Assembly (NCBI GenBank): GCA_021155965.1 | Contig: JAJNBJ010000002.1 | Location: 186,001-250,000, forward strand | Direction: 5' to 3' | Length of the DNA stretch: 64,000 nucleotides | Source of the DNA: Flavipsychrobacter sp. | GTDB taxonomy: Bacteria; Bacteroidota; Bacteroidia; Chitinophagales; Chitinophagaceae | Shown: positions 1 to 64,000 of the stretch, in pieces | How positions within the stretch are numbered: position 1 is the first letter of the stretch | Layout of the letters: each line of letters begins with the position of its first letter | Translations under genes and position numbers: made by a program | The notes under the pieces: model-generated | The model's input: the letters and a program-made list of their open reading frames with translations, nothing else | Database searches by the model: none | What the model was told of the DNA's origin: nothing

Positions 1-1
1 G

Positions 2-835
2 TTCACATTTGAAGTGAAAGCCGCAAATGAAGATGGAGTAGCTTCCGATAGCGTAGCCTCTATTACCATCATTGCCGAAGCCCCATTCTGGCAGCAATGG
101 TGGTTTTATGTGCTCCTTACCATACTAGGTGCTGCTGTGGTCACTTTACTGTTCATTATCCGCATCAGGAAAATAAGAAGTGAAGCTGATACACGAAACC
201 AGCTTATTACATCGCAGCTTACTGCACTCAAAGCGCAAATGAACCCGCACTTCATGTACAACACACTTAATTCGATACAGGACCTCATTTTGCAGAACGA
301 TATTAAAAGCACTAACTATTACCTCAGCCGTTACAGCACACTCATGCGCAAGATCCTCGACTCATCGGGGCACAACGAAATAGAACTGGCGGAAGAAATA
401 GAGATATTGCAACTCTATATGGAACTCGAAAAGCTAAGATTTGGCAATGATTTCACCTACGCTATATCAGTACCTGATACAATAGGAAAAAGCATACTAC
501 TGCCATCTATGATCATACAGCCTTTTGTTGAAAATGCCATAAAACATGGCCTGTTGCACAAAAAAGGGCCAAAAATGCTTGAAATAACTTTCGATAAACA
601 AGGAACGAACCTCATATGCACCATAAAAGATAATGGTGTTGGCAGAAAGAAAGCAGCAGAGATCAAAGAGCGCTCTCCCATTCCCCATAAGTCATTCGCC
701 ACAAAAGCAACCGAACGGCGCCTGGAACTGGTGAATATGGGCCGCTTGCACAAAATAAAACTGGCAATAACAGACAATAAGGAGAACGGCATACCCACAG
801 GCACAGAAGTAAGGCTGGAAATACCAATGGAATGA
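2..835 (+). CDS. LytS/YehU-type sensor histidine kinase, C-terminal part (cut by window edge)
   Basis: This is the 3' end of a membrane sensor kinase; the frame is open to the first base, so the real start lies outside the window. The first ~25 codons (FTFEVKAANEDGVAS) resemble the end of a Y_Y_Y domain, which in this family follows a periplasmic Reg_prop beta-propeller. One membrane helix follows (FWQQWWFYVLL onward), then a His_kinase domain of the LytS type. It has the phospho-acceptor motif NPHFMYNTLNSI, the N-box PFVENAIKHG and the G-box DNGVGR, and lacks the longer HisKA type of dimerisation helix. The LytTR regulator begins 97 bp downstream and is its likely phosphotransfer partner. 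The family normally senses extracytoplasmic polymers or sugars; the ligand cannot be read here. Confidence 0.9.
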   Translation, partial: FTFEVKAANEDGVASDSVASITIIAEAPFWQQWWFYVLLTILGAAVVTLLFIIRIRKIRSEADTRNQLITSQLTALKAQMNPHFMYNTLNSIQDLILQNDIKSTNYYLSRYSTLMRKILDSSGHNEIELAEEIEILQLYMELEKLRFGNDFTYAISVPDTIGKSILLPSMIIQPFVENAIKHGLLHKKGPKMLEITFDKQGTNLICTIKDNGVGRKKAAEIKERSPIPHKSFATKATERRLELVNMGRLHKIKLAITDNKENGIPTGTEVRLEIPME

Positions 836-852
836 ACCAATGCCTTTCGTTA

Positions 853-891
853 ATGAACTGAAATCAACCGTTCATGAGTTTTTTTGTGAAC
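853..891 (+). promoter_or_regulatory. candidate LytTR-type operator upstream of the response regulator
   Basis: Three short words lie here: ATGAACTG (853-860), GTTCATGA (870-877) and GTGAAC (886-891). The first two form an inverted arrangement, and ACCGTTCAT (867-875) fits the published LytTR half-site pattern [TA][AC][CA]GTTN[AG][TG]. The same three words recur just upstream of the NHL gene at 1857. The last word overlaps the -33 element, so binding could affect initiation. Function is inferred. Confidence 0.45.
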
Positions 892-915
892 AAATCCGTA
901 AATAAAATAGTTTTG
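883..915 (+). promoter_or_regulatory. Bacteroidota-type promoter of the response regulator
   Basis: A TTTG (-33 element, 883-886) is followed after 21 bp by TAGTTTTG (908-915), a perfect match to the TAnnTTTG -7 motif of Bacteroidota. It lies 17 bp before the ATG at 933, so the regulator may be transcribed separately from the kinase with a very short leader. Confidence 0.55.
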
Positions 916-932
916 CCTAATTGAAGGAACCT

Positions 933-1709
933 ATGCCGGATACAGGTAAGATACAGGCTATTATTATAGACGACGAGCTTAGGGCGCGTAATAGCTTAAG
1001 CAAGCTGGTTACAGACTATAATCCGAATGTGGAAATAATAGCCATGTGTGCCTGTGTGCCCGAGGGAGTGCTGGCTATAAACCAGAAGCGGCCGCAGCTT
1101 GTTTTCCTTGACATTGAAATGCCCGAATATAACGGTTTCGAACTGCTCTCATTTTTCAGGGACATAGATTTTCACATCATCTTTGTTACGGCCTACAACG
1201 AATACGCTTTGAAAGCTTTCGAAGTTTCTGCCGTTGATTACTTGTTAAAACCGGTAGATATTGATAAGCTGAAAGCCGCAATAAGCAAGGTAGACCAAAA
1301 GTTGAGCACTTATGATATGCAGAGCAAAATGGATGTGCTCAAAGAAACATTCAAAACCGGCCAATTCAACAGGATTGCGCTGCCGGTATCTGAAGGCCTC
1401 TTGTTCGTGGAAGTACCGGACATTGTTTACCTGGAAGCCGAGGGAGCTTATACTACCGTTTGGCTCCAGAATGGCTCTAAAATACTGGTGAGCAAGAAAA
1501 TGAAATTCTTTGAAGAGATACTCGAGGCCAGGCAAAACTTCTTCAGGTCGCACCGCTCATTCATTGTAAATATTAACTTCCTGAAGAAGTATAGTAAAAA
1601 TGAAGGCTCCCTCACACTAGATAATGGTAAAGTAGCCTATATCTCCCGCGATCGTAAAGCAGAGTTTGAAGAACTGCTGAAACAAAACAAATTGACAGTA
1701 GGATTTTGA
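933..1709 (+). CDS. LytTR-family response regulator
   Basis: Response regulator of 258 aa. The receiver domain (about residues 7-125) has the acidic pair DD13-14, the phospho-acceptor Asp at about residue 60 (VFLDIEMPEYNGFELL), the TAY switch motif and the conserved Lys in LLKPVD. A LytTR DNA-binding domain follows (about 150-250) with the typical YLEAEGAYT and FFRSHRSFIVN segments. I chose ATG 933 over the in-frame TTG at 921 because AAGGA (924-928) sits just before the ATG. The gene directly follows the LytS-type kinase, its probable partner. Upstream palindromic words shared with the next gene suggest autoregulation plus control of that gene, which is inference. Confidence 0.93.
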   Translation: MPDTGKIQAIIIDDELRARNSLSKLVTDYNPNVEIIAMCACVPEGVLAINQKRPQLVFLDIEMPEYNGFELLSFFRDIDFHIIFVTAYNEYALKAFEVSAVDYLLKPVDIDKLKAAISKVDQKLSTYDMQSKMDVLKETFKTGQFNRIALPVSEGLLFVEVPDIVYLEAEGAYTTVWLQNGSKILVSKKMKFFEEILEARQNFFRSHRSFIVNINFLKKYSKNEGSLTLDNGKVAYISRDRKAEFEELLKQNKLTVGF

Positions 1710-1731
1710 TAATTCACCACCCCGCAAGTAG

Positions 1732-1760
1732 AAGGCAACCTATAAACCGGTTGCCTTTTT
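1732..1760 (+). terminator. rho-independent terminator after the response regulator
   Basis: The 9-bp stem AAGGCAACC (1732-1740) / GGTTGCCTT (1749-1757) has an 8-nt loop and runs into TTTTT. It separates the regulator from the NHL gene, which therefore needs its own promoter. Confidence 0.85.
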
Positions 1761-1798
1761 ACTGTTCATGAACTGGAACAGTCATTTCGTGAACTTTG
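1761..1798 (+). promoter_or_regulatory. candidate LytTR-type operator and promoter of the secreted NHL protein
   Basis: The perfect 10-bp palindrome GTTCATGAAC (1764-1773) contains GTTCATGA and overlaps ATGAACTG (1768-1775); GTGAAC follows at 1789-1794. All three words also occur at 853-891 before the regulator gene. GTGAAC runs into GAACTTTG (1791-1798), which matches seven of eight positions of the TAnnTTTG -7 motif. I read this as the control region of the gene at 1857, probably bound by the adjacent LytTR regulator (inference). Confidence 0.45.
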
Positions 1799-1856
1799 CA
1801 CTTACATGCTGCAACAACCATCCGACTTTTGATCTGCAAAACAAAAAACTATAATT

Positions 1857-3653
1857 ATGAAAAAGCGCTACTTATCAAAACTCATTATAGCGGCCGTTTA
1901 TCTTGCAGCTATAGTAATAGCCACGATCTCACATGCACAAACCATCAGCACTTTTGCAGGCAATGGCACAGGTGCCCTGGCAGGGGATGGCGGGGCCGCA
2001 ACCGCAGCATCCCTGCGTTTCCCCTACAACATTAGTATTGACGGAGCCGGCAATAAGTATATTGCAGATTGGGGAAATCATGTTATCCGGAAAATAACCC
2101 CATCCGGAACGATCACCAGGTTTGCAGGAACCGGAGTGCCTGCCTTCGGTGGGAATGGGGGACCGGCAACAGCAGCCTTGTTAAACCAACCTGCTGATAT
2201 AGCCTTTGACGGTTCCGGTAACTTATATTTTTCTGATAATGGTAATAATATGATCCGTAAGATCGATGGCTCGGGAACTATTACTACCATAGTTGGTACT
2301 GGTTCCCCAGGATCCGGTGGTGATGGAGGGGCGGCAACGGCCGCAACTATAACTTACCCAAGAGGAATAGCATTTGATCCCGCAGGCAACCTCTATTTTG
2401 CAGATGCAGCCAACGAGGTGATACGAAAAGTAACTGCATCGGGTATAATCAGCAGAGTTGCCGGCAATGGAACTGCAGGGATGGCGGGCGATGGCGGGCC
2501 TGCTACCGCAGCCCAACTAAATTACCCCCAAGATGTAATATGCGATGCTTCCGGGAATCTGTACATAGCTGATAAAGATAACCACAAGGTACGGATGGTA
2601 ACCCCGGCCGGCATTATATCCACCTTCGCAGGTGTTGGCGCATCAGGGTTCACTGGTGATGGCGGGCCTGCCAGCGCCGCTCACCTTTTTTACCCATCCG
2701 GGTTGTATATAGATACCTATGGAAATATGTATGTGGGAGATGGCGGGAATAACCGTGTGCGTAAGATAAAGCCATCCGGTATCATCTCTACTGTAGCCGG
2801 TACCGGCACTTACGGTTTCAGCGGAGATGGTGGGCCTGCTACCGCGGCTACAATGAAAAGCCCAAACGGCACTGCTAAAGATGCCAGCGGCAACCTGTAT
2901 ATTTGCGATGAGGGTAACCATCGTGTAAGAAAAGTAACTCCGACACCTATCACTTTGTCAGGTAGCGGAACTGTTTGTGTTGGGTCTACAGCTACTCTCA
3001 CAGCATCGGAAACAGGCGGCACCTGGACAAGCGGCATAACAGGTTATGCTACAGTTGGTTCTTCTTCAGGCATTGTTACGGGTGTTGCTGCAGGCATCGT
3101 GAATATCACCTATGTCGAAAGCGGGATAACCAGTATAAAAACAATTACAGTAAACTCTTTACCAAGCCCCATCACCGGCACATTCACCGTTTGCGTGGGT
3201 GCATCTACGCATTTAACAAGCAGTTCCGGCGGTGGCGCATGGGCCAGCAGCAGCCCCTCCATAGGCAGTGTAGATCCATTGGGAAATGTTACAGGCGTAA
3301 GTGCCGGCACAACTGTCATTACCTATATGGTAATACCCTCGATGTGCCAGACAATAGCCGTTGTTACCGTTGATCCTTGTTCTACAACATCTGTAAATGA
3401 ACAAAGTACACCGGGCGGGGTAACAGTCTATCCCAACCCGGCTGGTGGGCAGTTTAACATGACCATTCCTGCAAACACAACCATGATACAGGTAATTGAT
3501 AACCTGGGCAGGATTGTAGTATCAAAAAACATAGAAACAACCTTATCACCATCGATAAGTTTCACCGCAGATATACTTCCATCAGGGCAGTACATCATTA
3601 AAACTTTTACACGCGAACAGGTTTATACAAACAAGCTCGTTATTACCCGGTAG
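1857..3653 (+). CDS. secreted NHL six-bladed propeller / Ig-like protein with T9SS sorting tail
   Basis: Protein of 598 aa: a signal peptide ending near ISHAQ, then six NHL repeats (residues ~30-360). Each repeat carries a core like DGSGNLYFSDNGNNMIRKI and a glycine-rich GDGGPATAA turn, enough for one closed six-bladed beta-propeller. Two Ig-like (Big_2-like) repeats follow (~365-510), then a T9SS type A sorting domain starting near VYPNPAGGQF. It should be exported across the inner membrane by Sec and across the outer membrane by T9SS, then released or anchored. It is a minimal version of the 3,111-aa and >8,000-aa proteins further along, with the same module order. A terminator separates it from the upstream regulator. 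No enzymatic motif is visible; a binding or adhesion role is likely. Confidence 0.9.
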   Translation: MKKRYLSKLIIAAVYLAAIVIATISHAQTISTFAGNGTGALAGDGGAATAASLRFPYNISIDGAGNKYIADWGNHVIRKITPSGTITRFAGTGVPAFGGNGGPATAALLNQPADIAFDGSGNLYFSDNGNNMIRKIDGSGTITTIVGTGSPGSGGDGGAATAATITYPRGIAFDPAGNLYFADAANEVIRKVTASGIISRVAGNGTAGMAGDGGPATAAQLNYPQDVICDASGNLYIADKDNHKVRMVTPAGIISTFAGVGASGFTGDGGPASAAHLFYPSGLYIDTYGNMYVGDGGNNRVRKIKPSGIISTVAGTGTYGFSGDGGPATAATMKSPNGTAKDASGNLYICDEGNHRVRKVTPTPITLSGSGTVCVGSTATLTASETGGTWTSGITGYATVGSSSGIVTGVAAGIVNITYVESGITSIKTITVNSLPSPITGTFTVCVGASTHLTSSSGGGAWASSSPSIGSVDPLGNVTGVSAGTTVITYMVIPSMCQTIAVVTVDPCSTTSVNEQSTPGGVTVYPNPAGGQFNMTIPANTTMIQVIDNLGRIVVSKNIETTLSPSISFTADILPSGQYIIKTFTREQVYTNKLVITR

Positions 3654-3711
3654 TTATCGGAGGAATGTTAGAAAGATAACTCCCACAGGGATGCGTTTAA
3701 AGGGGGCGTAG

Positions 3712-3740
3712 CAGCGGCAAGTCTTTGCCGCTGTTTTTTT
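3712..3740 (+). terminator. rho-independent terminator after the NHL protein gene
   Basis: The 9-bp stem CAGCGGCAA (3712-3720) / TTGCCGCTG (3725-3733) has a 4-nt loop, followed by seven T. Confidence 0.9.
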
Positions 3741-3829
3741 ATGGGCTTTTTCCATCAATTCATGATAAAAAGTACATTTTTTCATCATAGATTACTATCT
3801 TTATCCCACTAATCAAACTAATTCACACA

Positions 3830-4546
3830 ATGAAGAATTCTAAACTAATAGTCTTCAGTGCCTTTGTTATGGCATTATTTACCGGTTTTATCATCTTTTC
3901 CTCTTGTTCCCGTACCAATTGCGACAAAATTATTTGCCAGAATGGTGGCACTTGCGCCGATGGAAAATGCACCTGCCTGGCAGGTTTCACAGGCGCCCTC
4001 TGCCAAAGCAGGGCTAACAGCGCTATCCAATATATCAATAATGCGTTTACACCCATAACCATATCGGTAAACGGAGATACCAGGATAATTCCCGTAGGCG
4101 GTTCGGTAGCTTATGGCGGGCAATATGGCCTGGCCGCAACCGGCACAGCTACTACTGCAGGAAACGGCGCAATGCTGGGCGTTACCACAGATGGCGGAAA
4201 AGTGGGCCTTACCATCAACTGGCCTATAGATAATATTTTCCCGGCAACAGATACATTAAGGGTACCAATGGATGTTGGCGCTACCTGGTTCTTCTTAAGA
4301 ATAGCCAACGTAAGCAGCCGCAACATTATCAACTACTACGTAAACTACCAGTTCAGCTACGGCGAAGAATACCAGGATGTAACAATACCTAACAACGGTA
4401 CTACTTATGGTATGGGTTACTATCTGGCTTATCCATACTCCAACGTACAAACCCAGTCAACAAGCAGCACAACGCCAAAGATCGACTGGAGAGCGGTAAC
4501 GCTACCATTCACCAGCAACCAGTCTGCCACGGTAACCATCAACTAA
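3830..4546 (+). CDS. EGF-like domain lipoprotein
   Basis: Predicted lipoprotein of 238 aa. The N-terminal hydrophobic segment ends in a lipobox (FIIFSSC), so the mature protein would start at about Cys26. It is followed at once by a compact EGF-like module with six cysteines (CDKIICQNGGTCADGKCTC and then GFTGALC). The remaining ~180 residues are rich in Thr, Asn, Gly and Tyr and look like beta-structure, with no family I recognise. It stands alone between two terminators. Such EGF-headed lipoproteins are common in Bacteroidota with unknown function. A surface or periplasm-facing envelope location is inferred. Confidence 0.8.
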   Translation: MKNSKLIVFSAFVMALFTGFIIFSSCSRTNCDKIICQNGGTCADGKCTCLAGFTGALCQSRANSAIQYINNAFTPITISVNGDTRIIPVGGSVAYGGQYGLAATGTATTAGNGAMLGVTTDGGKVGLTINWPIDNIFPATDTLRVPMDVGATWFFLRIANVSSRNIINYYVNYQFSYGEEYQDVTIPNNGTTYGMGYYLAYPYSNVQTQSTSSTTPKIDWRAVTLPFTSNQSATVTIN

Positions 4547-4566
4547 AGCTGTTCTATACAATATTT

Positions 4567-4597
4567 AAAGAGGCGGCCATTAGCCGCCTCTTTCTTT
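4567..4597. terminator. bidirectional terminator between convergent genes
   Basis: The perfect 11-bp stem AAAGAGGCGGC (4567-4577) / GCCGCCTCTTT (4583-4593) has a 5-nt loop, with T-rich flanks in both directions. It ends the EGF-lipoprotein gene and overlaps the stop codon of the minus-strand glycosylase gene. Confidence 0.85.
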
Positions 4598-4936
4598 TAT
4601 CCGTGCCTTTATCATGGTAATGGCAGCGCTCGTAGGTTTGTAATCGTTGTATAGTTCAGGGGGCAATCCGCTGAATGCATCGCCAAAGCACGTCATGTTA
4701 TACCCTCTCGATGTACATTCCGCATACAACTCTTCATACCGGCAGTGCAGGTATTTAAGCTTATTATAGAAGAACTTAACATGCCCTTTGCCTAAAGTGA
4801 ATTTATCCGGAATATCAGCCACCTTTGCTTTCCCCGACTTTATTGCATTCGGTATCCGCACTATTTCCCTGTGTTCGGCAATAAGGTGCTGCCTGCTTAA
4901 CTTTTTAGGAGGAATGCCTGCATTGATCCTTGTCAT
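4580..4936 (-). CDS. pyrimidine-dimer DNA glycosylase, T4 endonuclease V (DenV) family
   Basis: Protein of 118 aa that aligns over its whole length with phage T4 endonuclease V. The N-terminus MTRIN is conserved, including Thr2, whose alpha-amino group is the catalytic nucleophile. It is followed by QHLIAEHREIVR with the equivalent of catalytic Glu23 (here Glu24), LGKGHVKFFYNKL and ECTSRGYN. It excises the 5' base of cyclobutane pyrimidine dimers and nicks the abasic site by beta-elimination. It is about 20 residues shorter than the T4 enzyme, lacking the C-terminal WYKYYGK-like tail that helps hold the dimer. The start codon overlaps the stop of the DUF58 gene by 4 nt, so the two are translationally coupled. 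Confidence 0.88.
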   Translation of the reverse strand: MTRINAGIPPKKLSRQHLIAEHREIVRIPNAIKSGKAKVADIPDKFTLGKGHVKFFYNKLKYLHCRYEELYAECTSRGYNMTCFGDAFSGLPPELYNDYKPTSAAITMIKARIKERGG

Positions 4937-6318
4937 AATATGCCGGTGGTTACGGAACTTTTGTTCAGAATTTCTTCAATTTCTTTTTCTCTCTTCTGCA
5001 CCTGCAGCCTCATAGGAGAGAATGTCCAGCGGGTACGCAATTTTGAAAGCCTGTCCTGCGGCGGCTGGAAGATAAGCCTGCCAATAAGGTTCAATGCCGC
5101 ATAATGTTTGAACACATTGGATACCTTAACAAAATACACAACGGTAGAGGCATCGCAGCGGTCAAGGATATTCCTGAGTTCCTGCGGATCTGTTAGCGAA
5201 GAGATACACAGCACCGTACCGCTCTTTGTATTGAAGTATTGTTGCAGTGCAGTATCCCTGTGCCATATGCTGTTGCTGATGATGCGTGCGCTTTTCTCCT
5301 CCTCGGTCAATTGTTCGGGAATATTGAACGATTGGTCTGGTATGTAACGCATCTCCCATTCTTTATGCGAAAGCGTATCATAGATGGTCCACACGCTGTT
5401 CTTATAATAGTTCAGCATTTCTTTCAGGTAGCCTTCGCCCAGCCATTGAGTTTTCACGGCGGCGTAGAACGATGCATAGAAATACAAATGCGATGCATAT
5501 GGTTCAAACATCTCCGGCACCCGCACCACCAGTTCCCGGTTCTTGGCATATACCTTCCACACAATACGGCGTACATCATCCCCTGCTTCAAAATCTTTGT
5601 AGTTCAGCGGTTCCCCTTCCACGCGCCTCAATTGCTCTATACGCACATCCATGGTCTCCGTCTTCTTGGGGAAAACATCAGCATTTTCCTTACCGGTCAA
5701 TATGGGTGGCTGATAGAAATGCCCGCTCACGGGCTGTTCTGATGCCAGGGAGAACAGGTGCAGCATATCCTGGAAGTAAATAAAGCCGCCCTTAATGTCG
5801 TACTCCTTTATATCCGGTAGCACTATCCTGCTTTTGCCTGCTATAGCTATTCTTGTAAAACTCTGTTCTTTCCATTTATTCGACAACAGGCTGAAGCGGT
5901 CGGTAAATACATTATCATCGTAAAACAGCCTGCCCTTCACAAACCCCAGCAGCGGCCTGATCACTCCATCCAACTGCGCATTCAGGAAAAGCTTGTTCTC
6001 TCCACCCTTCTTGGTCTCGGTCGTGAATTGTACCTGCAGCTTATTTCCCTTCCTGCTGCGCAACCATAAGTAATGAAAGTAACTGAAAAAAGTACTGAGT
6101 ATTGACAAGCCTACAAGCCCCACCACAAACCACAGTACCATTTTGCCCATCAGCAGGATAAAGGGCAGGAACTGAGATGGGTCTTCCCCTTTTGGCGTAG
6201 GTTTATAGAGTATTTTGTATGCCCCCCAAATGACAAGCACACAGAGTAATGTATTTAGTGTAAATGGAAAATACTGCAGTGCATAGCGAATTTTCCATTT
6301 TATTTGTTTCCACTTCAT
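4933..6318 (-). CDS. DUF58 domain membrane protein
   Basis: Protein of 461 aa with two N-terminal membrane segments (about residues 18-36 and 52-83) and a soluble part. The soluble part contains the DUF58 hallmark FEAGDDVRRIVWKVYAKNREL at about 240-260, followed by a vWA-like region. DUF58 proteins usually sit beside a MoxR AAA+ ATPase and vWA proteins and are thought to act in complex assembly. No MoxR gene is seen here; the only partner is the downstream glycosylase in a 4-nt overlap. Function unknown; family assignment confident. Confidence 0.85.
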   Translation of the reverse strand: MKWKQIKWKIRYALQYFPFTLNTLLCVLVIWGAYKILYKPTPKGEDPSQFLPFILLMGKMVLWFVVGLVGLSILSTFFSYFHYLWLRSRKGNKLQVQFTTETKKGGENKLFLNAQLDGVIRPLLGFVKGRLFYDDNVFTDRFSLLSNKWKEQSFTRIAIAGKSRIVLPDIKEYDIKGGFIYFQDMLHLFSLASEQPVSGHFYQPPILTGKENADVFPKKTETMDVRIEQLRRVEGEPLNYKDFEAGDDVRRIVWKVYAKNRELVVRVPEMFEPYASHLYFYASFYAAVKTQWLGEGYLKEMLNYYKNSVWTIYDTLSHKEWEMRYIPDQSFNIPEQLTEEEKSARIISNSIWHRDTALQQYFNTKSGTVLCISSLTDPQELRNILDRCDASTVVYFVKVSNVFKHYAALNLIGRLIFQPPQDRLSKLRTRWTFSPMRLQVQKREKEIEEILNKSSVTTGIL

Positions 6319-6429
6319 AGTACGCAGTACAATACAGGCATGAAAATAAAGAATGCTGCGCTAACCTTTTTGTTAATTTTCGCAAATAAGGGGGTAACAA
6401 AAGTAGTAGGCCAAATTACAACCCGGCAA

Positions 6430-7719
6430 CTACGACACTTTATCAGCTTCCTTTACGCCCAATTCTATTTGTTTGCGTGTCGGCAATAGTATCAATCGCA
6501 GCGTGGTGTCATTGGTAAAATAGCTCACAGCCCAGTTAAAAAAGGTGAGCAGCTTGTTGCGCACGCTCAGTATCAGCATCAGGTGCAGGAACATCCAGGT
6601 AAACCATGCCAGCCTGCCCTGGAAGCTGAATTTGGGAAGGTCCACAACTGCTTTGTGCTTACCGATCGTTGCCATTGTGCCGGGATTTTTATACATAAAC
6701 TCCCTCAGCTGCTCATTCTTCAGCATTCGTCTCAGGTTATCTGCAAGATTTTTGGCCTGGTTTATTGCCACATTTGCCAGCTGCGGGTGCCCTTTGGGGA
6801 AATCCTTTGTTTCCATATAGGCAATATCCCCTAAGGCAAATATGTTGTCCAGGCCCTCTACCCTGTTATACGCATCCACTTTTATACGGTTGCCTTTTAC
6901 TTTCACATTATCCGGCAGCCCTGCAAGCATGTTTCCCGTTACACCTGCCGTCCATATCATATTGCGGGTCTGTATTGTTTTGCCATCGCTCAGGCTCAGT
7001 ACTTTACCGTCATAGTCTTTCACCTGGGTATTGAAGACTAAATTCACACCCATTGCCTCCAGGTATTCCTGCGATCTTATTTGAGACGGCAGGCTCATAT
7101 TCTGCAGGGTATGTGCCATTCCCTCCACCAGGTATATTTTCAGCCTGGAAAAATCCATGTCCGGGTAATCCTTTGGCAAAACGAACTTTTTCATTTCTGC
7201 CAGTGAACCGGCAAGTTCCACGCCTGTTGGCCCGCCCCCTACTACCACAATGTTCATTATTCCCTCCAGTTGTTCCGGGGTTGCACTCAGTGCATCTTCA
7301 AAATTGAGCAGTATCCTGTTCCGCAATGCTATCGCATCATTGGTCGATTTCATTGGGAATGAGTATTGCTCAAAATTTTTATTGCCAAAAAAATTGGTGG
7401 TGCAGCCGGTAGCTATCACCAGGTAGTCATAACTGAAATTGCCCTCGTCTGTTATCACCAGCTTACCCGTAATATCCACTTGCTTCACTTTCGCTATGCG
7501 CACATGCACATGGCGTTCTTTCTGAAAAACCTTACGTAACGGAAATGAAATAGCGCTTGGCTCAAGCCTCGCCGTGGCTACCTGGTATAGTAATGGCTGG
7601 AACTGGTGAAAATTATACTGGTCTATCAGAACAGTTTCATAATCAGTATGCTTCAGCCTCCGGGCTATTTGCAGCCCGGCAAACCCTGCACCTATTATGA
7701 CTACTTTTTTGCCCATCAT
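6430..7719 (-). CDS. ndh: type II NADH dehydrogenase (NDH-2)
   Basis: Flavoprotein of 429 aa that oxidises NADH and reduces quinone at the inner face of the membrane without pumping protons. The FAD-binding Rossmann motif GAGFAG lies at residues 10-15, the NAD(H)-binding GGGPTG at about 161-166, and the second FAD contact NIFALGDIAY near 290. A hydrophobic amphipathic C-terminal region (FTWMFLHLMLILSV onward) fits the membrane-anchoring helices of NDH-2. Length is normal for the family. A second Met is at codon 2. It stands 111 bp upstream of the DUF58 gene on the same strand and 37 bp downstream of the TPR gene. Confidence 0.93.
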   Translation of the reverse strand: MMGKKVVIIGAGFAGLQIARRLKHTDYETVLIDQYNFHQFQPLLYQVATARLEPSAISFPLRKVFQKERHVHVRIAKVKQVDITGKLVITDEGNFSYDYLVIATGCTTNFFGNKNFEQYSFPMKSTNDAIALRNRILLNFEDALSATPEQLEGIMNIVVVGGGPTGVELAGSLAEMKKFVLPKDYPDMDFSRLKIYLVEGMAHTLQNMSLPSQIRSQEYLEAMGVNLVFNTQVKDYDGKVLSLSDGKTIQTRNMIWTAGVTGNMLAGLPDNVKVKGNRIKVDAYNRVEGLDNIFALGDIAYMETKDFPKGHPQLANVAINQAKNLADNLRRMLKNEQLREFMYKNPGTMATIGKHKAVVDLPKFSFQGRLAWFTWMFLHLMLILSVRNKLLTFFNWAVSYFTNDTTLRLILLPTRKQIELGVKEADKVS

Positions 7720-7756
7720 TGGTCCATCACACCTATCAACTTATCAACCAGCTAAC

Positions 7757-8590
7757 CTACTGGCAATACTGCTTGGAATATGATTCTGCCTGCGGGTTCT
7801 TCAGCTTAAACGCCATCCTGAAATCGCCGCATGCACTATCCTTCACCTTCATCTGTATATAATACATGCCACGGTAAATATACGCCTGCGACCACATAGG
7901 GTTCAACTGCATGGCAGTATTTATGTCCTCAATGGCAGCACGGTAATTTTTCATTTCGCCATATGCCACACTGCGGTTCACATAACCCATGGCATGGCTT
8001 GGCGCCAGCTTCACTTCCATGTCAAAATCGCTTATGGCCGCATCATAATCCTTAATTGCAAACTCGCACGATCCGCGCATACTATATACCAGATAAAAAT
8101 CAGGCCGTACTTTTATTGCAGAATCGAATATGGCGATAGCCATTCGGTGGTCTCCTTTTGCATATGCTTTCCTGCCCAGTGCCAGCAAACCCACAAAAAG
8201 ATCTCTTTTCAGCGCAACTGCCTTGTTCAAGTCGTTTGTGCTGCGCTGCTCATCGCCTACCAGTTCTGCAAGGCTCGAACGGCCAAAGTACCCCAGGGCA
8301 AAGTTGGGATTGATCTTCAGTGTTTTATCAAAATAGAGCATTGAATTATTGAAGTCGCCCTGCACCTGGTAAACCTGTGCCAGCTGGTACGTAGCCTGCC
8401 AGTTATTACTGTCTGCTTCCAACGCCTTTTCAAATTCTTTTATGGCCTCTGGTATCTTATCATTGAACAGGTAGTCATTTCCCTTGTAAAAATGCTCTTT
8501 CGATGCATTGGGCTTGCTTTCACTTTGGTTGCATGACCAGAACGCAAACAAAACAAACAGTGTTAGCAATGATGAAAATATCCGGTACAT
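7757..8590 (-). CDS. tetratricopeptide-repeat lipoprotein
   Basis: Predicted lipoprotein of 277 aa. I start it at the Met encoded at 8590 because that gives a clean lipoprotein signal ending in FAFWSC (Cys20); the frame extends 23 codons further upstream without signal-like sequence. At least six TPR units follow (for example AIKEFEKALEADSNNWQATY and SMLYFDKTLKINPNFALGY), covering almost the whole mature chain. TPR arrays are scaffolds for protein binding; no catalytic domain is present. The downstream gene is ndh, 37 bp away, so the two could be co-transcribed, but no functional link is evident. Confidence 0.85.
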   Translation of the reverse strand: MYRIFSSLLTLFVLFAFWSCNQSESKPNASKEHFYKGNDYLFNDKIPEAIKEFEKALEADSNNWQATYQLAQVYQVQGDFNNSMLYFDKTLKINPNFALGYFGRSSLAELVGDEQRSTNDLNKAVALKRDLFVGLLALGRKAYAKGDHRMAIAIFDSAIKVRPDFYLVYSMRGSCEFAIKDYDAAISDFDMEVKLAPSHAMGYVNRSVAYGEMKNYRAAIEDINTAMQLNPMWSQAYIYRGMYYIQMKVKDSACGDFRMAFKLKNPQAESYSKQYCQ

Positions 8591-8727
8591 TTCTGTATAA
8601 ATTTTCAGAAAAGATACCGTGAAATAAACAATCGACCAACATAAAACATTTTTAGCCATTCATAAATGAACAACTGCGGATGTTTTTTACCCCGCAGTTA
8701 ATCCCTGACCCCAAAAAGTTTTATTGA

Positions 8728-9327
8728 TCAGTGGTTTATGATCAGTTTTTCTGTGATAACAGTATTATTTTGTATTGCATGCATTACATATAACGCATCG
8801 GGAATGCTGCTTATATCAATACTCAGTTCTTTTTGGCCAATGTATCCCTTCCTCAATACTTCCCGCCCGTTCAAATCTGTCAGGATAACAGATACAGGCA
8901 TGGAGGGGTCACTGACATAAACCCGCAGCGATCCGGATACAGGGTTCGGCAATATCGTAATTGCCTGGCCGTTTGTATTTACCGGTGGTATATTGGCAGG
9001 GTTGGTTGCAGTAAACGAAGCTACCATACCCATTGAGGCATGGGGTGTGCATACATAGCCATACGTGCCGGGAACAGTTATCTTATACATATATGTAGTG
9101 TTGGCAGCATTCATGATCCTGTCCCAGCTTGCAGCCCCTCCCGGTATAACGCTGCTTGTAGTAGTATGATCTCCACTCACCCAAACCCACCTGACTGTAT
9201 CGCCAACGTTTGCCGCAAAATTGGCCGGCGTAAATGCGCCGATAGCAACGTTTACCGTATGTATCGTCGCAAATGTGTTGGTAGTAGCACAGAAAATAGC
9301 CGCAATTAAAAGTAAAGTCTTTCTCAT
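8728..9327 (-). CDS. secreted cupredoxin with T9SS sorting tail
   Basis: Protein of 199 aa from the Met at 9327 (an in-frame GTG/ATG eight codons upstream precedes a less typical signal). The signal peptide ends near NTFA. The plastocyanin-like domain has the type 1 copper ligands of pseudoazurin-like proteins: a His in VSGDHTTT, and Cys, His and the second Met in CTPHASMGM. A T9SS type A sorting domain follows (from about ITILPNPVSGSL). It should therefore be an exported blue-copper electron carrier or copper-binding protein on the cell surface. No redox partner lies beside it; ndh is two genes downstream. Family call is strong, the role is open. Confidence 0.88.
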   Translation of the reverse strand: MRKTLLLIAAIFCATTNTFATIHTVNVAIGAFTPANFAANVGDTVRWVWVSGDHTTTSSVIPGGAASWDRIMNAANTTYMYKITVPGTYGYVCTPHASMGMVASFTATNPANIPPVNTNGQAITILPNPVSGSLRVYVSDPSMPVSVILTDLNGREVLRKGYIGQKELSIDISSIPDALYVMHAIQNNTVITEKLIINH

Positions 9328-9671
9328 AGTTTTTGTTTTTATGTGAACCATTTTTCGGGTAGAACGTAAATTTTATGCCTGAGAAAGGTTAAATAGTGTA
9401 TTCTGACCGGCTATATTGATAAGGCGGGAAATAGATAGCACGAACACGGGCAAATAACGGACAACCCCCTCCCACATTTTCGGCAGCAAACCACCTCTTT
9501 TTTTGCAGAATAATTTACCTTTGAGGAAAGATCTTTACATTTAAAGAGCTCAGGCAAAAACAATTGAAAAATATACTGCAATTATTGGGTTAGTTGGGAA
9601 GTAATGCCACGAATAGTGGGAAGAAATTTCAACAACCACGCAATAATTGCAAATTCCCAAACAGCTATTGA
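9328..9671. other. gene-free divergent intergenic region
   Basis: These 344 bp separate the divergent cupredoxin and ketoacyl-synthase genes. Apart from the -7 motif at 9516-9523 I see no gene, strong hairpin or repeat. Confidence 0.6.
9516..9523 (+). promoter_or_regulatory. possible -7 promoter element of the ketoacyl synthase gene
   Basis: TACCTTTG matches TAnnTTTG exactly, but no -33 element sits at the usual 19-21 bp spacing. If used, the leader would be about 140 nt long. Confidence 0.35.
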
Positions 9672-10898
9672 ATGAACAGAGTAGTAATAACAGGCATAGG
9701 TATTTATTCGTGCATTGGTAAAAACCTTGATGAGGTAAAGGAATCGCTGATGAAGGGCAGGTCTGGCATCGTGATGCTGCCGGAAAGAAAGGAGTTTGGG
9801 TACCGGTCTGCACTCACCGGTTTCGTGGAGCGCCCCAACCTGAAAGGGATACTCGACCGCCGCTCACGTATTATGATGCCGGAACAGGCGGATTATGCAT
9901 TCGTATCTGCAAAAGAAGCGTTGACCGTTGCAGGGATAGACGAAGAAATGCTGGATAAAAGAGAGATCGGCCTCATTTTCGGCAACGACAGCTCTGCCGA
10001 ACCGGTGATCACGGGGGTAGATATTGTGCGTGCAAAAAAAGATACCATGTTACTCGGTTCAGGTTATGTGTTCCAGACCATGAACTCTACCGTGAACATG
10101 AACCTTGCCACCATCTTCCGTACTAAGGGGGTAAATTTTACGATCAGCGCAGCCTGTGCCAGTGGCTCTCACTCCATTGGCTTGGGTTATATGTTCATTA
10201 AACAAGGCATGCAGGATTGTATTATTTGCGGAGGGGCACAGGAAACCAATGTTTATTCGATGCCTTATTTCGACAGTATTGCTGCATTTTCTATGCGCGA
10301 AGATGACCCTACTAAAGCTTCACGCCCATTCGACGCCAGCCGGGACGGCCTTGTACCTAGCGGCGGCGCTGCAACCGTGATACTGGAAAGCCTGGAATCT
10401 GCACAAAAACGTGGCGCGAAAATACTGGGGGAAGTTATAGGCTATGGCTTTTCGTCCAACGGTTCGCATATATCCAACCCCACAGTAGAGGGGCCTCTCC
10501 GCTCATTGGAAAGGTCACTGAAAGATGCAGGCATACAGCCTGGTGATGTTGGTTATATCAATGCGCATGCTACATCTACAAAAGCAGGCGATGCCAGCGA
10601 AGCGAAGGCCATCATGGGCATTTTTGGTAATTCACGCCCCTACGTCAGCTCCACCAAATCAATGACCGGCCACGAATGCTGGATGGCAGGTGCAAGCGAG
10701 ATAGTGTACTCTACTTTAATGATGCAAAATAATTTCATTGCACCAAACATCAACTTCGAGAGCCCGGATGAGGATTCTGCCGGGCTGAATATTGCTGCAG
10801 AGATGGTCAATACCGAATTTGATACTTTTCTATCCAATTCCTTCGGGTTTGGTGGCACTAACTCCTCGCTCATTGTCAGGAAATGGAAAGGCAAATAA
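9672..10898 (+). CDS. beta-ketoacyl-[acyl-carrier-protein] synthase (KAS I/II type)
   Basis: Condensing enzyme of 408 aa that extends acyl-ACP by two carbons with malonyl-ACP. The full thiolase-fold catalytic set is visible: Cys162 in ISAACASGSH, His299 in NAHATSTKAGD, Lys329 and His334 in TKSMTGHECW. The glycine-rich GFGGTNSS end motif is also present. Length is normal for FabF/FabB. It is a single gene without acyl carrier protein or reductase neighbours, so whether it serves housekeeping fatty-acid synthesis or a specialised lipid or aryl-polyene/flexirubin route cannot be decided here. Confidence 0.92.
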   Translation: MNRVVITGIGIYSCIGKNLDEVKESLMKGRSGIVMLPERKEFGYRSALTGFVERPNLKGILDRRSRIMMPEQADYAFVSAKEALTVAGIDEEMLDKREIGLIFGNDSSAEPVITGVDIVRAKKDTMLLGSGYVFQTMNSTVNMNLATIFRTKGVNFTISAACASGSHSIGLGYMFIKQGMQDCIICGGAQETNVYSMPYFDSIAAFSMREDDPTKASRPFDASRDGLVPSGGAATVILESLESAQKRGAKILGEVIGYGFSSNGSHISNPTVEGPLRSLERSLKDAGIQPGDVGYINAHATSTKAGDASEAKAIMGIFGNSRPYVSSTKSMTGHECWMAGASEIVYSTLMMQNNFIAPNINFESPDEDSAGLNIAAEMVNTEFDTFLSNSFGFGGTNSSLIVRKWKGK

Positions 10899-10978
10899 TT
10901 TTTATAGATAAAAAATATCTATAAATAAATACAACTATCAGGGTGATTGTATAATTTAGTGCAAAATATAGCTCCGTT

Positions 10979-11521
10979 ATGCGCACATCTTTCAACCTGG
11001 CAATTGTCTCATTGGTCATTTTTGCATGTGTATCCTGCTCAGACAATGGTAACAGGTGGGCAAAATATAGTGATCGCTCATTTTCAGTAAGGATGCCCGA
11101 GAAACCACAGGTATATGACAAACAGGAGGCCACGCCATTTGGCAAACAAACAGTGCATTACGTGAGCTGGAAACCCGAAAGCCTTGAGCTGAACAAATTC
11201 AAACTCTTCCAGGTGAGCTACACCGACTGCCCCACACGTTTCACCTCGGATGCCAATACACTAAGTATTGCCCTCGACAGCAGCATTAACGCCCGCAAGA
11301 AAGACTTTACAGAGTTAGACGTTACCTCACAGCCAATAGAGATCAACGGATACCCCGGCAGGGCATTCATCCTCAGTCCCGATAAGGATAATGTCATCAC
11401 TATTGTAAAGCAGATCGTTGCCAATAATAAAAGATATGACCTCACGGTAATTGCCAAAAAAGATTATCCTACCAACAGCGAGGTAAACGACTTCTTCAAT
11501 TCGTTCCAGGTGCTCAGGTAA
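10979..11521 (+). CDS. small lipoprotein of unknown function
   Basis: Predicted lipoprotein of 180 aa with signal MRTSFNLAIVSLVIFACVSC, so lipidation would be at Cys20. The mature part contains a PGRAFILSP-like stretch and ends in a short amphipathic segment (NSEVNDFFNSFQVLR), resembling small photosystem II PsbP-like or Mog1-like alpha/beta domains found in many bacterial lipoproteins; that similarity is only suggestive. It precedes the DnaJ gene by 32 bp on the same strand. Confidence 0.75.
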   Translation: MRTSFNLAIVSLVIFACVSCSDNGNRWAKYSDRSFSVRMPEKPQVYDKQEATPFGKQTVHYVSWKPESLELNKFKLFQVSYTDCPTRFTSDANTLSIALDSSINARKKDFTELDVTSQPIEINGYPGRAFILSPDKDNVITIVKQIVANNKRYDLTVIAKKDYPTNSEVNDFFNSFQVLR

Positions 11522-11524
11522 TTG

Positions 11525-11532
11525 TAATTTTG
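11525..11532 (+). promoter_or_regulatory. -7 promoter element of the DnaJ-like gene
   Basis: TAATTTTG matches TAnnTTTG exactly, 21 bp before the ATG at 11554. The -33 region shows only a partial TTG. It could give the co-chaperone independent transcription. Confidence 0.4.
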
Positions 11533-11553
11533 CAGCCTGCACGATAGCGTGAT

Positions 11554-12453
11554 ATGGAATACAAGGACTATTACAAGATACTGGGCGTAGATAAAAAAGC
11601 CTCGCAGGAAGACATTAAAAAAGCTTACCGCAAGCTTGCCGTAAAGTACCATCCCGATAAAAATCCCGGAGATAAAAAGGCTGAGGAGAAGTTCAAGGAA
11701 CTGAACGAGGCAAATGATGTATTGTCAGACCCGGATAAAAGAAAGAAGTACGACGAGCTGGGCGCCAACTGGCAGCAATACCAGCAGGGCGGCGGCTACC
11801 AGGATTTTGGCGGCACACGTGGCTATGGTGGTTCACGCACCGGTGGCACTTACTATTCTGAGGAAGACAGTGGCTTTTCCGATTTTTTTGAATCGCTGTT
11901 TGGCAGCCGGTCTGGAGGGGGCGGCAGGGGCAGGCGAAACGGCATGAAAGGCGAAGACTACCAGGCAGAGACCACCATTACACTTGAAGAAGCATTTCAT
12001 GGCACAACGCGCCAGCTGAACCTGGAAAACCAAAAGCTGAACCTGAAATTGAAACCCGGAATAGCCGACGGACAGGTGCTGCGCATGAAAGAGAAAGGTG
12101 GCCCCGGCTATGGCGGCGGGCCCAATGGCGATCTGTTCATCACCATACATGTACAGAAGCACCCACGCTTTACACGAAAAGGCGACGACCTGTATTTCGA
12201 CAGCCCGCTGGATGCGTTCACAGCTATATTGGGAGGCAAACTACCCGTACAGGCGATAGATAAAACACTCAACATAAACATACCGCCCGGTACGGATAGC
12301 GACAAAGTATTCCGGTTGAAAGAAATGGGCATGCCCGAATACAGCAATCCCAAACAGCGGGGGGATGCATATGTACGGGTAGTACTAACCGTCCCAAAAA
12401 ACCTCTCTGATAAAGACCGGGAATTGCTCGCGCGCTTCGCCAAACAAGGTTAA
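11554..12453 (+). CDS. DnaJ/CbpA-type Hsp40 co-chaperone
   Basis: Protein of 299 aa. The J domain (residues 1-70) carries the HPD motif at 33-35, which stimulates the DnaK ATPase. A Gly/Phe-rich linker follows (about 75-130: [15 protein letters not shown] and [10 protein letters not shown]). Two DnaJ C-terminal substrate-binding domains complete it (about 140-295, including the [18 protein letters not shown] segment). The zinc-finger region of classical DnaJ is missing, so it is a class II (CbpA/DjlB-like) protein. No dnaK or grpE is adjacent. Confidence 0.92.
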
Positions 12454-12537
12454 TTGCCGGTTAACGCACAACTTTTTGATTATTAGCCGTTTGCAGGCAG
12501 TCAGAATTGGGCTAACTTGGCATAAAATACACCGGCT

Positions 12538-13041
12538 ATGTTCACGCGAACACGCCAATACCAATTTTCCATTCCAAAGGAACTGCTGAGGTACCGGCTG
12601 GTGGGCAACCATATTACCATACATCGCCGCGACTTTACGGTATTAGAAAATGAACAGTCCATCAGCATCACACCAACCATTGAGAACGAATCAGGCAGAA
12701 CGACCTTACCTATAACCCAGGTGGAGTTAAAAGATGATGGCAATAAAACGGAAATGGTCATCACATCTACCATGCACACTATTGAAGCAGGTGCACAGAT
12801 GCTCATTATGCTTTTTTGTGTCTTTTTCCTTGCGGCATCACTTATCCTGCTTTATGTGGGGCAGGATATTATGATCACCGTAAGTTTGTGCAGCATCAGC
12901 TTCCTGGTTTTTATTTTCTTTCTCATCCGCCTGCAGCTAGGCTATTTCGATTATGTGCGAAAGATACGCTCATACGTGAAGCATACCGGCGACGAGATAA
13001 CTACCGATGTAAGAAAGCAATTGTTCAAGCATAAGGCCTGA
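12538..13041 (+). CDS. small membrane protein of unknown function
   Basis: Protein of 167 aa. The N-terminal ~80 residues look like a soluble beta-rich region (ISITPTIENESGRTTLPITQ). Two adjacent membrane helices follow (about 85-105 and 110-130: MLIMLFCVFFLAASLILLYV and ISFLVFIFFLIRL), with a basic C-terminal tail. I do not recognise a family. It may belong to the general YcxB/PH-like group of membrane-tethered small domains, but this is only an impression. Confidence 0.7.
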   Translation: MFTRTRQYQFSIPKELLRYRLVGNHITIHRRDFTVLENEQSISITPTIENESGRTTLPITQVELKDDGNKTEMVITSTMHTIEAGAQMLIMLFCVFFLAASLILLYVGQDIMITVSLCSISFLVFIFFLIRLQLGYFDYVRKIRSYVKHTGDEITTDVRKQLFKHKA

Positions 13042-13082
13042 AGTGATTGTTATTCCATTTAGATATTAAAATACGGCATGGA

Positions 13083-13117
13083 CTTTGCGCTCTTTGCGTA
13101 TCCTTTGCACCTTTGCG
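13083..13117 (+). repeat. CTTTGCG intergenic repeat cluster 1
   Basis: Copies of CTTTGCG start at 13083, 13092 and 13111, with a near copy (CTTTGCA) at 13103, between the membrane protein and the VF530 gene. A second cluster sits at 13427-13449 on the other side of that gene. Confidence 0.7.
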
Positions 13118-13169
13118 TGAAAATTTCAATACCGATTTTTTTACGCTCATTTGGTATTAATTTTACCTG

Positions 13170-13388
13170 ATGGCAGAACAGCCCAAGAATCCCCTGCACG
13201 GCAAAACTCTGGAAGCGATCCTCAAGCATCTTGTGGAACACCACGGCTGGGAGTATATGTGTGAGCGCGTACGTATCAACTGCTTTTACGAGAACCCCAG
13301 CATCAGCTCCAGCCTTAAGTTTCTGCGCAAAACACCGTGGGCGAGGAAGAAGGTGGAGGAGCTTTATTTGGAGAGTATTCAGGAATAA
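13170..13388 (+). CDS. VF530-family (DUF2132) DNA-binding protein
   Basis: Protein of 72 aa matching the VF530/DUF2132 family over its full length, with the conserved blocks [26 protein letters not shown] and [21 protein letters not shown]. The family fold is a small helical bundle proposed to bind DNA; its biological role is not established. It stands alone, flanked on both sides by CTTTGCG repeat clusters. Confidence 0.88.
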
Positions 13389-13426
13389 TATCAAACGTCA
13401 AAAATCTGCATCTGCATACCATTAAC

Positions 13427-13449
13427 CTTTGCGTCTTTGCGCCTTTGCG
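13427..13449 (+). repeat. CTTTGCG intergenic repeat cluster 2
   Basis: Three CTTTGCG copies start at 13427, 13435 and 13443, an exact 8-bp period. The cluster mirrors the one at 13083-13117. Confidence 0.75.
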
Positions 13450-13539
13450 GTTAAACTATTCTTGCCGGATTCTTTATGTTCAATAGGTACAACTCCATTG
13501 TTCAACCTGGAACCATTATAAAAAAACATTGGTCAATTT

Positions 13540-13586
13540 TTTGAAATAGTATAATTTTATACTAAATTTGGTAAAATATTATACTA
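13540..13586 (+). promoter_or_regulatory. promoter and operator of the Xre-RES toxin-antitoxin locus
   Basis: The -33 element TTTG (13540-13543) is followed after 19 bp by TAAATTTG (13563-13570), an exact Bacteroidota -7 match. The inverted repeat TAGTATAA (13547-13554) / TTATACTA (13557-13564) lies across the spacer and touches the -7 box. A third half-site TTATACTA (13579-13586) overlaps the start codon, 22 bp from the second. This fits autorepression by the Xre-type antitoxin. Confidence 0.7.
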
Positions 13587-14074
13587 TGGCAAGACATGCG
13601 GTTATAGACACTTCAAAGCAGCAGAAAAAGGAAGCCGGTACAAAAGGTCGCCATACGCAAATAGTTATATTGCCCGGGGCCACTACTAAGCCGGAAGGCC
13701 ACATGACCACTTTTGAAAAAATAAAAATAATTAAAGAAGGCATCTCGAAAAAAGACCTGGAGCACCTGAAGGATAAGAGTGGTTTGGATTACGACCAACT
13801 TGCCGGTGCATTATCCGTCGGCAGGGCTACGTTGATTAATAAAAAAAGGAATGAAAAGTTTAATCCTTCTTTAAGTGAAAAAATAGTTGGTTTGGCTGAT
13901 ATTTATTCCTACGGATACGAAGTTTTTGAAGATGAGGATACGTTCAATGAGTGGATATTTTCTTCAAACAAAGCGTTGGGCGGGCAGTCTCCTTTCGAGT
14001 TGCTCAATAACCAATATGGCAGGGAAGAGGTAAAGAACCTCATCGGCAGAATTGAGTATGGAGTATATTCTTAG
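13586..14074 (+). CDS. Xre/MbcA/ParS-type antitoxin of a RES system
   Basis: Protein of 162 aa starting at ATG 13586 (an in-frame TTG 18 nt upstream lies inside the promoter). The central region (about 45-110) is an HTH of the Xre type (LDYDQLAGALSVGRATLINK). The C-terminal part is a typical MbcA/ParS (DUF2384) toxin-binding domain: WIFSSNKALGGQSPFELLNN and the closing LIGRIEYGVYS. It should neutralise the RES toxin encoded 144 bp downstream and repress its own promoter through the TTATACTA half-sites. The gap between the two genes is unusually wide for this family and holds a palindromic repeat. Confidence 0.9.
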   Translation: MARHAVIDTSKQQKKEAGTKGRHTQIVILPGATTKPEGHMTTFEKIKIIKEGISKKDLEHLKDKSGLDYDQLAGALSVGRATLINKKRNEKFNPSLSEKIVGLADIYSYGYEVFEDEDTFNEWIFSSNKALGGQSPFELLNNQYGREEVKNLIGRIEYGVYS

Positions 14075-14118
14075 ATAAGGTCTGATATTCAATTTCACAA
14101 ATAGCTGATAAAAGAAAT

Positions 14119-14146
14119 GTCATGGTGAGCCGCGTCGAACCATGAC
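14119..14146. repeat. REP-like palindrome inside the toxin-antitoxin locus
   Basis: The perfect 8-bp arms GTCATGGT (14119-14126) and ACCATGAC (14139-14146) flank GAGCCGCGTCGA. The GTCAT...GAGC...GTCGA...ATGAC layout resembles dispersed REP-like palindromes in which the stem varies but the centre is kept. It lies between antitoxin and toxin. Confidence 0.6.
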
Positions 14147-14218
14147 TGCTGATGGTTAGAGAAACAGCTCGGTCTGTGAATGTGAAATTATTTATTATAC
14201 CCAATGTAAAAAGGCGCG

Positions 14219-14671
14219 ATGATCGTTTACAGGATAGAAAAAGCCAGGCATGCTGGAGATCTGACAGGTGAAGGCGCAAGGTTGTACGGAGGTCGCTGGA
14301 ACCATAAACTTACTGCTTGTATATACACTTCTGAAAGCAGGGCGCTGGCGCTGCTTGAATATTCAGTAAATGTGTGTATTGAAGACATTCCCCGCTCGTT
14401 AGTAATAACAACATTGGAAGTGCCCGGCAATATACTGCTGTTGAATAGTAAAGAACTCCCTAAAGGCTGGCATACATTTCCTGCACCTGCTGCTGCAAAA
14501 GATTATGGAACAGGGTTATTAATAAAAGCTACCCACCCGGTTATCCAACTCCCATCGGCCATTATTCCGGGAGAATTCAATTATATCCTGAACCCGCTGC
14601 ACCGCGATAGCGCAAAATTTAAAGTACTTGATATTTCTGCGTTTACTTATGATGTACGTATTAAAATGTAG
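14219..14671 (+). CDS. RES-domain toxin (NAD+-degrading type)
   Basis: Protein of 150 aa forming a complete RES domain. Conserved features are the N-terminal YRI, the GARLYGGRWN block with the catalytic-type Arg, the Tyr in ACIYTSESRALALLE and the following Glu, and the closing HRDSAKFKV segment. Characterised RES toxins (MbcT, ParT, Pseudomonas Res) deplete or transfer from NAD+ and stop growth when not held by their Xre partner. The partner gene lies just upstream. Whether the toxin is still active is not visible; no key residue appears lost. Confidence 0.9.
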   Translation: MIVYRIEKARHAGDLTGEGARLYGGRWNHKLTACIYTSESRALALLEYSVNVCIEDIPRSLVITTLEVPGNILLLNSKELPKGWHTFPAPAAAKDYGTGLLIKATHPVIQLPSAIIPGEFNYILNPLHRDSAKFKVLDISAFTYDVRIKM

Positions 14672-14679
14672 TGAGGGCA

Positions 14680-14735
14680 GTCATTGCAAACCCCATAGCG
14701 TGGCTTGCGGGTGGGATGGGGTGTGGCAATCTCGC
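14680..14735. repeat. REP-like imperfect hairpin
   Basis: GTCATTGC at the left end and GGCAATCTCGC at the right end pair imperfectly. ACCCCAT (14689-14695) pairs with ATGGGGT inside. The GTCATTGC...GCAATCTCG outline is that of a dispersed REP-like element. Confidence 0.5.
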
Positions 14736-14752
14736 GCTAACATGGAATACTC

Positions 14753-14796
14753 GCGTTGCAAACGCTGTGCCTTGTGATACTCGTTACAAACGAGTA
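14753..14796. repeat. two consecutive small hairpins
   Basis: GCGTT-GCA-AACGC (14753-14765) is followed by TACTCGTT-ACA-AACGAGTA (14778-14796). Both sit in a TACTCG...AACG context, so they look like two copies of one small palindromic unit. Confidence 0.6.
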
Positions 14797-14805
14797 CCAG
14801 TGAGG

Positions 14806-14883
14806 GTCATTCAGCTTGAACCCATGTAGTCGCAGACATACGCCCATCATTTTTATAGACTACGCTGAGTGGGGTTGGCTGAC
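14806..14883. repeat. long imperfect inverted repeat
   Basis: GTCA at 14806 and TGAC near 14880 form outer arms. GTAGTC (14826-14831) and GACTAC (14858-14863) form inner arms. Confidence 0.4.
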
Positions 14884-15242
14884 GTTATGACAATAAGAAA
14901 CAACGTAAGCCCTAGAACTTTATAAGATGAACTGCTAAAATTTCATTTAACAAGAAATTATCATAAAGTATGTTAAAAAAACATGCCAAAATGACTGAAT
15001 ATATAAATGTGGCACATATTTTGTGCGATTTCTATAATCGAAAAATGTAAAGACGAGAGCATATCCCTACCCGGGATAAGAAGGAGAATGCTGGTAGAAA
15101 ATCAATCCACTCCAGAGGCTACTCACCTCAATAATAGAAACCCACTTGATTGAACGAGGGCAAAGGTATGAGGTTTTTTGACAAAACCTAACTTTTAAAA
15201 AGGTTTTTTGATTTCGGAGTTTAACAACTTTTAGACGAGAGG

Positions 15243-15965
15243 ATGCAAAAAGTTGAACATTTTTTTAATCAAAAAAAACCGATTATGCATAAAATTTCTA
15301 TTAAAAACATAGTTGAATTTAAAAGGAAAAAAAGTGAAAATTCCAAGAGAACACTCATTAATAACCTTAAAAGCGCCAAGCCTAAAAATGAAGAAGAGAG
15401 TGGCGGTGATTATTGGATTCATTCTGTAAGTACTATCAGCACTGTTTTTAGAACGGAAGAAAATGAACGGGTGCGAAAAAAGATAGATATTATAAAGGAT
15501 AAGAAAGAGGCTGCAACTGCTAAGATATCAAAGGATATGTTTTCGAGAAACATAGATATTCTTCACAACTTTGAAGATATCAACTTCTCAGATTATAAAC
15601 CTAAGCCTGCTCTCCGATATTTGTCAAAACCCCAATACATGTCTGTACTAAAGGTTAGAAATGTCCCTATACAGGTTCTGCCCAATCACGTTTTTACTTT
15701 CAAAGAAAAAAACGTCGAGAAAATAGGTGCTATCTGGTTTGTGTCAAAGCTTGGGGGATATTCCACGCAGGAACTTGGCATGTTTACAGACTCTTTGTAT
15801 AGGTATTTGACACAACATTATTCAAAGGAATACACTGTTAGTGCTGACCACTGTCTAACTGTTGATGTTGCTACATTGAATGAGGTTAACTACGCCCAAA
15901 TTATGGATGAAACCATACAGTCAGATTTAAACTCAACATTAGATTCAATAAGTAAAATGCTATAA
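15243..15965 (+). CDS. unrecognised AT-rich gene, TIGR04255-like impression only
   Basis: Protein of 240 aa that I cannot place with confidence. It begins with a very basic region (KKPIMHKISIKNIVEFKRKK), then mixed alpha/beta sequence with a YLSKPQYMSVLKV segment, a stretch that could be a beta-hairpin (IPIQVLPNHVFTFKEKN) and a charged C-terminus. There is no signal peptide or membrane helix. Codons are clearly richer in A and T than in the neighbouring core genes, which fits recent acquisition. A second Met at codon 15 is an alternative start; no good ribosome-binding site distinguishes them. It stands alone in the accessory stretch. Confidence 0.6.
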   Translation: MQKVEHFFNQKKPIMHKISIKNIVEFKRKKSENSKRTLINNLKSAKPKNEEESGGDYWIHSVSTISTVFRTEENERVRKKIDIIKDKKEAATAKISKDMFSRNIDILHNFEDINFSDYKPKPALRYLSKPQYMSVLKVRNVPIQVLPNHVFTFKEKNVEKIGAIWFVSKLGGYSTQELGMFTDSLYRYLTQHYSKEYTVSADHCLTVDVATLNEVNYAQIMDETIQSDLNSTLDSISKML

Positions 15966-16192
15966 ACAATTAACTGAACTTGTCCTCGCTTGGTTCCACT
16001 GCATCGCCTGTAAAGCGTGAGCCTTTGGAATAGTCAGATCGGTATCGAAGGGTCCGCAGGTATATAGAATTAGGATGCGGGACCCGGCGTGGCTTAGGTT
16101 ACAAGTTACCCCGGTAATTTTATATCCAGAGTTAATACCTTTACCACAGCATAAAGACATCTATTTCAGAACCGAAGAATAAACAGTCAAAA

Positions 16193-16459
16193 ATGGAAGA
16201 AAATCCGTCCGTAGAGATTAAGATAATAAGAGTGGGATACGATGAACTTGTTGGCGTTCAAAAAACCCAGTTTGGGGAGTTCCACGACTATCACGAACGA
16301 TACCCGTACCTGGGTGATTACTTAGAAGGAGAAGTAGTTAAAGCTAAATTGATATACCAGGCATTATATCCAGGTAATCAGTGGGCCGATATGCCTGATT
16401 GGATCGCAAAGGATACTGACAGGAAAACAAGACGTGTATATTTCGATGGTAGGGATTAA
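16193..16459 (+). CDS. small hypothetical protein
   Basis: Acidic 88-aa protein with many aromatic residues (FGEFHDYHERYPYLGDYLEGE, then NQWADMPDWIAKD). No signal peptide or membrane helix, and no family I recognise. The start is the first ATG after a stop-rich region. It lies convergent to the next small gene. Reality rests on a complete frame with ordinary composition. Confidence 0.5.
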   Translation: MEENPSVEIKIIRVGYDELVGVQKTQFGEFHDYHERYPYLGDYLEGEVVKAKLIYQALYPGNQWADMPDWIAKDTDRKTRRVYFDGRD

Positions 16460-16523
16460 AATACACACAAGTGTGCAAGCCGGATTGTGACAACAACTTT
16501 AATTTAAACAGCGAAAAATAAAA

Positions 16524-16549
16524 AAGGCTATCCCCTGTGAGACAGCCTT
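16524..16549 (-). terminator. terminator between two small convergent genes
   Basis: AAGGCT (16524-16529) pairs with AGCCTT (16544-16549). On the minus strand the stem is followed by a T-run, so it mainly serves the gene at 16586-16804. Its sequence (GGCTGTCTC...AGCC) resembles the terminator of the giant gene at 39819-39847. Confidence 0.65.
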
Positions 16550-16585
16550 CAACTCGATGTTTAACTACCAATATTTATATGTGGT

Positions 16586-16804
16586 CTATTTCAACCAGTG
16601 ATGGAGGACAGTATAAATTAATCCCGCTATAGAGCCTCCGTATTTTATGATTTTAAAAACTGTTTCCCATCTTCCATTCTTCCTCACTTCCTTCTCTACT
16701 TTCTGTATTCCGTCTTTAGGTACCTCTTTAACCGTCACCTTTTGTACCTTTTCTTCATTGTTTCCTACATTGCTGCTATACATATTCTCGCAGCTATTTA
16801 CCAC
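16586..16804 (-). CDS. small C-terminally membrane-anchored protein, start uncertain
   Basis: Protein of 72 aa from a GTG at 16804 (an ATG lies at codon 9). It has a charged coiled region rich in Lys, Glu and Val (KVQKVTVKEVPKDGIQKVEK) and one C-terminal hydrophobic helix (IIKYGGSIAGLIYTVLHHWL). The frame stays open another 43 codons upstream to a stop at 16934-16936 with plausible protein-like sequence (ARIGGKGVIVVHGNL) but no standard start codon. The true start may therefore be lost or non-canonical. A terminator in the right orientation follows. Function unknown. Confidence 0.45.
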   Translation of the reverse strand: MVNSCENMYSSNVGNNEEKVQKVTVKEVPKDGIQKVEKEVRKNGRWETVFKIIKYGGSIAGLIYTVLHHWLK

Positions 16805-17240
16805 TAAATTTCCGTGAACGACTATTACACCCTTGCCTCCTATTCTTGCCTCATTCTTTCTACTATTACCATCCCCGTTCTCCGTAGTCTCCTTCTTTAA
16901 AAATAAAAAATGATGTTGACCGTATGTCTCTGACTACGGTCTGGCGGATGGCAATCTCCTGATTGCCGATTGTAATAATATACTTCTCCGCCCGTATTAG
17001 TCCGGCAATTCACCAAATTCTAAAAAATCGGGTTCAGGCAATATCCGCTCAAAATCCGCCCAAACCCGCACCCATAGCCAAAACTTTTTTCCTTGACGGT
17101 ACTGTTTCAGTACCGTCAAGGTACCATTTCAGTACCGTCACGGTAATCTGATTTTTTCAACACAACAACACATCAGAACTTTGTGTTGTTCTTGCCCGCA
17201 GTAGCTGCTGCCAAGGCGGGACAACCAAAAAAAAATCACT
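16805..17240. other. gene-free region upstream of the HTH gene
   Basis: These 436 bp carry the open but startless extension of the preceding minus-strand frame and the inverted/direct repeat at 17091-17140. They also hold a 9-bp hairpin AACAACACA (17164-17172) / TGTGTTGTT (17182-17190) about 50 bp before the HTH gene. No other gene is seen. Confidence 0.55.
17091..17140. repeat. inverted repeat with an extra direct copy
   Basis: The perfect 14-bp arms CCTTGACGGTACTG (17091-17104) and CAGTACCGTCAAGG (17108-17121) are separated by TTT. A further copy TTTCAGTACCGTCA (17127-17140) repeats 17105-17118 at 22 bp. The layout suggests a repressor operator or iterons for the HTH gene 100 bp downstream. 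Confidence 0.7.
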
Positions 17241-17756
17241 ATGGAAAACGAAAAGAAACAACAGGCCCGCAACCTCTATCTCCAGTCCGATCTCACACAG
17301 GCACAGATCGCCGACATCATCGGCGTATCCCAGAAAACCGTATCCCAATACGTCAACGAGAACAAATGGCAACTCCTTAAAGACAGGGCAAAACAAATGC
17401 CCGCACTGTTTTTAGAGCAGATGATTGGCGAGTTGGAGGACATTAACCAGGTAATTGCATCCCGGCCAAAAGGCGAGCGCCACCCCACATTGCAGGAGGC
17501 TGAGGTCCGTCGCAAGATCATGTACTCAATGGCATCTGTAAAAGAACGGCAATCGGTCGGTACCCATATCGAGGCCGTCATCAATTTCCTCGCCCATGTG
17601 GCCGAAGAAAATCCTGAGCATGCCCGCCTCATCGCACGCTATTCCGACCAATACTTCACCGGCAAGTTAGAAACCCTCAATTCCTCCTTCCACAACGCAT
17701 ACAGCCTCCCTGGTGGCCCGGAAGAAACAGTAAATAGTCAGCAATCAAATTTATGA
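17241..17756 (+). CDS. HTH protein resembling a phage terminase small subunit
   Basis: Protein of 171 aa. An N-terminal helix-turn-helix of the terminase/gpP type (about residues 8-45: ARNLYLQSDLTQAQIADIIG and VSQKTVSQYVNENKWQ) is followed by a mostly helical region (50-150), as in small terminase subunits, which recognise phage packaging sites. No large terminase, portal or capsid gene is nearby, so this is either a remnant or a small regulator of a mobile element. It is preceded by the 17091-17140 repeats and followed by three phased palindromes, both possible binding sites. Confidence 0.6.
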   Translation: MENEKKQQARNLYLQSDLTQAQIADIIGVSQKTVSQYVNENKWQLLKDRAKQMPALFLEQMIGELEDINQVIASRPKGERHPTLQEAEVRRKIMYSMASVKERQSVGTHIEAVINFLAHVAEENPEHARLIARYSDQYFTGKLETLNSSFHNAYSLPGGPEETVNSQQSNL

Positions 17757-17788
17757 CTTACATGAAAATATATTATTATTTTTCACAT

Positions 17789-17844
17789 GGTATAATTATA
17801 CCTTTTTCGGGTATAATTATACCTTTTCAGGGTATAATTATACC
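17789..17844. repeat. three identical palindromes phased at exactly 21 bp
   Basis: GGTATAATTATACC occurs at 17789-17802, 17810-17823 and 17831-17844. Related half-sites (TATACCCCTTTATACC) follow. A spacing of 21 bp is two helical turns, so all three sites face the same side of the DNA. Confidence 0.85.
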
Positions 17845-18096
17845 CTTTTATACCCCTTTATACCTGGCAATAAAACACATAACATACTCCCAAAGCGAAT
17901 TTCATTCACATTTATAAAAAAATATGTACCAAATGCGGCATTTTCTAAAATTATACCCTTCATCCACCCCCGAAGCCTTGGCGGAGGTTGGCTTACTCGC
18001 CGTTTTCAATAACCGTACCGCCATCGCTTTTCCAGCGAAGGAGAGCTCTGGCTGGATCGCCTTCAAATAATTAACACTTTTTATCATTTATTTCCG

Positions 18097-18104
18097 TACC
18101 TTTG
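18097..18104 (+). promoter_or_regulatory. -7 promoter element of the RNA helicase
   Basis: TACCTTTG is an exact TAnnTTTG match. Transcription from here would give a leader of roughly 325 nt before the helicase ATG, containing two short open frames. Confidence 0.45.
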
Positions 18105-18172
18105 CACGCTCCTGAGCAAATCGGGAGAAGAAATGGCCCGTAAAATGGCCGTATTTACGAAAGTTCTTTTTA

Positions 18173-18280
18173 ATGTTGAGTTCCCCTGCCCCGCTTCCCT
18201 TTCGTATGGGGAAGAAACCAGTTAAAATAAAATACCCCGAATTCGCATTAAGATACTTTTTCACCCGCTCTGCCCTATAA
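18173..18280 (+). CDS. leader ORF 1 of the helicase (35 codons)
   Basis: An ATG preceded by AAAGTTCTTTTTA opens a frame beginning MLSSPAPLPFRMGKK and ending at TAA 18278-18280. Its start context and first residues resemble the helicase N-terminus (MLMNTFSSFPMREE), so it looks like a diverged copy of the same cassette. Translation is not proven. Confidence 0.35.
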   Translation: MLSSPAPLPFRMGKKPVKIKYPEFALRYFFTRSAL

Positions 18281-18281
18281 G

Positions 18282-18345
18282 GCAGGGCACAAAGTTTTTT
18301 TAATGTTGATGAACACTTTTTCATCTTTCCCAATGCGGGAGGAAC
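18282..18345 (+). repeat. duplicated helicase start cassette, upstream copy
   Basis: This 64-bp segment recurs at 18416-18478 with four substitutions and one single-base indel. The second copy contains the real helicase start codon and its first 14 codons. Confidence 0.85.
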
Positions 18346-18383
18346 AGACGGGCATCTCTGATCTGAAGGAGTTCATGCGGTAA
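18303..18383 (+). CDS. leader ORF 2 of the helicase (26 codons)
   Basis: The frame starts MLMNTFSSFPMREE, identical in its first 14 residues to the helicase N-terminus, then diverges and stops at TAA 18381-18383. It arises from the cassette duplication and could act as a leader peptide or simply be a relic. Confidence 0.45.
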   Translation: MLMNTFSSFPMREEQTGISDLKEFMR

Positions 18384-18415
18384 AGAAGTAAATTTTTAAA
18401 CACTTTGCTGAAAAG

Positions 18416-18478
18416 GCAGGGTACAAAGTTTTTTTATGTTAATGAACACTTTTTCATCCTTCCCCATGCGGGAGGAAC
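18416..18478 (+). repeat. duplicated helicase start cassette, downstream copy
   Basis: Copy that spans the functional helicase start at 18436; see the partner at 18282-18345. Confidence 0.85.
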
Positions 18479-20190
18479 TGACCAGGGCTATTACTGACCT
18501 AGGCTTTGAGACACCAACGCCCATCCAGCTAAAGGTAATCCCCCATTTGCTGGAAAATCCTACAGACATCATAGGCCTCGCACAAACCGGCACCGGCAAA
18601 ACTGCCGCTTACGGCCTGCCCCTGCTGCACCATGTTGATATATCGGTAAAGCATGTGCAATGCCTGGTATTGAGCCCTACGCGTGAGCTCTGTATGCAGA
18701 TACAGGAGGAGATGAGCAAGTACGGTGCGCAGATGCGCGGGCTGCGTGTAACTGCTGTTTACGGTGGTGTGCCAATAGGCGGGCAGATACGCGAGGTAAA
18801 ATCCAATCCGCAGGTGATAGTGGCTACTCCCGGCCGCCTTATAGACCTGCTGGAGCGCAAAGCGATATCGCTGGAGCATTTGCAGTACGTAGTATTGGAT
18901 GAAGCCGATGAAATGCTGAACATGGGTTTCCGCGAGGATATAGACCTGATACTGAAGAATACGCCATCGCGCGAGCATACATGGCTCTTCAGCGCTACCA
19001 TGAGCAACGAGGTGCGCGGCATTGCCAAGCGCTTCATGAAGGACTGGAAGGAATATTCGGTAGCGGCAGCAAACACTACCAACGAAAATATAGACCACCA
19101 ATACTTTGTGACCAACCATCACAACAGGTTTGAAACATTACGCAGGTTGCTTGATTTTGCACCGGGCATATATGGCATCATCTTCACCCGCACCAAGCAG
19201 GATGCGCAGGATGTGAGCGAAAAACTGATGAAGATGGGCTACCATGTGAGTCCGCTGCATGGCGATATGGACCAGAAGATGCGCAGCAAGGTGATGGAGC
19301 GTTTCAAGAACAGGCAACTACAGGCACTTGTAGCTACCGATGTGGCTGCACGCGGCATTGATGTGAATGATATAACGCACGTAATTAACTACGAACTGCC
19401 GGATGATCCCGAGGTATACACACACCGCAGCGGCCGCACAGCACGTGCAGGCAAGAGCGGTATCTGTATGTCTATAGTATCGCCAAAGCAGATATCGAAC
19501 ATACGCCAGATAGAAAGGCTGGTGAAGCAGAAATTCCATAAGAGCGATATACCTGATGGCGCTGAAGTAGTGCGCAAGCGTTTGTTCTTCTACCTGGAGC
19601 AGATAGCAACAGCAGAGCCGCAGGCAGATTTTGCAAAACTGTACTGGGATACCATGCACGAACAGTTTGCAGATATGGACAAAGACGACCTGATACGCAA
19701 ACTGATGTGGCTGCAATTAAAAGACACTATAGATGCCTACCAGGATTCGGAAGACCTGAATGCCGGCTTTGAGACCAAGGGCAAAGACCGTGGCTTAAGC
19801 AGGGGCAACAGGTTTGTACGTTTATTCATCAATGTAGGTGAGAAGGATGGCTTTAATGCAGGCAAGCTTGTACAGTTCATTACAGAGTCGACTGATATAG
19901 AACCGGGCATTGTGGACCGTGTTACGGTACGCGAGATGAGCAGTTTCTTCAACGTGCCCGGCGATGCGGCAGATTATATTATTGAGCACCTGTCGCAAAA
20001 GAAACACAAAGGCCGCAAGGTGCGCCTTGAGGAAGCAGAGCAGCGCAGCGGCGGTGGCGGTGTTGGCTATAAAGGTGGCAGCGGCGGCGGAGACTTCCGC
20101 GGCAAGCAAGGCCAGCGTGGCGGCGCCCGTTTTTCAGGCGATGTAAAGTCTTACGGCAGCAAGGAAGGGTTTAAAGGGAAGCGGAGGTAA
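18436..20190 (+). CDS. deaD: DEAD-box ATP-dependent RNA helicase (DeaD/CsdA type)
   Basis: Protein of 584 aa that unwinds structured RNA using ATP, typically in ribosome assembly, mRNA decay and cold adaptation. Visible motifs: Q motif (FETPTPIQ), Walker A (AQTGTGKT), PTRELC, TPGRL, DEAD in VLDEADEML, SAT in FSATMS, and the C-terminal ATDVAARGID and HRSGRTARAGKSG. A DbpA/CsdA-like RNA-binding domain follows (about 455-535), then a Gly/Arg/Lys-rich tail (GGGGVGYKGGSGGG). The start is ATG 18436; an in-frame ATG two codons on is an alternative. The long duplicated leader suggests post-transcriptional control like that of cold-shock helicases. Confidence 0.95.
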   Translation: MLMNTFSSFPMREELTRAITDLGFETPTPIQLKVIPHLLENPTDIIGLAQTGTGKTAAYGLPLLHHVDISVKHVQCLVLSPTRELCMQIQEEMSKYGAQMRGLRVTAVYGGVPIGGQIREVKSNPQVIVATPGRLIDLLERKAISLEHLQYVVLDEADEMLNMGFREDIDLILKNTPSREHTWLFSATMSNEVRGIAKRFMKDWKEYSVAAANTTNENIDHQYFVTNHHNRFETLRRLLDFAPGIYGIIFTRTKQDAQDVSEKLMKMGYHVSPLHGDMDQKMRSKVMERFKNRQLQALVATDVAARGIDVNDITHVINYELPDDPEVYTHRSGRTARAGKSGICMSIVSPKQISNIRQIERLVKQKFHKSDIPDGAEVVRKRLFFYLEQIATAEPQADFAKLYWDTMHEQFADMDKDDLIRKLMWLQLKDTIDAYQDSEDLNAGFETKGKDRGLSRGNRFVRLFINVGEKDGFNAGKLVQFITESTDIEPGIVDRVTVREMSSFFNVPGDAADYIIEHLSQKKHKGRKVRLEEAEQRSGGGGVGYKGGSGGGDFRGKQGQRGGARFSGDVKSYGSKEGFKGKRR

Positions 20191-20214
20191 TGCGTAATTC
20201 CTTAACGCAATTAT

Positions 20215-20251
20215 TAATAGAAAACGCCCACAAATGGGGCGTTTTCTATTA
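20215..20251 (+). terminator. strong terminator after the helicase
   Basis: The perfect 15-bp stem TAATAGAAAACGCCC (20215-20229) / GGGCGTTTTCTATTA (20237-20251) has a 7-nt loop; the A/T ends give T-runs in both directions. Confidence 0.85.
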
Positions 20252-20318
20252 ATATTACTTCTATCTTATTTAGATTATTTTGGACATTGTCGAATTGCCG
20301 TATTGTCCCATTGTCGAA

Positions 20319-21167
20319 TTAATTAAAACGGTCGTGTTTGTTGTAGGTATCGAAGGTGTTCCACCAGTCTGTTTCCCTCCAGCCGCCGGAGAATGGCATG
20401 ATGACCAGAGACACGGTAATATTGCTGGTAGATGAGATGCGGAATGGGCCATCTGACACGCCGGGTATCTCCCGGTTTATATACAGCAGGTTGTACTGCC
20501 CCATAGAATACATGCCGCGCAGCTTGAAAACCCAGCCCCATCTCCATCCAAACTCAACTTTTGCAAAAGGAGTGAACCCAAAATTTGTACCTGAATTGGG
20601 TGTACCGCTGCTTAGCGATGTCATAGTAACCTGCGGAATCACCCCTGCACCAAATGAAGCGCCAAGCGCCAAACGCTGAGATTTTATCGCATCATTACCC
20701 ACTTTCCAGTCAATGCCAATTGGCAGATGAATGTTCATTGTGCTTGCCGTAAGTATGTCGCCTGATGGGTCAACTATTTCGCCATTGATGTATGTACTGT
20801 TGAGATTGTTCCAGGTATACATATTAACGCCCAACTGCATAGTAGCTGCCCAGCAACTGATATGCCCTGTTGCCTTAAAAGGAAGCGATAAACCAATAGA
20901 GCCCCCATAACCTGTTGTTGATATTGCACGGTTCACATTTGTGTCGCCGTAGTATGCGCCTGTATTATAAGCGGTAGAGGTTGCCTGTGTAACGCCTTCA
21001 AAAAAACCATTATTCATTGTATAGTTAAACGAAAGCTCATAGCGCTGTATATCTTTAAAATAGCTGAGGAATGGCTTCATAGGAAACTGGTATTGGCCAA
21101 ATCCAACCTGTGGAACTACTATTAAAGCAAGGGCACTAACTATTATAAACTTCCTAAATACATTCAT
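20319..21167 (-). CDS. outer-membrane beta-barrel-like protein of unknown function
   Basis: Protein of 282 aa with a signal peptide ending at QVGFGQ, followed by alternating hydrophobic and aromatic strands typical of small outer-membrane barrels (GGSIGLSLPFKATGHIS, FGWRWGWVFKLRGMY, ITVSLVIMPFSGGW). It ends in a Trp/Asp/Asn-rich tail (WWNTFDTYNKHDRF) rather than a classical terminal Phe strand. No specific family is recognised and no neighbour hints at a substrate. It faces the helicase gene tail to tail. Confidence 0.75.
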   Translation of the reverse strand: MNVFRKFIIVSALALIVVPQVGFGQYQFPMKPFLSYFKDIQRYELSFNYTMNNGFFEGVTQATSTAYNTGAYYGDTNVNRAISTTGYGGSIGLSLPFKATGHISCWAATMQLGVNMYTWNNLNSTYINGEIVDPSGDILTASTMNIHLPIGIDWKVGNDAIKSQRLALGASFGAGVIPQVTMTSLSSGTPNSGTNFGFTPFAKVEFGWRWGWVFKLRGMYSMGQYNLLYINREIPGVSDGPFRISSTSNITVSLVIMPFSGGWRETDWWNTFDTYNKHDRFN

Positions 21168-21292
21168 ACAGGCATCATTTATCCGTAAAAATATAAAAAG
21201 ACAATTGAAAAAAGATACTATTTCCTGACTGTATTGGAAAAAAGATGGGGCTTTGCCCTGCTAAAACATACCTGAAATGGTAAATTCGCCCT

Positions 21293-21688
21293 ATGGGCAA
21301 TTTATATATCGGGGATACGGCTGACAAAGGCAGGGGCGTTTTTACCAAAAAAGCAATAAAAGCCGATACAATTGTAGAAACTGCCCCTGTAATCGTTATG
21401 AGCAGCGAAGACCGGAAACACCTGGATAAAACCCTGCTGCACGACTATATATTCGAATGGCAGCCTGGCGGCGAAGAGATGTGTTGCATGGCATTGGGCT
21501 GGATACCCTTGTACAATCATTCTTACCGCTCCAACTGCGAATATTTTATGGACTATGACGACCAAACCATGTACATAAAGACTGTAAAAGACATAAAAGC
21601 AGGTGAAGAACTGACCATAAATTATAATGGCCCATGGAATGATAAGAAGAAAATGTGGTTTGATACTCCCAACGATCAAAAAGATTAA
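21293..21688 (+). CDS. small SET-domain protein
   Basis: Protein of 131 aa that is a minimal SET domain, the fold of protein-lysine methyltransferases using S-adenosylmethionine. The N-terminal GRGVFTKKAIKAD, the NHS motif in PLYNHSYRSNCEY and the C-terminal GEELTINYN are all present. Bacterial SET proteins are scattered and probably methylate cellular or ribosomal proteins; the target is unknown. The post-SET cysteines of eukaryotic enzymes are absent. Its stop codon overlaps that of the convergent M14 gene by 4 nt. Confidence 0.88.
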   Translation: MGNLYIGDTADKGRGVFTKKAIKADTIVETAPVIVMSSEDRKHLDKTLLHDYIFEWQPGGEEMCCMALGWIPLYNHSYRSNCEYFMDYDDQTMYIKTVKDIKAGEELTINYNGPWNDKKKMWFDTPNDQKD

Positions 21689-23430
21689 GGAGCCTCCAGC
21701 CTATATACGGGATAACGGTTCACACTTTGTTCGAAGAAGGATGAATGGCGGTATACAAAGTCAAGCTGGGCATCAGCATTTTTGGCAAAATCAGCATCCA
21801 GTTTACATTTTTCTTCCAGTTGTTTTTTGAGGGATGGATCTTTCTGTAAAATATCTGCGGCAACGTCTTCAAACACATAATCACTGAAGTACTCTTTCTG
21901 CTGCAGGATGCCATCGAAAAAATTCCAGGCAAAGAAGCCGTCGGGCGCTTCGGGTTCCAGTGTTTCTACCAGATATCTTTTGGCGGGTTGATTTAGCCAT
22001 ACCACATAATCGCCCTCCATAAATTTAATCGCAGTATTGCTAGGCACTGCTTTTATATTTTTATGCAGGTAGTGTTTCTCATAAGGGTATGGCAAAGTCT
22101 CGTATTTATCAATATGGTAAGCCGTCACATACATAGTGGTATCTTCCCTCAGCCGCTGTATGCGCACACCATTGCTTCGGAGAATAGCGATGACAGATGC
22201 CCATGGTTTAGGAATTATGTAAGCCACCGGCGCGGTAACGGTTTTAGTGGCAACAAAGTGATCGTAGAATGGTACTTTTTTCGTGTAGGGTTTGGTACGG
22301 TCGTAATACAATCTTGGCAGGCCTGATACTTCGCTTTTTTTATGGCCTGCTTCGTAGCCCATAAATAGTACTGTGTCTGCACGTGTAGTGTCCACGCGCC
22401 ATTCAAGCGGAAATTCTTTCTGTGCCATCAATAATTTCTTATCATCGGCGCGTACCTGCTTTATCTCCTTCGCATGCTCCGACGCTACTTTAATGAAGCT
22501 CTGCATCAGCGCATAGGTTGCGTTTACCCTATCCTTAAATGGTTTGAGCATATGTGTCTCAGGCACATAAGCGAGTATGCCGTACAAAGCAGCATAACCA
22601 CTTGAAAACCTTGGTGATTCAAAGAAAGCACGCCAGCCTTTGTCGGGTGTATTGGCAAAATCATTTACGTAAGGCACCATATCATAGCCACGGGCTTTCA
22701 TATCCTTGTAGAGCAATGGTGTAAATGTTGTGTACATAAACTTGCCTGCAGCGCCCCCAAGTTTATCATGCTGCGATGCCAGTAACGTCATTATATGCTG
22801 GTAGTCGGCACCATCGCTTACGTGGTTATCGATAAAAATATCCGGAGTGATGCGTGCAAAGAGTTCTTCTAATCCGATGGTCTCAGCAGCATCGCATTTT
22901 ATGAAATCGCGGTTCAGGTCAAGGTTCTTCGCATTCCCCCTGAACCCATAGCTTTCCGGGCCGTTCTGGTTTGCCCGGCTTGTGCTGTTCCTGTTCAGCG
23001 CACCACCTATATTATAGATGGGTATCACCACCAGCACAATATTATTGGGCACATCTATTTTATTCATGGCAGCATCGCGCAGCAGCATCATGCTGGCATC
23101 CACCCCATCAGGCTCCCCGGGATGAATATCGTTGTTGATGAGTATTACTACCCTATCGTTCTTCTTCCACTCCTCTTTGGTGAACAAACCATCTTTTGTA
23201 TAATAAACAGCACGGAGCGGGTAACCAATATCAGTTATACCCACATCCCCTATCATAACATTCTGATAGGCAGAACTGAGTTTTTTATAAAAGTCCATAC
23301 ACTCTGCATAAGTAGCCGTCTGTCGGCCCTTAGAGCGCTCAAATGGAGTGATGAATGCAGTATCACTCCTTTGCTGTGCGTTAACTGTTATTGATAATAC
23401 TGCCAGGATAATCGAAAAAAACTCCTTCAT
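21685..23430 (-). CDS. secreted M14-family zinc carboxypeptidase
   Basis: Protein of 581 aa from the Met at 23430, which gives a proper signal peptide (FFSIILAVLSITVNAQQ); the frame continues 30 codons upstream. The peptidase M14 domain (about 30-330) has the zinc ligands His and Glu in DIHPGEPDG and a later His in the DNHVSDGADYQH region. The NGPESYGFRGNAKNLDLNRD segment holds the Arg and Asn/Arg substrate contacts. A C-terminal domain of ~200 residues follows. It should remove C-terminal residues from peptides, or cut cell-wall peptides, in the periplasm or outside. It has no T9SS tail. Confidence 0.9.
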   Translation of the reverse strand: MKEFFSIILAVLSITVNAQQRSDTAFITPFERSKGRQTATYAECMDFYKKLSSAYQNVMIGDVGITDIGYPLRAVYYTKDGLFTKEEWKKNDRVVILINNDIHPGEPDGVDASMMLLRDAAMNKIDVPNNIVLVVIPIYNIGGALNRNSTSRANQNGPESYGFRGNAKNLDLNRDFIKCDAAETIGLEELFARITPDIFIDNHVSDGADYQHIMTLLASQHDKLGGAAGKFMYTTFTPLLYKDMKARGYDMVPYVNDFANTPDKGWRAFFESPRFSSGYAALYGILAYVPETHMLKPFKDRVNATYALMQSFIKVASEHAKEIKQVRADDKKLLMAQKEFPLEWRVDTTRADTVLFMGYEAGHKKSEVSGLPRLYYDRTKPYTKKVPFYDHFVATKTVTAPVAYIIPKPWASVIAILRSNGVRIQRLREDTTMYVTAYHIDKYETLPYPYEKHYLHKNIKAVPSNTAIKFMEGDYVVWLNQPAKRYLVETLEPEAPDGFFAWNFFDGILQQKEYFSDYVFEDVAADILQKDPSLKKQLEEKCKLDADFAKNADAQLDFVYRHSSFFEQSVNRYPVYRLEAP

Positions 23431-23485
23431 ACGCAGTAAAGATACAGAACAAAAATGCAGCAAGGATGTCATACACACTACAAAG

Positions 23486-23517
23486 AAAAGGGGTTGGCGT
23501 AAATGCCAACCCCTTTT
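23486..23517 (-). terminator. terminator of the 3,111-aa protein gene
   Basis: The perfect 13-bp stem AAAAGGGGTTGGC (23486-23498) / GCCAACCCCTTTT (23505-23517) has a 6-nt loop and a T-run on the minus strand, 18 bp after the stop codon. Confidence 0.85.
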
Positions 23518-23534
23518 CATACAATATTAGGTGC

Positions 23535-26500
23535 TTATTGTTCTATCACAATATGGAACACTTTAGTATCGCTGCCGCTCTTCAGGTTCAGCAGGTACAT
23601 GCCGCTTGCTACTGTTTGCCCAAGTGATACCTGTTCATCCAGCTTGCCATTGCGTGCTATTGTGTTCTGCCTGTATATCACCTGGCCCAGCATATTAGTC
23701 ACTTCTATGGTCACTTCTTCGTCTGCGACACTGCTCAATGTGCCCTTTATGCTGAACATACCTTTGTTCGGGTTAGGCACTACCTGCACAAGGCTGTTGC
23801 CAGTTATGGTGCCCACTCCTACGCCACCACCGGGCAATACCGTGATGGTCACTGATGCCTGGCCTGTGAAACCGCCACACATACCTGTGCTGGTCACTAC
23901 ACAACGTACACTATCACCATTGGAAAACTTATTAATATAAGTATTGCCAAACACACCCGACACCGGCCAGCCATTCCAGTACCACTGGTAGCTTTGCGAG
24001 CTGCTGCCGTTCACCACGTTGGCGATCAGCGTATCCCACTGGCCAGTCTTAATGGTCAGGCCCGGCTGTCCTGTAATAGTTACCGACGGAACAAACATGT
24101 TCAACACATTCATTGTCAGGTCCCCACTAACTGTAGGTGGCGTTGCACATGTTGCGCTGCTGGTCAGTTCTGCTTTCACTATATCACCATTGGCCGGTGT
24201 ATAGCTGTAGCTGTCGCCTATACCGGTTACCGGTATGCTATTCACAAACCATTGGTAAGCCGGTGCACTGCCGCCATTCACAGGCGCCGCGGTAAAGGTG
24301 CTTGGCGTTCCTATACATACCGGATTACCTGCCGAAGAGCTCACAGATACCGAAGGCGTTACTGTCGGGATACTGCCGATCACCGTTGAACCGCTCATAT
24401 TTTTTGTACAAGTGGTTAATGGATTAGTACCTATCACCGTATAAGTACCCGTTCCTGTCTGCAAGCCAAAGTCAATGCCAATGCCTGTTCCAGGTAGCGG
24501 TGTACCTACGGTAGATACACCGTTATACAGTTGATAGTTCACACCGTTCTGAGACCCGCTCAACCCGATATGCAAGCCTGAACCACCTGCGCAATAGTTA
24601 CCGCCACCGGTTACAATATATGGTGTCGGCAGCGGGTTAACTGTAATTGTCTTCATCACCCTGCAGGAGGTTGCCAGGGAGTAAGTAACCGTTGCCACGC
24701 CGGCACCCATACCGGTTACTACACCTGAACCTACGCCTACTGCTGCTATTAACGGATGTGAGCTTGTCCACCAGCCACCGATCGTGGTGTCCATATATGT
24801 TGTATTTGCCCCTTCACACACTTGTCCTATACCAATGATAGGCGATGGCATCGGGTACACTATAACTGTTGTATCAACTTTACAACCCGTTGGCAAAGTG
24901 TAAGCAATTGTTGTGGTACCGGGTGAAAGGCTGCTCACCAGGCCAGAGGTGCTGATCGGTGCAACTGAAGGCACGCTGCTGCTCCAGGTACCACCTGGTG
25001 TTGCATTGGTCAGCAGGCTTGTCTGGGGTAAGCACATCCTGTCGTAGCCACTGATAGGGGCAGGAAGCGAATTAACCGTAACTGTGCCTGTAGTCATACA
25101 GCCAATACCTGAGAGCGTATAGGTTACAGTGGCCATTCCTGATGCAAAGCCGGTTACTATACCATATCCTCCGCCAATGTTAGTAACTGTTACCAGTGTG
25201 CTGCTGAATGTACCGGCTGTGTCCGGATCGCGGATCAGCATTGTATCGCCCCATGCACACAGGTCATTTGTGATACCCTCTATCGGCGCGACGCTCACAA
25301 CGATGAGGCCGAATGTAGCTGCACAACCGGTGGCTGGCAACGTATACCTGATCATTGAAGTACCCGCGCCCACACCTGATACAATACCCGTGCTGCCAAT
25401 AGTCACTATAGAAGTACTTCCGCTGCTCCATACACCACCCGGTGTAGCATCCCTGAGGGTAGCCGTAGCGCCAAGGCATATATTAGCGCTTCCCGTTATG
25501 CTGGCTGGCAGCGGATCAACTGTTATCGTCCTGCTCACTGTGCAACCAACACCCACTGAATAAGTAATGTTAGCTGTTCCGGCAAATCCACCTGTTACTG
25601 TGCCTGTTGCTGTGCCAATTGCAGCCACAACAGGGTTGCTGCTGCTCCACGTACCACCGGCAGTGGGGTTGGCAAGGGTTATATTATCTCCCACACAAAC
25701 CTTGCCCGGCCCGGTTATTGCCGATGGCAACGGGTTCACTGTTATGTTCACGACAGCCGGGCAACCGCCCACACTGTAGCTGATATCTGCTGTTCCCAAT
25801 GCGGCGCCGGTCACCACGCCACCTCCGGTAACTGTAGCAACCGATGTACTGCCACTTGTCCATGTACCACCAGGTGTTCCATTACTTAATACTGTTGTTG
25901 AACCTATACATAACTGCGGGCTGCCGGTTATGGCAGTGGGCGCAGCGTTAACTGTAACAACCTGTGTGGCAATACAGCCTGTGCCTAAAGTGTAGGTAAT
26001 GGTGCTTACACCGGGGCTCATACCTGTTACTGTTCCCGAAGTGCCTATGGTTGCAACACCAGTGCTGCTGCTGCTCCATATGCCCCCTGATGCAGGGTTA
26101 AATAATCCTGTGGTCAGGCCAACACAGATATTTGACGTACCTGTTATAGCTGGTGCGGCTGCGTTCACAGTTACATCTTTTGTAGCTGCACAGCCTGAAG
26201 TAAGTGTATAACTTACTGTTGTTACACCCACTACCGAACCTGTCAGCAAACCACTTGAAGGGTGGATCGGAGAGCCTACGCTCGTCCAGATACCCCCGGG
26301 AGTAGTGTTGCTCATTGTAGTTGTGCTGCTCATGCATATTTGCGTTGAGCCGGAAATAGGCGCTGGTGAAGCATTAACAGTAACTACCGCACTAACGTTG
26401 CAACCACTGCCCAGTGAGTAAGTTATTGTTGCCGTACCTGCTGAGGAACCGGCTGTAACTATACCGGAAAGCGAGCCAACTGAAACTATTGATGAACTGC

Positions 26501-29500
26501 TGCTCCAAACGCCGCCGCTTACCGTGTTGTTCAGTACAGTCTGCTCACCGCCGCAAATACGCAGGATACCAGTGATCGTACCAGGGGCCGAATTAACATT
26601 TACAGTGGTGGTCGTCGAACAGCCTGTCCCCAGCGTATAAGTAATTATTGCAGAGCCTGTAGCCATACCGGTCAGCACGCCGCTGGTAGAGCCTATGGTT
26701 GCAACACCCGTAGCGCCGCTGGTCCAGGTGCCACCTCCGGATGATGAAAGAGTGATATTCCTGCCTACGCATACGCCCGTCGGGCCCGTGATCGGCGTTA
26801 CTCCATTAACTGTTACTACTCTGGTTGCTGTACAACTGCCTATGGCATAAGTGATCGTACCTGAACCTCCTGATGCGCCTGTTACAATACCTGTAGATGA
26901 ACCTATAGTAATAGCAGGGCTTGTCGTACTCCATACACCACCGGTAACACCATTTGTAGCAGTAATAGACGCGCCGATACAAACCTGTGTAGGCCCGCCG
27001 ATAGGCGTAGGCGCTGTATTAACAAACACAGGCAATATTGCCGCACACGAGCCAACGGTATAAGATATTGTTGCAGTGCCCGCAGCTGCGCCATTTACTA
27101 ATCCACCGCTTGTTACGGTAGCTATGCCCGTTGCACTGCTGCTCCATGTACCACCCACAGTTGCATCTGTCAGCAAAGTGCTGGTACCCACACATATGTT
27201 CGGTGTGCCAAGAATAGCTGCCGGAGAAGGCGTAACGTTCATCGTATGCGTACGCGTGCAGCCGCTGCCCAGCGAATATGTTATTGTTGCTACGCCGGGT
27301 GTCATACCGGTCACGGTTCCGCTTAAAGAACCTACTGAAGCTGCACCGCTGCTGCTTACCCACCAGCCACCGGGCGCCGGATTTGTAAGCGCCGTGCTCA
27401 ATCCAACACATACTGTATTCGAACCAACTATCGCTCCGGGTGAGGTACTTACCGTTATTGTTTTTGTTGAAGAGCAGCCGGTGGGCAATACATAATTAAT
27501 AACTGTAGTACCTGTAGTAACACCGCCTACTACACCGCTTGCAGAACCAATAGTTGCAACAGATGGCGTGCTGCTCGTCCAGATACCGCCCGGGGTACTG
27601 CTTTGGGTGATCGTTGCGCTGGCGCATAATGCTGAAGGGCCAACGATCACGGGCAGGGAGTTAATAGTTACTGTTTTCGTCGCAGAACATCCTGTGGTGC
27701 TTAGCGTATAGCTGATGAGTGCGGTCCCGCCCGCCAAACCACTGACGATACCAGACGATGCACCAACTGATGCTGCTGATGATGCCGTACTCCATGTACC
27801 ACCACCGGATGGGTTTGTCAGTGTGATACTGCCTAATTCACATACACTGCCCGGACCGGCAATATTGGGTGGCAATGGATTTACCGTAATTGGTTTCGTT
27901 TGATAACAGCCTGTACCCAGTGCATAAGTGATGGTAGCAGTTCCTGCAGAAGAACCACCGGTTACAATACCTGAAGTGCTGCCTATTGTGGCAATGGATG
28001 TACTGCTGCTGGTCCAGGTACCACCTATCGAGGTGCTGGACAAGGTAATGTTCTGGCCCTGGCATGCATTGCCCGGGCCTGTTATTGCAGCCGGCAGCAT
28101 ATTTACAGTAATGGATGCGCTTCTTGCGCACCCTGTGGGCAGGGTGTAGGTAACACCGCCTACACCTGCGGCACTGCCGGTAACGACCCCGGTGGATGCG
28201 CCAACAGTAACACTGCCTGAAGCGGTCCATGTACCTGAACCGGGTGTACAGTTCACAGTTGTTGTTCTGCCCTGGCATACGGTCATTATGCCGGTGATCG
28301 CACCCGGTAACGGGTTCACTGTGAACGTTGCGGTAGATGAGCAACCTGTGCCTATAGAATAAGTTATCGTCGTCGTACCGGGAGCCCCGCCGGTCATCAC
28401 AATACCGGATAAGCTGCCGATCGCAGCCGTCGAAGGAACACTGCTGCTCCATGTGCCGCCACTTACAGCAGCAGTCAGCGTACGTGTGCTTGACGGACAG
28501 GCATTGAGTGTGCCGGTAATTGCACCCGGCGACGAGTTAACAGTGACTACCGCTGTAGACACACAACCTGAAGGCGCTGTATAGCTAATGACCGACGTAC
28601 CTGCAGACGAGCCTAATACTACCCCGGAAGTGCCGATGACTGCAACTGCCGGCGTTACGCTGCTCCATGTCCCCCCGGCTGGCGAGCAGGTCAGTAATGT
28701 TGTCAATCCGTTACAAATAGTAAGTGACCCTCCAATACTGCCAGGGGCAACGCTAACGGTCATCATTTTGGTCACATAACAGCCTGAAGGCAATGTATAG
28801 GTAACGATCACCCCTGTACCGCTTGATAAGCCGGTCACTACGCCTGAAGACGAGCCAACTGAGACCCGGGAACTGGTAGTCGACCATGTACCGCCTGTAG
28901 TGGGATTTGTCAGTAACGTGCTTTGCCCGATACAAACTGCTGACGCACCGCTGATCGGAGTAGGCGCGGGGTCTACCGTCAATATCATAGTGGCAGAACA
29001 GCCTATACCGCTCAACAATGAATAAGATATGATTGCAGTGCCGGTGGCAAGCCCGGAGATCGCTCCGGTCAGAGAATCAGAGGATACAGTTGTGCCTATG
29101 CTGGACGAACTCCAGACACCTCCCGGCGTCGCATCGGTCATCGTAACTGTTTGCCCTACACACATCACCGACGGGCCAACTATGGCTGAAGGCAAACCCT
29201 CCACAGTTACCGGGGCTGTTACGAAACAGCCTGTTGGTAAGGTATACGAAGCCGTAATTATACCCGCCGCAATCCCTGTAACTACACCGGTCGCTGCATC
29301 TATCGAACCAATTGAGGAGGCACTGCTGCTCCAGGTGCCACCGGGAGTAAGGTTCACAAGTCCCAATGTATTGCCTACACACACTCCTATAGCAGCGCCT
29401 AAAATAGCGGTCGGTATACCGTTCACTGTTATTGCCAGCATGGCCGGACAGCCGCTGTGGGTATAGGTAACCGTTGCCGTTCCCACGGAAGTACCGGAAA

Positions 29501-32500
29501 CAATACCACTTGATGAACCTACAGTTATTGGGCCAGAACCACTCCATACACCACCGGTGGTGGCATCGGTATAAGTAGTAGGAGTACCCATACATATACT
29601 AGTTGACCCAACCACTGCGGCCGGCGACACATTGACACTGATCATCTTGGTAACAAAGCAGCTTGCACCGGGCGCAAATGTAATGGTAGCCACACCCACT
29701 GAAAGGCCGCTTATAATACCGCTTGCAGAACCTACGGAAGCAACAGCAGGTGCGCTTGAAGTCCATGTGCCGGTGCCTATACTGCTGAAAAGTGTGGTCA
29801 ACCCAACACACACGCTTGGCAACCCAGCAATTCCAGCTGGCGGGGGATTTACAGTAACGACGATCCAGGTGGTATCCATGCCGCCGCTGCAGTCCGTTAC
29901 ACTTATTTTAAAAGAATCAACACCCGTAAAACCGGTTGTTGGCGTATAATACATGCCCGTTGGGGTAATACTCCCGCCCGTAGATGTTGTAGAATAACTT
30001 GCTGTGACCGTACCATTGATCGCGCCTGTTACCACTGCCCAGGTAAGACTCTGGTTCAAATCAACTTCAGTTACGGCAAGCAACAAGTTAACAGTATCCA
30101 CAGAGTTCTGGCACATAGACGATGGCTGCCTGTGACCGCCATTAAATACCGGAGGATGGTTATCGTATATTTTACGTACACGGTGATTACTCCTGTCTGC
30201 GAAATAGATCGCGCCGGTACCATCAACAAAAATACCCGTCGCAACATTCATCATAGCCGTGCTCGCAGCACAAGCATCGCCACTAAAGCCGTTTGAACCG
30301 GTTCCAGCCAAAGTTGTGATGATACCAGTGCCGCTGATCTTACGGATACGCACACCTGCATCTGTAATGAACATATTGCCCAAAGCATCCATACCCACTC
30401 CCCAGGGATTATTTAATCTGCCTGAAGTTGCAGGCCCACCATCTCCGGTAAAACCGGAAACCCCGGTTCCTGCATAGGTACTAATAGTTCCGGAAGTATT
30501 GATCTTGCGGATCCGGTTGTTATTAAAGTCTCCTATATAAGCATTACCTGAGGCATCCACAAAAACACCCCTGGGCAGGTTTATCTGCGCAAGCGTTGCG
30601 GCTCCGCCATCGCCACCGTAAGTAGCAGTACCGGTTCCGGCTACTGTTGAAATAATACCTGACGTATTCACTATACGAATACGGCTATTACTTTGATCAC
30701 TTATGTATAGATTGCCATTCCCATCAAAAGCCAGTTCCCTTGGATATGATAACCTTGCTGCCGTAGCTGCGCCGCCATCACCTGAAAAGCCAATAGTCCC
30801 GGTACCTGCAAAGGTGGTGATGATACCTGACGTGCTGATCTTACGGACACGATGGTTATTTAAGTCAGCAACATATACATTACCGCTATTATCAACAGCA
30901 ACACCTGTGGGGTTGTTGAATTGTGCAGCAGTTGCCGCACCGCCATCCCCCGAAAAACCTATCGTTGTCCCCGCTATAGTTGATATGATACCTGATGAAT
31001 TTACTTTGCGGATACGCTGATTGCCATCGTCTGCAATGTACATATTACCGCTTCCATCAAAAGCTACATCGCCTGGGAGGTTTATCTGCGTAGCTGTTGC
31101 CGCTACCCCATCGCCTACATATCCCCCCGTACCATTGCCCGCCACCGTTATGATTGTTTTACCGGCATAAGGGAATACGTTAACCGTTGTGGTTCTTATA
31201 CAGCCCGTTGCCGGAATGGTGTATGTAATTGTTGCTGTTCCCGCAGATACACCAGTAACGACCCCGGTCGTACCGCTTGCAGCAGCAATACCGCTGCTGC
31301 CGCTGGTCCACGCACCACCACCGGGTGTAGAACTCAAAGTAGTATACCCGCTGGTACTGAAGGATGTGACACCCGTTATGCTGCCAGGAACAGGGTTGAC
31401 CGTAACATACACCGTGATCGTATCATATACAAACCCATCAAACGCCCTTGCTATAAAGGTATCAGGCCCTACATAACCTGCGGTTGGCTTATAATAACAG
31501 CCATGAGGGGAAAATACTGTGCCCGGTGTGATAGCCCCCCACGCTGCAATAGCTGAACCATGAGATGGCGCAGACATAATGATCCAAGTAGCATACTGGT
31601 ACATGTCAGAATCCATGATCGACAACGGAATGTTGATAGAATCTCCGGGACTGTTCTGGCATACGGATAGTGTAGTTGATGCGCCTGCCGTAAAATAAAG
31701 CGGACGGTTGAAGTTATGTATCTTACGAATGCGTATGTTTTGGTAATCTGCGATATATACATTTCCTGCACCATCGCAGGCGGTATTATACGGCCAGTTT
31801 AGCTTGGCTGCTGTTGCGGCCCCGCCATCGCCACTAAAGCCCCATGTACCAGTACCTGCAACTGTTGAGATAATGCCTAATGCATCTACTTTACGAATAC
31901 GCTGATTATTATAATCAGCAAAGTATAGGTTCCCTCCACCATCTACGGAGCAACCAAGATTTTGCATCGCTACACCGGTAGTGGTAGCGGGACCACCATC
32001 TCCTCCAAAACCTGCAGTTCCTGTACCTGCATAAGTAGAAATAGTACCCGATGAATTTACCTTACGAATTCGTTTGAATGACCAGTCAGATAAAAATACA
32101 TTTCCTGAACCATCTGCCGCTATGCCATACAATAATCCAAAACTAGCTGCCGTGGCAGCGCCACCGTCACCTGCAAAAGCAGCAGTTCCATTTCCTGCAT
32201 AAGTAGTAATGATACCTGTTGCCGCATCTATCCTGCGCACTTTGTTATATCCCCAGCAATAATAATAAAGATTACCAGAAGGGTCTGCCGTTATACCCAT
32301 ACCCCACCAGCCACCGGTGGAAACACCCAAAGCAGCGGCTGTAGCAGCCCCGCCATCTCCTGTGTAACCTGAAGACCCATTACCTGCATATGTCGTAATG
32401 ATACCGGTTGAAACATCAACCTTCCGGATACGATAGTTACCCCAATCAGCAATGTACAGATTGCCCACCGCATCGGAAGCCACTCCTCCGCCACCCCACC

Positions 32501-32870
32501 ACCATGTGGTGCTGCTGCCTCCTATCTGAGCAGCTGTCGCTGGCCCGCCATCGCCGCTGAAGCCCGGGGTCCCGGTCCCTGCATAAGTGGTAATGATACC
32601 GGCTGCATTCACCCTTCTCACGCGCGCATAACCCGTTGTGGTGGTCCACCACTGATCGCTTCCCAGATAGAATCCCCCGGCACCATCTGCCGCAATGCTG
32701 AAAGGATAAGCTATCTGCGCTACAGTGGCAGGACCGCCATCACCGCTGAAACCAGCGGCCCCGACCCCTGCAACTGTGCTGATATTTTGTGCTTGTGCCG
32801 TGGTAATTCCTAAGAAGGAAAGAAAAAATAAAAGGCATAAATGCCGATAGGCGTTGTAATGGTAGTTCAT
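23535..32870 (-). CDS. giant T9SS-secreted NHL-propeller/Ig-repeat surface protein, 3,111 aa
   Basis: Complete protein of 3,111 aa. Order from the N-terminus: signal peptide ending at TTAQAQ; six NHL repeats (~29-385); a cadherin-like domain (LSVCQNSPGDSINIPL onward); one Ig-like repeat; six more NHL repeats (~570-905); a second cadherin-like domain; 24 consecutive Ig-like repeats of about 72 aa. Then come one ~89-aa VTGGGNYCAGG repeat, two PKD/Ig-like domains and a T9SS type A sorting domain (VVPNPNKGMFSIKG to the end). The Ig-like consensus has one Cys near the start (VCVG) and one near the end (TGC). It should be exported by Sec and T9SS and attached to the surface as a long fibre. A PorP/SprF-family gene starts 302 bp away on the other strand. 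Ligand unknown; adhesion or gliding roles are plausible. Confidence 0.92.
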   Translation of the reverse strand: MNYHYNAYRHLCLLFFLSFLGITTAQAQNISTVAGVGAAGFSGDGGPATVAQIAYPFSIAADGAGGFYLGSDQWWTTTTGYARVRRVNAAGIITTYAGTGTPGFSGDGGPATAAQIGGSSTTWWWGGGGVASDAVGNLYIADWGNYRIRKVDVSTGIITTYAGNGSSGYTGDGGAATAAALGVSTGGWWGMGITADPSGNLYYYCWGYNKVRRIDAATGIITTYAGNGTAAFAGDGGAATAASFGLLYGIAADGSGNVFLSDWSFKRIRKVNSSGTISTYAGTGTAGFGGDGGPATTTGVAMQNLGCSVDGGGNLYFADYNNQRIRKVDALGIISTVAGTGTWGFSGDGGAATAAKLNWPYNTACDGAGNVYIADYQNIRIRKIHNFNRPLYFTAGASTTLSVCQNSPGDSINIPLSIMDSDMYQYATWIIMSAPSHGSAIAAWGAITPGTVFSPHGCYYKPTAGYVGPDTFIARAFDGFVYDTITVYVTVNPVPGSITGVTSFSTSGYTTLSSTPGGGAWTSGSSGIAAASGTTGVVTGVSAGTATITYTIPATGCIRTTTVNVFPYAGKTIITVAGNGTGGYVGDGVAATATQINLPGDVAFDGSGNMYIADDGNQRIRKVNSSGIISTIAGTTIGFSGDGGAATAAQFNNPTGVAVDNSGNVYVADLNNHRVRKISTSGIITTFAGTGTIGFSGDGGAATAARLSYPRELAFDGNGNLYISDQSNSRIRIVNTSGIISTVAGTGTATYGGDGGAATLAQINLPRGVFVDASGNAYIGDFNNNRIRKINTSGTISTYAGTGVSGFTGDGGPATSGRLNNPWGVGMDALGNMFITDAGVRIRKISGTGIITTLAGTGSNGFSGDACAASTAMMNVATGIFVDGTGAIYFADRSNHRVRKIYDNHPPVFNGGHRQPSSMCQNSVDTVNLLLAVTEVDLNQSLTWAVVTGAINGTVTASYSTTSTGGSITPTGMYYTPTTGFTGVDSFKISVTDCSGGMDTTWIVVTVNPPPAGIAGLPSVCVGLTTLFSSIGTGTWTSSAPAVASVGSASGIISGLSVGVATITFAPGASCFVTKMISVNVSPAAVVGSTSICMGTPTTYTDATTGGVWSGSGPITVGSSSGIVSGTSVGTATVTYTHSGCPAMLAITVNGIPTAILGAAIGVCVGNTLGLVNLTPGGTWSSSASSIGSIDAATGVVTGIAAGIITASYTLPTGCFVTAPVTVEGLPSAIVGPSVMCVGQTVTMTDATPGGVWSSSSIGTTVSSDSLTGAISGLATGTAIISYSLLSGIGCSATMILTVDPAPTPISGASAVCIGQSTLLTNPTTGGTWSTTSSRVSVGSSSGVVTGLSSGTGVIVTYTLPSGCYVTKMMTVSVAPGSIGGSLTICNGLTTLLTCSPAGGTWSSVTPAVAVIGTSGVVLGSSAGTSVISYTAPSGCVSTAVVTVNSSPGAITGTLNACPSSTRTLTAAVSGGTWSSSVPSTAAIGSLSGIVMTGGAPGTTTITYSIGTGCSSTATFTVNPLPGAITGIMTVCQGRTTTVNCTPGSGTWTASGSVTVGASTGVVTGSAAGVGGVTYTLPTGCARSASITVNMLPAAITGPGNACQGQNITLSSTSIGGTWTSSSTSIATIGSTSGIVTGGSSAGTATITYALGTGCYQTKPITVNPLPPNIAGPGSVCELGSITLTNPSGGGTWSTASSAASVGASSGIVSGLAGGTALISYTLSTTGCSATKTVTINSLPVIVGPSALCASATITQSSTPGGIWTSSTPSVATIGSASGVVGGVTTGTTVINYVLPTGCSSTKTITVSTSPGAIVGSNTVCVGLSTALTNPAPGGWWVSSSGAASVGSLSGTVTGMTPGVATITYSLGSGCTRTHTMNVTPSPAAILGTPNICVGTSTLLTDATVGGTWSSSATGIATVTSGGLVNGAAAGTATISYTVGSCAAILPVFVNTAPTPIGGPTQVCIGASITATNGVTGGVWSTTSPAITIGSSTGIVTGASGGSGTITYAIGSCTATRVVTVNGVTPITGPTGVCVGRNITLSSSGGGTWTSGATGVATIGSTSGVLTGMATGSAIITYTLGTGCSTTTTVNVNSAPGTITGILRICGGEQTVLNNTVSGGVWSSSSSIVSVGSLSGIVTAGSSAGTATITYSLGSGCNVSAVVTVNASPAPISGSTQICMSSTTTMSNTTPGGIWTSVGSPIHPSSGLLTGSVVGVTTVSYTLTSGCAATKDVTVNAAAPAITGTSNICVGLTTGLFNPASGGIWSSSSTGVATIGTSGTVTGMSPGVSTITYTLGTGCIATQVVTVNAAPTAITGSPQLCIGSTTVLSNGTPGGTWTSGSTSVATVTGGGVVTGAALGTADISYSVGGCPAVVNITVNPLPSAITGPGKVCVGDNITLANPTAGGTWSSSNPVVAAIGTATGTVTGGFAGTANITYSVGVGCTVSRTITVDPLPASITGSANICLGATATLRDATPGGVWSSGSTSIVTIGSTGIVSGVGAGTSMIRYTLPATGCAATFGLIVVSVAPIEGITNDLCAWGDTMLIRDPDTAGTFSSTLVTVTNIGGGYGIVTGFASGMATVTYTLSGIGCMTTGTVTVNSLPAPISGYDRMCLPQTSLLTNATPGGTWSSSVPSVAPISTSGLVSSLSPGTTTIAYTLPTGCKVDTTVIVYPMPSPIIGIGQVCEGANTTYMDTTIGGWWTSSHPLIAAVGVGSGVVTGMGAGVATVTYSLATSCRVMKTITVNPLPTPYIVTGGGNYCAGGSGLHIGLSGSQNGVNYQLYNGVSTVGTPLPGTGIGIDFGLQTGTGTYTVIGTNPLTTCTKNMSGSTVIGSIPTVTPSVSVSSSAGNPVCIGTPSTFTAAPVNGGSAPAYQWFVNSIPVTGIGDSYSYTPANGDIVKAELTSSATCATPPTVSGDLTMNVLNMFVPSVTITGQPGLTIKTGQWDTLIANVVNGSSSQSYQWYWNGWPVSGVFGNTYINKFSNGDSVRCVVTSTGMCGGFTGQASVTITVLPGGGVGVGTITGNSLVQVVPNPNKGMFSIKGTLSSVADEEVTIEVTNMLGQVIYRQNTIARNGKLDEQVSLGQTVASGMYLLNLKSGSDTKVFHIVIEQ
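24630..29846 (-). repeat. array of 24 Ig-like repeats in the 3,111-aa protein
   Basis: Units of about 213-219 bp each encode a module of the form ITG...VCVG...GGTWSSS...SGVVTG...GTATITYTLPTGC...VTVNPLP. Successive units differ in sequence but keep length and the two cysteines. Sequence between units is essentially absent. Confidence 0.88.
30155..31163 (-). repeat. second six-repeat NHL propeller of the 3,111-aa protein
   Basis: Six NHL blades of about 56 aa; cores include DGSGNMYIADDGNQRIRKV and DNSGNVYVADLNNHRVRKI. Six blades close one propeller. Confidence 0.88.
31710..32786 (-). repeat. first six-repeat NHL propeller of the 3,111-aa protein
   Basis: Six NHL blades directly after the signal peptide. 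Blades 1 to 3 carry Trp- and Gly-rich insertions (WWWGGGG, STGGWWGMG), which are absent from the other propellers in the window and would project from one face. Confidence 0.85.
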
Positions 32871-33172
32871 TGTGGTGGTGTTTTTTTTACTAAATTACTG
32901 TTTTTTTTATTACCTTGTGCAGGTGGGATATATTTATTTTTACCCATCTGAAAAATCATTATAATATTGTTTTTATACATACAAAAATTTTACAAACCAA
33001 AATTCAACCGTCAGTTAATTTTTAACCTATAACCGGTGGTTATTTGCAATAAAATACGGAGAGGAGATTATTAACCCAACCAAAATAAATTTCAACACGT
33101 CTTGTATAATAAGGAATTTTTCTCTTAATTTGGTGGAAATTTAATTTTTTGTATCCTAATAAACGTGAAAAG
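32871..33172. other. divergent AT-rich promoter region between giant gene and sprF-like gene
   Basis: These 302 bp are very AT-rich and hold no gene. For the plus-strand gene, TTG (33102-33104) and TTAATTTG (33125-33132, seven of eight positions of the -7 motif) are spaced 20 bp. For the minus-strand giant gene a weak TAATTTAG lies near 32892-32899. The two genes could be co-regulated from here. Confidence 0.45.
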
Positions 33173-34216
33173 ATGAAGAAATTATTAGTTGGAGTTAGTG
33201 CAGCAATGATGTTGGCAGGTTCAGCAGTGGCGCAGGATGTGCATTTTACTCAATATTTCACATCACCCCTGACCTTAAACCCCGCAATGACAGGCTTTGT
33301 ATCTGAAGACCTTCGTTTTGCTGCGAACTACCGTACACAGTGGTCGTCTGTATCATCTGCACCATATACCACAGGCTCTATATCTTTTGACATGGCCACA
33401 CTGAAAGGCAAGTTGCCAGAGGGTGATGCATTGGGACTGGGCTTAATGGTTCAGTATGACAAGGCAGGCACTGGCAGCCTTAAAAACACTACAGCAGGCT
33501 TGTCCTTATGCTATCACAAAGCGTTCGGTTACGACAGGCAGCAGCACCTTTCGATAGGCTTACAGGGTTATTATGTGATGAAAACCATCGATTTCGCCAA
33601 ACTGACCTTCGGGGACCAATTTAATCCCGGTACCGGCACTTTCTCCAACGCTACCCTGGAAACCTTCGCAAAGCAAGACCTGAATTATATGGATATTAAC
33701 GGTGGCCTTATGTATTCGGGCAGGGTACATGACCATGTGATCTTCTATGCAGGTTATTCATACTACCACCTTACCCAGCCGGTAGAAACTTTCTTTGACA
33801 AAGAAACGCACCAGATACATGCACGCCACACAGGCTACCTGGGCGGCACTTTCGAAATGAATGAGAATACGCAGCTTTATGCAAGCGCCCTTTACCAAAG
33901 CCAGGCTTCAGCAACTGAAATATTACTGGGTGCCGCTGTTGGCTTTGTGCTTAACCCCGGCCACGATGCCGAATACCAGAAAAATACAATATTCTATCTT
34001 GGCGGCTGGTATAGGTACGGCGATGCTGTTGCCCCTTATGTTAGCCTCGAATGGTCTAAAATGCGTATAGGCCTTAGCTATGATGTTAACATTTCCAGCT
34101 TCAGCCCGGCCACAAACGGTGCTGGTGCTTACGAAATATCACTACAGTACTTCGGCCGCATCAACAGGCACGAAAGGAACCCGGTTTATAACTGGTCTTG
34201 TCCTAAACTTTACTAA
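33173..34216 (+). CDS. PorP/SprF-family T9SS outer-membrane protein
   Basis: Protein of 347 aa from ATG 33173 (an in-frame TTG at 33149 adds eight codons before the signal peptide). The signal ends at GSAVAQ and is followed by the family hallmark VHFTQYFTSPLTLNPAMTG, then an outer-membrane beta-barrel with many aromatic strands (YAGYSYYHLTQPVETFF, IFYLGGWYRYGDAVAPYV). In Flavobacterium johnsoniae, SprF is needed to secrete the giant gliding adhesin SprB. Paralogues are typically encoded next to large T9SS cargo. Here the gene is divergent from the 3,111-aa protein, its probable client. Those known clients mostly have type B tails, whereas this neighbour has a type A tail. Confidence 0.9.
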   Translation: MKKLLVGVSAAMMLAGSAVAQDVHFTQYFTSPLTLNPAMTGFVSEDLRFAANYRTQWSSVSSAPYTTGSISFDMATLKGKLPEGDALGLGLMVQYDKAGTGSLKNTTAGLSLCYHKAFGYDRQQHLSIGLQGYYVMKTIDFAKLTFGDQFNPGTGTFSNATLETFAKQDLNYMDINGGLMYSGRVHDHVIFYAGYSYYHLTQPVETFFDKETHQIHARHTGYLGGTFEMNENTQLYASALYQSQASATEILLGAAVGFVLNPGHDAEYQKNTIFYLGGWYRYGDAVAPYVSLEWSKMRIGLSYDVNISSFSPATNGAGAYEISLQYFGRINRHERNPVYNWSCPKLY

Positions 34217-34231
34217 TACATAACATTATAT

Positions 34232-34269
34232 AAACAGAGAACCCTGCAGAAATGCAGGGTTCTCTGTTT
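34232..34269. terminator. bidirectional terminator with GAAA tetraloop
   Basis: The perfect 17-bp stem AAACAGAGAACCCTGCA (34232-34248) / TGCAGGGTTCTCTGTTT (34253-34269) is closed by the stable GAAA tetraloop. It ends the sprF-like gene and overlaps the stop codon of the convergent glycosylase gene. Confidence 0.9.
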
Positions 34270-34870
34270 ATACGCCTTTTGCTTTGCTCACATACTTATT
34301 ACCTTTGATATAAAACCTATATGGCCTTAGTGCGTCGTCCATGGCGTATGCCACACCCACACGCGTAGCAACCACAATTTCTTTATTACCGATCCTGCGG
34401 CCTTCTTCGATATAAAGCTCCGGCCCTTTCAACGGCATACCGGTATGCCAGGTATGTATCCCCAGCGCAACGCTCATTGCTCCCGGCCCTGCTGTCAACG
34501 ATGGCTGCAGTTTTTCCTTGCCTCTCCGGATCAACATTTCTTCAATACCTGCTACCGGCTCCACAGCACGTATCAATACAGCATGTGGCACATCTTTCAC
34601 ATTGGTAACAACATTAAACAAGTGGTGGATACCATAACACAGGTACACATAAGCAGTCCCTCCCTGCATGTACATTACTTCAGTTCTTGCCGTACGGCGG
34701 TTGCCAAAAGCATGTGATGCCTTATCAGTAATACCTGCATAAGCTTCTGTCTCTACTATCATTCCTGCTGTGTAAACTCCATCGAATTTGGTCACCAATA
34801 CCTTCCCCAGCAATTCCTTGGCTATCTTCACAACATCTTTACGGGTATAAAATGATTCAGGTAATATCAT
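34268..34870 (-). CDS. alkyladenine DNA glycosylase (AAG/MPG family)
   Basis: Protein of 200 aa, full length for the 3-methyladenine/hypoxanthine DNA glycosylase family that removes alkylated purines in base-excision repair. Family blocks are present: ARELLGK-like [11 protein letters not shown] region near residue 20, the catalytic Glu in [39 protein letters not shown] and [14 protein letters not shown]. It stands alone, convergent to the sprF-like gene and divergent from the methyltransferase gene. Confidence 0.93.
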
Positions 34871-34956
34871 CGTTGCAAAGTTGGAATTTGTAAACCGGAA
34901 TTTCTAATTTGTGTATAATTTTCAGATCATTATAATTTTTACCCTTCCTGAGACAT

Positions 34957-35670
34957 ATGACAAGTAAATTAGAAAACGGCATTTTATACCTCCTGCCCAC
35001 TCCTATTGCAGACGACGCACTATATTCTCTATCAATGGAAGTAGCGAGCCATACAACCGAGGTAACTCATTATTTTGCTGAGAATGTGCGCACAGCCCGC
35101 AGGTTTTTACGTGCGTTACACCCACACCTTAATTTAGAAAAACTTCATTTTTCTGAAATAGATAAACATAGCGGCCCTGATATTGCATTACTTAGAGAAT
35201 GGCTAAAAAAAGGCTACAACGTAGGCTTAATGAGCGAAGCCGGGTGCCCTGGTATTGCCGACCCCGGCGCAGAATTGGTTGCAGTTGCGCACAAGGTTGG
35301 TGCGAGGGTAGTTCCACTGACAGGGCCTAATTCGCTAATGCTTGCACTCATGGCATCGGGCCTTAACGGGCAAAGTTTTGCATTTAACGGCTACCTGCCC
35401 GTGAAAGAACCGGCACGCAGCAAACGCATCAAAGAACTGGAAGCCCGCTCTCAGAAAGAACACCAGACACAGATATTCATTGAAACGCCATATCGCAATG
35501 ACGCACTACTTGCCGACCTGCTGAAAAATTGTTCGCTTAAAACACGCATCTGCCTAGGGCAGAACATAACCGCACACGATGAAATGATAGTAACAAAAAC
35601 AGCAGCAGAATGGCAAAAGCAAATACCTAAACTTGGCAAAACACCGGCGGTGTTTTTATTGCTGGGATGA
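34957..35670 (+). CDS. SAM-dependent methyltransferase, tetrapyrrole-methylase/RsmI type
   Basis: Protein of 237 aa with the tetrapyrrole (corrin/porphyrin) methylase fold. Family features: YLLPTPIADDA at the N-terminus, VGLMSEAGCPGIADPGAELV, VVPLTGPNSLMLALMASGLNG and IFIETPYRNDALL. These are the features of RsmI, which 2'-O-methylates C1402 of 16S rRNA, but the protein is shorter and lacks the RsmI C-terminal domain. It may be the RsmI-like paralogue common in Bacteroidota with an unproven substrate. Confidence 0.85.
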   Translation: MTSKLENGILYLLPTPIADDALYSLSMEVASHTTEVTHYFAENVRTARRFLRALHPHLNLEKLHFSEIDKHSGPDIALLREWLKKGYNVGLMSEAGCPGIADPGAELVAVAHKVGARVVPLTGPNSLMLALMASGLNGQSFAFNGYLPVKEPARSKRIKELEARSQKEHQTQIFIETPYRNDALLADLLKNCSLKTRICLGQNITAHDEMIVTKTAAEWQKQIPKLGKTPAVFLLLG

Positions 35671-35684
35671 TTTCAATTATCAAA

Positions 35685-36824
35685 TTATCTCACCCTCCTT
35701 CCCTTCCATTCGTACCCACCAACAAATCCCAGGAACCCCGCAACTATTATGTACAGTATATGCAGCGGCTGCAGAAAAAAGAAGGAACCGAAGATCCATT
35801 GCTTCCTGAAAAATTTTGCCACCGGCTCAAGAAACAGGTACTCTGCAGCTACCTTTATTACGAACATCATACAGGCTATATAGAGATGGTCTGCATTAAA
35901 AATACCAGCAACCAGCAAAACCGGGAACGCAAGATTGAACAGGTATACCAGTAGTAAAATAAACGTAAGCCTGTGATCGCCATATTTACCAGACTTTGAC
36001 GCCCAACGAATGCGTTGGCGGAAAAAACTTTTCCAGTCGGGCTGTGGTTTAGTGAGCATTATAGCCTCCGGTGATTTTAAATAACTTATTTTCCCTGCCT
36101 TGACCTTTTTCATTTTCACCATGAGCAACAGGTCATCACCTGATGCCAGGTGATCTATGCCTTTATAACCCTGCACAAGCATATAAGCCGCTTTACTGAA
36201 GGCGAGATTTGCACCATTGCTCATATTGCCGAGCTTTAATCTATGCGCTGCCGCAGTAATACCTTGCATGCTCATAAAATCTATGAGCTGAAATATCTGT
36301 ACGACACTATGGTCTGTTGCATAAATTACCGGCGCTACTATCATTGCCGGGCGTTCCATTTCATAAATAGCCGCCATATTCAACAGCCACAATTTATGGG
36401 CTATACAATCGGCATCAGTAGTTGCAATAAGGCTTCCCCTGCTTTGCGTTATGCCTGCTGCAAGGGCTGCTTTTTTATATGCAACAATTTTCTTACCCGC
36501 ATCCAAATGGTCGGAAAGGCTGATGCAGTGGACATTCAGTCCATTATATTCCTTAACTATTGCTGCAGTACTATCCGTCGAATGGTCATCAACAACAATG
36601 ATCTCAAGCAAATGTTGCGGGTATTCCTGTGCGAGTATGGAACTAATGCAAGCACGAATATTGTCCGCTTCATTTCTTGCAGGGATGATAACGGAAATAA
36701 AAGTGGAAGGCTTAAAATCAGAAGGAAAAATAAAATCATTTTGTTTTGCCCAACCTGCTTTATATACCCACATGAGCAAGAAATACACCAAAGACAACAA
36801 CAAGCAAATTATAGTAAGCAGCAT
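35685..36824 (-). CDS. membrane-bound family 2 glycosyltransferase
   Basis: Protein of 379 aa. One N-terminal membrane helix, then a GT-A domain: SVIIPARNEADNI, the nucleotide-binding VVDDHSTDST, the DxD-like TTDADC, and a processive-type RQRIRWASK motif. Two or three C-terminal membrane helices follow (FILLLVYLFNLAFPVLLVAG, HILYIIVAGFLGFVGG). It would transfer a sugar from a nucleotide donor to a membrane or envelope acceptor. The gene for an alpha/beta hydrolase ends only 3 nt upstream, so the two form an operon. Confidence 0.9.
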   Translation of the reverse strand: MLLTIICLLLSLVYFLLMWVYKAGWAKQNDFIFPSDFKPSTFISVIIPARNEADNIRACISSILAQEYPQHLLEIIVVDDHSTDSTAAIVKEYNGLNVHCISLSDHLDAGKKIVAYKKAALAAGITQSRGSLIATTDADCIAHKLWLLNMAAIYEMERPAMIVAPVIYATDHSVVQIFQLIDFMSMQGITAAAHRLKLGNMSNGANLAFSKAAYMLVQGYKGIDHLASGDDLLLMVKMKKVKAGKISYLKSPEAIMLTKPQPDWKSFFRQRIRWASKSGKYGDHRLTFILLLVYLFNLAFPVLLVAGIFNADHLYIACMMFVIKVAAEYLFLEPVAKFFRKQWIFGSFFFLQPLHILYIIVAGFLGFVGGYEWKGRRVR

Positions 36825-36827
36825 TTA

Positions 36828-37634
36828 TTAAAGTAATTGCACAGCTATCTGCTGTGCGGTTTCGTTATCAAATAAGCGATGCCCTTTTCCCACAATATGC
36901 ACGTTCACAGTATCCAGCCCCCTGCTGAACTTTTTCGCCTGCGATACCGGGATGATCTTATCATAAGCACCCATAAATATAGCTATGGGTATTTTATGTT
37001 TCCGGATAACAGCCTTTAATTGCTGGGGACTTGAAACAAGGTCGCTCATGCCCGGCCATACCTTCAGCAGGAATTTACGTCGGTCTTCTTCGCCCAGGAA
37101 ATGCATAGCAAATTTATACCTGCCGGCATCTGCAATCCGCATTTTTCTAAGCATTTCTATGGTCTTCAAATATACCCCTGGCTTTTCAAGCATATGTCTG
37201 AACACTTTCTTCCCTATTGCAGTACGAGTAAAAAAGTGGTAGTAGAAATTTACTGTCAACCCATCTGATGCCAGCAACGCAACTTTATCTATACGATCAG
37301 GCAATTGCTGTATTATAGACAAGCAGACCCTGCCTCCCATACTGTATCCTATCAGCGACACATTATCTGTACCATATTCAGCCATCAGTCCCTTCGTCAT
37401 TGCCATAAGGCCGGCCTTGGTAAATAGTTCGTCCGGCCATTGGCTGCTACCATGGTGCGGCAGGTCTATGGAGAGGATGGTATATTCCTGTTCGAGGTAT
37501 TCTTTCAGCGGATAAAAAATGCGCGCATCATCGCCATAGCCATGAAAAGCAAGCAGAAGTTTTTTCCCACTGCCCCACCTCAGGTAATGCAGCTTTTCTT
37601 TACCGATTGTTACAAAATGAGCATTGAGGGCCAT
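36828..37634 (-). CDS. alpha/beta-hydrolase fold protein
   Basis: Protein of 268 aa with the alpha/beta-hydrolase layout: LLLAFHGYGDDARIF (oxyanion-hole region), the nucleophile elbow GYSMGG, an Asp in MGAYDKIIPV and the catalytic His in VGKGHRLF. No signal peptide, so it is probably cytoplasmic. Its stop lies 3 nt before the glycosyltransferase start, indicating co-transcription. The substrate cannot be told from sequence. Confidence 0.88.
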   Translation of the reverse strand: MALNAHFVTIGKEKLHYLRWGSGKKLLLAFHGYGDDARIFYPLKEYLEQEYTILSIDLPHHGSSQWPDELFTKAGLMAMTKGLMAEYGTDNVSLIGYSMGGRVCLSIIQQLPDRIDKVALLASDGLTVNFYYHFFTRTAIGKKVFRHMLEKPGVYLKTIEMLRKMRIADAGRYKFAMHFLGEEDRRKFLLKVWPGMSDLVSSPQQLKAVIRKHKIPIAIFMGAYDKIIPVSQAKKFSRGLDTVNVHIVGKGHRLFDNETAQQIAVQLL

Positions 37635-37652
37635 CCACCTGCAAATCTAAAT

Positions 37653-37982
37653 CTAAAATATTTTTATAAACCCTGCAAAAACAATTATGATCCCAAGGCT
37701 GGTGAGGCCGAACAATACATATGGGAAACTACTTTGAGTGAAAGAAGATGTGATAGTTAATGCAAAGCTAAGCAGGCATACAAAAGCGCCAAACAGAATA
37801 AATACCAATCCCTGGTGACGTTTCTTGGCATCGCGCAGCTTCAGTGCCCCGGCAACCAGTTCTTTGGCAAAAACTTCATCATGGCCATTGTCCAACAAAT
37901 GGGCTATTACCTGCTCCCGCGACATGCCCTGTGCAAATAACGAGAGCACATACCCATACAGCGCATCCTGTTCATTCAACAT
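37653..37982 (-). CDS. small membrane protein with an N-terminal helical domain
   Basis: Protein of 109 aa from the Met at 37982, chosen because the 20 codons upstream do not resemble the family-like start MLNEQDALYGYV. A short helical region (residues 1-45, GMSREQVIAHLLDNGHDEVFA) precedes two membrane helices (about 55-77 and 85-107). I do not recognise a named family. It lies 18 bp upstream of the hydrolase/glycosyltransferase pair on the same strand and may share their transcript. Confidence 0.75.
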   Translation of the reverse strand: MLNEQDALYGYVLSLFAQGMSREQVIAHLLDNGHDEVFAKELVAGALKLRDAKKRHQGLVFILFGAFVCLLSFALTITSSFTQSSFPYVLFGLTSLGIIIVFAGFIKIF

Positions 37983-38071
37983 AACTACCCAAGTTATGAA
38001 TATTTTATGAATTGCAATAAATATTATACCTACAATATACAAACAGTCAGTAAAATCCTGCCACGGCCATG

Positions 38072-39334
38072 CTAAGATGCCAGCTCTTTTAATGCCCTGA
38101 CCAGAACATCTAACTCGGTGGTAGAAGTGTATATATTAGGTGTTATACGCACACCGGTGACACGGGCGCTGTCTATTGCAACCGTGTATATCTTGTAATC
38201 GTCAAAAAGCTTCTTCTGCAGCTCCGTCACTTTCATACCCTGTATCCCTACGTTAGCAATTCCACAGGAACGCATTTTATCAGTAGGTGTGTTCAAATAA
38301 ATATTTGGTAAAGAGCGTACTTTATCGGTCCAATAGTTCTGCAGGTACCGCAGTCGGGCTTCCTTTCGTTCTGCGCCTATTTTCACGTAGTAATCAATCG
38401 CGTCACCTATTGTCAGGTCTGTAGCAGGTGGATGGGTGCCTGTATGGTTGAGCTTTAGAATATCATTGTCGTTCTTGCCGCTCTCTGCAAAAATGGGCCA
38501 AACTTTGCTGATATTCTCTTTCTTCACATACAGCAGGCCAGCGCCAATAGGCACACTCAGCCATTTATGTAGGCTGCTGCCATAATAATCGCAGCCCAGA
38601 TCGGGTATTTTAAAATTTAGATGTGCCACTGCATGTGCGCCATCTACCATCACCGGCACACCCTTTTTATGCGCCATATCGCATATTTTACGCACCGGCA
38701 ATATTTGCCCGGTAATATTGATCATATGGCACACCATCAGCAGTTTTGTGTTTGGTGTAATGGCTTTTTCATATAACTCCACAATTTCCTCATCGCTTCT
38801 TGGATCTGGAGGTATCAGAACGATCTTGTTCTTCATGCCGTAACGCCTGGCGGTTTGCTTGAACATATCCAGCATAGCGCCATAATCCTGTGCAGCCATC
38901 ACTGCCTCATCACCCGGTTTCCAATCCATACCCATGATCACCATGTCCAGCGATTCTGTAGTATTCCGCGTTATGATCAGTTCCTCTGGCGATACACCTA
39001 CCATTTTTGCCAACTTCTCGGCAACAGCTTTTTTATTATCGTGCTGCACAGTACGCATATAATATGCCCCCTGGGTATTCACCTCGCGTATATGCTCCAG
39101 GTAGCGGTCTAATATCTCCTGTGGCTGTATGCAGTAATAGCCATTCTCCAGGTTGATATACTCAGGCTTTAAGCGATATCCCATTCGTATCTTTACCCAG
39201 AAATCCTCATCGCTTGCCACAGCCTCAGCCGGCAAATGCGCCACGGTCTCAACTAGTTTACCAAGTCCTTTGAAAGCCACCACACTACCCAACCCTACCA
39301 TTGCGCTGCTTTTTAAAAATGTGCGTTTGTCCAT
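38072..39334 (-). CDS. class V aminotransferase-like protein with Tat-like signal
   Basis: PLP-dependent enzyme of 420 aa resembling isopenicillin-N epimerase and cysteine-desulfurase-like proteins. The N-terminus DKRTFLKSSAMVGLGS is Tat-like (K-R in place of R-R), so the folded, cofactor-loaded protein may be exported. The catalytic core has GYYCIQPQEIL, TRNTTESLDMV, the cofactor Asp in VMVDGAHAVAHL and the PLP-binding Lys in GSSLHKWLSVPIGAG. The substrate is not evident; neighbours offer no pathway. Confidence 0.88.
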   Translation of the reverse strand: MDKRTFLKSSAMVGLGSVVAFKGLGKLVETVAHLPAEAVASDEDFWVKIRMGYRLKPEYINLENGYYCIQPQEILDRYLEHIREVNTQGAYYMRTVQHDNKKAVAEKLAKMVGVSPEELIITRNTTESLDMVIMGMDWKPGDEAVMAAQDYGAMLDMFKQTARRYGMKNKIVLIPPDPRSDEEIVELYEKAITPNTKLLMVCHMINITGQILPVRKICDMAHKKGVPVMVDGAHAVAHLNFKIPDLGCDYYGSSLHKWLSVPIGAGLLYVKKENISKVWPIFAESGKNDNDILKLNHTGTHPPATDLTIGDAIDYYVKIGAERKEARLRYLQNYWTDKVRSLPNIYLNTPTDKMRSCGIANVGIQGMKVTELQKKLFDDYKIYTVAIDSARVTGVRITPNIYTSTTELDVLVRALKELAS

Positions 39335-39387
39335 ATTGAATTACTCAATTATCGTTTGAAAAAACATACTGGTTGATGAAAAACTTC

Positions 39388-39678
39388 TTAAATAATTATT
39401 GGTGACATAATGGCTTCTCCATCTCTAACAAGAATAGTAAAACTTTTCTTTTCAAAATTAATTATTGCGGACCCAACTCCAAAAACCGGAGCAGTTAACT
39501 GCCACTTTAAATTTGCCACGTTGAAATCAAGTAAAAAATCCGTATCAGTTATCTCAACTGTACTTTTTATATCATTTACACGGGATTTATCAATCGTGAA
39601 TGATATCTTTTTATCAGCTCTTTGCCATGAGCCCTGAAGATGTTTAAGAATATCAATTTCATTATCTGGCCCGATCAT
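39388..39678 (-). CDS. small hypothetical protein
   Basis: Protein of 96 aa, no signal peptide or membrane helix. The region ISFTIDKSRVNDIKSTVEIT and the following alternating pattern look like an antiparallel beta-sheet fold of the lipocalin or copper-resistance type, but I cannot assign a family. It lies 53 bp upstream of the aminotransferase-like gene on the same strand. Confidence 0.6.
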   Translation of the reverse strand: MIGPDNEIDILKHLQGSWQRADKKISFTIDKSRVNDIKSTVEITDTDFLLDFNVANLKWQLTAPVFGVGSAIINFEKKSFTILVRDGEAIMSPIII

Positions 39679-39786
39679 ACTTTTATTTTGAGAAGCACCA
39701 ATAGCTTTTCATCTTGTTTTGTCCTAAATTATCCTTTTTCCTACAATTATTCATAATAGATAAAAATACAAAAAAAGCTATACCGA

Positions 39787-39810
39787 TGTAGCGAGGACTG
39801 GGATCGAACC
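39787..39810 (-). other. tRNA 3'-end-like fragment
   Basis: Read on the minus strand this is GGTTCGATCCCAG followed by TCCTCGCTACA: a T-loop (TTCGATC), the 3' half of a T-stem, an acceptor strand and a terminal CA. The 5' part of a tRNA is absent. Such fragments are often the duplicated attachment site left by integrases. Confidence 0.3.
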
Positions 39811-39818
39811 AAAAACAA

Positions 39819-39847
39819 AAGAGGCTGCCCTTTTGAGACAGCCTCTT
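39819..39847 (-). terminator. terminator of the >8,000-codon gene
   Basis: The stem AAGAGGCTG (39819-39827) / CAGCCTCTT (39839-39847) has an 11-nt loop and a T-rich run on the minus strand, about 25 bp after the stop codon. Confidence 0.8.
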
Positions 39848-39872
39848 CTCCAATCTAAAATGCTACTTAAAA

Positions 39873-42800
39873 TTATTGTTCAACAATAATGTAGAATACT
39901 CTACTACCGACAGCTGACTGCATGTTGAGCAGGTACATGCCATTGGCAATTCCACTTATCTGTACTGTTTCACATATTTTACCTTCCTGGGCCATCACCT
40001 TACTGACATAAATGGATTGACCAAGCATATTTGTGAATTCAAACATCACTTCAACATCCTCTGTCACTCCCAAATTGCCTTTTACGTTGAAGACGCCCTT
40101 ATTTGGATTGGGTATTACACTCACATTGAAAACAGATTCAACTTCGGTACCGGCCATGTTTTCATGAACTCCTCTAAAACCTGTTGGTGTGACAGAAACC
40201 ACACGCGTTGCACGGCAGCCTGTTGACAAAGTATAGCTGATAGTTGATGCGCCCAACGACACACCTGTAACTATGCCACTTGAAGAACCAACAGTCGCGA
40301 TAGAGGGGCTGCTGCTGCTCCACGTGCCACCAGAGGGGAAACCTGATAATGCGGTGGTTGCAGCTGGGGCTACCGTCATACTACCGCTAATAGATGGTAA
40401 TGGATTGACAACAACGGTTGCGCTGCCGGACATGTTAACCATGCAGGTAGTTGAAGTATTGGTGGCTGTTACTGTATAGGTACCGGCAATAGTATGCGTG
40501 CCGAAGCTCAATGCAAAACCAGTACCTGAAAGCGTGCTAATAAGTAAAGTGCCACGGTATAGTTTGTAGCTGACACCACTTGCAGAGCCGCTAAGCCCAA
40601 TGCCTACTCCGGCACCTCCGGCACATAAGCTACCTCCGCCCGTAACAGTATAAACTGAAGGCAACGGATTTACAACTATAGTAGCACTACCCGACATACT
40701 GCGTACACAGCCAGTGGTAGCATTTGATGCAACAACCGTATAGCCACCCGCTGTTGTAAAGGTGCCCATGCTTATTGCAGAACCAGTACCCGCAACAGCA
40801 GAACCGACCATTGCCGTACCCCTATACAATTGATAGTTAATACCTGTTTGTGAACCGGATACGTTAATCGAGTATCCTGCACTGCCTGCACACAAAGTAC
40901 CACCGCCCGTAACGGAGTATAATGTTGGCAATGAACCAGAGGTTATGGTGGCGCTGCCGGTCATTGTTGCGGTACATGAAGTTGTTCCGCTGGTAGCAAT
41001 TACCGTATAGGCACCTATGGCAGTAAACAGTCCAAAATCAATAGTCGCACCGGTACCTGATACCGGACTACCTACCAGCGTTGAACCATAATACAAGCGA
41101 TATGTGACACCCGTAGATGAACCACTAAGGTAAACATGATAACCAAGACCTGAACAGTAAGCACCGCCACCCGATACCGTATAAGCTGTTGGAGCAGTCG
41201 TCACGCTCACCGTAGCGCTTCCGGCCATATTACTTGTACATGTGGTAGTTGTATTTGTTGCAACTACAGTATATGTTCCTGCTACAGTTTGAAGGCCAAA
41301 GCTGATCGCACCGCCTGTGCCGGATACCGGGCTTCCGATCGGTATACCACTTCTGAACAATTGATAGCTGATCCCGGATGCAGAGCCACTCAAGCCAATA
41401 CCAATGCCGGTACCGCCTGAACAATAAGTGCCGCCACCAGTAATTGAGTAAACAGCCGGCAATGAATTTACGGTTACCGTAGCTGTACCGGTCATGTTAG
41501 CAGTACAACCCGTACCTGTATATACTGCTGTTACGCTATAAGTACCCGCAACTGTCTGTAAGCCAAAGCTAAGCGGAGAGCCAGTACCTGCTATTGCGCT
41601 GCCAACCAATGTCGCACCACGTTTCAACTGGTAGTTAACGCCGGATTGAGAACCACTTAAGCCAATGTTAACACCCGTACCACCTGTGCAGTAACCACCA
41701 CCACCTGTAACGCTTTGAGCGGTTGGTAATGGGTTAACGGTAATTGTAACGCTGCCCGACATAGTATTGGTGCAGCCGGTTGCAGCATGTGTTGCTATCA
41801 CCACATAAACACCAGCAGCAGTTCTTGTACCGAAGCTTAGTGCTGTGCCCGTACCAGCTACAGGACTGCCTGCCGGGGTACCATCAAGATATAACTGGTA
41901 GTTAACTCCAAGAGCTGAGCCCGCCAGCCCTACTGACAAACCGACGCCGCCTGCGCAATAACTGCCTCCGCCTGTGACAGCGTATGCAGTGGGCAGTGTA
42001 TAAGTACCAACAGTAGCTCCACCGGACATTGTGCTTGTGCAACCAGATGTAGCGTCAGTGGCAATAACCATATAAGAACCAGTGGTTGTTTGCAAACCGA
42101 AGCTTATGGCTGCACCTGTACCTGCAACAGGCGAACCCACTGTTATAGTACCCCTGTAGAGCTGGTAGTCAACACCGGTTGCAGAGTTTGCCAAGCCGAT
42201 ATTAACGCCACTGCCACCTGTGCAATAAGAGCCACCGTCCGTAACTACATATACTGTTGGCCTGCTATTGATCGTTACCGTAGCAGAGCCGGTCATGTTG
42301 GTGGTACAGCCTGTTGATGAGATAACCGCAACAACAGTATAAGTTCCCGATACCGTCTGTAAACCAAAACTGATCATAGAACCAGTTCCCGCAACTGTTG
42401 TGACGAACGTAGTTCCCCTATACAATTTATAGCTTACACCACTGTGAGAGCCACTTAAGCCTACGGTGATACCGCTGCTACCTGAGCACGCACTACCACC
42501 ACCTGTAACAGTAAAGGTTGCAGGAGTTGCATTGATAATAATGGTTGCGCTGCCAGACATTGTTCTTGTACATGTTGCCGAACTATTTGACGCAACTACT
42601 GTATATATGCCTGCGCTTGTTTGAGCGCCGAAGCTAATTGCTGTACCAGTTCCTGATACCGGACTGCCAACAGGACTTCCTCCATTATATAACTGGTAAT
42701 CCATGCCTGCCTGAGAATTCGAAAGGCCTATTGCTGCTCCCGAGCCACCTGCGCAATAACTGCCCCCGCCCGTCACGCTGTAAAGAGCAGGCGTTGTGTT

Positions 42801-45800
42801 CACAACTACAGTTGCACTGCCGGTCATAACAGAAGTACAAAGTGTAGCAAGGTTACGCGCAGTTGCCGTGTAGGTACCTGCCGTTGCCTGCAGGCCAAAA
42901 CTTATTGCGGATCCCGTACCTGCTACTGCTGCACCAACAGGGGTACTGCCGAGATAGAGCTGATAGCTGATGCCGGTTGCTGAAGAACTTAAACCAATGG
43001 CAACTCCCGTGCCGCCACTGCAGAACGCGCCGCCGCCTGTTACGGTGAATGGAGCCGGAACAGGGTTAATCACTATGCTGACGGTACCACTCATGCTGTT
43101 TGTGCACATGGTAGTTGTATTAGTTGCGACAACGGTATATGTTCCTGAAGATGTCTGCAGGCCAAAGCTGACAGCACTACCGGTACCGGTAATTGGTGAG
43201 CCAAGTGCGGTAGCGCCATTATACAGCTGGTAGCTGATACCAAACTGAGAGCCTGAGAGCCCTACTGCAACACCTGAGCCACCGGCACAATAACTACCGC
43301 CACCTGTTACAGTGAACGCTGTAGGTAATGCATTGACCGTGATCGTAGCACTGCCGGACATATCAATGGCACATCCCGAACCAGGCATTGTTGCAACCAC
43401 GGTATAAGTGCCTGCTGTAGTTTGTGGCCCGAAGGTAATTGTACCGCCTGTTCCCGCAACCGGGCTACCTATAATTGCCGTTCCCCTGTATAATTGGTAG
43501 CTAACTCCAGCCTGGGAACCAGCAAGGCCAATGGTCAGACTTGGGCCGCCTGAACAATAGCTACCACCACCGGTTACCGTATAAACAAGCGGCACCGGGT
43601 TGACGGTTATGGCTTTGGTTACATAACAGCCTGTAGGCAATGTGAACGAAATAACAGCCGTGCCTGCGCCCACACCGCTAACTGCGCCTGAAGCGGAACC
43701 AACAGAAGCTACAGTTGCGCTGCTGCTGCTCCAGGTAGTTGAACCAGAAGTCGTGCCCAAGGTAGTTGTGGATCCTTCGCAAACTGTTGAAGGACCTGTT
43801 ATTGGCAACGGCAGCGGGCTGATCGTCACAGGTTGCGTTACAAAGCAACCTGTAGGGAATGTATAAGAGATAACAGGAGCACCGGCACTTAAGCCTGTAA
43901 CGATACCCGAGCCAGATACTGTAGCCTGGGTAGCAACACTACTGCTCCACGAACCACCTGTAGCTGTAGTGCTTAATGCAAGCGTTTGGCCTACACATAT
44001 TGCACCTGCGCCTGTGATAGGAGCGGGCAAAGGATTAACCGTAACAACTGCTGTTCTGCTGCAAGTAGTACCAAGCGTATAAGTGATCGTTGTTGTACCC
44101 GCTGAGATACCGGTAACAGCACCACCGGATACTGTAGCTGTTGAAGGATTGCTACTGGTCCATACACCTCCTGAAGGAGTAGACACCAGCGTAACAGTAG
44201 CACCGACACAAACGTTCAGCGTTCCTGTTATGGCTGATGGATTTGGGTTAACCGTAACAGGCACCGTAGCAATACAGCCTGTAGGCAATGCGTATGTAAT
44301 AACCAGCATGCCTGCGCTGATACCTGCAACAAGACCACCTGTTACTGTTGCCAATGCCGCACTACTACTGCTCCACGAGCCGCCGGTAGTAAAGCTGGTC
44401 AGTGTAGTGGTCGCCCCTACGCAAACGCTTGCCGGACCTGTTATTGCAGCAGGCAATGCATTCACGGTAATTGTATAGGTAGTAAAACAGCCTGTTGGCA
44501 GTGTATAGGTAATGATAGCATTACCTGCGCCTACGCCTGAAACAACACCACTTGTACTTACCGAAGCCAGCGTGGTATTGCTACTGCTCCAGGAGCCACC
44601 GGACGTTGCATTGCTAAGCGTAACAGCAGAGCCCACGCACACACTTGACGAACCCGTAATGGAAGCAGGCAATGCATTTACCGTTATCACAGATGTTGTA
44701 AGACAGCCCGTAGATAACGTATAAGTAATTGTCGGTGTGCCAGATGCTACACCGGTTACCATGCCTGTGGTAGCACCAACATTCGCCTGAGAAGTATTGC
44801 TGCTTGTCCATGTGCCGCCTGTTGTACTTGCCAGTGTTGTGGTACCACCTACACAAACATTCATTGTCCCGGTAATTACAGCGGGCAATGGATTAACCGT
44901 TACTGTTGTTGTAACAAAGCAACCAGTTGGTAATGTGTACGTAATTATGGCAGTACCCGCAGATACGCCAACTATCCTGCCCGGCGTTGTACCAATACCA
45001 GCTACCAGATAATTACTGCTCGTCCATGCACCGCCGGAAGGTGATGATGACAAGGCAGATGAGGCACCTGCACACATAACTGCTGAGCCCGTGATCGAAG
45101 AAGGAGTTGTATTAACAGTAATTACAGCTGTAGTAATACAACCAGTTGACAACATATATGTGATCACCGGGTTACCCACATTTACACCAGAAACAATACC
45201 GGTTGAACCAACCGTTGCAAGACTTATACTGCTGCTGCTCCATGTACCACCGCCGGGGCTGGAAGCCAAAGCAGTTGTGCCGCCGACACATACAGCTCTA
45301 ACGCCTGAAATAGTAGCCGGCAATGGATTAACAGTTACGCCGGTCGTAATAAAACATCCGGTTCCCAGTGTATAAGTAATGATCACATTCCCAGCAGTTA
45401 CACCTGTCACCGCACCAGTTGAAGGAACTACAGTTGCAATAGCCGTATTACTGCTGCTCCATGTACCACCGGTTACTGAATTGGTCAGGGTAGTTGCTAG
45501 GCCAACACATACATTCGTTGTGCCGCCTATCGTAGCAGGTATCGGGTTAACAGTTACTACCGCAGTTCTGAAACAGCCTGTCGGCAAAGCATAAGTAATG
45601 GTTGGCGTGCCCGCTCCCATTCCGGTTACTACCCCTAGGGTAGAGGTAACATTTGCCTGTGAGGTATTACTGCTCGTCCATGTACCACCACCGGTTGCAC
45701 TTGCCAGTGGTGTTGCAGCCCCTACGCAGACATTCAATGTACCGGTAATAGGCGAAGGCAATGGATTAACAGTAACTATTACAGAAACGCTACAACCGGT

Positions 45801-48800
45801 AGGCAATGTATAGTTAATGGCAGTATTTCCAGCAGTGAGGCTACTTACAATACCGGTCGAACCGACGGTAGCGATGGTCGGGGCGCTGCTGCTCCAGGTA
45901 CCGCCCGTACTAGAAGTAGTTAATGTTATAGTTGAGCCGGCACATACCGCCAGTGATCCGCCGATGGATGCCGGCAGAGGATTAACAGTTATGGCCTGTG
46001 TAACGAAACAACCGGTAGGCAATGTGTAAGTAATAATTGCATTTCCTGCCAGCACTCCGCCAACGACACCAGTAGCACTAACAGATGCCACACCAGCATT
46101 GCTGCTTGTCCATGACCCGCCGCTGGTAGCACTGGTTAGCGTTATTGCTGAGCCCACACACACATTGGTTGCTCCTGTAATACCCGCAGGCAACGGGTTA
46201 ACTGTAACCGGCGCTATAGCATTACAACCTGTTGATAAAGCATAGGTAATATTTGGATTTCCAGCAGCTAACCCTAAGACAACTCCCGTAGGCCCAACTG
46301 TAGCAAGACTTGTGCTACTGCTGCTCCAGGTGCCACCACCTGGGCTGGAAGCCAATGCAGTTGTGCTGCCAACACAGACACTTCTCGTACCTATTATTGG
46401 CGTAGGAACCGGGTTAACCGTCGCAGTCACCGTTACAAAACAACCTGTTGGCAGCGTATAACTAATAACCGGATTACCTGCAGCAACACCAACAACATCT
46501 CCAGATACAATTCCCACAGTCGCGAGACCGGTATTACTGCTGCTCCAGGTACCACCCGGAGTGGTTTGCGTGAGCGTTACTATAGAGCCGATGCATACTA
46601 CCGGAGTACCGGTAATTGCAGCCGGGTTCGGGTTGACCGTTATGATCGCGATAGCCCTGCATCCTGTTGATAATGTATAAGAAATAAGGGGATTACCCGC
46701 GCCTGCGCCTGTAACGACACCGGTACCTGATATAACCGTAGCCAGACTTGTGCTGCTACTGGTCCAGCTACCACCGGACGGTGTGCTGTTCAGTGTAGTC
46801 TGGGCGCCAACACATATGGTCATTGTTCCCGTTACAGGCGTAGGCACCGGGTTAACGGTAATTACTGTCGTTGCCATACATCCTGTGGACAATGCATAAG
46901 TTATAGTAGGATTGCCCACCGCAAGACCGGTGACAAGACCCAAACCACTTACGGTTGCCATGGAAGGATTACTGCTGATCCAGGAGCCGGCGGTTGGTGA
47001 TGAGCTAAGTGTTACTGTGGACCCAACACATACGTTAGTTGTACCAGCTATTGATGATGGGACCGGGTTGACAGTTACCACCGCTGTTGCCATACAACCT
47101 GTAGGCAACATATATGTGATGACAGCAATACCTGCAGAAGCGCCTGTTACGAGACCACCTACGACTGTTGCAGCCGGGGAACTACTGCTCCATGAGCCAC
47201 CACTGGTAGTGCTTGCAAGCAGTGTAGTATTACCAATGCAAACATTTAGCGTACCGGTTATTGCTGCAGGCACCGGGTTAACGGTAATGTTCATTGCCCG
47301 CATACAACCGGTTGGTAACGTATACGTAATGTTCGGAGTACCGACAGCAACACCGGTAACCAGACCCACACCCAGGCTAACACTTGCCTGTAATGGGTTG
47401 CTACTACTCCATGTACCGCTTAACGGACTTGATGTTAATGTTATGGCTGACCCAATGCACACAGTTGATGGACCGGTCAGAACAGACGGCAGTGGGTTAA
47501 CCGTTACTACTACCGACGAAGTGCAACCTGTTGGTAATGTATAGATAATTGATGGATTGCCTGCGGCTACTCCTGTAACCAGACCTGAAGTCGAATTCAC
47601 AGTAGCCAGGCTCATGTCACTGCTGATCCACGTACCACCTGGCGAGCTGTTGGTTAACGTTGTAGTTGAACCAACACATACGGTCAACACGCCGGTAGGC
47701 ATCGAAGGCAACGGATTTACAGTAAATGGCAATATTGCAAAACAACCTGTAGACAATGTGTACGAGATGGTAGCTGTGCCTGCAGTAAGACCAGTAACAA
47801 CACCTGTTGATCCGGCGAAAGCAACCGACGGGATAGTGCTGCTCCATGTACCACCTGTAGTGCCATTAGTAAGCGTAGTTGAAAGCCCTACACAAACGCT
47901 GGAAGCACCCGAAATAGGTACCGGAGTTGTATTAACTGTCAGCACGGCAGTCCTCATACAGCCCGTTGGCAATGTATAACTGATAACTGTAATCCCCTGT
48001 GTGATGCCGGAAGCAATGCCGCTTGATGACCCGATACTCCCAACTGCTATGTTGCTGCTGGTCCATACACCACCACTTGTAGTACTGGACAACGTTGTTG
48101 TTGCACCAACACAAACCGTCAGTGCACCTGTTATCGTCGCAGGCAGCGGGTTAATAGTGATCACTGTAGTTACAAAGCAACCAGTAGACAGCATATAAGT
48201 AATCACTGATGTACCTGCAGCTATTCCTATAGCAACGCCGGTAGATCCTATCGTTGCTATGGTTGTGCTACCGCTGCTCCACACCCCACCTGCTGTTGTG
48301 TTTGTCAAGGTTATTGCGGACCCTACGCACACAGCACCAGCACCACCAATAGCAGCCGGCAGAGGGTTAACTGTAATAGCTTTTGTAACAAAACAGCCTG
48401 TTGCTAAAGTATAGGTAATGGTTGCGGTCCCGGCAGTATTGCCACTAACAACACCTGACGCCGAGCCAACAGAAGCCACGGCAGCGTTACTGCTTGTCCA
48501 GCTGCCGCCTGTCACCGAATTAGTATAAGTAGTGGCACTACCTACACACACTGTTGATGCACCTGATATTGCTGCTGGCAAGGGATTAACAGTAAATGAA
48601 ACTGAAACAGCGCATCCGGTCGCCAACATATACTTGATCGTTGCAGTTCCACCTGAAATACCGGTAACTAATCCGCTGGTGGAATTCACAACAGCTACCG
48701 AAGGGTTTGCACTGATCCACATACCACCAGATGGTGTGGACGATAATGTAGTTGTCGAGCCAGCACACACGGAAGTACTACCAGTAATCGCAGATGGGGT

Positions 48801-51800
48801 TATATTAACGGTCATTACAACTGTACGTAAACACCCCGTAGACAAGGCATAAGTGATCACAGGATTACCAACAGCAACACCTGTAACTGTTCCTGTCATA
48901 GAACCGACCGTAGCCAGCGACAGATTGCTGCTGGTCCATGTACCGCCAGGTGTCAGATCGTATAGTGTGGTCATTGATCCAACACATACTACCGGGATAC
49001 CACCTATTGCTGCAGGTATGGTATTCACGGTAAGGATCTTTGTAGTGTAACAGCCAGTAGATAATGTATAAGTAATAGTAGCTGTACCTGCAGTAACGCC
49101 AGTCACGACACCTGTCGAGCCAACAAACGCAATGCCGATTGCACTGCTGCTCCATGTACCACCTGTAGTTGATGAACTTAAAGCTGTGGTATTACCCATA
49201 CATACCACCGCTGTACCAGTAATTGGGGCCGGCAAAGGATTAACTGTAAAGCCAGTTGTTGTCCAGCAGCCAGTTGGCAGCGTATAACTTATAGTAGTAA
49301 CGCCTGCCGCTGCCCCCATGATCAGGCCTGTTGGCCATGCCACTGCTACCGACGGCATGCTGCTTGTCCATGCTCCACCAGGTGTAGCACTGCTAAGAGT
49401 AGAAGAATTCATCGGGCATACTGCCAATGTGCCCGTGATGGCAGCAGGCAACGGATTAACAGTAATTACTTTTGTCATTATACAACCAGTAGGTAATGTA
49501 TAGGTAATGGTTGTAACACCCGGTGCAAGTCCGCTAACATTACCTGAGCCAGTTCCCATGCTTGCTACTGTAGGATTACTGCTGCTCCAGGTGCCGCCTG
49601 TGGGACTTGATACCAATGTTATGGTTGACGCAACGCATACCGTTGAGCCACCGGTTATAGTGGCCGGCAGCGGATTGACGGTGATCGCCAATGTAGCTGT
49701 ACAACCTGTAGGTAATGTATAAACTATATTAGCGTTTCCGGCAACAACGCCTGTAACTACGCCTGAAGAACTTCCCACTACAGCAATACTTGTATTACTG
49801 CTGCTCCACGTGCCGCCTGCTGTGGCATTTGTAAGTGCGGTAGTTAACCCAACGCAAACAGTGGCAGTACCACCTATTGCAGCAGGTAATGGATTAATTG
49901 TAACGATACGTGTTGCCGCGCAACCTACGCCCGGCGTAATATAATTTATTGTTGTAGTTCCCGGCGTTAGTCCAATTACCAAACCTGTTGTTGAGCCGAT
50001 CGTCGCAACAGCAGGTGTACTGCTGCTCCACGTGCCACCTGAAGTTGTACTACTTAAAGTTGTGGTCGCTGTACTGCAAACGGCAAATGTGCCTGTTATC
50101 GCAGCTACAGCCGGGTTCACAGTAACAACCTGAGTAGCCCAGCAACCTGCCCCAGCTACACTATAGCTTATCGTAGCAGTGCCTGCCGCCATTGCAGTAA
50201 GTGTACCGCTGGATGACCCGATCATTGCAACCGATGTATTGCTGCTGCTCCAGGTACCACCCGGTGTGGCATCACTCAACGTCGTGCTGCCTGCGGGGCA
50301 CAGCAGGAATGAACCTGTAATTGCTGCCGGCACAGTATTAACTGTAACCGTAGCCGTAGCAAAGCAACCTGTACTTATAGTATAAGTGATCACGGCAGTG
50401 CCGGTCGCGAGCCCGGAAACAAGTCCTGTAGATCCCCCGACACTTGCTACCGATGGGTTACCGCTGGTCCACGTGCCGCCACCGGGAGTGCTGGTAAACG
50501 TTGCAGAACCGCCTATACACAAAGTTGTTGTGCCGGAAATGGCCGATGGGTTTGGATTCACCGTAATTGCTTTTACGGCACGGCATCCTGTAGAAAACCC
50601 ATAAGTAATAGTTGCAGTTCCTGAAGAAACAGCGTTAACTCCCCCACCCGCAGAAACAGTGGCGACCGAAGTACTACTAGTGCTCCAGGTACCACCACCA
50701 GGGGTTGCGGTCAATGTTGCGGTATTACCCACACAGTAAACAGACGTGCCGGAAATAGATGACGGAGTTGTATTTATCGTCAGGGTAACAGATACAGAAC
50801 AACCTGTTGGCAGGGTATAGACAATATTGGTCGTTCCTGCCACCAGTGCATTTACAAGACCTGTAGACGGCCCTATTGTTGCAACAGCCGGGTTGCTGCT
50901 GCTCCATGTACCACCACCAGGCGAACTTGTCAACGTAGTTGATCCACCTTCACAAAGAGCTGTAGTACCGCTTATCGCTGCCGGCAATGGATTAATAGTT
51001 ATTACACGGGTAATAAAGCATCCAGTTGTCAGTGTGTAAGTGGCCGTAGGATTTCCCGCAGCAAGGCCGGTTACTGTACCTAGTACAGGAACAACATTAG
51101 CAAGTGTATAATTGCTTAAGCTCCACGTACCGCCCAATGGCGACGAGCTTAATGTGCTCGTGCTGCCTACACAAATAGCCGTTGTTCCTGTTATAGCAGA
51201 AGGCAGCGGACTGACAGTGACAGTAGTTGTGGTAAAGCAACCGGTAGACAGGCTATACGTGATGGTTGCGGTACCTGCAACGCCACTGGTTATAATTCCC
51301 GAGGTTAAGCCTATTACAGCGACAGACATATTGCTGCTGCTCCAGGTACCACCCGGTGTAGCGCAGCTTAACGTAGTTCCATTGCCTACGCACATGGTAC
51401 GTGTACCTGTTATGGCACCCGGTAATGGATTGACCGTAACCTGTGCCGCAGTATAGCAACCCGGAACAATAGTATAAGTAATATTAGATGTACCTGCCGC
51501 TATTGCTGTCACAACGCCTGTGCCAGCAATAGAGCCCACCAGTGGCGCACTGCTGCTCCAGGTGCCGCCGCTTGTTGCAGAACCCAACGCCATAAAGCCA
51601 CCTACACAGGCAGACATAGTGCCCATAATGGCAGCAGGGGCGCCGGTAACGGTCACTGTTGTTATAGTGAGGCAGCCTGTTGGCAGCGTATAAGTAATGG
51701 TAGCCGTACCTGCAATGCCGCCTGTATAGGTACCCGATGACGAGCTTATTGCCGCAACCGAAGGATTACTGCTACTCCAGACACCTCCAGCTACAGTATT

Positions 51801-54800
51801 AGCCAATGTCGCTGAACCTCCTGAACAGATATTGCTGATACCGGTTATTGTCGGCGGCAGGCCATTGATAGTTACGGTGGTAGTGACGAAACAGGATGTA
51901 CCAAGCGTATATGTAATTGTAGCAGTACCTGCTGCAACACCTGTAACAACACCAGTAGTGGCACCAATTGTAGCTACAAATGTATTGCTGCTGGTCCATG
52001 TTCCACCTGACGGCGTGGAACTCAAAGTATTAGATGCGCCGACACACATAGCCAAGGTACCAGTAATTACTGTTGGCGGCGTATTAACCGAAACTGTAGT
52101 TGTATATACAGTAGAAGTACATCCCGACGTACTAGTACCGGTGACTGTAAGTGAGTAAGTGCTGGTAACCGTAGGTGAAACAGACACAATGGCAGTTGTT
52201 GACGTAAAGCCGGAAGGTCCGGACCATGAATAACTTGTCACTCCTGTGCCACTAACCGGATTTGCATAAAGTGTAGCCGTACCGCCGAGGCATATCGGCC
52301 CACTGCTTGATGGCGCAGCTGCCGGAATTGGGTTAATCGTTACATGGGTTACAGCTGATGTTATACAACCGGATCCTGGCGTGCTGACTGTTATTATATA
52401 AGCACCTGCATTACTTGATGTAACTCCGCTCAACGATGGCGTTGCAATTGCAGATGTAAACATCGATGGGCCAACCCATGAATAAGAAATAGGGCCTGTT
52501 GCAGTAGCTGCTGCGTTAAAGTTTACAGTGCCCCCATAACATACAGGACTCGTATTTGTTGGAGTAGTCGTCGGAACAGGATTAATGGTCACTGTAGTTG
52601 TACTCCTTCCAGTGCAACCTGTCGCCGCCGATGTAACAGAAACGGTATATGTCCCGGCATTGGCCAACGTAACACTGGCTATCGCCGGGTTGGTTAATGT
52701 AGAACTAAAGCCCGGGCCACTCCATGAGTAAGATAGCGCCCCTGCCCCGGTAGCCGATGCACTGAGATTAACAAACCCTCCGATACATAACGGACTGCTG
52801 TTGCCAATCGTTATAACCGGTAATGCTGTCACAGTCAGCGATTTTGTTGTAAAACATGCTGTTGCCGGTGATGTATATGTGATCACTGCAACACCTCCTG
52901 ATACCCCAGTAATAACACCTGTTGACGAGCCAATTGTTGCAACACTTAAATCGCTGCTGCTCCATACACCTCCCGTGGTTGCGCTTGCAAAGGTCGTATT
53001 ACTGGCGGCACATATAGATGTTGTCCCGGTTATTGTTGCAGGTAATGGATTTATTGTTACAGTAATAGTTTTGTAACAGCCACCAGGCATTGTGTAGCTG
53101 ATAACTGATGTACCTGCTGTAACACCTGTAACAACACCGCTGGTTGAATTAACTGATGCGTTACTGTTGCTGCTGCTCCAAATACCACCGGGAGTTGCAT
53201 TCTCCAACGTTGCAGTAGACCCGACACATACAGCCACTGTAGTAGTTATGTCTACTTTCCTGACGCGCTGATTAATATAATCCACAACATATAGGTTACC
53301 GGCAGGATCTACCGATACATTTATTGGCTGATACAATGTTGCCGAAGAAGCCGGGCCACCATCGCCGCCAAAACCAAAGGAACCGTTTCCTGATACTGTG
53401 CTGATGATGCCTGACGCATTTACTTTGCGGATACGGCTATTCCCGAGATCTGCTATATATACTGAGCCTGTAACATCAGTGGTTACCCCGTACGGCGCGT
53501 TTAGTCCTGCGGCTGTAGCAGGGCCGCCATCGCCAAAGAAAGCACTGCTGCCATTACCTGCCACAGTGGTAATGATACCAGAAGTATTAACCTTACGGAT
53601 GCGATGATTGTTTAAATCAGCTATATATAAGTTACCGGCAGCATCCACCGCCATTTCCTGAGGATAATACAAAGTTGCAGCAGTTGCAGAGCCACCATCG
53701 CCGCCGTAACCAACGCTACCATTTCCTGCCACGGTAGAAATAACACCCGAAGTATTAACTTTTCGTATCCGGCTGTTACTGTTATCAGCAATGTACAGAT
53801 TTCCTATAGCGTCAACAGTAACACCCATGGGATAATATAGATTTGCGTTTGTTGCCGGACCTCCATCACCGAAGAAACCAATACCGCCATTACCGACTAT
53901 CGTAGTAATGATACCAGATGTATTTACTCTACGAATACGATGATTACCCTGATCGGATATATATACGTTACCAAATCCGTCAACAGCCACGCCATATATA
54001 CCATTAAATGTGGCTGAAGTAGCTGGCCCACCATCGCCACTAAACCCGCCGCCGCCGGTGCCTGCAAATGTGGTAATAATGCCTGACGAGCTTACCCTGC
54101 GGACGCGGTTATTGCCCGGATCTGCGATATACCTGTTGCCGCTTGCATCAATAGCAACAGCACGGGGATAATTCAATGAACTGGAAGTAGCAGCAACTCC
54201 GTCGCCGCTGTAGCCCGCACCACCATTGCCTGCAATAGTACTGATATTTGTTATAGTCCCACTGCCTCCACTAGTGATATAAGATGGGCTCGGATTAACT
54301 GTTACAGCTATTGTAGCCGAAGCAACGCAACCTGCCGAACTGGTTCCTGTTACGGAATAAATAGTAGTAATAAAAGGTGTTGCTGTTGTGGTCGCGCAGG
54401 TATTGCAACTCAATGATGCAGACGGGGACCATGAATAGGTTGTGGCTCCGCTTACAGTTAGTGTTGCAGATGCACCCACACAAAGTGTAGTATTAGGGCT
54501 TGTGGTCAATGTTGGTGTTGCATTCACAGTTACTACTGTAGTTGCATAACAGCCTGCCGGAAGTGTATAACTAACAACCGATGTTCCCGCCGATATACCG
54601 GTAACTACTCCTGTAGAGCCTACAGAAACATTACTGTTGCTACTGCTCCATGTGCCGCCCGGAGTAGGATCACTTAAGGTCACAGTTTGACCGGTACAAA
54701 CGGTCACACTGGCGTTCAGGCTGACCTTACGAATACGGTGATTATTATAATCAACCACATAAAGATTTCCAGCCGGGTCAACACACGTATTTATCGGGGA

Positions 54801-57800
54801 GTAAAGTGTTGCCGCGGATGCAGGCGCACCATCGCCGCTAAAACCGGCGCCACCTGTGCCTGCAATAGTGCTGATCATACCCGTTGCATCTACTTTGCGG
54901 ATACGATGATTGTCAATATCAGCAATATACAGGTTACCTGCAGCATCAGCTGCTATACCAATCGGAGTACGGAAGGTAGCTGCCGTTGCAGGGCCACCGT
55001 CTCCTGAGAAATTATAAGTTCCTGTACCTGCAACAGTGGTTATGATACCAGATGTGTTCACCTTACGGACACGCTGATTATTCAAATCAGCAACATACAC
55101 GTTACCTAAAGCATCAACCGCTACGTTTTGGGGATAGTATAAGGTTGCAATGGTAGCCGGACCGCCATCACCACCAAAACCAGCACTACCATTTCCCGCA
55201 ACAGTGCTAATTATACCGGACGTATTAACCTTTCGGATACGACTATTACTATTATCTGCAATGTATAAGTTTCCTGTAGCGTCTATAGCAACACCGATAG
55301 GATAATAAAGAGAAGTAGAGGTAGCAGGTACTCCATCTCCGCCAAATCCAGATCCTCCATTACCAGCTACAGTACTGATTATTCCCGATGTATTTATTTT
55401 GCGGATCCGGTGATTGCTCTGATCTGCTACGTAAACATTACCACTGCCATCTACGGCTACACCAAGCACACCACTAAATGTAGCTGCGGTAGCCGGCCCA
55501 CCATCGCCACCGAATCCGCCACCTCCGGTACCTGCAAAAGTGGTAATAATTCCCGTTGGGCTCACCTTGCGCACACGATTATTGCTTTGATCTGCGATAT
55601 AGGCATTACCTGCTGCATCTACAGCCACAGCACGCGGATAATATAGCGTAGTTGAAGTAGCAGCTATTCCATCGCCGCTATACCCTGCACCGCCATTGCC
55701 TGCGATAGTGCTGATGTTGCCAACCGTACCACCCCCACCGCCTGTTATGGGCAATGGTGTCGGGTTAACAGTGACAACAGTTGTATTATAACAACCCGTT
55801 GCAGGCAGCGTATAACTGACAGTTGACGTGCCGGCGAGCATACCGGTAACCACTCCCGTACTTGCATGCACACTTGCATTACTGTTACTGCTGCTCCATA
55901 CCCCACCCGACGGCGTGGAATTAAGCGACGTTGTAAAGGTAGCGCAAACCACGGTTGTGCCCGTGATAGCCGTTGGTGTCTGGTTAACGGTTACTACCGT
56001 AGTACGGTAACAACCTGCGGGTAACATATAAGTAATTGTAGCTGTACCGGCTGTTACACCTGTTACAACACCGGTAGCCGAATTTATAGTCGCATTACTA
56101 TTACTACTGCTCCATACACCACCTGGTGTCAGATCTGATAGACTCACAGTTGCGCCTTCGCAGACAGTTACATTGGCAGTATGGTTGATTTTACGCACAC
56201 GGTGGCCATCATGTTCGGTTACATACAGATTACCCACAGCGTCAAGTGCAGTATGTATTGGAGAATACAACGTGGCTGCAGATGCAGGGCCGCCATCACC
56301 GGTTGAACTTGTGCTACCATTACCGGAAATTGTTGTGATAATACCTGATGTACTCACTTTTCGTACACGCCTGTTTCCAAGGTCAGCAATGTATATAGAC
56401 CCCGTCGCGTCGACAGCTACGCCATCTGGCGCACTGAGCATTGCAGATGTTGCCGGCCCACCATCCCCACTGAACCCACCGCTGCCATTGCCTGCAACGG
56501 TTGTTATTATACCTGATGTACTTACCTTGCGGACACGAGCAAGATTCACCTCCGCTATGTATAAATTGCCGGTTGCGTCAACAGTGATTTGCTCAGAGTA
56601 ATAGACACTCGCATTGGTTGCCGGGCCACCATCGCCACTAAACCCTGCGCCGCCATTACCTGCCACTGTTGTTATTACCCCGGAAGTGCTTACTTTACGT
56701 ACGCGCTGATTTTCCCTGTCCATTATATACAGGTTCCCGCTTACGTCCGTAGCCACACCCCAGGGATAGCGCAAACTGGCCGCTGTGGCCTGGCCGCCAT
56801 CACCTGCAAAAGTACCACTGCCATTGCCAGCCACAGTGGAGATAATTCCGGAAGTATTTACCTTACGTATCCGATGGTTTCCATGGTCAGTTATATACAC
56901 ATTCCCTGCTCCATCAGCGGCTACACCAAAAATTGTGTTGAATGTGGCTGCCGTTGCCGGGCCACCATCGCCACTGAAACCACCTCCGCCGGTACCGGCA
57001 AAAGTCGTCATAATACCGGACGGGCTCACTTTGCGAACACGGTTATTGCTCTGATCCGCAATATAAATATTGCCTGCGGCGTCAACTGCAGTAGCACGGG
57101 GGTAATATATCCTGGTTGAAGTAGCAGGCACACCATCGCCGGTGTAGCCAGCAGTTCCATTACCAGCGACAGTATTGATGTTGCCAACTGCACTGCCACC
57201 ACTGCTGCTTGTTATCGGCAATGGAGTAGGATTAACAGTTACTGCCATTGCGCTATAACAACCTGTGGCGGGTATGGTATAGCTGACTGTGGAAGTACCT
57301 GCAGCAATACCCGTCACTGCACCCACAGTTCCACTTACCGCTACATTGCCGTTGCTGCTGCTCCATACACCGCCCGATGGCGTGCAATTAAGTGTTGTAG
57401 TAAAGGTCTCACATATTACCGTTGAGCCTGTAATGGCTGCCGGTGTGGGGTTTACGGTAACTTCAGTAGTCCTGTAGCAGCCCGCAGGCAACATATAGGT
57501 AATAGTGGCCGTGCCGGCTGTTACACCTGTTACAGCACCTGTAGTTGAGTTGATGGTAGCATTACTGTTGCTGCTGCTCCATACGCCACCGGGCGTTGCA
57601 TCTGATAAAGGCACTGTGGCCCCTTCGCAAACCGTTACATTAGCGCTAAGGTTTATCTTGCGCACACGCTGACCACTTTCTTCGGTCACATACAGATTGC
57701 CTTGAAGGTCTAAAGCCGTATGTATTGGAGAATATAGCAAAGCTGCTGACGCAGGTCCGCCATCACCGCCATAACTTGCTGTTCCATTGCCGGCAATAGT

Positions 57801-60800
57801 AGTAATAATACCAGATGCATCTACTTTACGGATGCGATGGCTTCCAATATCAGCAATATACATGGACCCGGTCGCATCAACAGCCACACTAAACGGCGTG
57901 TTGAACCTTGCAGCAGTAGCAGGACCACCATCACCGAAGAACCCACTGCTGCCACTACCGGCTACAGTACTAATGATACCGGATGTATTCACTTTGCGTA
58001 TCCGTTGGTTATTCAGATCGGCTATATACAGGTTGCCAATAGCATCCACTGTCATTTGCTGGGGGTAGTACAGGGTTGCAGCAGTAGCGGGACCGCCATC
58101 ACCTCCATAGCCGCCACCGCCATTACCGGCAACAGTACTAATGATACCCGAGGTGTTCACTTTGCGGATGCGCGAATTGTTGTTATCAACAATATACAGG
58201 TTCCCGGTAGCATCGGTAGCCAGACCCATAGGATAATAGAGGTTAGCTGAAGTAGCAGGACCACCATCGCCGCCAAACCCGCCGCCGCCATTGCCTGCAA
58301 ACGTGCTGATAATACCCGAGGTATTCACCTTACGGATACGGTGGTTACTTTGGTCGCCGATATAAACGTTACCTGCGGCATCCACTGCCACGCCATATAT
58401 ACCGTTAAATGTTGCAGCTGTTGCAGGGCCGCCATCACCGCTGAAGCCACCGCTGCCCGTACCTGCGAATGTGGTCATAATGCCCGAGGGGCTTACTTTA
58501 CGCACGCGCTGATTGCCTGGATCTGCGATATAGACATTGCCTGCAGCATCCACTGCTGAGGCGCGGGGATAATTTAACCTGGTTGAAGTAGCAGGCACGC
58601 CATCGCCGGTATAACCATTGCTTCCGTTGCCGGCAATAGAATTGATGTTACCAACTGCACTGCCACCACTGCTGCTTGTTATGGGCAATGGAGTAGGATT
58701 AACAGTTACTGCCATTGCGCTATAACAACCTGTGGCTGGCATTGTATAGCTGACAGTTGACGTGCCTGCGGCAATACCCGTCACTGCACCCACAGTTCCG
58801 TTTACCGCTACATTCCCGTTACTGCTGCTCCATATCCCACCCGACGGTGTGCAGTTAAGTGTGGTTGTAAAGGTCTCGCACAACACATTTGAACCTGTTA
58901 TAGCCGCCGGCGTCTGGTTTACCGTAACTTCCGTAGTTCTGTAGCACCCAGCGGGCAACATATAAGTAATGGTAGCTGTGCCGGCTGTTACACCTGTTAC
59001 AGCGCCTGTAGTTGAGTTGATGGTCGCATTGCTGTTGCTGCTGCTCCATATACCACCGGGCGTAGCATCTGATAGCGCTACTGTAGCCCCTTCACATACG
59101 GCGACATTGGCACTCAAATTGATCTTGCGTACACGCTGGCCATCTGCTTCAGTCACATATAGGTTACCGGAAATATCTATAGAAGCATGTATCGGATAAT
59201 ATAGCAAAGCTGCGGATGCAGGACCACCGTCGCCGCCATAACCCGCGCTGCCGTTGCCGGCAATAGTACTGATGATGCCTGATGCATCTACTTTACGGAT
59301 GCGATGGTTTCCATAATCTGCGATGTACATTGCGCCGCCGACATCAACTGCTACACTAAATGGCGTATTGAACCTTGCCGCTGTAGCAGGGCCTCCGTCG
59401 CCGAAGAACCCACCGCTGCCACTACCGGCTACTGTAGTAATGATACCTGACGTATTCACCTTGCGGATACGCTGGTTGTTCAAATCGGCTATATACAGGT
59501 TGCCAATAGCATCAACAGCCATTTGCTGGGGGTAGTAAATACTAGCTGAAGTAGCCGGGCCACCATCCCCACCATAACCTCCGCCTCCATTTCCAACCAC
59601 CGTACTGATAATACCTGATGTATTTACTTTACGGATACGGTGGTTTTGCTGATCTACGATAAATACATTGCCAGTAGCATCTGTGACCACTCCCATAGGG
59701 TAATACAAATTAGCTGCGGTAGCAGCACCGCCATCGCCGCCAAACCCACCGCCACCATTACCCGCAAAGGTGCTTATGATTCCCGATGGATTTACCTTGC
59801 GGATACGGTGGTTCCCGTAATCAGAAATATATACGTTACCTGCTGCGTCTGTTGCTACACCAAACATGTTACTAAATGTTGCCGCGGTGGCAGAGCCGCC
59901 ATCGCCGCTGAAACCACCACTTCCTGTACCTGCGAAAGTGGTAATAATGCCCGCGGGGCTAACCTTGCGCACACGGTTATTGCTAAGATCTGCGATATAG
60001 GTATTGCCTGCCGCGTCTACAGCCGTAGCGCGGGGATAATATAACCTGGTTGACGTTGCCGGAACACCGTCACCGGTATAGCCTGCGCTGCCGTTGCCTG
60101 CAATAGAATTGATGATACCAACTGCACTGCCACCACTGCTGCTTGTTATCGGCAATGGAGTAGGATTAACAGTTACTGCCATTATGCTATAACAACCTGT
60201 GGCGGGTATTGTATAACTGACAGTTGACGTGCCTGCGGCAATACCCGTCACTGCACCCACAGTGCCACTTACCGCTACATTGCCGTTACTGCTGCTCCAT
60301 ACACCACCTGACGGTGTGCAATTCAAAGTTGTGGTAAAGGTCTCGCACAACACATTTGAACCTGTTATAGCTGCCGGTGTCTGATTTATGGTTACCACCG
60401 TTGTGCGGTAACATCCCGCAGGCAACATATAGGTAATAGTGGCCGTGCCAGCTGTTACACCTGTTACTGCACCTGTAGTTGAGTTGATGGTAGCATTGCT
60501 GTTGCTGCTGCTCCATACACCTCCGGGGGTAATATCAGATAATGTTATAGTAGCCCCTTCACAAACGGCGGCAATGCTGTTGATTTCTATCTTACGGATA
60601 CGATGATTATAATAATCAGTAACATATAGATTTCCTGAAAAATCCAAAAACAGATGTGACGGATGAAATAAAATACTGGCTGACGCAGGAACACCATTGC
60701 CACTAAAACTACCGCTGCCATTCCCTGCAATAGTGCTGATAATCCCTGATGCAGTTACTTTACGGATACGATGATTATTGTGATCAGCAATATACATTGT

Positions 60801-63800
60801 CCCGAGCGCATCAACTACTACACTCATTGGATTATTCATACTAGCAGCGGTAGCAGGCCCACCATCGCCACTAAAACCAGCGCTCCCATTACCTGCCACA
60901 GTAGTAACAATACCGGATGTATTCACTTTGCGTATACGACGATTAAAGATATCAGCGATGTATAGATTGCCACCGCCATCTACCGATATTTGTTCCGGAT
61001 AATTGAACGATGCTGATGTAGCAGGACCACCATCGCCACCAAAGCCTGCACCGCCGTTCCCAGCAACAGTGCTAATGATACCAGAGGTATTCACCTTGCG
61101 CACACGCTGGTTGCTTCTGTCACTGATGTATAGATTTCCTATTGCATCAGTAGTAATACCATATGGATATTGGAGGCTTGCCCCTGACGCAGGTCCACCA
61201 TCACCGGCAAATGTACCGATGCCATTACCTACCACAGTGGTTATAATACCCGATGTATTAACCTTACGGATACGATGGTTATTCGCATCGGAAATATAAA
61301 CATTCCCTGCAATATCAGTAGCCACGCCATATATGGCACTAAATGTTGCGGCAGTAGCAGGCCCGCCATCGCCGCTGAAGCCACTGCTACCTGTTCCTGC
61401 AAAAGTGCTGATCACCCCAGATGGAGTTACTTTACGCACACGGTTATTACTCAGGTCTGCGATGTACGCATTTCCATTTACATCAACAACTGTTGCACGC
61501 GGAAAATATAAAGCGTATCCTGTGGCTGGCGCACCATCGCCACTGTAACCTCCACTTCCGTTACCGGCAATGGTGTTGATGTTGCCAATTGTACCAGTAA
61601 AACTAGAGTTTTGGATAGGGAATGGTGTCGGGCTAACGGATACAACCATTGTGCTATAACAACCAGTCGCCGGTAATGTATAACTGACAGTTGATGTGCC
61701 AGCTATCCAACCTGTCATTGCACCTGTATTTATATCAACAGATACATTATTATTGCTGCTGCTCCATACGCCACCGGCCGGTGTGCAATTAAGCGTTGTG
61801 ATAAATGCAAACGTCTCGCATATAGTATTTGATCCTGTAATAGCAGTAGGCAATGCATTTACGGTTAGTGCTATTGTTTCATAGCATCCTGCCGGCAGCG
61901 TATAAGTAACGGTGGAAGTACCTGCAGTAATACCGGTTACGAGGCCACTGGCGGAGCCAATTGTCGCATTACCATTATCTATACTCCAGGTGCCTCCTGC
62001 TATTGCATTAGACATAGTTATTGAAGATCCGGTACAAACATTAACCTCCAGCGTTCTTGATATTTTACGCATACGGTTATTATTAACATCCGCGAGATAA
62101 ATATTACCATAACCATCAACACTTACCCCTATAGGACCGTTCATCCTGACAGTTGCAGCCGTTGCAGGGCCGCCATCACCAACATACCCACCTGAGCCAT
62201 GCACGCCGCTCAAGGTGGTGATAATACCCGAAGGATTGACTATGCGCAGACGGGGCGAGCAATAGTCGCCGATGATCACATTTCCGTTCACATCCACATC
62301 CAGGCCATAAGGACAACTTAACTGTGCTGACACCGCAGGGATACCATCAGCAGTGGAACTGCCTCCGCCGGCAAAAGTGGTTATAATGCCTGAAGTATTT
62401 ACTTTACGGATACGATTGGTATTCAAATCAGATATGAACAGGTTACCCGTCGCATCTATAGCTACGCGGAATGGATTCATTCCTGCCGATGTGGCAGCGC
62501 CACCATCGCCACTGGTGCTGCTGGAGCCATTGCCGGCTACAGTAGTGATGATGCCAGTTGGATCAACCTTCCGGATACGGAAGCTATTGTCAGCAATGTA
62601 TAGATTTCCTGTTGCATCAAGGTATACTCCCGAGGGGCGGAACAGCCTTGCTGCAGTGGCTTGACCACCGTCACCGGAAAAGCCGGCCGAACCTATCCCC
62701 GCAAAAGTGCTGATAATACCCGATGTATTTACCTTGCGTATCCTGTGATTGTTATAATCAGCAATATACATGTTGCCTGCTGCATCTATAGCCACATCCC
62801 ATGGATTATAGATGGTTGTTGCCGTAGCGGCCACACCATCGCCGCCATACCCTGTGCCGCCATTACCTGCGACAGTAGAGATCACACCTGAGGTGCTGAC
62901 CTTGCGAATACGATGCCCTGCGTTAGACGCTATATACACATTGCCCAATGCGTCAATCCTCGCAGAATAAGGATCATAAATCGCTGCTGCCGTTGCAGCG
63001 CCGCCATCACCGCTTGTTCCGGTACCTCCATTGCCCGCAAACAGGTTTATATTGCCGGTTGTGCCTGTACCAACGCCACTGCCCACTATGCGGCGGGGCA
63101 TTGCATTAACTGTGGCAACCGTGGTTGCATAACAACCTGTAGGTAAAACATAAGTAATGATGGGGAGCCCTGCTGTTACACCCGTCACCACACCGGTGCT
63201 TCCGTTTACAACTGCATTACCATAACTGCTGCTTGCCCAAGTACCACCCGCAGGGGTGGCATTGAGTGTTGTAATTGCCCCCTCACATATTACAGCGGTG
63301 TTAGTGATAGCAGCTGCTGCGTTCACAGTTAATGCAATGGTCGCAAAACAACCTGCCGGCAAAGTATACGTTATTGTAGCCGTGCCAGCCGTTACTCCTG
63401 TCACTACGCCTGTGGCTGCTACTACGGTAGCATTTGCGTTACTGCTTGTCCACGTACCACCGGCTATTGAATTAGATAATGTAATTGTTGCCCCTTCGCA
63501 TACGTTCGCTACGGAAGACCTCATCACTTTGCGTATCCGATTGTTACTGGCATCAGCAATATAGATGTTGCCCAGCACATCCAGCGATACTGCACGTGGG
63601 AAATTCATCGTTGCAGCAGTCGCAGTACCGCCATCCCCACTATAACTGCCAGTACCGGTTCCCGATACTGTATTGATAATACCCGATGCATCCACCATAC
63701 GCACACGGTGGTTGCATCCATCAGCAATAAATACATTGCCATTCGCATCTGTGGCCACACCATAAGGGCAACTCAAAGCTGCTGCCGTGGCAGGTATCCC

Positions 63801-64000
63801 ATTCGCTGCTGATCCGCCGCCACCGGCATAGGTACTTATAATACCTGAAGTATTTACTTTACGTACCCTGCCAGAGCTGGCATCTGCAATATAGATATTA
63901 CCTGCAATGTCCACACTCAATCCATATGGTGTGAATGTAACGCCGGCCGCTGTGGCAATACTGCCATCGCCACCCGTGCCGCTGCTTCCTGTACCTGCAA
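39873..64000 (-). CDS. giant T9SS-secreted propeller/Ig fibre protein, at least 8,042 aa (N-terminus outside window)
   Basis: One frame is open from the right window edge to the stop at 39873, at least 8,042 codons. No start or signal peptide is visible; the first in-frame TTG/ATG-like codon lies inside an NHL blade. Order from the visible N-terminus: the last three blades of a propeller and two Ig-like domains; six supermodules (six NHL blades plus two Ig-like domains each); one more propeller with two Ig-like domains. Then three PKD-like domains (SYSWSGPSGF type), 39 consecutive Ig-like repeats, 12 VTGGGSYCAGG repeats of ~89 aa, one Ig-like repeat and a T9SS type A tail (VIPNPNKGVFNVKG to the end). 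It is rich in Gly, Ser, Thr and Val and carries two Cys per Ig repeat. A very long surface fibre or adhesin is likely. It is among the longest bacterial genes, so assembly should be verified. Confidence 0.9.
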   Translation of the reverse strand, partial: AGTGSSGTGGDGSIATAAGVTFTPYGLSVDIAGNIYIADASSGRVRKVNTSGIISTYAGGGGSAANGIPATAAALSCPYGVATDANGNVFIADGCNHRVRMVDASGIINTVSGTGTGSYSGDGGTATAATMNFPRAVSLDVLGNIYIADASNNRIRKVMRSSVANVCEGATITLSNSIAGGTWTSSNANATVVAATGVVTGVTAGTATITYTLPAGCFATIALTVNAAAAITNTAVICEGAITTLNATPAGGTWASSSYGNAVVNGSTGVVTGVTAGLPIITYVLPTGCYATTVATVNAMPRRIVGSGVGTGTTGNINLFAGNGGTGTSGDGGAATAAAIYDPYSARIDALGNVYIASNAGHRIRKVSTSGVISTVAGNGGTGYGGDGVAATATTIYNPWDVAIDAAGNMYIADYNNHRIRKVNTSGIISTFAGIGSAGFSGDGGQATAARLFRPSGVYLDATGNLYIADNSFRIRKVDPTGIITTVAGNGSSSTSGDGGAATSAGMNPFRVAIDATGNLFISDLNTNRIRKVNTSGIITTFAGGGSSTADGIPAVSAQLSCPYGLDVDVNGNVIIGDYCSPRLRIVNPSGIITTLSGVHGSGGYVGDGGPATAATVRMNGPIGVSVDGYGNIYLADVNNNRMRKISRTLEVNVCTGSSITMSNAIAGGTWSIDNGNATIGSASGLVTGITAGTSTVTYTLPAGCYETIALTVNALPTAITGSNTICETFAFITTLNCTPAGGVWSSSNNNVSVDINTGAMTGWIAGTSTVSYTLPATGCYSTMVVSVSPTPFPIQNSSFTGTIGNINTIAGNGSGGYSGDGAPATGYALYFPRATVVDVNGNAYIADLSNNRVRKVTPSGVISTFAGTGSSGFSGDGGPATAATFSAIYGVATDIAGNVYISDANNHRIRKVNTSGIITTVVGNGIGTFAGDGGPASGASLQYPYGITTDAIGNLYISDRSNQRVRKVNTSGIISTVAGNGGAGFGGDGGPATSASFNYPEQISVDGGGNLYIADIFNRRIRKVNTSGIVTTVAGNGSAGFSGDGGPATAASMNNPMSVVVDALGTMYIADHNNHRIRKVTASGIISTIAGNGSGSFSGNGVPASASILFHPSHLFLDFSGNLYVTDYYNHRIRKIEINSIAAVCEGATITLSDITPGGVWSSSNSNATINSTTGAVTGVTAGTATITYMLPAGCYRTTVVTINQTPAAITGSNVLCETFTTTLNCTPSGGVWSSSNGNVAVSGTVGAVTGIAAGTSTVSYTIPATGCYSIMAVTVNPTPLPITSSSGGSAVGIINSIAGNGSAGYTGDGVPATSTRLYYPRATAVDAAGNTYIADLSNNRVRKVSPAGIITTFAGTGSGGFSGDGGSATAATFSNMFGVATDAAGNVYISDYGNHRIRKVNPSGIISTFAGNGGGGFGGDGGAATAANLYYPMGVVTDATGNVFIVDQQNHRIRKVNTSGIISTVVGNGGGGYGGDGGPATSASIYYPQQMAVDAIGNLYIADLNNQRIRKVNTSGIITTVAGSGSGGFFGDGGPATAARFNTPFSVAVDVGGAMYIADYGNHRIRKVDASGIISTIAGNGSAGYGGDGGPASAALLYYPIHASIDISGNLYVTEADGQRVRKINLSANVAVCEGATVALSDATPGGIWSSSNSNATINSTTGAVTGVTAGTATITYMLPAGCYRTTEVTVNQTPAAITGSNVLCETFTTTLNCTPSGGIWSSSNGNVAVNGTVGAVTGIAAGTSTVSYTMPATGCYSAMAVTVNPTPLPITSSSGGSAVGNINSIAGNGSNGYTGDGVPATSTRLNYPRASAVDAAGNVYIADPGNQRVRKVSPSGIMTTFAGTGSGGFSGDGGPATAATFNGIYGVAVDAAGNVYIGDQSNHRIRKVNTSGIISTFAGNGGGGFGGDGGPATSANLYYPMGLATDATGNLYIVDNNNSRIRKVNTSGIISTVAGNGGGGYGGDGGPATAATLYYPQQMTVDAIGNLYIADLNNQRIRKVNTSGIISTVAGSGSSGFFGDGGPATAARFNTPFSVAVDATGSMYIADIGSHRIRKVDASGIITTIAGNGTASYGGDGGPASAALLYSPIHTALDLQGNLYVTEESGQRVRKINLSANVTVCEGATVPLSDATPGGVWSSSNSNATINSTTGAVTGVTAGTATITYMLPAGCYRTTEVTVNPTPAAITGSTVICETFTTTLNCTPSGGVWSSSNGNVAVSGTVGAVTGIAAGTSTVSYTIPATGCYSAMAVTVNPTPLPITSSSGGSAVGNINTVAGNGTAGYTGDGVPATSTRIYYPRATAVDAAGNIYIADQSNNRVRKVSPSGIMTTFAGTGGGGFSGDGGPATAATFNTIFGVAADGAGNVYITDHGNHRIRKVNTSGIISTVAGNGSGTFAGDGGQATAASLRYPWGVATDVSGNLYIMDRENQRVRKVSTSGVITTVAGNGGAGFSGDGGPATNASVYYSEQITVDATGNLYIAEVNLARVRKVSTSGIITTVAGNGSGGFSGDGGPATSAMLSAPDGVAVDATGSIYIADLGNRRVRKVSTSGIITTISGNGSTSSTGDGGPASAATLYSPIHTALDAVGNLYVTEHDGHRVRKINHTANVTVCEGATVSLSDLTPGGVWSSSNSNATINSATGVVTGVTAGTATITYMLPAGCYRTTVVTVNQTPTAITGTTVVCATFTTSLNSTPSGGVWSSSNSNASVHASTGVVTGMLAGTSTVSYTLPATGCYNTTVVTVNPTPLPITGGGGGTVGNISTIAGNGGAGYSGDGIAATSTTLYYPRAVAVDAAGNAYIADQSNNRVRKVSPTGIITTFAGTGGGGFGGDGGPATAATFSGVLGVAVDGSGNVYVADQSNHRIRKINTSGIISTVAGNGGSGFGGDGVPATSTSLYYPIGVAIDATGNLYIADNSNSRIRKVNTSGIISTVAGNGSAGFGGDGGPATIATLYYPQNVAVDALGNVYVADLNNQRVRKVNTSGIITTVAGTGTYNFSGDGGPATAATFRTPIGIAADAAGNLYIADIDNHRIRKVDATGMISTIAGTGGAGFSGDGAPASAATLYSPINTCVDPAGNLYVVDYNNHRIRKVSLNASVTVCTGQTVTLSDPTPGGTWSSSNSNVSVGSTGVVTGISAGTSVVSYTLPAGCYATTVVTVNATPTLTTSPNTTLCVGASATLTVSGATTYSWSPSASLSCNTCATTTATPFITTIYSVTGTSSAGCVASATIAVTVNPSPSYITSGGSGTITNISTIAGNGGAGYSGDGVAATSSSLNYPRAVAIDASGNRYIADPGNNRVRRVSSSGIITTFAGTGGGGFSGDGGPATSATFNGIYGVAVDGFGNVYISDQGNHRIRRVNTSGIITTIVGNGGIGFFGDGGPATNANLYYPMGVTVDAIGNLYIADNSNSRIRKVNTSGVISTVAGNGSVGYGGDGGSATAATLYYPQEMAVDAAGNLYIADLNNHRIRKVNTSGIITTVAGNGSSAFFGDGGPATAAGLNAPYGVTTDVTGSVYIADLGNSRIRKVNASGIISTVSGNGSFGFGGDGGPASSATLYQPINVSVDPAGNLYVVDYINQRVRKVDITTTVAVCVGSTATLENATPGGIWSSSNSNASVNSTSGVVTGVTAGTSVISYTMPGGCYKTITVTINPLPATITGTTSICAASNTTFASATTGGVWSSSDLSVATIGSSTGVITGVSGGVAVITYTSPATACFTTKSLTVTALPVITIGNSSPLCIGGFVNLSASATGAGALSYSWSGPGFSSTLTNPAIASVTLANAGTYTVSVTSAATGCTGRSTTTVTINPVPTTTPTNTSPVCYGGTVNFNAAATATGPISYSWVGPSMFTSAIATPSLSGVTSSNAGAYIITVSTPGSGCITSAVTHVTINPIPAAAPSSSGPICLGGTATLYANPVSGTGVTSYSWSGPSGFTSTTAIVSVSPTVTSTYSLTVTGTSTSGCTSTVYTTTVSVNTPPTVITGTLAMCVGASNTLSSTPSGGTWTSSNTFVATIGATTGVVTGVAAGTATITYTLGTSCFVTTTVTINGLPPTITGISNICSGGSATLANTVAGGVWSSSNPSVAAISSSSGTYTGGIAGTATITYTLPTGCLTITTVTVTGAPAAIMGTMSACVGGFMALGSATSGGTWSSSAPLVGSIAGTGVVTAIAAGTSNITYTIVPGCYTAAQVTVNPLPGAITGTRTMCVGNGTTLSCATPGGTWSSSNMSVAVIGLTSGIITSGVAGTATITYSLSTGCFTTTTVTVSPLPSAITGTTAICVGSTSTLSSSPLGGTWSLSNYTLANVVPVLGTVTGLAAGNPTATYTLTTGCFITRVITINPLPAAISGTTALCEGGSTTLTSSPGGGTWSSSNPAVATIGPSTGLVNALVAGTTNIVYTLPTGCSVSVTLTINTTPSSISGTSVYCVGNTATLTATPGGGTWSTSSTSVATVSAGGGVNAVSSGTATITYGFSTGCRAVKAITVNPNPSAISGTTTLCIGGSATFTSTPGGGTWTSGNPSVASVGGSTGLVSGLATGTAVITYTISTGCFATATVTVNTVPAAITGSFLLCPAGSTTLSDATPGGTWSSSNTSVAMIGSSSGTLTAMAAGTATISYSVAGAGCWATQVVTVNPAVAAITGTFAVCSTATTTLSSTTSGGTWSSSTPAVATIGSTTGLVIGLTPGTTTINYITPGVGCAATRIVTINPLPAAIGGTATVCVGLTTALTNATAGGTWSSSNTSIAVVGSSSGVVTGVVAGNANIVYTLPTGCTATLAITVNPLPATITGGSTVCVASTITLVSSPTGGTWSSSNPTVASMGTGSGNVSGLAPGVTTITYTLPTGCIMTKVITVNPLPAAITGTLAVCPMNSSTLSSATPGGAWTSSMPSVAVAWPTGLIMGAAAGVTTISYTLPTGCWTTTGFTVNPLPAPITGTAVVCMGNTTALSSSTTGGTWSSSAIGIAFVGSTGVVTGVTAGTATITYTLSTGCYTTKILTVNTIPAAIGGIPVVCVGSMTTLYDLTPGGTWTSSNLSLATVGSMTGTVTGVAVGNPVITYALSTGCLRTVVMTVNITPSAITGSTSVCAGSTTTLSSTPSGGMWISANPSVAVVNSTSGLVTGISGGTATIKYMLATGCAVSVSFTVNPLPAAISGASTVCVGSATTYTNSVTGGSWTSSNAAVASVGSASGVVSGNTAGTATITYTLATGCFVTKAITVNPLPAAIGGAGAVCVGSAITLTNTTAGGVWSSGSTTIATIGSTGVAIGIAAGTSVITYMLSTGCFVTTVITINPLPATITGALTVCVGATTTLSSTTSGGVWTSSNIAVGSIGSSSGIASGITQGITVISYTLPTGCMRTAVLTVNTTPVPISGASSVCVGLSTTLTNGTTGGTWSSTIPSVAFAGSTGVVTGLTAGTATISYTLSTGCFAILPFTVNPLPSMPTGVLTVCVGSTTTLTNSSPGGTWISSDMSLATVNSTSGLVTGVAAGNPSIIYTLPTGCTSSVVVTVNPLPSVLTGPSTVCIGSAITLTSSPLSGTWSSSNPLQASVSLGVGLVTGVAVGTPNITYTLPTGCMRAMNITVNPVPAAITGTLNVCIGNTTLLASTTSGGSWSSSSPAATVVGGLVTGASAGIAVITYMLPTGCMATAVVTVNPVPSSIAGTTNVCVGSTVTLSSSPTAGSWISSNPSMATVSGLGLVTGLAVGNPTITYALSTGCMATTVITVNPVPTPVTGTMTICVGAQTTLNSTPSGGSWTSSSTSLATVISGTGVVTGAGAGNPLISYTLSTGCRAIAIITVNPNPAAITGTPVVCIGSIVTLTQTTPGGTWSSSNTGLATVGIVSGDVVGVAAGNPVISYTLPTGCFVTVTATVNPVPTPIIGTRSVCVGSTTALASSPGGGTWSSSSTSLATVGPTGVVLGLAAGNPNITYALSTGCNAIAPVTVNPLPAGITGATNVCVGSAITLTSATSGGSWTSSNAGVASVSATGVVGGVLAGNAIITYTLPTGCFVTQAITVNPLPASIGGSLAVCAGSTITLTTSSTGGTWSSSAPTIATVGSTGIVSSLTAGNTAINYTLPTGCSVSVIVTVNPLPSPITGTLNVCVGAATPLASATGGGTWTSSNTSQANVTSTLGVVTGMGAGTPTITYALPTGCFRTAVVTVNPIPATIGGTTNVCVGLATTLTNSVTGGTWSSSNTAIATVVPSTGAVTGVTAGNVIITYTLGTGCFITTGVTVNPLPATISGVRAVCVGGTTALASSPGGGTWSSSSISLATVGSTGIVSGVNVGNPVITYMLSTGCITTAVITVNTTPSSITGSAVMCAGASSALSSSPSGGAWTSSNYLVAGIGTTPGRIVGVSAGTAIITYTLPTGCFVTTTVTVNPLPAVITGTMNVCVGGTTTLASTTGGTWTSSNTSQANVGATTGMVTGVASGTPTITYTLSTGCLTTSVITVNALPASITGSSSVCVGSAVTLSNATSGGSWSSSNTTLASVSTSGVVSGVGAGNAIITYTLPTGCFTTYTITVNALPAAITGPASVCVGATTTLTSFTTGGSWSSSSAALATVTGGLVAGISAGMLVITYALPTGCIATVPVTVNPNPSAITGTLNVCVGATVTLVSTPSGGVWTSSNPSTATVSGGAVTGISAGTTTITYTLGTTCSRTAVVTVNPLPAPITGAGAICVGQTLALSTTATGGSWSSSVATQATVSGSGIVTGLSAGAPVISYTFPTGCFVTQPVTISPLPLPITGPSTVCEGSTTTLGTTSGSTTWSSSSATVASVGSASGAVSGVGAGTAVISFTLPTGCYVTKAITVNPVPLVYTVTGGGSYCSGGPSLTIGLAGSQAGVSYQLYRGTAIIGSPVAGTGGTITFGPQTTAGTYTVVATMPGSGCAIDMSGSATITVNALPTAFTVTGGGSYCAGGSGVAVGLSGSQFGISYQLYNGATALGSPITGTGSAVSFGLQTSSGTYTVVATNTTTMCTNSMSGTVSIVINPVPAPFTVTGGGAFCSGGTGVAIGLSSSATGISYQLYLGSTPVGAAVAGTGSAISFGLQATAGTYTATARNLATLCTSVMTGSATVVVNTTPALYSVTGGGSYCAGGSGAAIGLSNSQAGMDYQLYNGGSPVGSPVSGTGTAISFGAQTSAGIYTVVASNSSATCTRTMSGSATIIINATPATFTVTGGGSACSGSSGITVGLSGSHSGVSYKLYRGTTFVTTVAGTGSMISFGLQTVSGTYTVVAVISSTGCTTNMTGSATVTINSRPTVYVVTDGGSYCTGGSGVNIGLANSATGVDYQLYRGTITVGSPVAGTGAAISFGLQTTTGSYMVIATDATSGCTSTMSGGATVGTYTLPTAYAVTGGGSYCAGGVGLSVGLAGSALGVNYQLYLDGTPAGSPVAGTGTALSFGTRTAAGVYVVIATHAATGCTNTMSGSVTITVNPLPTAQSVTGGGGYCTGGTGVNIGLSGSQSGVNYQLKRGATLVGSAIAGTGSPLSFGLQTVAGTYSVTAVYTGTGCTANMTGTATVTVNSLPAVYSITGGGTYCSGGTGIGIGLSGSASGISYQLFRSGIPIGSPVSGTGGAISFGLQTVAGTYTVVATNTTTTCTSNMAGSATVSVTTAPTAYTVSGGGAYCSGLGYHVYLSGSSTGVTYRLYYGSTLVGSPVSGTGATIDFGLFTAIGAYTVIATSGTTSCTATMTGSATITSGSLPTLYSVTGGGTLCAGSAGYSINVSGSQTGINYQLYRGTAMVGSAVAGTGSAISMGTFTTAGGYTVVASNATTGCVRSMSGSATIVVNPLPSVYTVTGGGSLCAGGAGVGIGLSGSASGVSYKLYRGTLLISTLSGTGFALSFGTHTIAGTYTVTATNTSTTCMVNMSGSATVVVNPLPSISGSMTVAPAATTALSGFPSGGTWSSSSPSIATVGSSSGIVTGVSLGASTISYTLSTGCRATRVVSVTPTGFRGVHENMAGTEVESVFNVSVIPNPNKGVFNVKGNLGVTEDVEVMFEFTNMLGQSIYVSKVMAQEGKICETVQISGIANGMYLLNMQSAVGSRVFYIIVEQ
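40400..43590 (-). repeat. 12 tandem ~89-aa VTGGG-type repeats
   Basis: Period is about 266 bp. Each unit has VTGGGSYCAGGSGV, GLSGS, SYQLYRG, GSPVAGTG, SFGLQT, AGTYTVVAT and a Cys near CTSTMSGSATV. A single unit of the same kind occurs in the 3,111-aa protein. Confidence 0.88.
43590..52085 (-). repeat. 39 tandem Ig-like repeats
   Basis: Adjacent units are spaced 213 to 219 bp (71-73 aa); three successive anchors near 44040, 44253 and 44466 are exactly 213 bp apart. Consensus elements are AITGT..VCVG, TLSS, GGTWSSSN, ATVGSSTGVVTGV, AGTATITYTLPTGC and VTVNPLP. Confidence 0.9.
52085..52800 (-). repeat. three PKD/Ig-like domains of another type
   Basis: Three units of about 80 aa have the pattern SPLCIGG, SYSWSGP, a TYTVSVTSAATGC-like end and TVTINP. 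They separate the propeller half from the long Ig array. Confidence 0.75.
53245..54250 (-). repeat. last NHL propeller of the giant protein
   Basis: Six NHL blades ending in YINQRVRKV. They are followed by Ig-like domains that differ from those of the supermodules. Confidence 0.85.
54250..63055 (-). repeat. six tandem 489-codon supermodules (NHL propeller + two Ig-like)
   Basis: The same junction codon (the Gly before Asn-Ile-Asn/Ser at each propeller start) lies at 63055, 61585, 60118, 58651, 57184, 55720 and 54250. Spacings are 1470, 1467, 1467, 1467, 1464 and 1470 bp, all multiples of three. The segment starting CCAACTGCACTGCC is almost unchanged at 57184, 58651 and 60118, which points to recent in-frame duplication. 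In the module nearest the C-terminus (54250-55720) the second Ig-like domain is replaced by a different one (YSWSPSASLSC). Confidence 0.92.

Follow-up and report, generated by a model that had tools for sequence, protein, structure and literature searches.

The locus studied here raises the question of whether a reading frame that runs off the edge of the analyzed DNA after more than 8,000 codons belongs to a real gene, and what kind of protein such a gene would encode. The window, a stretch of 64,000 nucleotides from a Flavipsychrobacter sp. contig, had been predicted from its letters to carry an exceptionally long modular surface protein exported by the T9SS. We reconstructed the complete gene, its domain map, its relatives within the genus and its genomic neighborhood, and weighed several explanations of its function.

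Reading frame and completeness of the gene

The frame at 39873..63998(-) comprises 8,041 codons (8,015 from a TTG) with zero stops up to the window edge; as predicted, it is long and finds no start within the window. Joined to the upstream region C16:245001-265000, the stop-to-stop frame extends to 9,551 codons, and its first ATG opens a complete gene for a protein of 9,520 aa (928 kDa) that is closed by a TAA at 39873. The upstream end of the gene, C16:254435, is located 4,435 bp beyond the window (L009:5001-9435), and 1,478 of the 9,520 residues are encoded wholly outside it. The upstream extension, which the original prediction had proposed as a check, thus supplied both the ATG and an N-terminus, MKQFNFGRKVFSVWMVLCALFTGMQHSKAQ, that looks by eye like a signal peptide. 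Mononucleotide shuffles (n=20) contained a mean of 469 in-frame stops and the other five frames over the same DNA contain 247-818, and a chance open frame is therefore excluded. The gene has no ambiguous bases (N), and stop codons between modules, named beforehand as a ground for rejection, are not present. The stop codon is followed by an intrinsic-terminator-like hairpin (Table 1), terminator-like sites being found twice versus 0.1 expected in shuffles; the promoter motif TAnnTTTG is absent from the 320 bases upstream of the gene. The giant gene is real and complete.

Domain organization

The domain map of the giant consists of (i) 66 NHL blades, forming 11 propellers of six blades each with Ig domains between them, (ii) three Ig domains, (iii) 39 Big_2 domains, (iv) 12 Ig_7-type domains, (v) one more Big_2 domain, and (vi) a type A T9SS tail, with about 74 Ig-type domains in total (Table 1). 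The counts of 39 and 12 were obtained with models built from the giant protein itself; Pfam alone, searched on three pieces covering the whole length, recognizes fewer of them: 17 stretches of Big_2 score above cut-off within the C-terminal 4,375 aa, and 3 of Ig_7 within the last 1,009 aa. The predicted order of heads, Ig stalk, second stalk and sorting tail is upheld by this map, in which the 39 Big_2 units take the place of the "~40-domain Ig stalk" and the 12 Ig_7-type units that of the "second repeat stalk". The accompanying view that the architecture is without a described match needs qualification, as its modules belong to known families (NHL/TEN_NHL, Big_2, Ig_7, Big_9, and Por_Secre_tail), and the claim that no described system could be matched does not hold for the Ig_7 stalk, which has a described relative, GhpA of Aureispira. 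The most likely product is an extremely long fiber on the bacterial surface, whose stalk of Ig-like beads carries eleven propeller-shaped heads.

Table 1. Features of the giant gene and its product (window positions; residues in the complete protein)
Feature	Position	Strand
Giant gene, in-window part (residues 1480-9520 and TAA stop)	39873..64000	-
Signal-peptide-like N-terminus, propellers A and B, Big_9, super-repeat 1, start of super-repeat 2	residues before 1480, outside window	-
Super-repeat 2, in-window part (six-blade NHL propeller and two Ig; residues 1480-1778)	63102..64000	-
Super-repeat 3 (NHL propeller and two Big_2-type Ig; residues 1796-2269)	61629..63050	-
Super-repeat 4 (residues 2286-2758)	60162..61580	-
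Super-repeat 5 (residues 2775-3247); protein 87% identical to super-repeat 6	58695..60113	-
Super-repeat 6 (residues 3264-3736); modelled, mean pLDDT 92.5	57228..58646	-
Super-repeat 7 (residues 3753-4225)	55761..57179	-
Super-repeat 8 (residues 4241-4715); second Ig of another, Ig_2-like type	54291..55715	-
Super-repeat 9, last propeller and two Ig (residues 4731-5205)	52821..54245	-
Three Ig akin to the Ig_7 type (residues 5213-5451); Pfam Ig_2 weak, 18.4 bits, below cut-off	52083..52799	-
39 tandem 73-aa Big_2 domains (residues 5454-8281); 0.88% charged	43593..52076	-
12 tandem 89-aa Ig_7-type (PF19081) domains (residues 8287-9348); by sequence homologous to GhpA shaft	40392..43577	-
Last Big_2 domain (residues 9348-9417); sole Big_2 unit with a single Cys	40185..40394	-
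Type A T9SS C-terminal sorting domain (residues 9441-9520)	39876..40115	-
Intrinsic-terminator-like hairpin with T-run, 23 bases 3' of stop codon	39817..39849	-

Assembly, selection, and probable growth of the gene

The longest exact repeat within the gene is 66 bp, silent sites between repeat units are near saturation, and pN<pS in every pair of units (2,145/2,145 blade, 741/741 Big_2, and 66/66 Ig_7 pairs, the pairs being non-independent); an assembly artefact is therefore unlikely. Collapsed or chimeric repeats, or a dead gene with a frame kept open by composition, might be suspected from the 50 contigs of the assembly, from the protein identity between super-repeats that reaches 87%, and from the relatives, where the giant gene does not occupy the same place beside the aminotransferase; however, the nucleotide identity between super-repeats is 0.55-0.80, similar giants are present in other assemblies, no N interrupts the gene, and repeat collapse would shorten a gene rather than lengthen it. 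We give such an explanation hardly any credence. The original prediction had also concluded that the frame is under selection as one polypeptide. Purifying selection is borne out; an open frame with a tail demonstrates selection on modules rather than the production of one 928-kDa chain.

In the tree of propellers, where the bootstrap had not settled, super-repeats 4-9 form one clade (100/100), and super-repeats 1-3 form a second one (100/97) whose sister is the propeller found in the giant of genome G027 with 9,621 codons (95/90); propellers A and B lie outside both. The gene probably grew by in-place duplication of a propeller-Ig-Ig unit, within a lineage where numbers of propellers and Ig domains vary widely and different heads are placed on a similar Ig stalk.

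Secretion tail and proposed function

The predicted complete type A sorting tail was recovered as Por_Secre_tail PF18962 above its cut-off (30.9 vs 27 bits); its NCBIfam twin TIGR04183 scores 19.7 bits on the same tail, below the cut-off of 23. A genome-wide search with PF18962 yielded at least 150 matches, every one listed being above cut-off, and the tail of the giant is not among these listed matches (150 of 230 candidates scored). In addition, a 2,534-codon frame of the genome encodes a SprA_N translocon protein (E 2.9e-150; control, 0/14 genomes). Because the T9SS signal is located at the extreme C-terminus, export through the outer membrane could begin only after all of a 928-kDa chain had passed the inner membrane.

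Taken as a whole, these features are best explained by a T9SS-exported fibrillar surface protein acting as a long multivalent tether, a reading that we consider probable on balance. Its N-terminal half, 11 six-bladed NHL beta-propellers spaced by Ig domains, would serve as a multivalent head, and its C-terminal half, with 3 + 39 + 12 + 1 Ig-like domains, as a stalk. The type A tail would route the protein through SprA/Sov, and would be cleaved, as is usual in this pathway, upon attachment to the cell surface. The tether would then bind a repeated ligand, such as a glycan or the surface of a cell or particle, via variable positions of the propellers.

Propeller heads

The AlphaFold2 model of super-repeat 6 (Table 1) finds its best Foldseek match in a Teneurin-like protein from bacteria, with which it shares 44% identity in 394 aligned columns, and in this model the propeller of the giant is nearest to the six-bladed NHL propellers of such proteins (PDB 9ifo; PMC13018210). 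A Teneurin identity, which would call for a YD shell and an FN plug besides the NHL propeller, was rejected: the propeller is shared, and the Pfam matches of the giant include no YD/RHS shell and no toxin domain.

The blades combine a fixed framework with nine positions of entropy above 2.5 bits (10, 23, 25, 26, 28, 35, 43, 44, and 46); at the variable positions 25, 26, 28, and 46, an aromatic residue or His is observed in 32-44%. In the Pfam search, these blades are also matched by SGL and by further families of propeller enzymes, and a histidine kinase-LytTR pair adjoins the gene, which would suit propellers that are catalytic in the NHL/SGL manner or that sense a ligand and feed the neighboring kinase. 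No SGL stretch passes on its own, however, and the match fits the propeller repeat shared by these families; a framework that stays fixed while certain positions vary, repeated in many copies, is better suited to binding. For ScyF (NF035926), piece 1 of the protein passes (399 vs 350 bits), the score being summed over 16 stretches, and piece 2 remains below the cut-off (267.8). A whole-protein ScyF score is unsuitable on account of the added propellers, and the ScyF name was not adopted; automatic naming can mislead where part of a giant exceeds an equivalog cut-off. An enzymatic or sensory role of the propellers thus appears very unlikely.

The D-S/T-A/I/L/V/M/T motif is the general O-glycosylation motif of Bacteroidetes. 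It is missing from four regions that cover 9,003 of the 9,520 residues, and we did not count this as evidence because Asp occurs at a few fixed blade positions. An adhesive role for the NHL heads is putative, since the main text of a survey of fibrillar adhesins does not contain the term NHL (PMC8286594).

The Ig stalk and its described relatives

Two features of the stalk were found here, one Cys pair per domain and an almost complete lack of charge; a third feature, of the locus, is the place of the gene behind a histidine kinase-LytTR pair. At least two Cys are present in 56/57 Big_2 and 15/15 Ig_7-type units of the giant, and among model matches in other giant frames of the genus, 381/382 Ig_7-type and 102/107 Big_2 units contain exactly two. 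The stalk Ig domains, with one Cys pair nearly everywhere, are probably clamped by one predicted disulfide each. K+R+D+E account for 0.88% and 2.17% of the two stalks, which are rich in Ser/Thr/Gly. The Big_2 stalk has 19 K+R in 2,828 residues, and trypsin would release from it a single peptide of 7-35 aa; hence trypsin-based surface proteomics would be nearly blind to this stalk, and stalks of its kind would generally escape the ordinary form of that method. If confirmed, the almost uncharged, Cys-paired Ig bead would offer a building block. A model of three Big_2 units was set aside (pLDDT <50, built on four sequences).

A near-uncharged, Ser/Thr/Gly-rich stalk would suit packing or a brush, and many such giants are made by the genus, as might be expected if the protein helped to build an extracellular matrix, a sheath or a biofilm and its propellers associated with one another. 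We regard this as unlikely, since the heads differ among the giants and also behind the same kinase-regulator pair, which resembles diversified recognition more than a lattice common to all.

The sole PDB match of the Ig_7 array at E<=0.1 is GhpA (E 4.7e-44), the grappling hook protein A of Aureispira sp. CCB-QB1, represented by PDB 9flp and seven other entries; judged from sequence, the two stalks are homologous. The seven best Foldseek matches of the array model are all GhpA pieces, with TM to query of 0.32-0.39, and a longer query gave significant matches at GhpA 1124-4611, two non-significant ones N-terminal to that region of GhpA, and a strong composition bias. Both proteins have a very long Ig-domain shaft with Ig_7 units closest in fold, and Cys residues are kept in the one alignment shown; GhpA has 5,898 aa vs 9,520 in the giant, and no NHL propeller match was seen for it. 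GhpA hooks are reported to be secreted by the T9SS (PMC11205867). Accordingly, the giant might instead be a released or multimeric catching filament that seizes prey or flagella rather than a permanently anchored adhesin: the shaft is homologous in sequence and fold, the heads are N-terminal and distant from the tail, and T9SS substrates may be released as well as anchored (PMC10202324). Against this, the N-terminal third has 65 PDB matches, and GhpA is absent among the best 60; VipB of the T6SS sheath, the single component searched, has 0 matches in the genome (the control was positive in E. coli only, 1/14 genomes, so that a Bacteroidota sheath might escape the search). We consider a catching filament rather unlikely and did not assign the giant to the GhpA-type grappling hooks; the resemblance is kept as a stalk that may work alike.

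Fibrillar adhesins with a Por_Secre_tail anchor share with the giant a tandem Ig stalk, a T9SS tail, and a head distal to the anchor; the survey lists 1-73 stalk domains, vs the approximately 74 Ig-type domains and 11 propellers of the giant, whose head end contains NHL propellers only (PMC8286594). The giant adhesin of Mobiluncus mulieris (7,651 aa, 51 Ig-like domains) likewise has a stalk of Ig beads with covalent cross-links within domains, but these are ester/isopeptide bonds and the protein has a cell-wall anchor, whereas the giant has one predicted disulfide per domain, T9SS export, and propeller heads (PMC10619420). Another very large Bacteroidota T9SS substrate is the gliding adhesin SprB of Flavobacterium johnsoniae (PMC10202324). 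Identity with SprB was rejected on the basis of the Pfam matches of the three pieces and of the tail type. The tail of SprB is of type B and that of the giant is of type A, and these matches include no PF13573, the family of the SprB repeats.

Giants and multi-propeller proteins of the genus

The genus has at least 18 frames longer than 5,000 codons, including that of the window, and two of them are longer than it; from another phylum, a frame of 39,678 aa has been published (PMC10066038). The isolated extreme length implied by the original prediction is thus not supported. A Big_2 and/or Ig_7-type stalk is shared by giants G029:C10 (11,279 codons), G027:C44 (9,621), G007:C56 (7,207), and, from the same genome, C37 (5,284) and C2 (4,579). 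Several genus giants have Big_2, then Ig_7, then a type A tail, and the tail is above cut-off in 7/7 other giant frames tested (G007:C56 and C37 were left out). Their heads are different, with at most six NHL blades each among the giants compared.

Frames that combine several propellers with Big_2 are likewise common in the genus. In another set of 17 blade-bearing frames, the blade number is a multiple of six in 16/17 and Big_2 units are present in 15/17. Blade counts range from 12 to 33 on Big_2 stalks (33 in G019:C180, 30 in G015:C28, and 12 in the 3,111-aa paralogue of the window), and the propeller array of the giant is not unique; unlike the giant, these proteins have fewer propellers, and Ig_7-type units occur in 2/17 frames only. 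The giant of the window is the extreme case among the propeller/Ig surface proteins of its genus. If these proteins are what they appear to be, one genus provides T9SS proteins that share one kind of tail and form a natural series in length, from a few hundred to >11,000 residues. On such a series it could be tested how a C-terminal export signal serves a chain of several hundred nanometers, and by what steps giant surface genes lengthen and exchange their heads.

Gene neighborhood and probable regulation

No gene of similar size was found beside the conserved aminotransferase in 20 relatives (six with stretches <8 kb), and in the absence of an orthologous giant there, the kinase-regulator side was compared instead. 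Genes for a histidine kinase and a LytTR response regulator are located directly upstream of the giant on the same strand, and probably control it. Among eight relatives with a kinase homologue, a large protein directly follows the regulator in G002 and G013 only; in both it is a propeller/Ig/tail protein, the tail in G002 being sub-threshold (21.7 vs cut-off 27). These proteins are shorter, about 1.3-1.9 kaa vs 9.5 kaa here, and the heads behind the same pair vary by species (NHL, FG-GAP).

We tentatively read these observations together as a possible, though less than even, case for regulated giant tethers with exchangeable heads in this genus: LytTR two-component pairs would precede propeller/Ig T9SS proteins whose common stalk consists of Ig beads that are nearly uncharged and clamped by disulfides, and the heads, NHL and FG-GAP among them, would be swapped and multiplied in six-blade steps. 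In the window, as the extreme case, one kinase-controlled locus would have expanded to 9.5 kaa and 11 propellers from the approximately 1.3-1.9 kaa seen in relatives. The giant, with its type A tail, lacks the combination of a type B CTD and a cognate PorP/SprF neighbor; a PorP/SprF gene (33149..34216) is separated from it by five genes and adjoins the 3,111-aa paralogue.

Gene structure and reading frame

The window covers positions 186,001–250,000 of contig C16 in a 4.25-Mb genome assembled into 50 contigs (99.78% complete). The long open reading frame claimed in the original prediction is real, running without a stop up to the window edge, and the upstream extension along C16 that it called for yielded a stop-to-stop frame of 9,551 codons, in which an ATG precedes what looks by eye like a signal peptide. 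Counted from that ATG, the encoded protein, hereafter the giant, has 9,520 aa and a mass of 928 kDa. The gene contains no N, and a terminator-like hairpin lies 23 bases 3' of its TAA; it is confirmed to be complete.

Could the length be an artefact of repeat collapse? Exact direct repeats within the 28.6 kb of the gene reach at most 66 bp. The giant contains nine copies of a super-repeat of ~489 aa, consisting of an NHL propeller and two Ig domains; the 36 pairs of these copies show 55–80% DNA identity, with pS of 0.54–0.78 and pN of 0.08–0.34. The dN/dS ratio is 0.055–0.208 for the 26 pairs for which it was computable; silent sites are saturated in the remaining 10. In comparisons that are not independent of one another, pN was lower than pS for all 2,145 blade pairs, all 741 Big_2 pairs and all 66 Ig_7 pairs. 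Because the repeats are so diverged, their sequences make collapse unlikely, and it would in any case shorten the apparent gene.

Domain architecture

Units were counted with repeat models derived from the giant's own protein (see the table). The 66 NHL blades, each of ~56 aa, form a first block of 12 followed by nine blocks of 6, equal to 11 six-blade propellers. Each of the nine later propellers is followed by Big_2-type Ig domains, paired in all but one case. Pfam alone finds fewer units: the C-terminal 4,375 aa hold 17 passing Big_2 stretches, and 3 of Ig_7 pass within the final 1,009 aa. The cut-off of the ScyF equivalog is passed over 16 stretches of the N-terminal part, a trap for automatic naming.

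Coordinates of the giant, its domains and other window features
Feature	Position	Strand
Giant, part within the window	39873..63998	-
Region passing the ScyF cut-off	residues 1-3145 (locus L009:1-9435)	
NHL blades	residues 32-5062	
Big_9, one copy	residues 706-803	
Three Ig domains, Ig_7-related type	residues 5213-5451	
39 tandem Big_2	residues 5454-8281	
12 Ig_7-type	residues 8287-9348	
Single Big_2, then sorting tail	after the Ig_7-type array, C-terminal end	
Histidine kinase and LytTR regulator, then 598-aa protein	14..1709, 1857..3653	+
238-aa protein	3830..4546	+
3,111-aa paralogue	23535..32870	-
PorP/SprF-type outer-membrane protein	33149..34216	+

The AlphaFold2 model of one super-repeat unit, built from 37 aligned sequences, is confident (mean pLDDT 92.5, pTM 0.75). 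In a second model (four sequences), the Ig_7 part is usable, with blocks at 63–96, and the Big_2 part, below 50, is useless.

Exactly two cysteines are present in 51 of the 57 Big_2 units (three in 5 and one in the last unit) and in 15 of 15 Ig_7-type units, spaced by 48–52 and 57–61 residues, and 56 of the 66 blades have none. Model-found units in the other frames of at least 1,500 codons read in the genus (see below), taken with no score filter, carry exactly two cysteines in 381 of 382 Ig_7-type and 102 of 107 Big_2 cases. Because nearly every unit has two cysteines, one disulfide per Ig bead is predicted from sequence. Charged residues are scarce in the stalks, with 25 in 2,828 (0.88%) in the Big_2 stalk and 23 in 1,062 (2.17%) in the Ig_7 stalk; in the heads they make up 9.72%. 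Serine and threonine account for 27% of the giant (residues 1–9520), yet the Bacteroidetes O-glycosylation motif has no occurrence in four scanned regions (9,003 residues).

Relatives and origin of the propeller array

Both the super-repeat and the last 1,233 aa of the giant are matched in all 35 genomes of the genus, own genome included. Among the matches listed, at least 18 frames exceed 5,000 codons, in at least 11 of the 35 genomes and with the giant included; the longest have 11,279 (G029), 9,621 (G027) and 9,551 codons (the giant). Twelve frames of at least 1,500 codons were read from nine fetched places: ten contain at least 20 Big_2/Ig_7-type units, one contains two, and a 1,708-codon neighbour none, the highest Ig_7-type count per frame being 95. 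A block of 11 Big_2 domains between Ig_7 units is common to frames on contigs C37 and C2 of the own genome and in G027. The PF18962 sorting tail scored above its cut-off in the last 300 residues of 7 of 7 genus giants tested, a set outside which G007:C56 and own C37 fall.

Proteins that combine more than one propeller (12 to 33 blades) with Big_2 domains occur in several species of the genus (loci L162, L169, L161 and others). Blade numbers of 6, 12, 18, 30 and 33 were counted in 17 other frames (900 codons or more), a sample from part of the genomes mostly chosen for several propeller matches, and are a multiple of six in 16 cases; the only exception (33 blades, G019) runs off its contig. Since multi-propeller proteins are common in the genus, the giant is the extreme of a continuum and no singular design. 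A query of three Big_2 and three Ig_7 domains matched 165 of 298 genomes of the order, the longest frame listed from outside the genus having 6,424 codons. Within the window lies a second large paralogue of 3,111 aa, with 12 NHL blades, 25 Big_2 domains, Big_9 and a type A tail.

A phylogeny of 54 propellers, with a four-blade paralogue dropped, five of the 29 fetched relative loci (L117-L119, L124, L125) left out and bootstrap unsettled, revealed the following groups: (i) super-repeats 4–9 form one clade (100/100), (ii) super-repeats 1–3 form a second clade (100/97), whose sister is the propeller of the 9,621-codon G027 giant (95/90), and (iii) the second propeller of the protein falls weakly with two own paralogues (83/80), the first being unplaced. 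This topology fits at least two in-place expansions.

Genomic neighbourhood and the kinase-regulator pair

A conserved aminotransferase gene lies downstream of the giant. Beside it, no gene of like size was found in 20 relatives' loci, six of which are stretches of less than 8 kb and little informative. Ig-repeat frames of 2,220–3,766 codons lie within 20 kb in the aminotransferase loci of five other relatives, and that of one relative contains a frame with 18 blades.

More telling is the kinase side. Directly upstream of the giant, on the same strand, are genes for a LytTR response regulator (254-bp gap) and a TPR histidine kinase. Eight of the first nine kinase matches in other genomes were fetched (all except G006), and the regulator is also present in seven of them (43–66% identity); the G017 locus has no regulator match and carries two tail proteins convergent to the kinase. 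Behind the regulator are found a frame of 1,925 codons that encodes a single NHL propeller, 14 Big_2 domains and a sub-threshold sorting tail (G002); a frame of 1,261 codons encoding FG-GAP repeats, 8 Big_2 domains and a sorting tail (G013); as second gene, an SBBP-propeller protein with a tail barely above cut-off (G001); and a kynureninase-like gene on the opposite strand (G034). In G016, G022 and G018 (loci L146, L148, L151) the contig ends within ~1.1 kb behind the regulator, as if a repeat-rich gene there had broken the assembly.

Ten LytTR regulators were found in the own genome. Five kinase-regulator pairs are directly followed by a same-strand repeat or sorting-tail protein, namely the giant, the window's 598-aa protein, one protein on C45 and two on C22. 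As far as they were read, the C45 frame has Ig repeats and lacks a tail, and the C22:10509 frame is without a Pfam match; the tail of the latter was assigned from genome-wide search coordinates. The C2 pair is convergent with a 4,579-codon giant, a tail protein flanks the C17 pair on the opposite side, and the C42, C34 and C14 pairs have no repeat or tail neighbour by our models or among the tail matches listed. The chance of at least five of ten pairs lying beside a tail gene comes to 3e-5 to 2e-4 (150 to 230 tail genes, an estimated ~3,600 genes), a figure that overstates the linkage because the pattern was noticed before the test and because of the limits just given for the C45 and C22:10509 frames. 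The adjacent pair probably controls the giant.

The window repeats the giant's arrangement on a small scale: a histidine kinase and LytTR regulator directly precede the 598-aa protein with an NHL propeller, Big_2 and a type A tail. The adjoining 238-aa protein has a weak Teneurin EGF-domain match (4.6e-7, under the curated cut-off).

Comparison with known systems and likely function

In the Foldseek comparison, the propeller unit is matched best by a bacterial Teneurin-like protein (44% identity across 394 columns). Nearest in sequence to the Ig_7 stalk is GhpA, the grappling hook protein of Aureispira (E 4.7e-44, with no other PDB match at E<=0.1), which also supplies the first seven Foldseek matches of the stalk model (TM to query 0.32–0.39); the large whole-stalk score against GhpA is subject to heavy composition bias and was given no weight. 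Ixotrophy with a T6SS, as in Aureispira, is not supported, because the own genome has no T6SS sheath match (the positive control matched only in E. coli).

Over 41,000 proteins above 5,000 aa are reported in UniProt, those of bacteria being led by NRPS/PKS, with surface proteins next (PMC11573180). Described cases include a 39,678-aa frame in Omnitrophota (PMC10066038) and an Ig adhesin of 7,651 aa whose domains are cross-linked (PMC10619420). One survey counts 124 FA-like proteins with Por_Secre_tail (PMC8286594). Among the matches listed from titles and abstract openings of open-licence literature, none concerned NHL-propeller T9SS giants or LytTR control of their genes.

The giant's sorting tail is of type A, and a T9SS translocon gene is present in the own genome. 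Nine variable positions, four of them often aromatic or His, are set on the fixed framework of the blades, a pattern that fits putative binding heads. At ~4 nm per Ig bead, a length of ~300 nm would come from the 74 Ig-type domains by themselves. With moderate confidence, we consider the giant a fibrillar T9SS surface protein working as a multivalent tether, which would be controlled by the adjoining kinase-regulator pair; this proposed mechanism is independent of whether the propeller array is unique.

The genome has a very large T9SS cargo list, with at least 150 type A sorting-tail matches in 4.25 Mb (150 of 230 candidates scored). The window also encodes, in divergent orientation to the 3,111-aa paralogue with its type A tail, a PorP/SprF-type outer-membrane protein, a family whose usual partners are type B tails.
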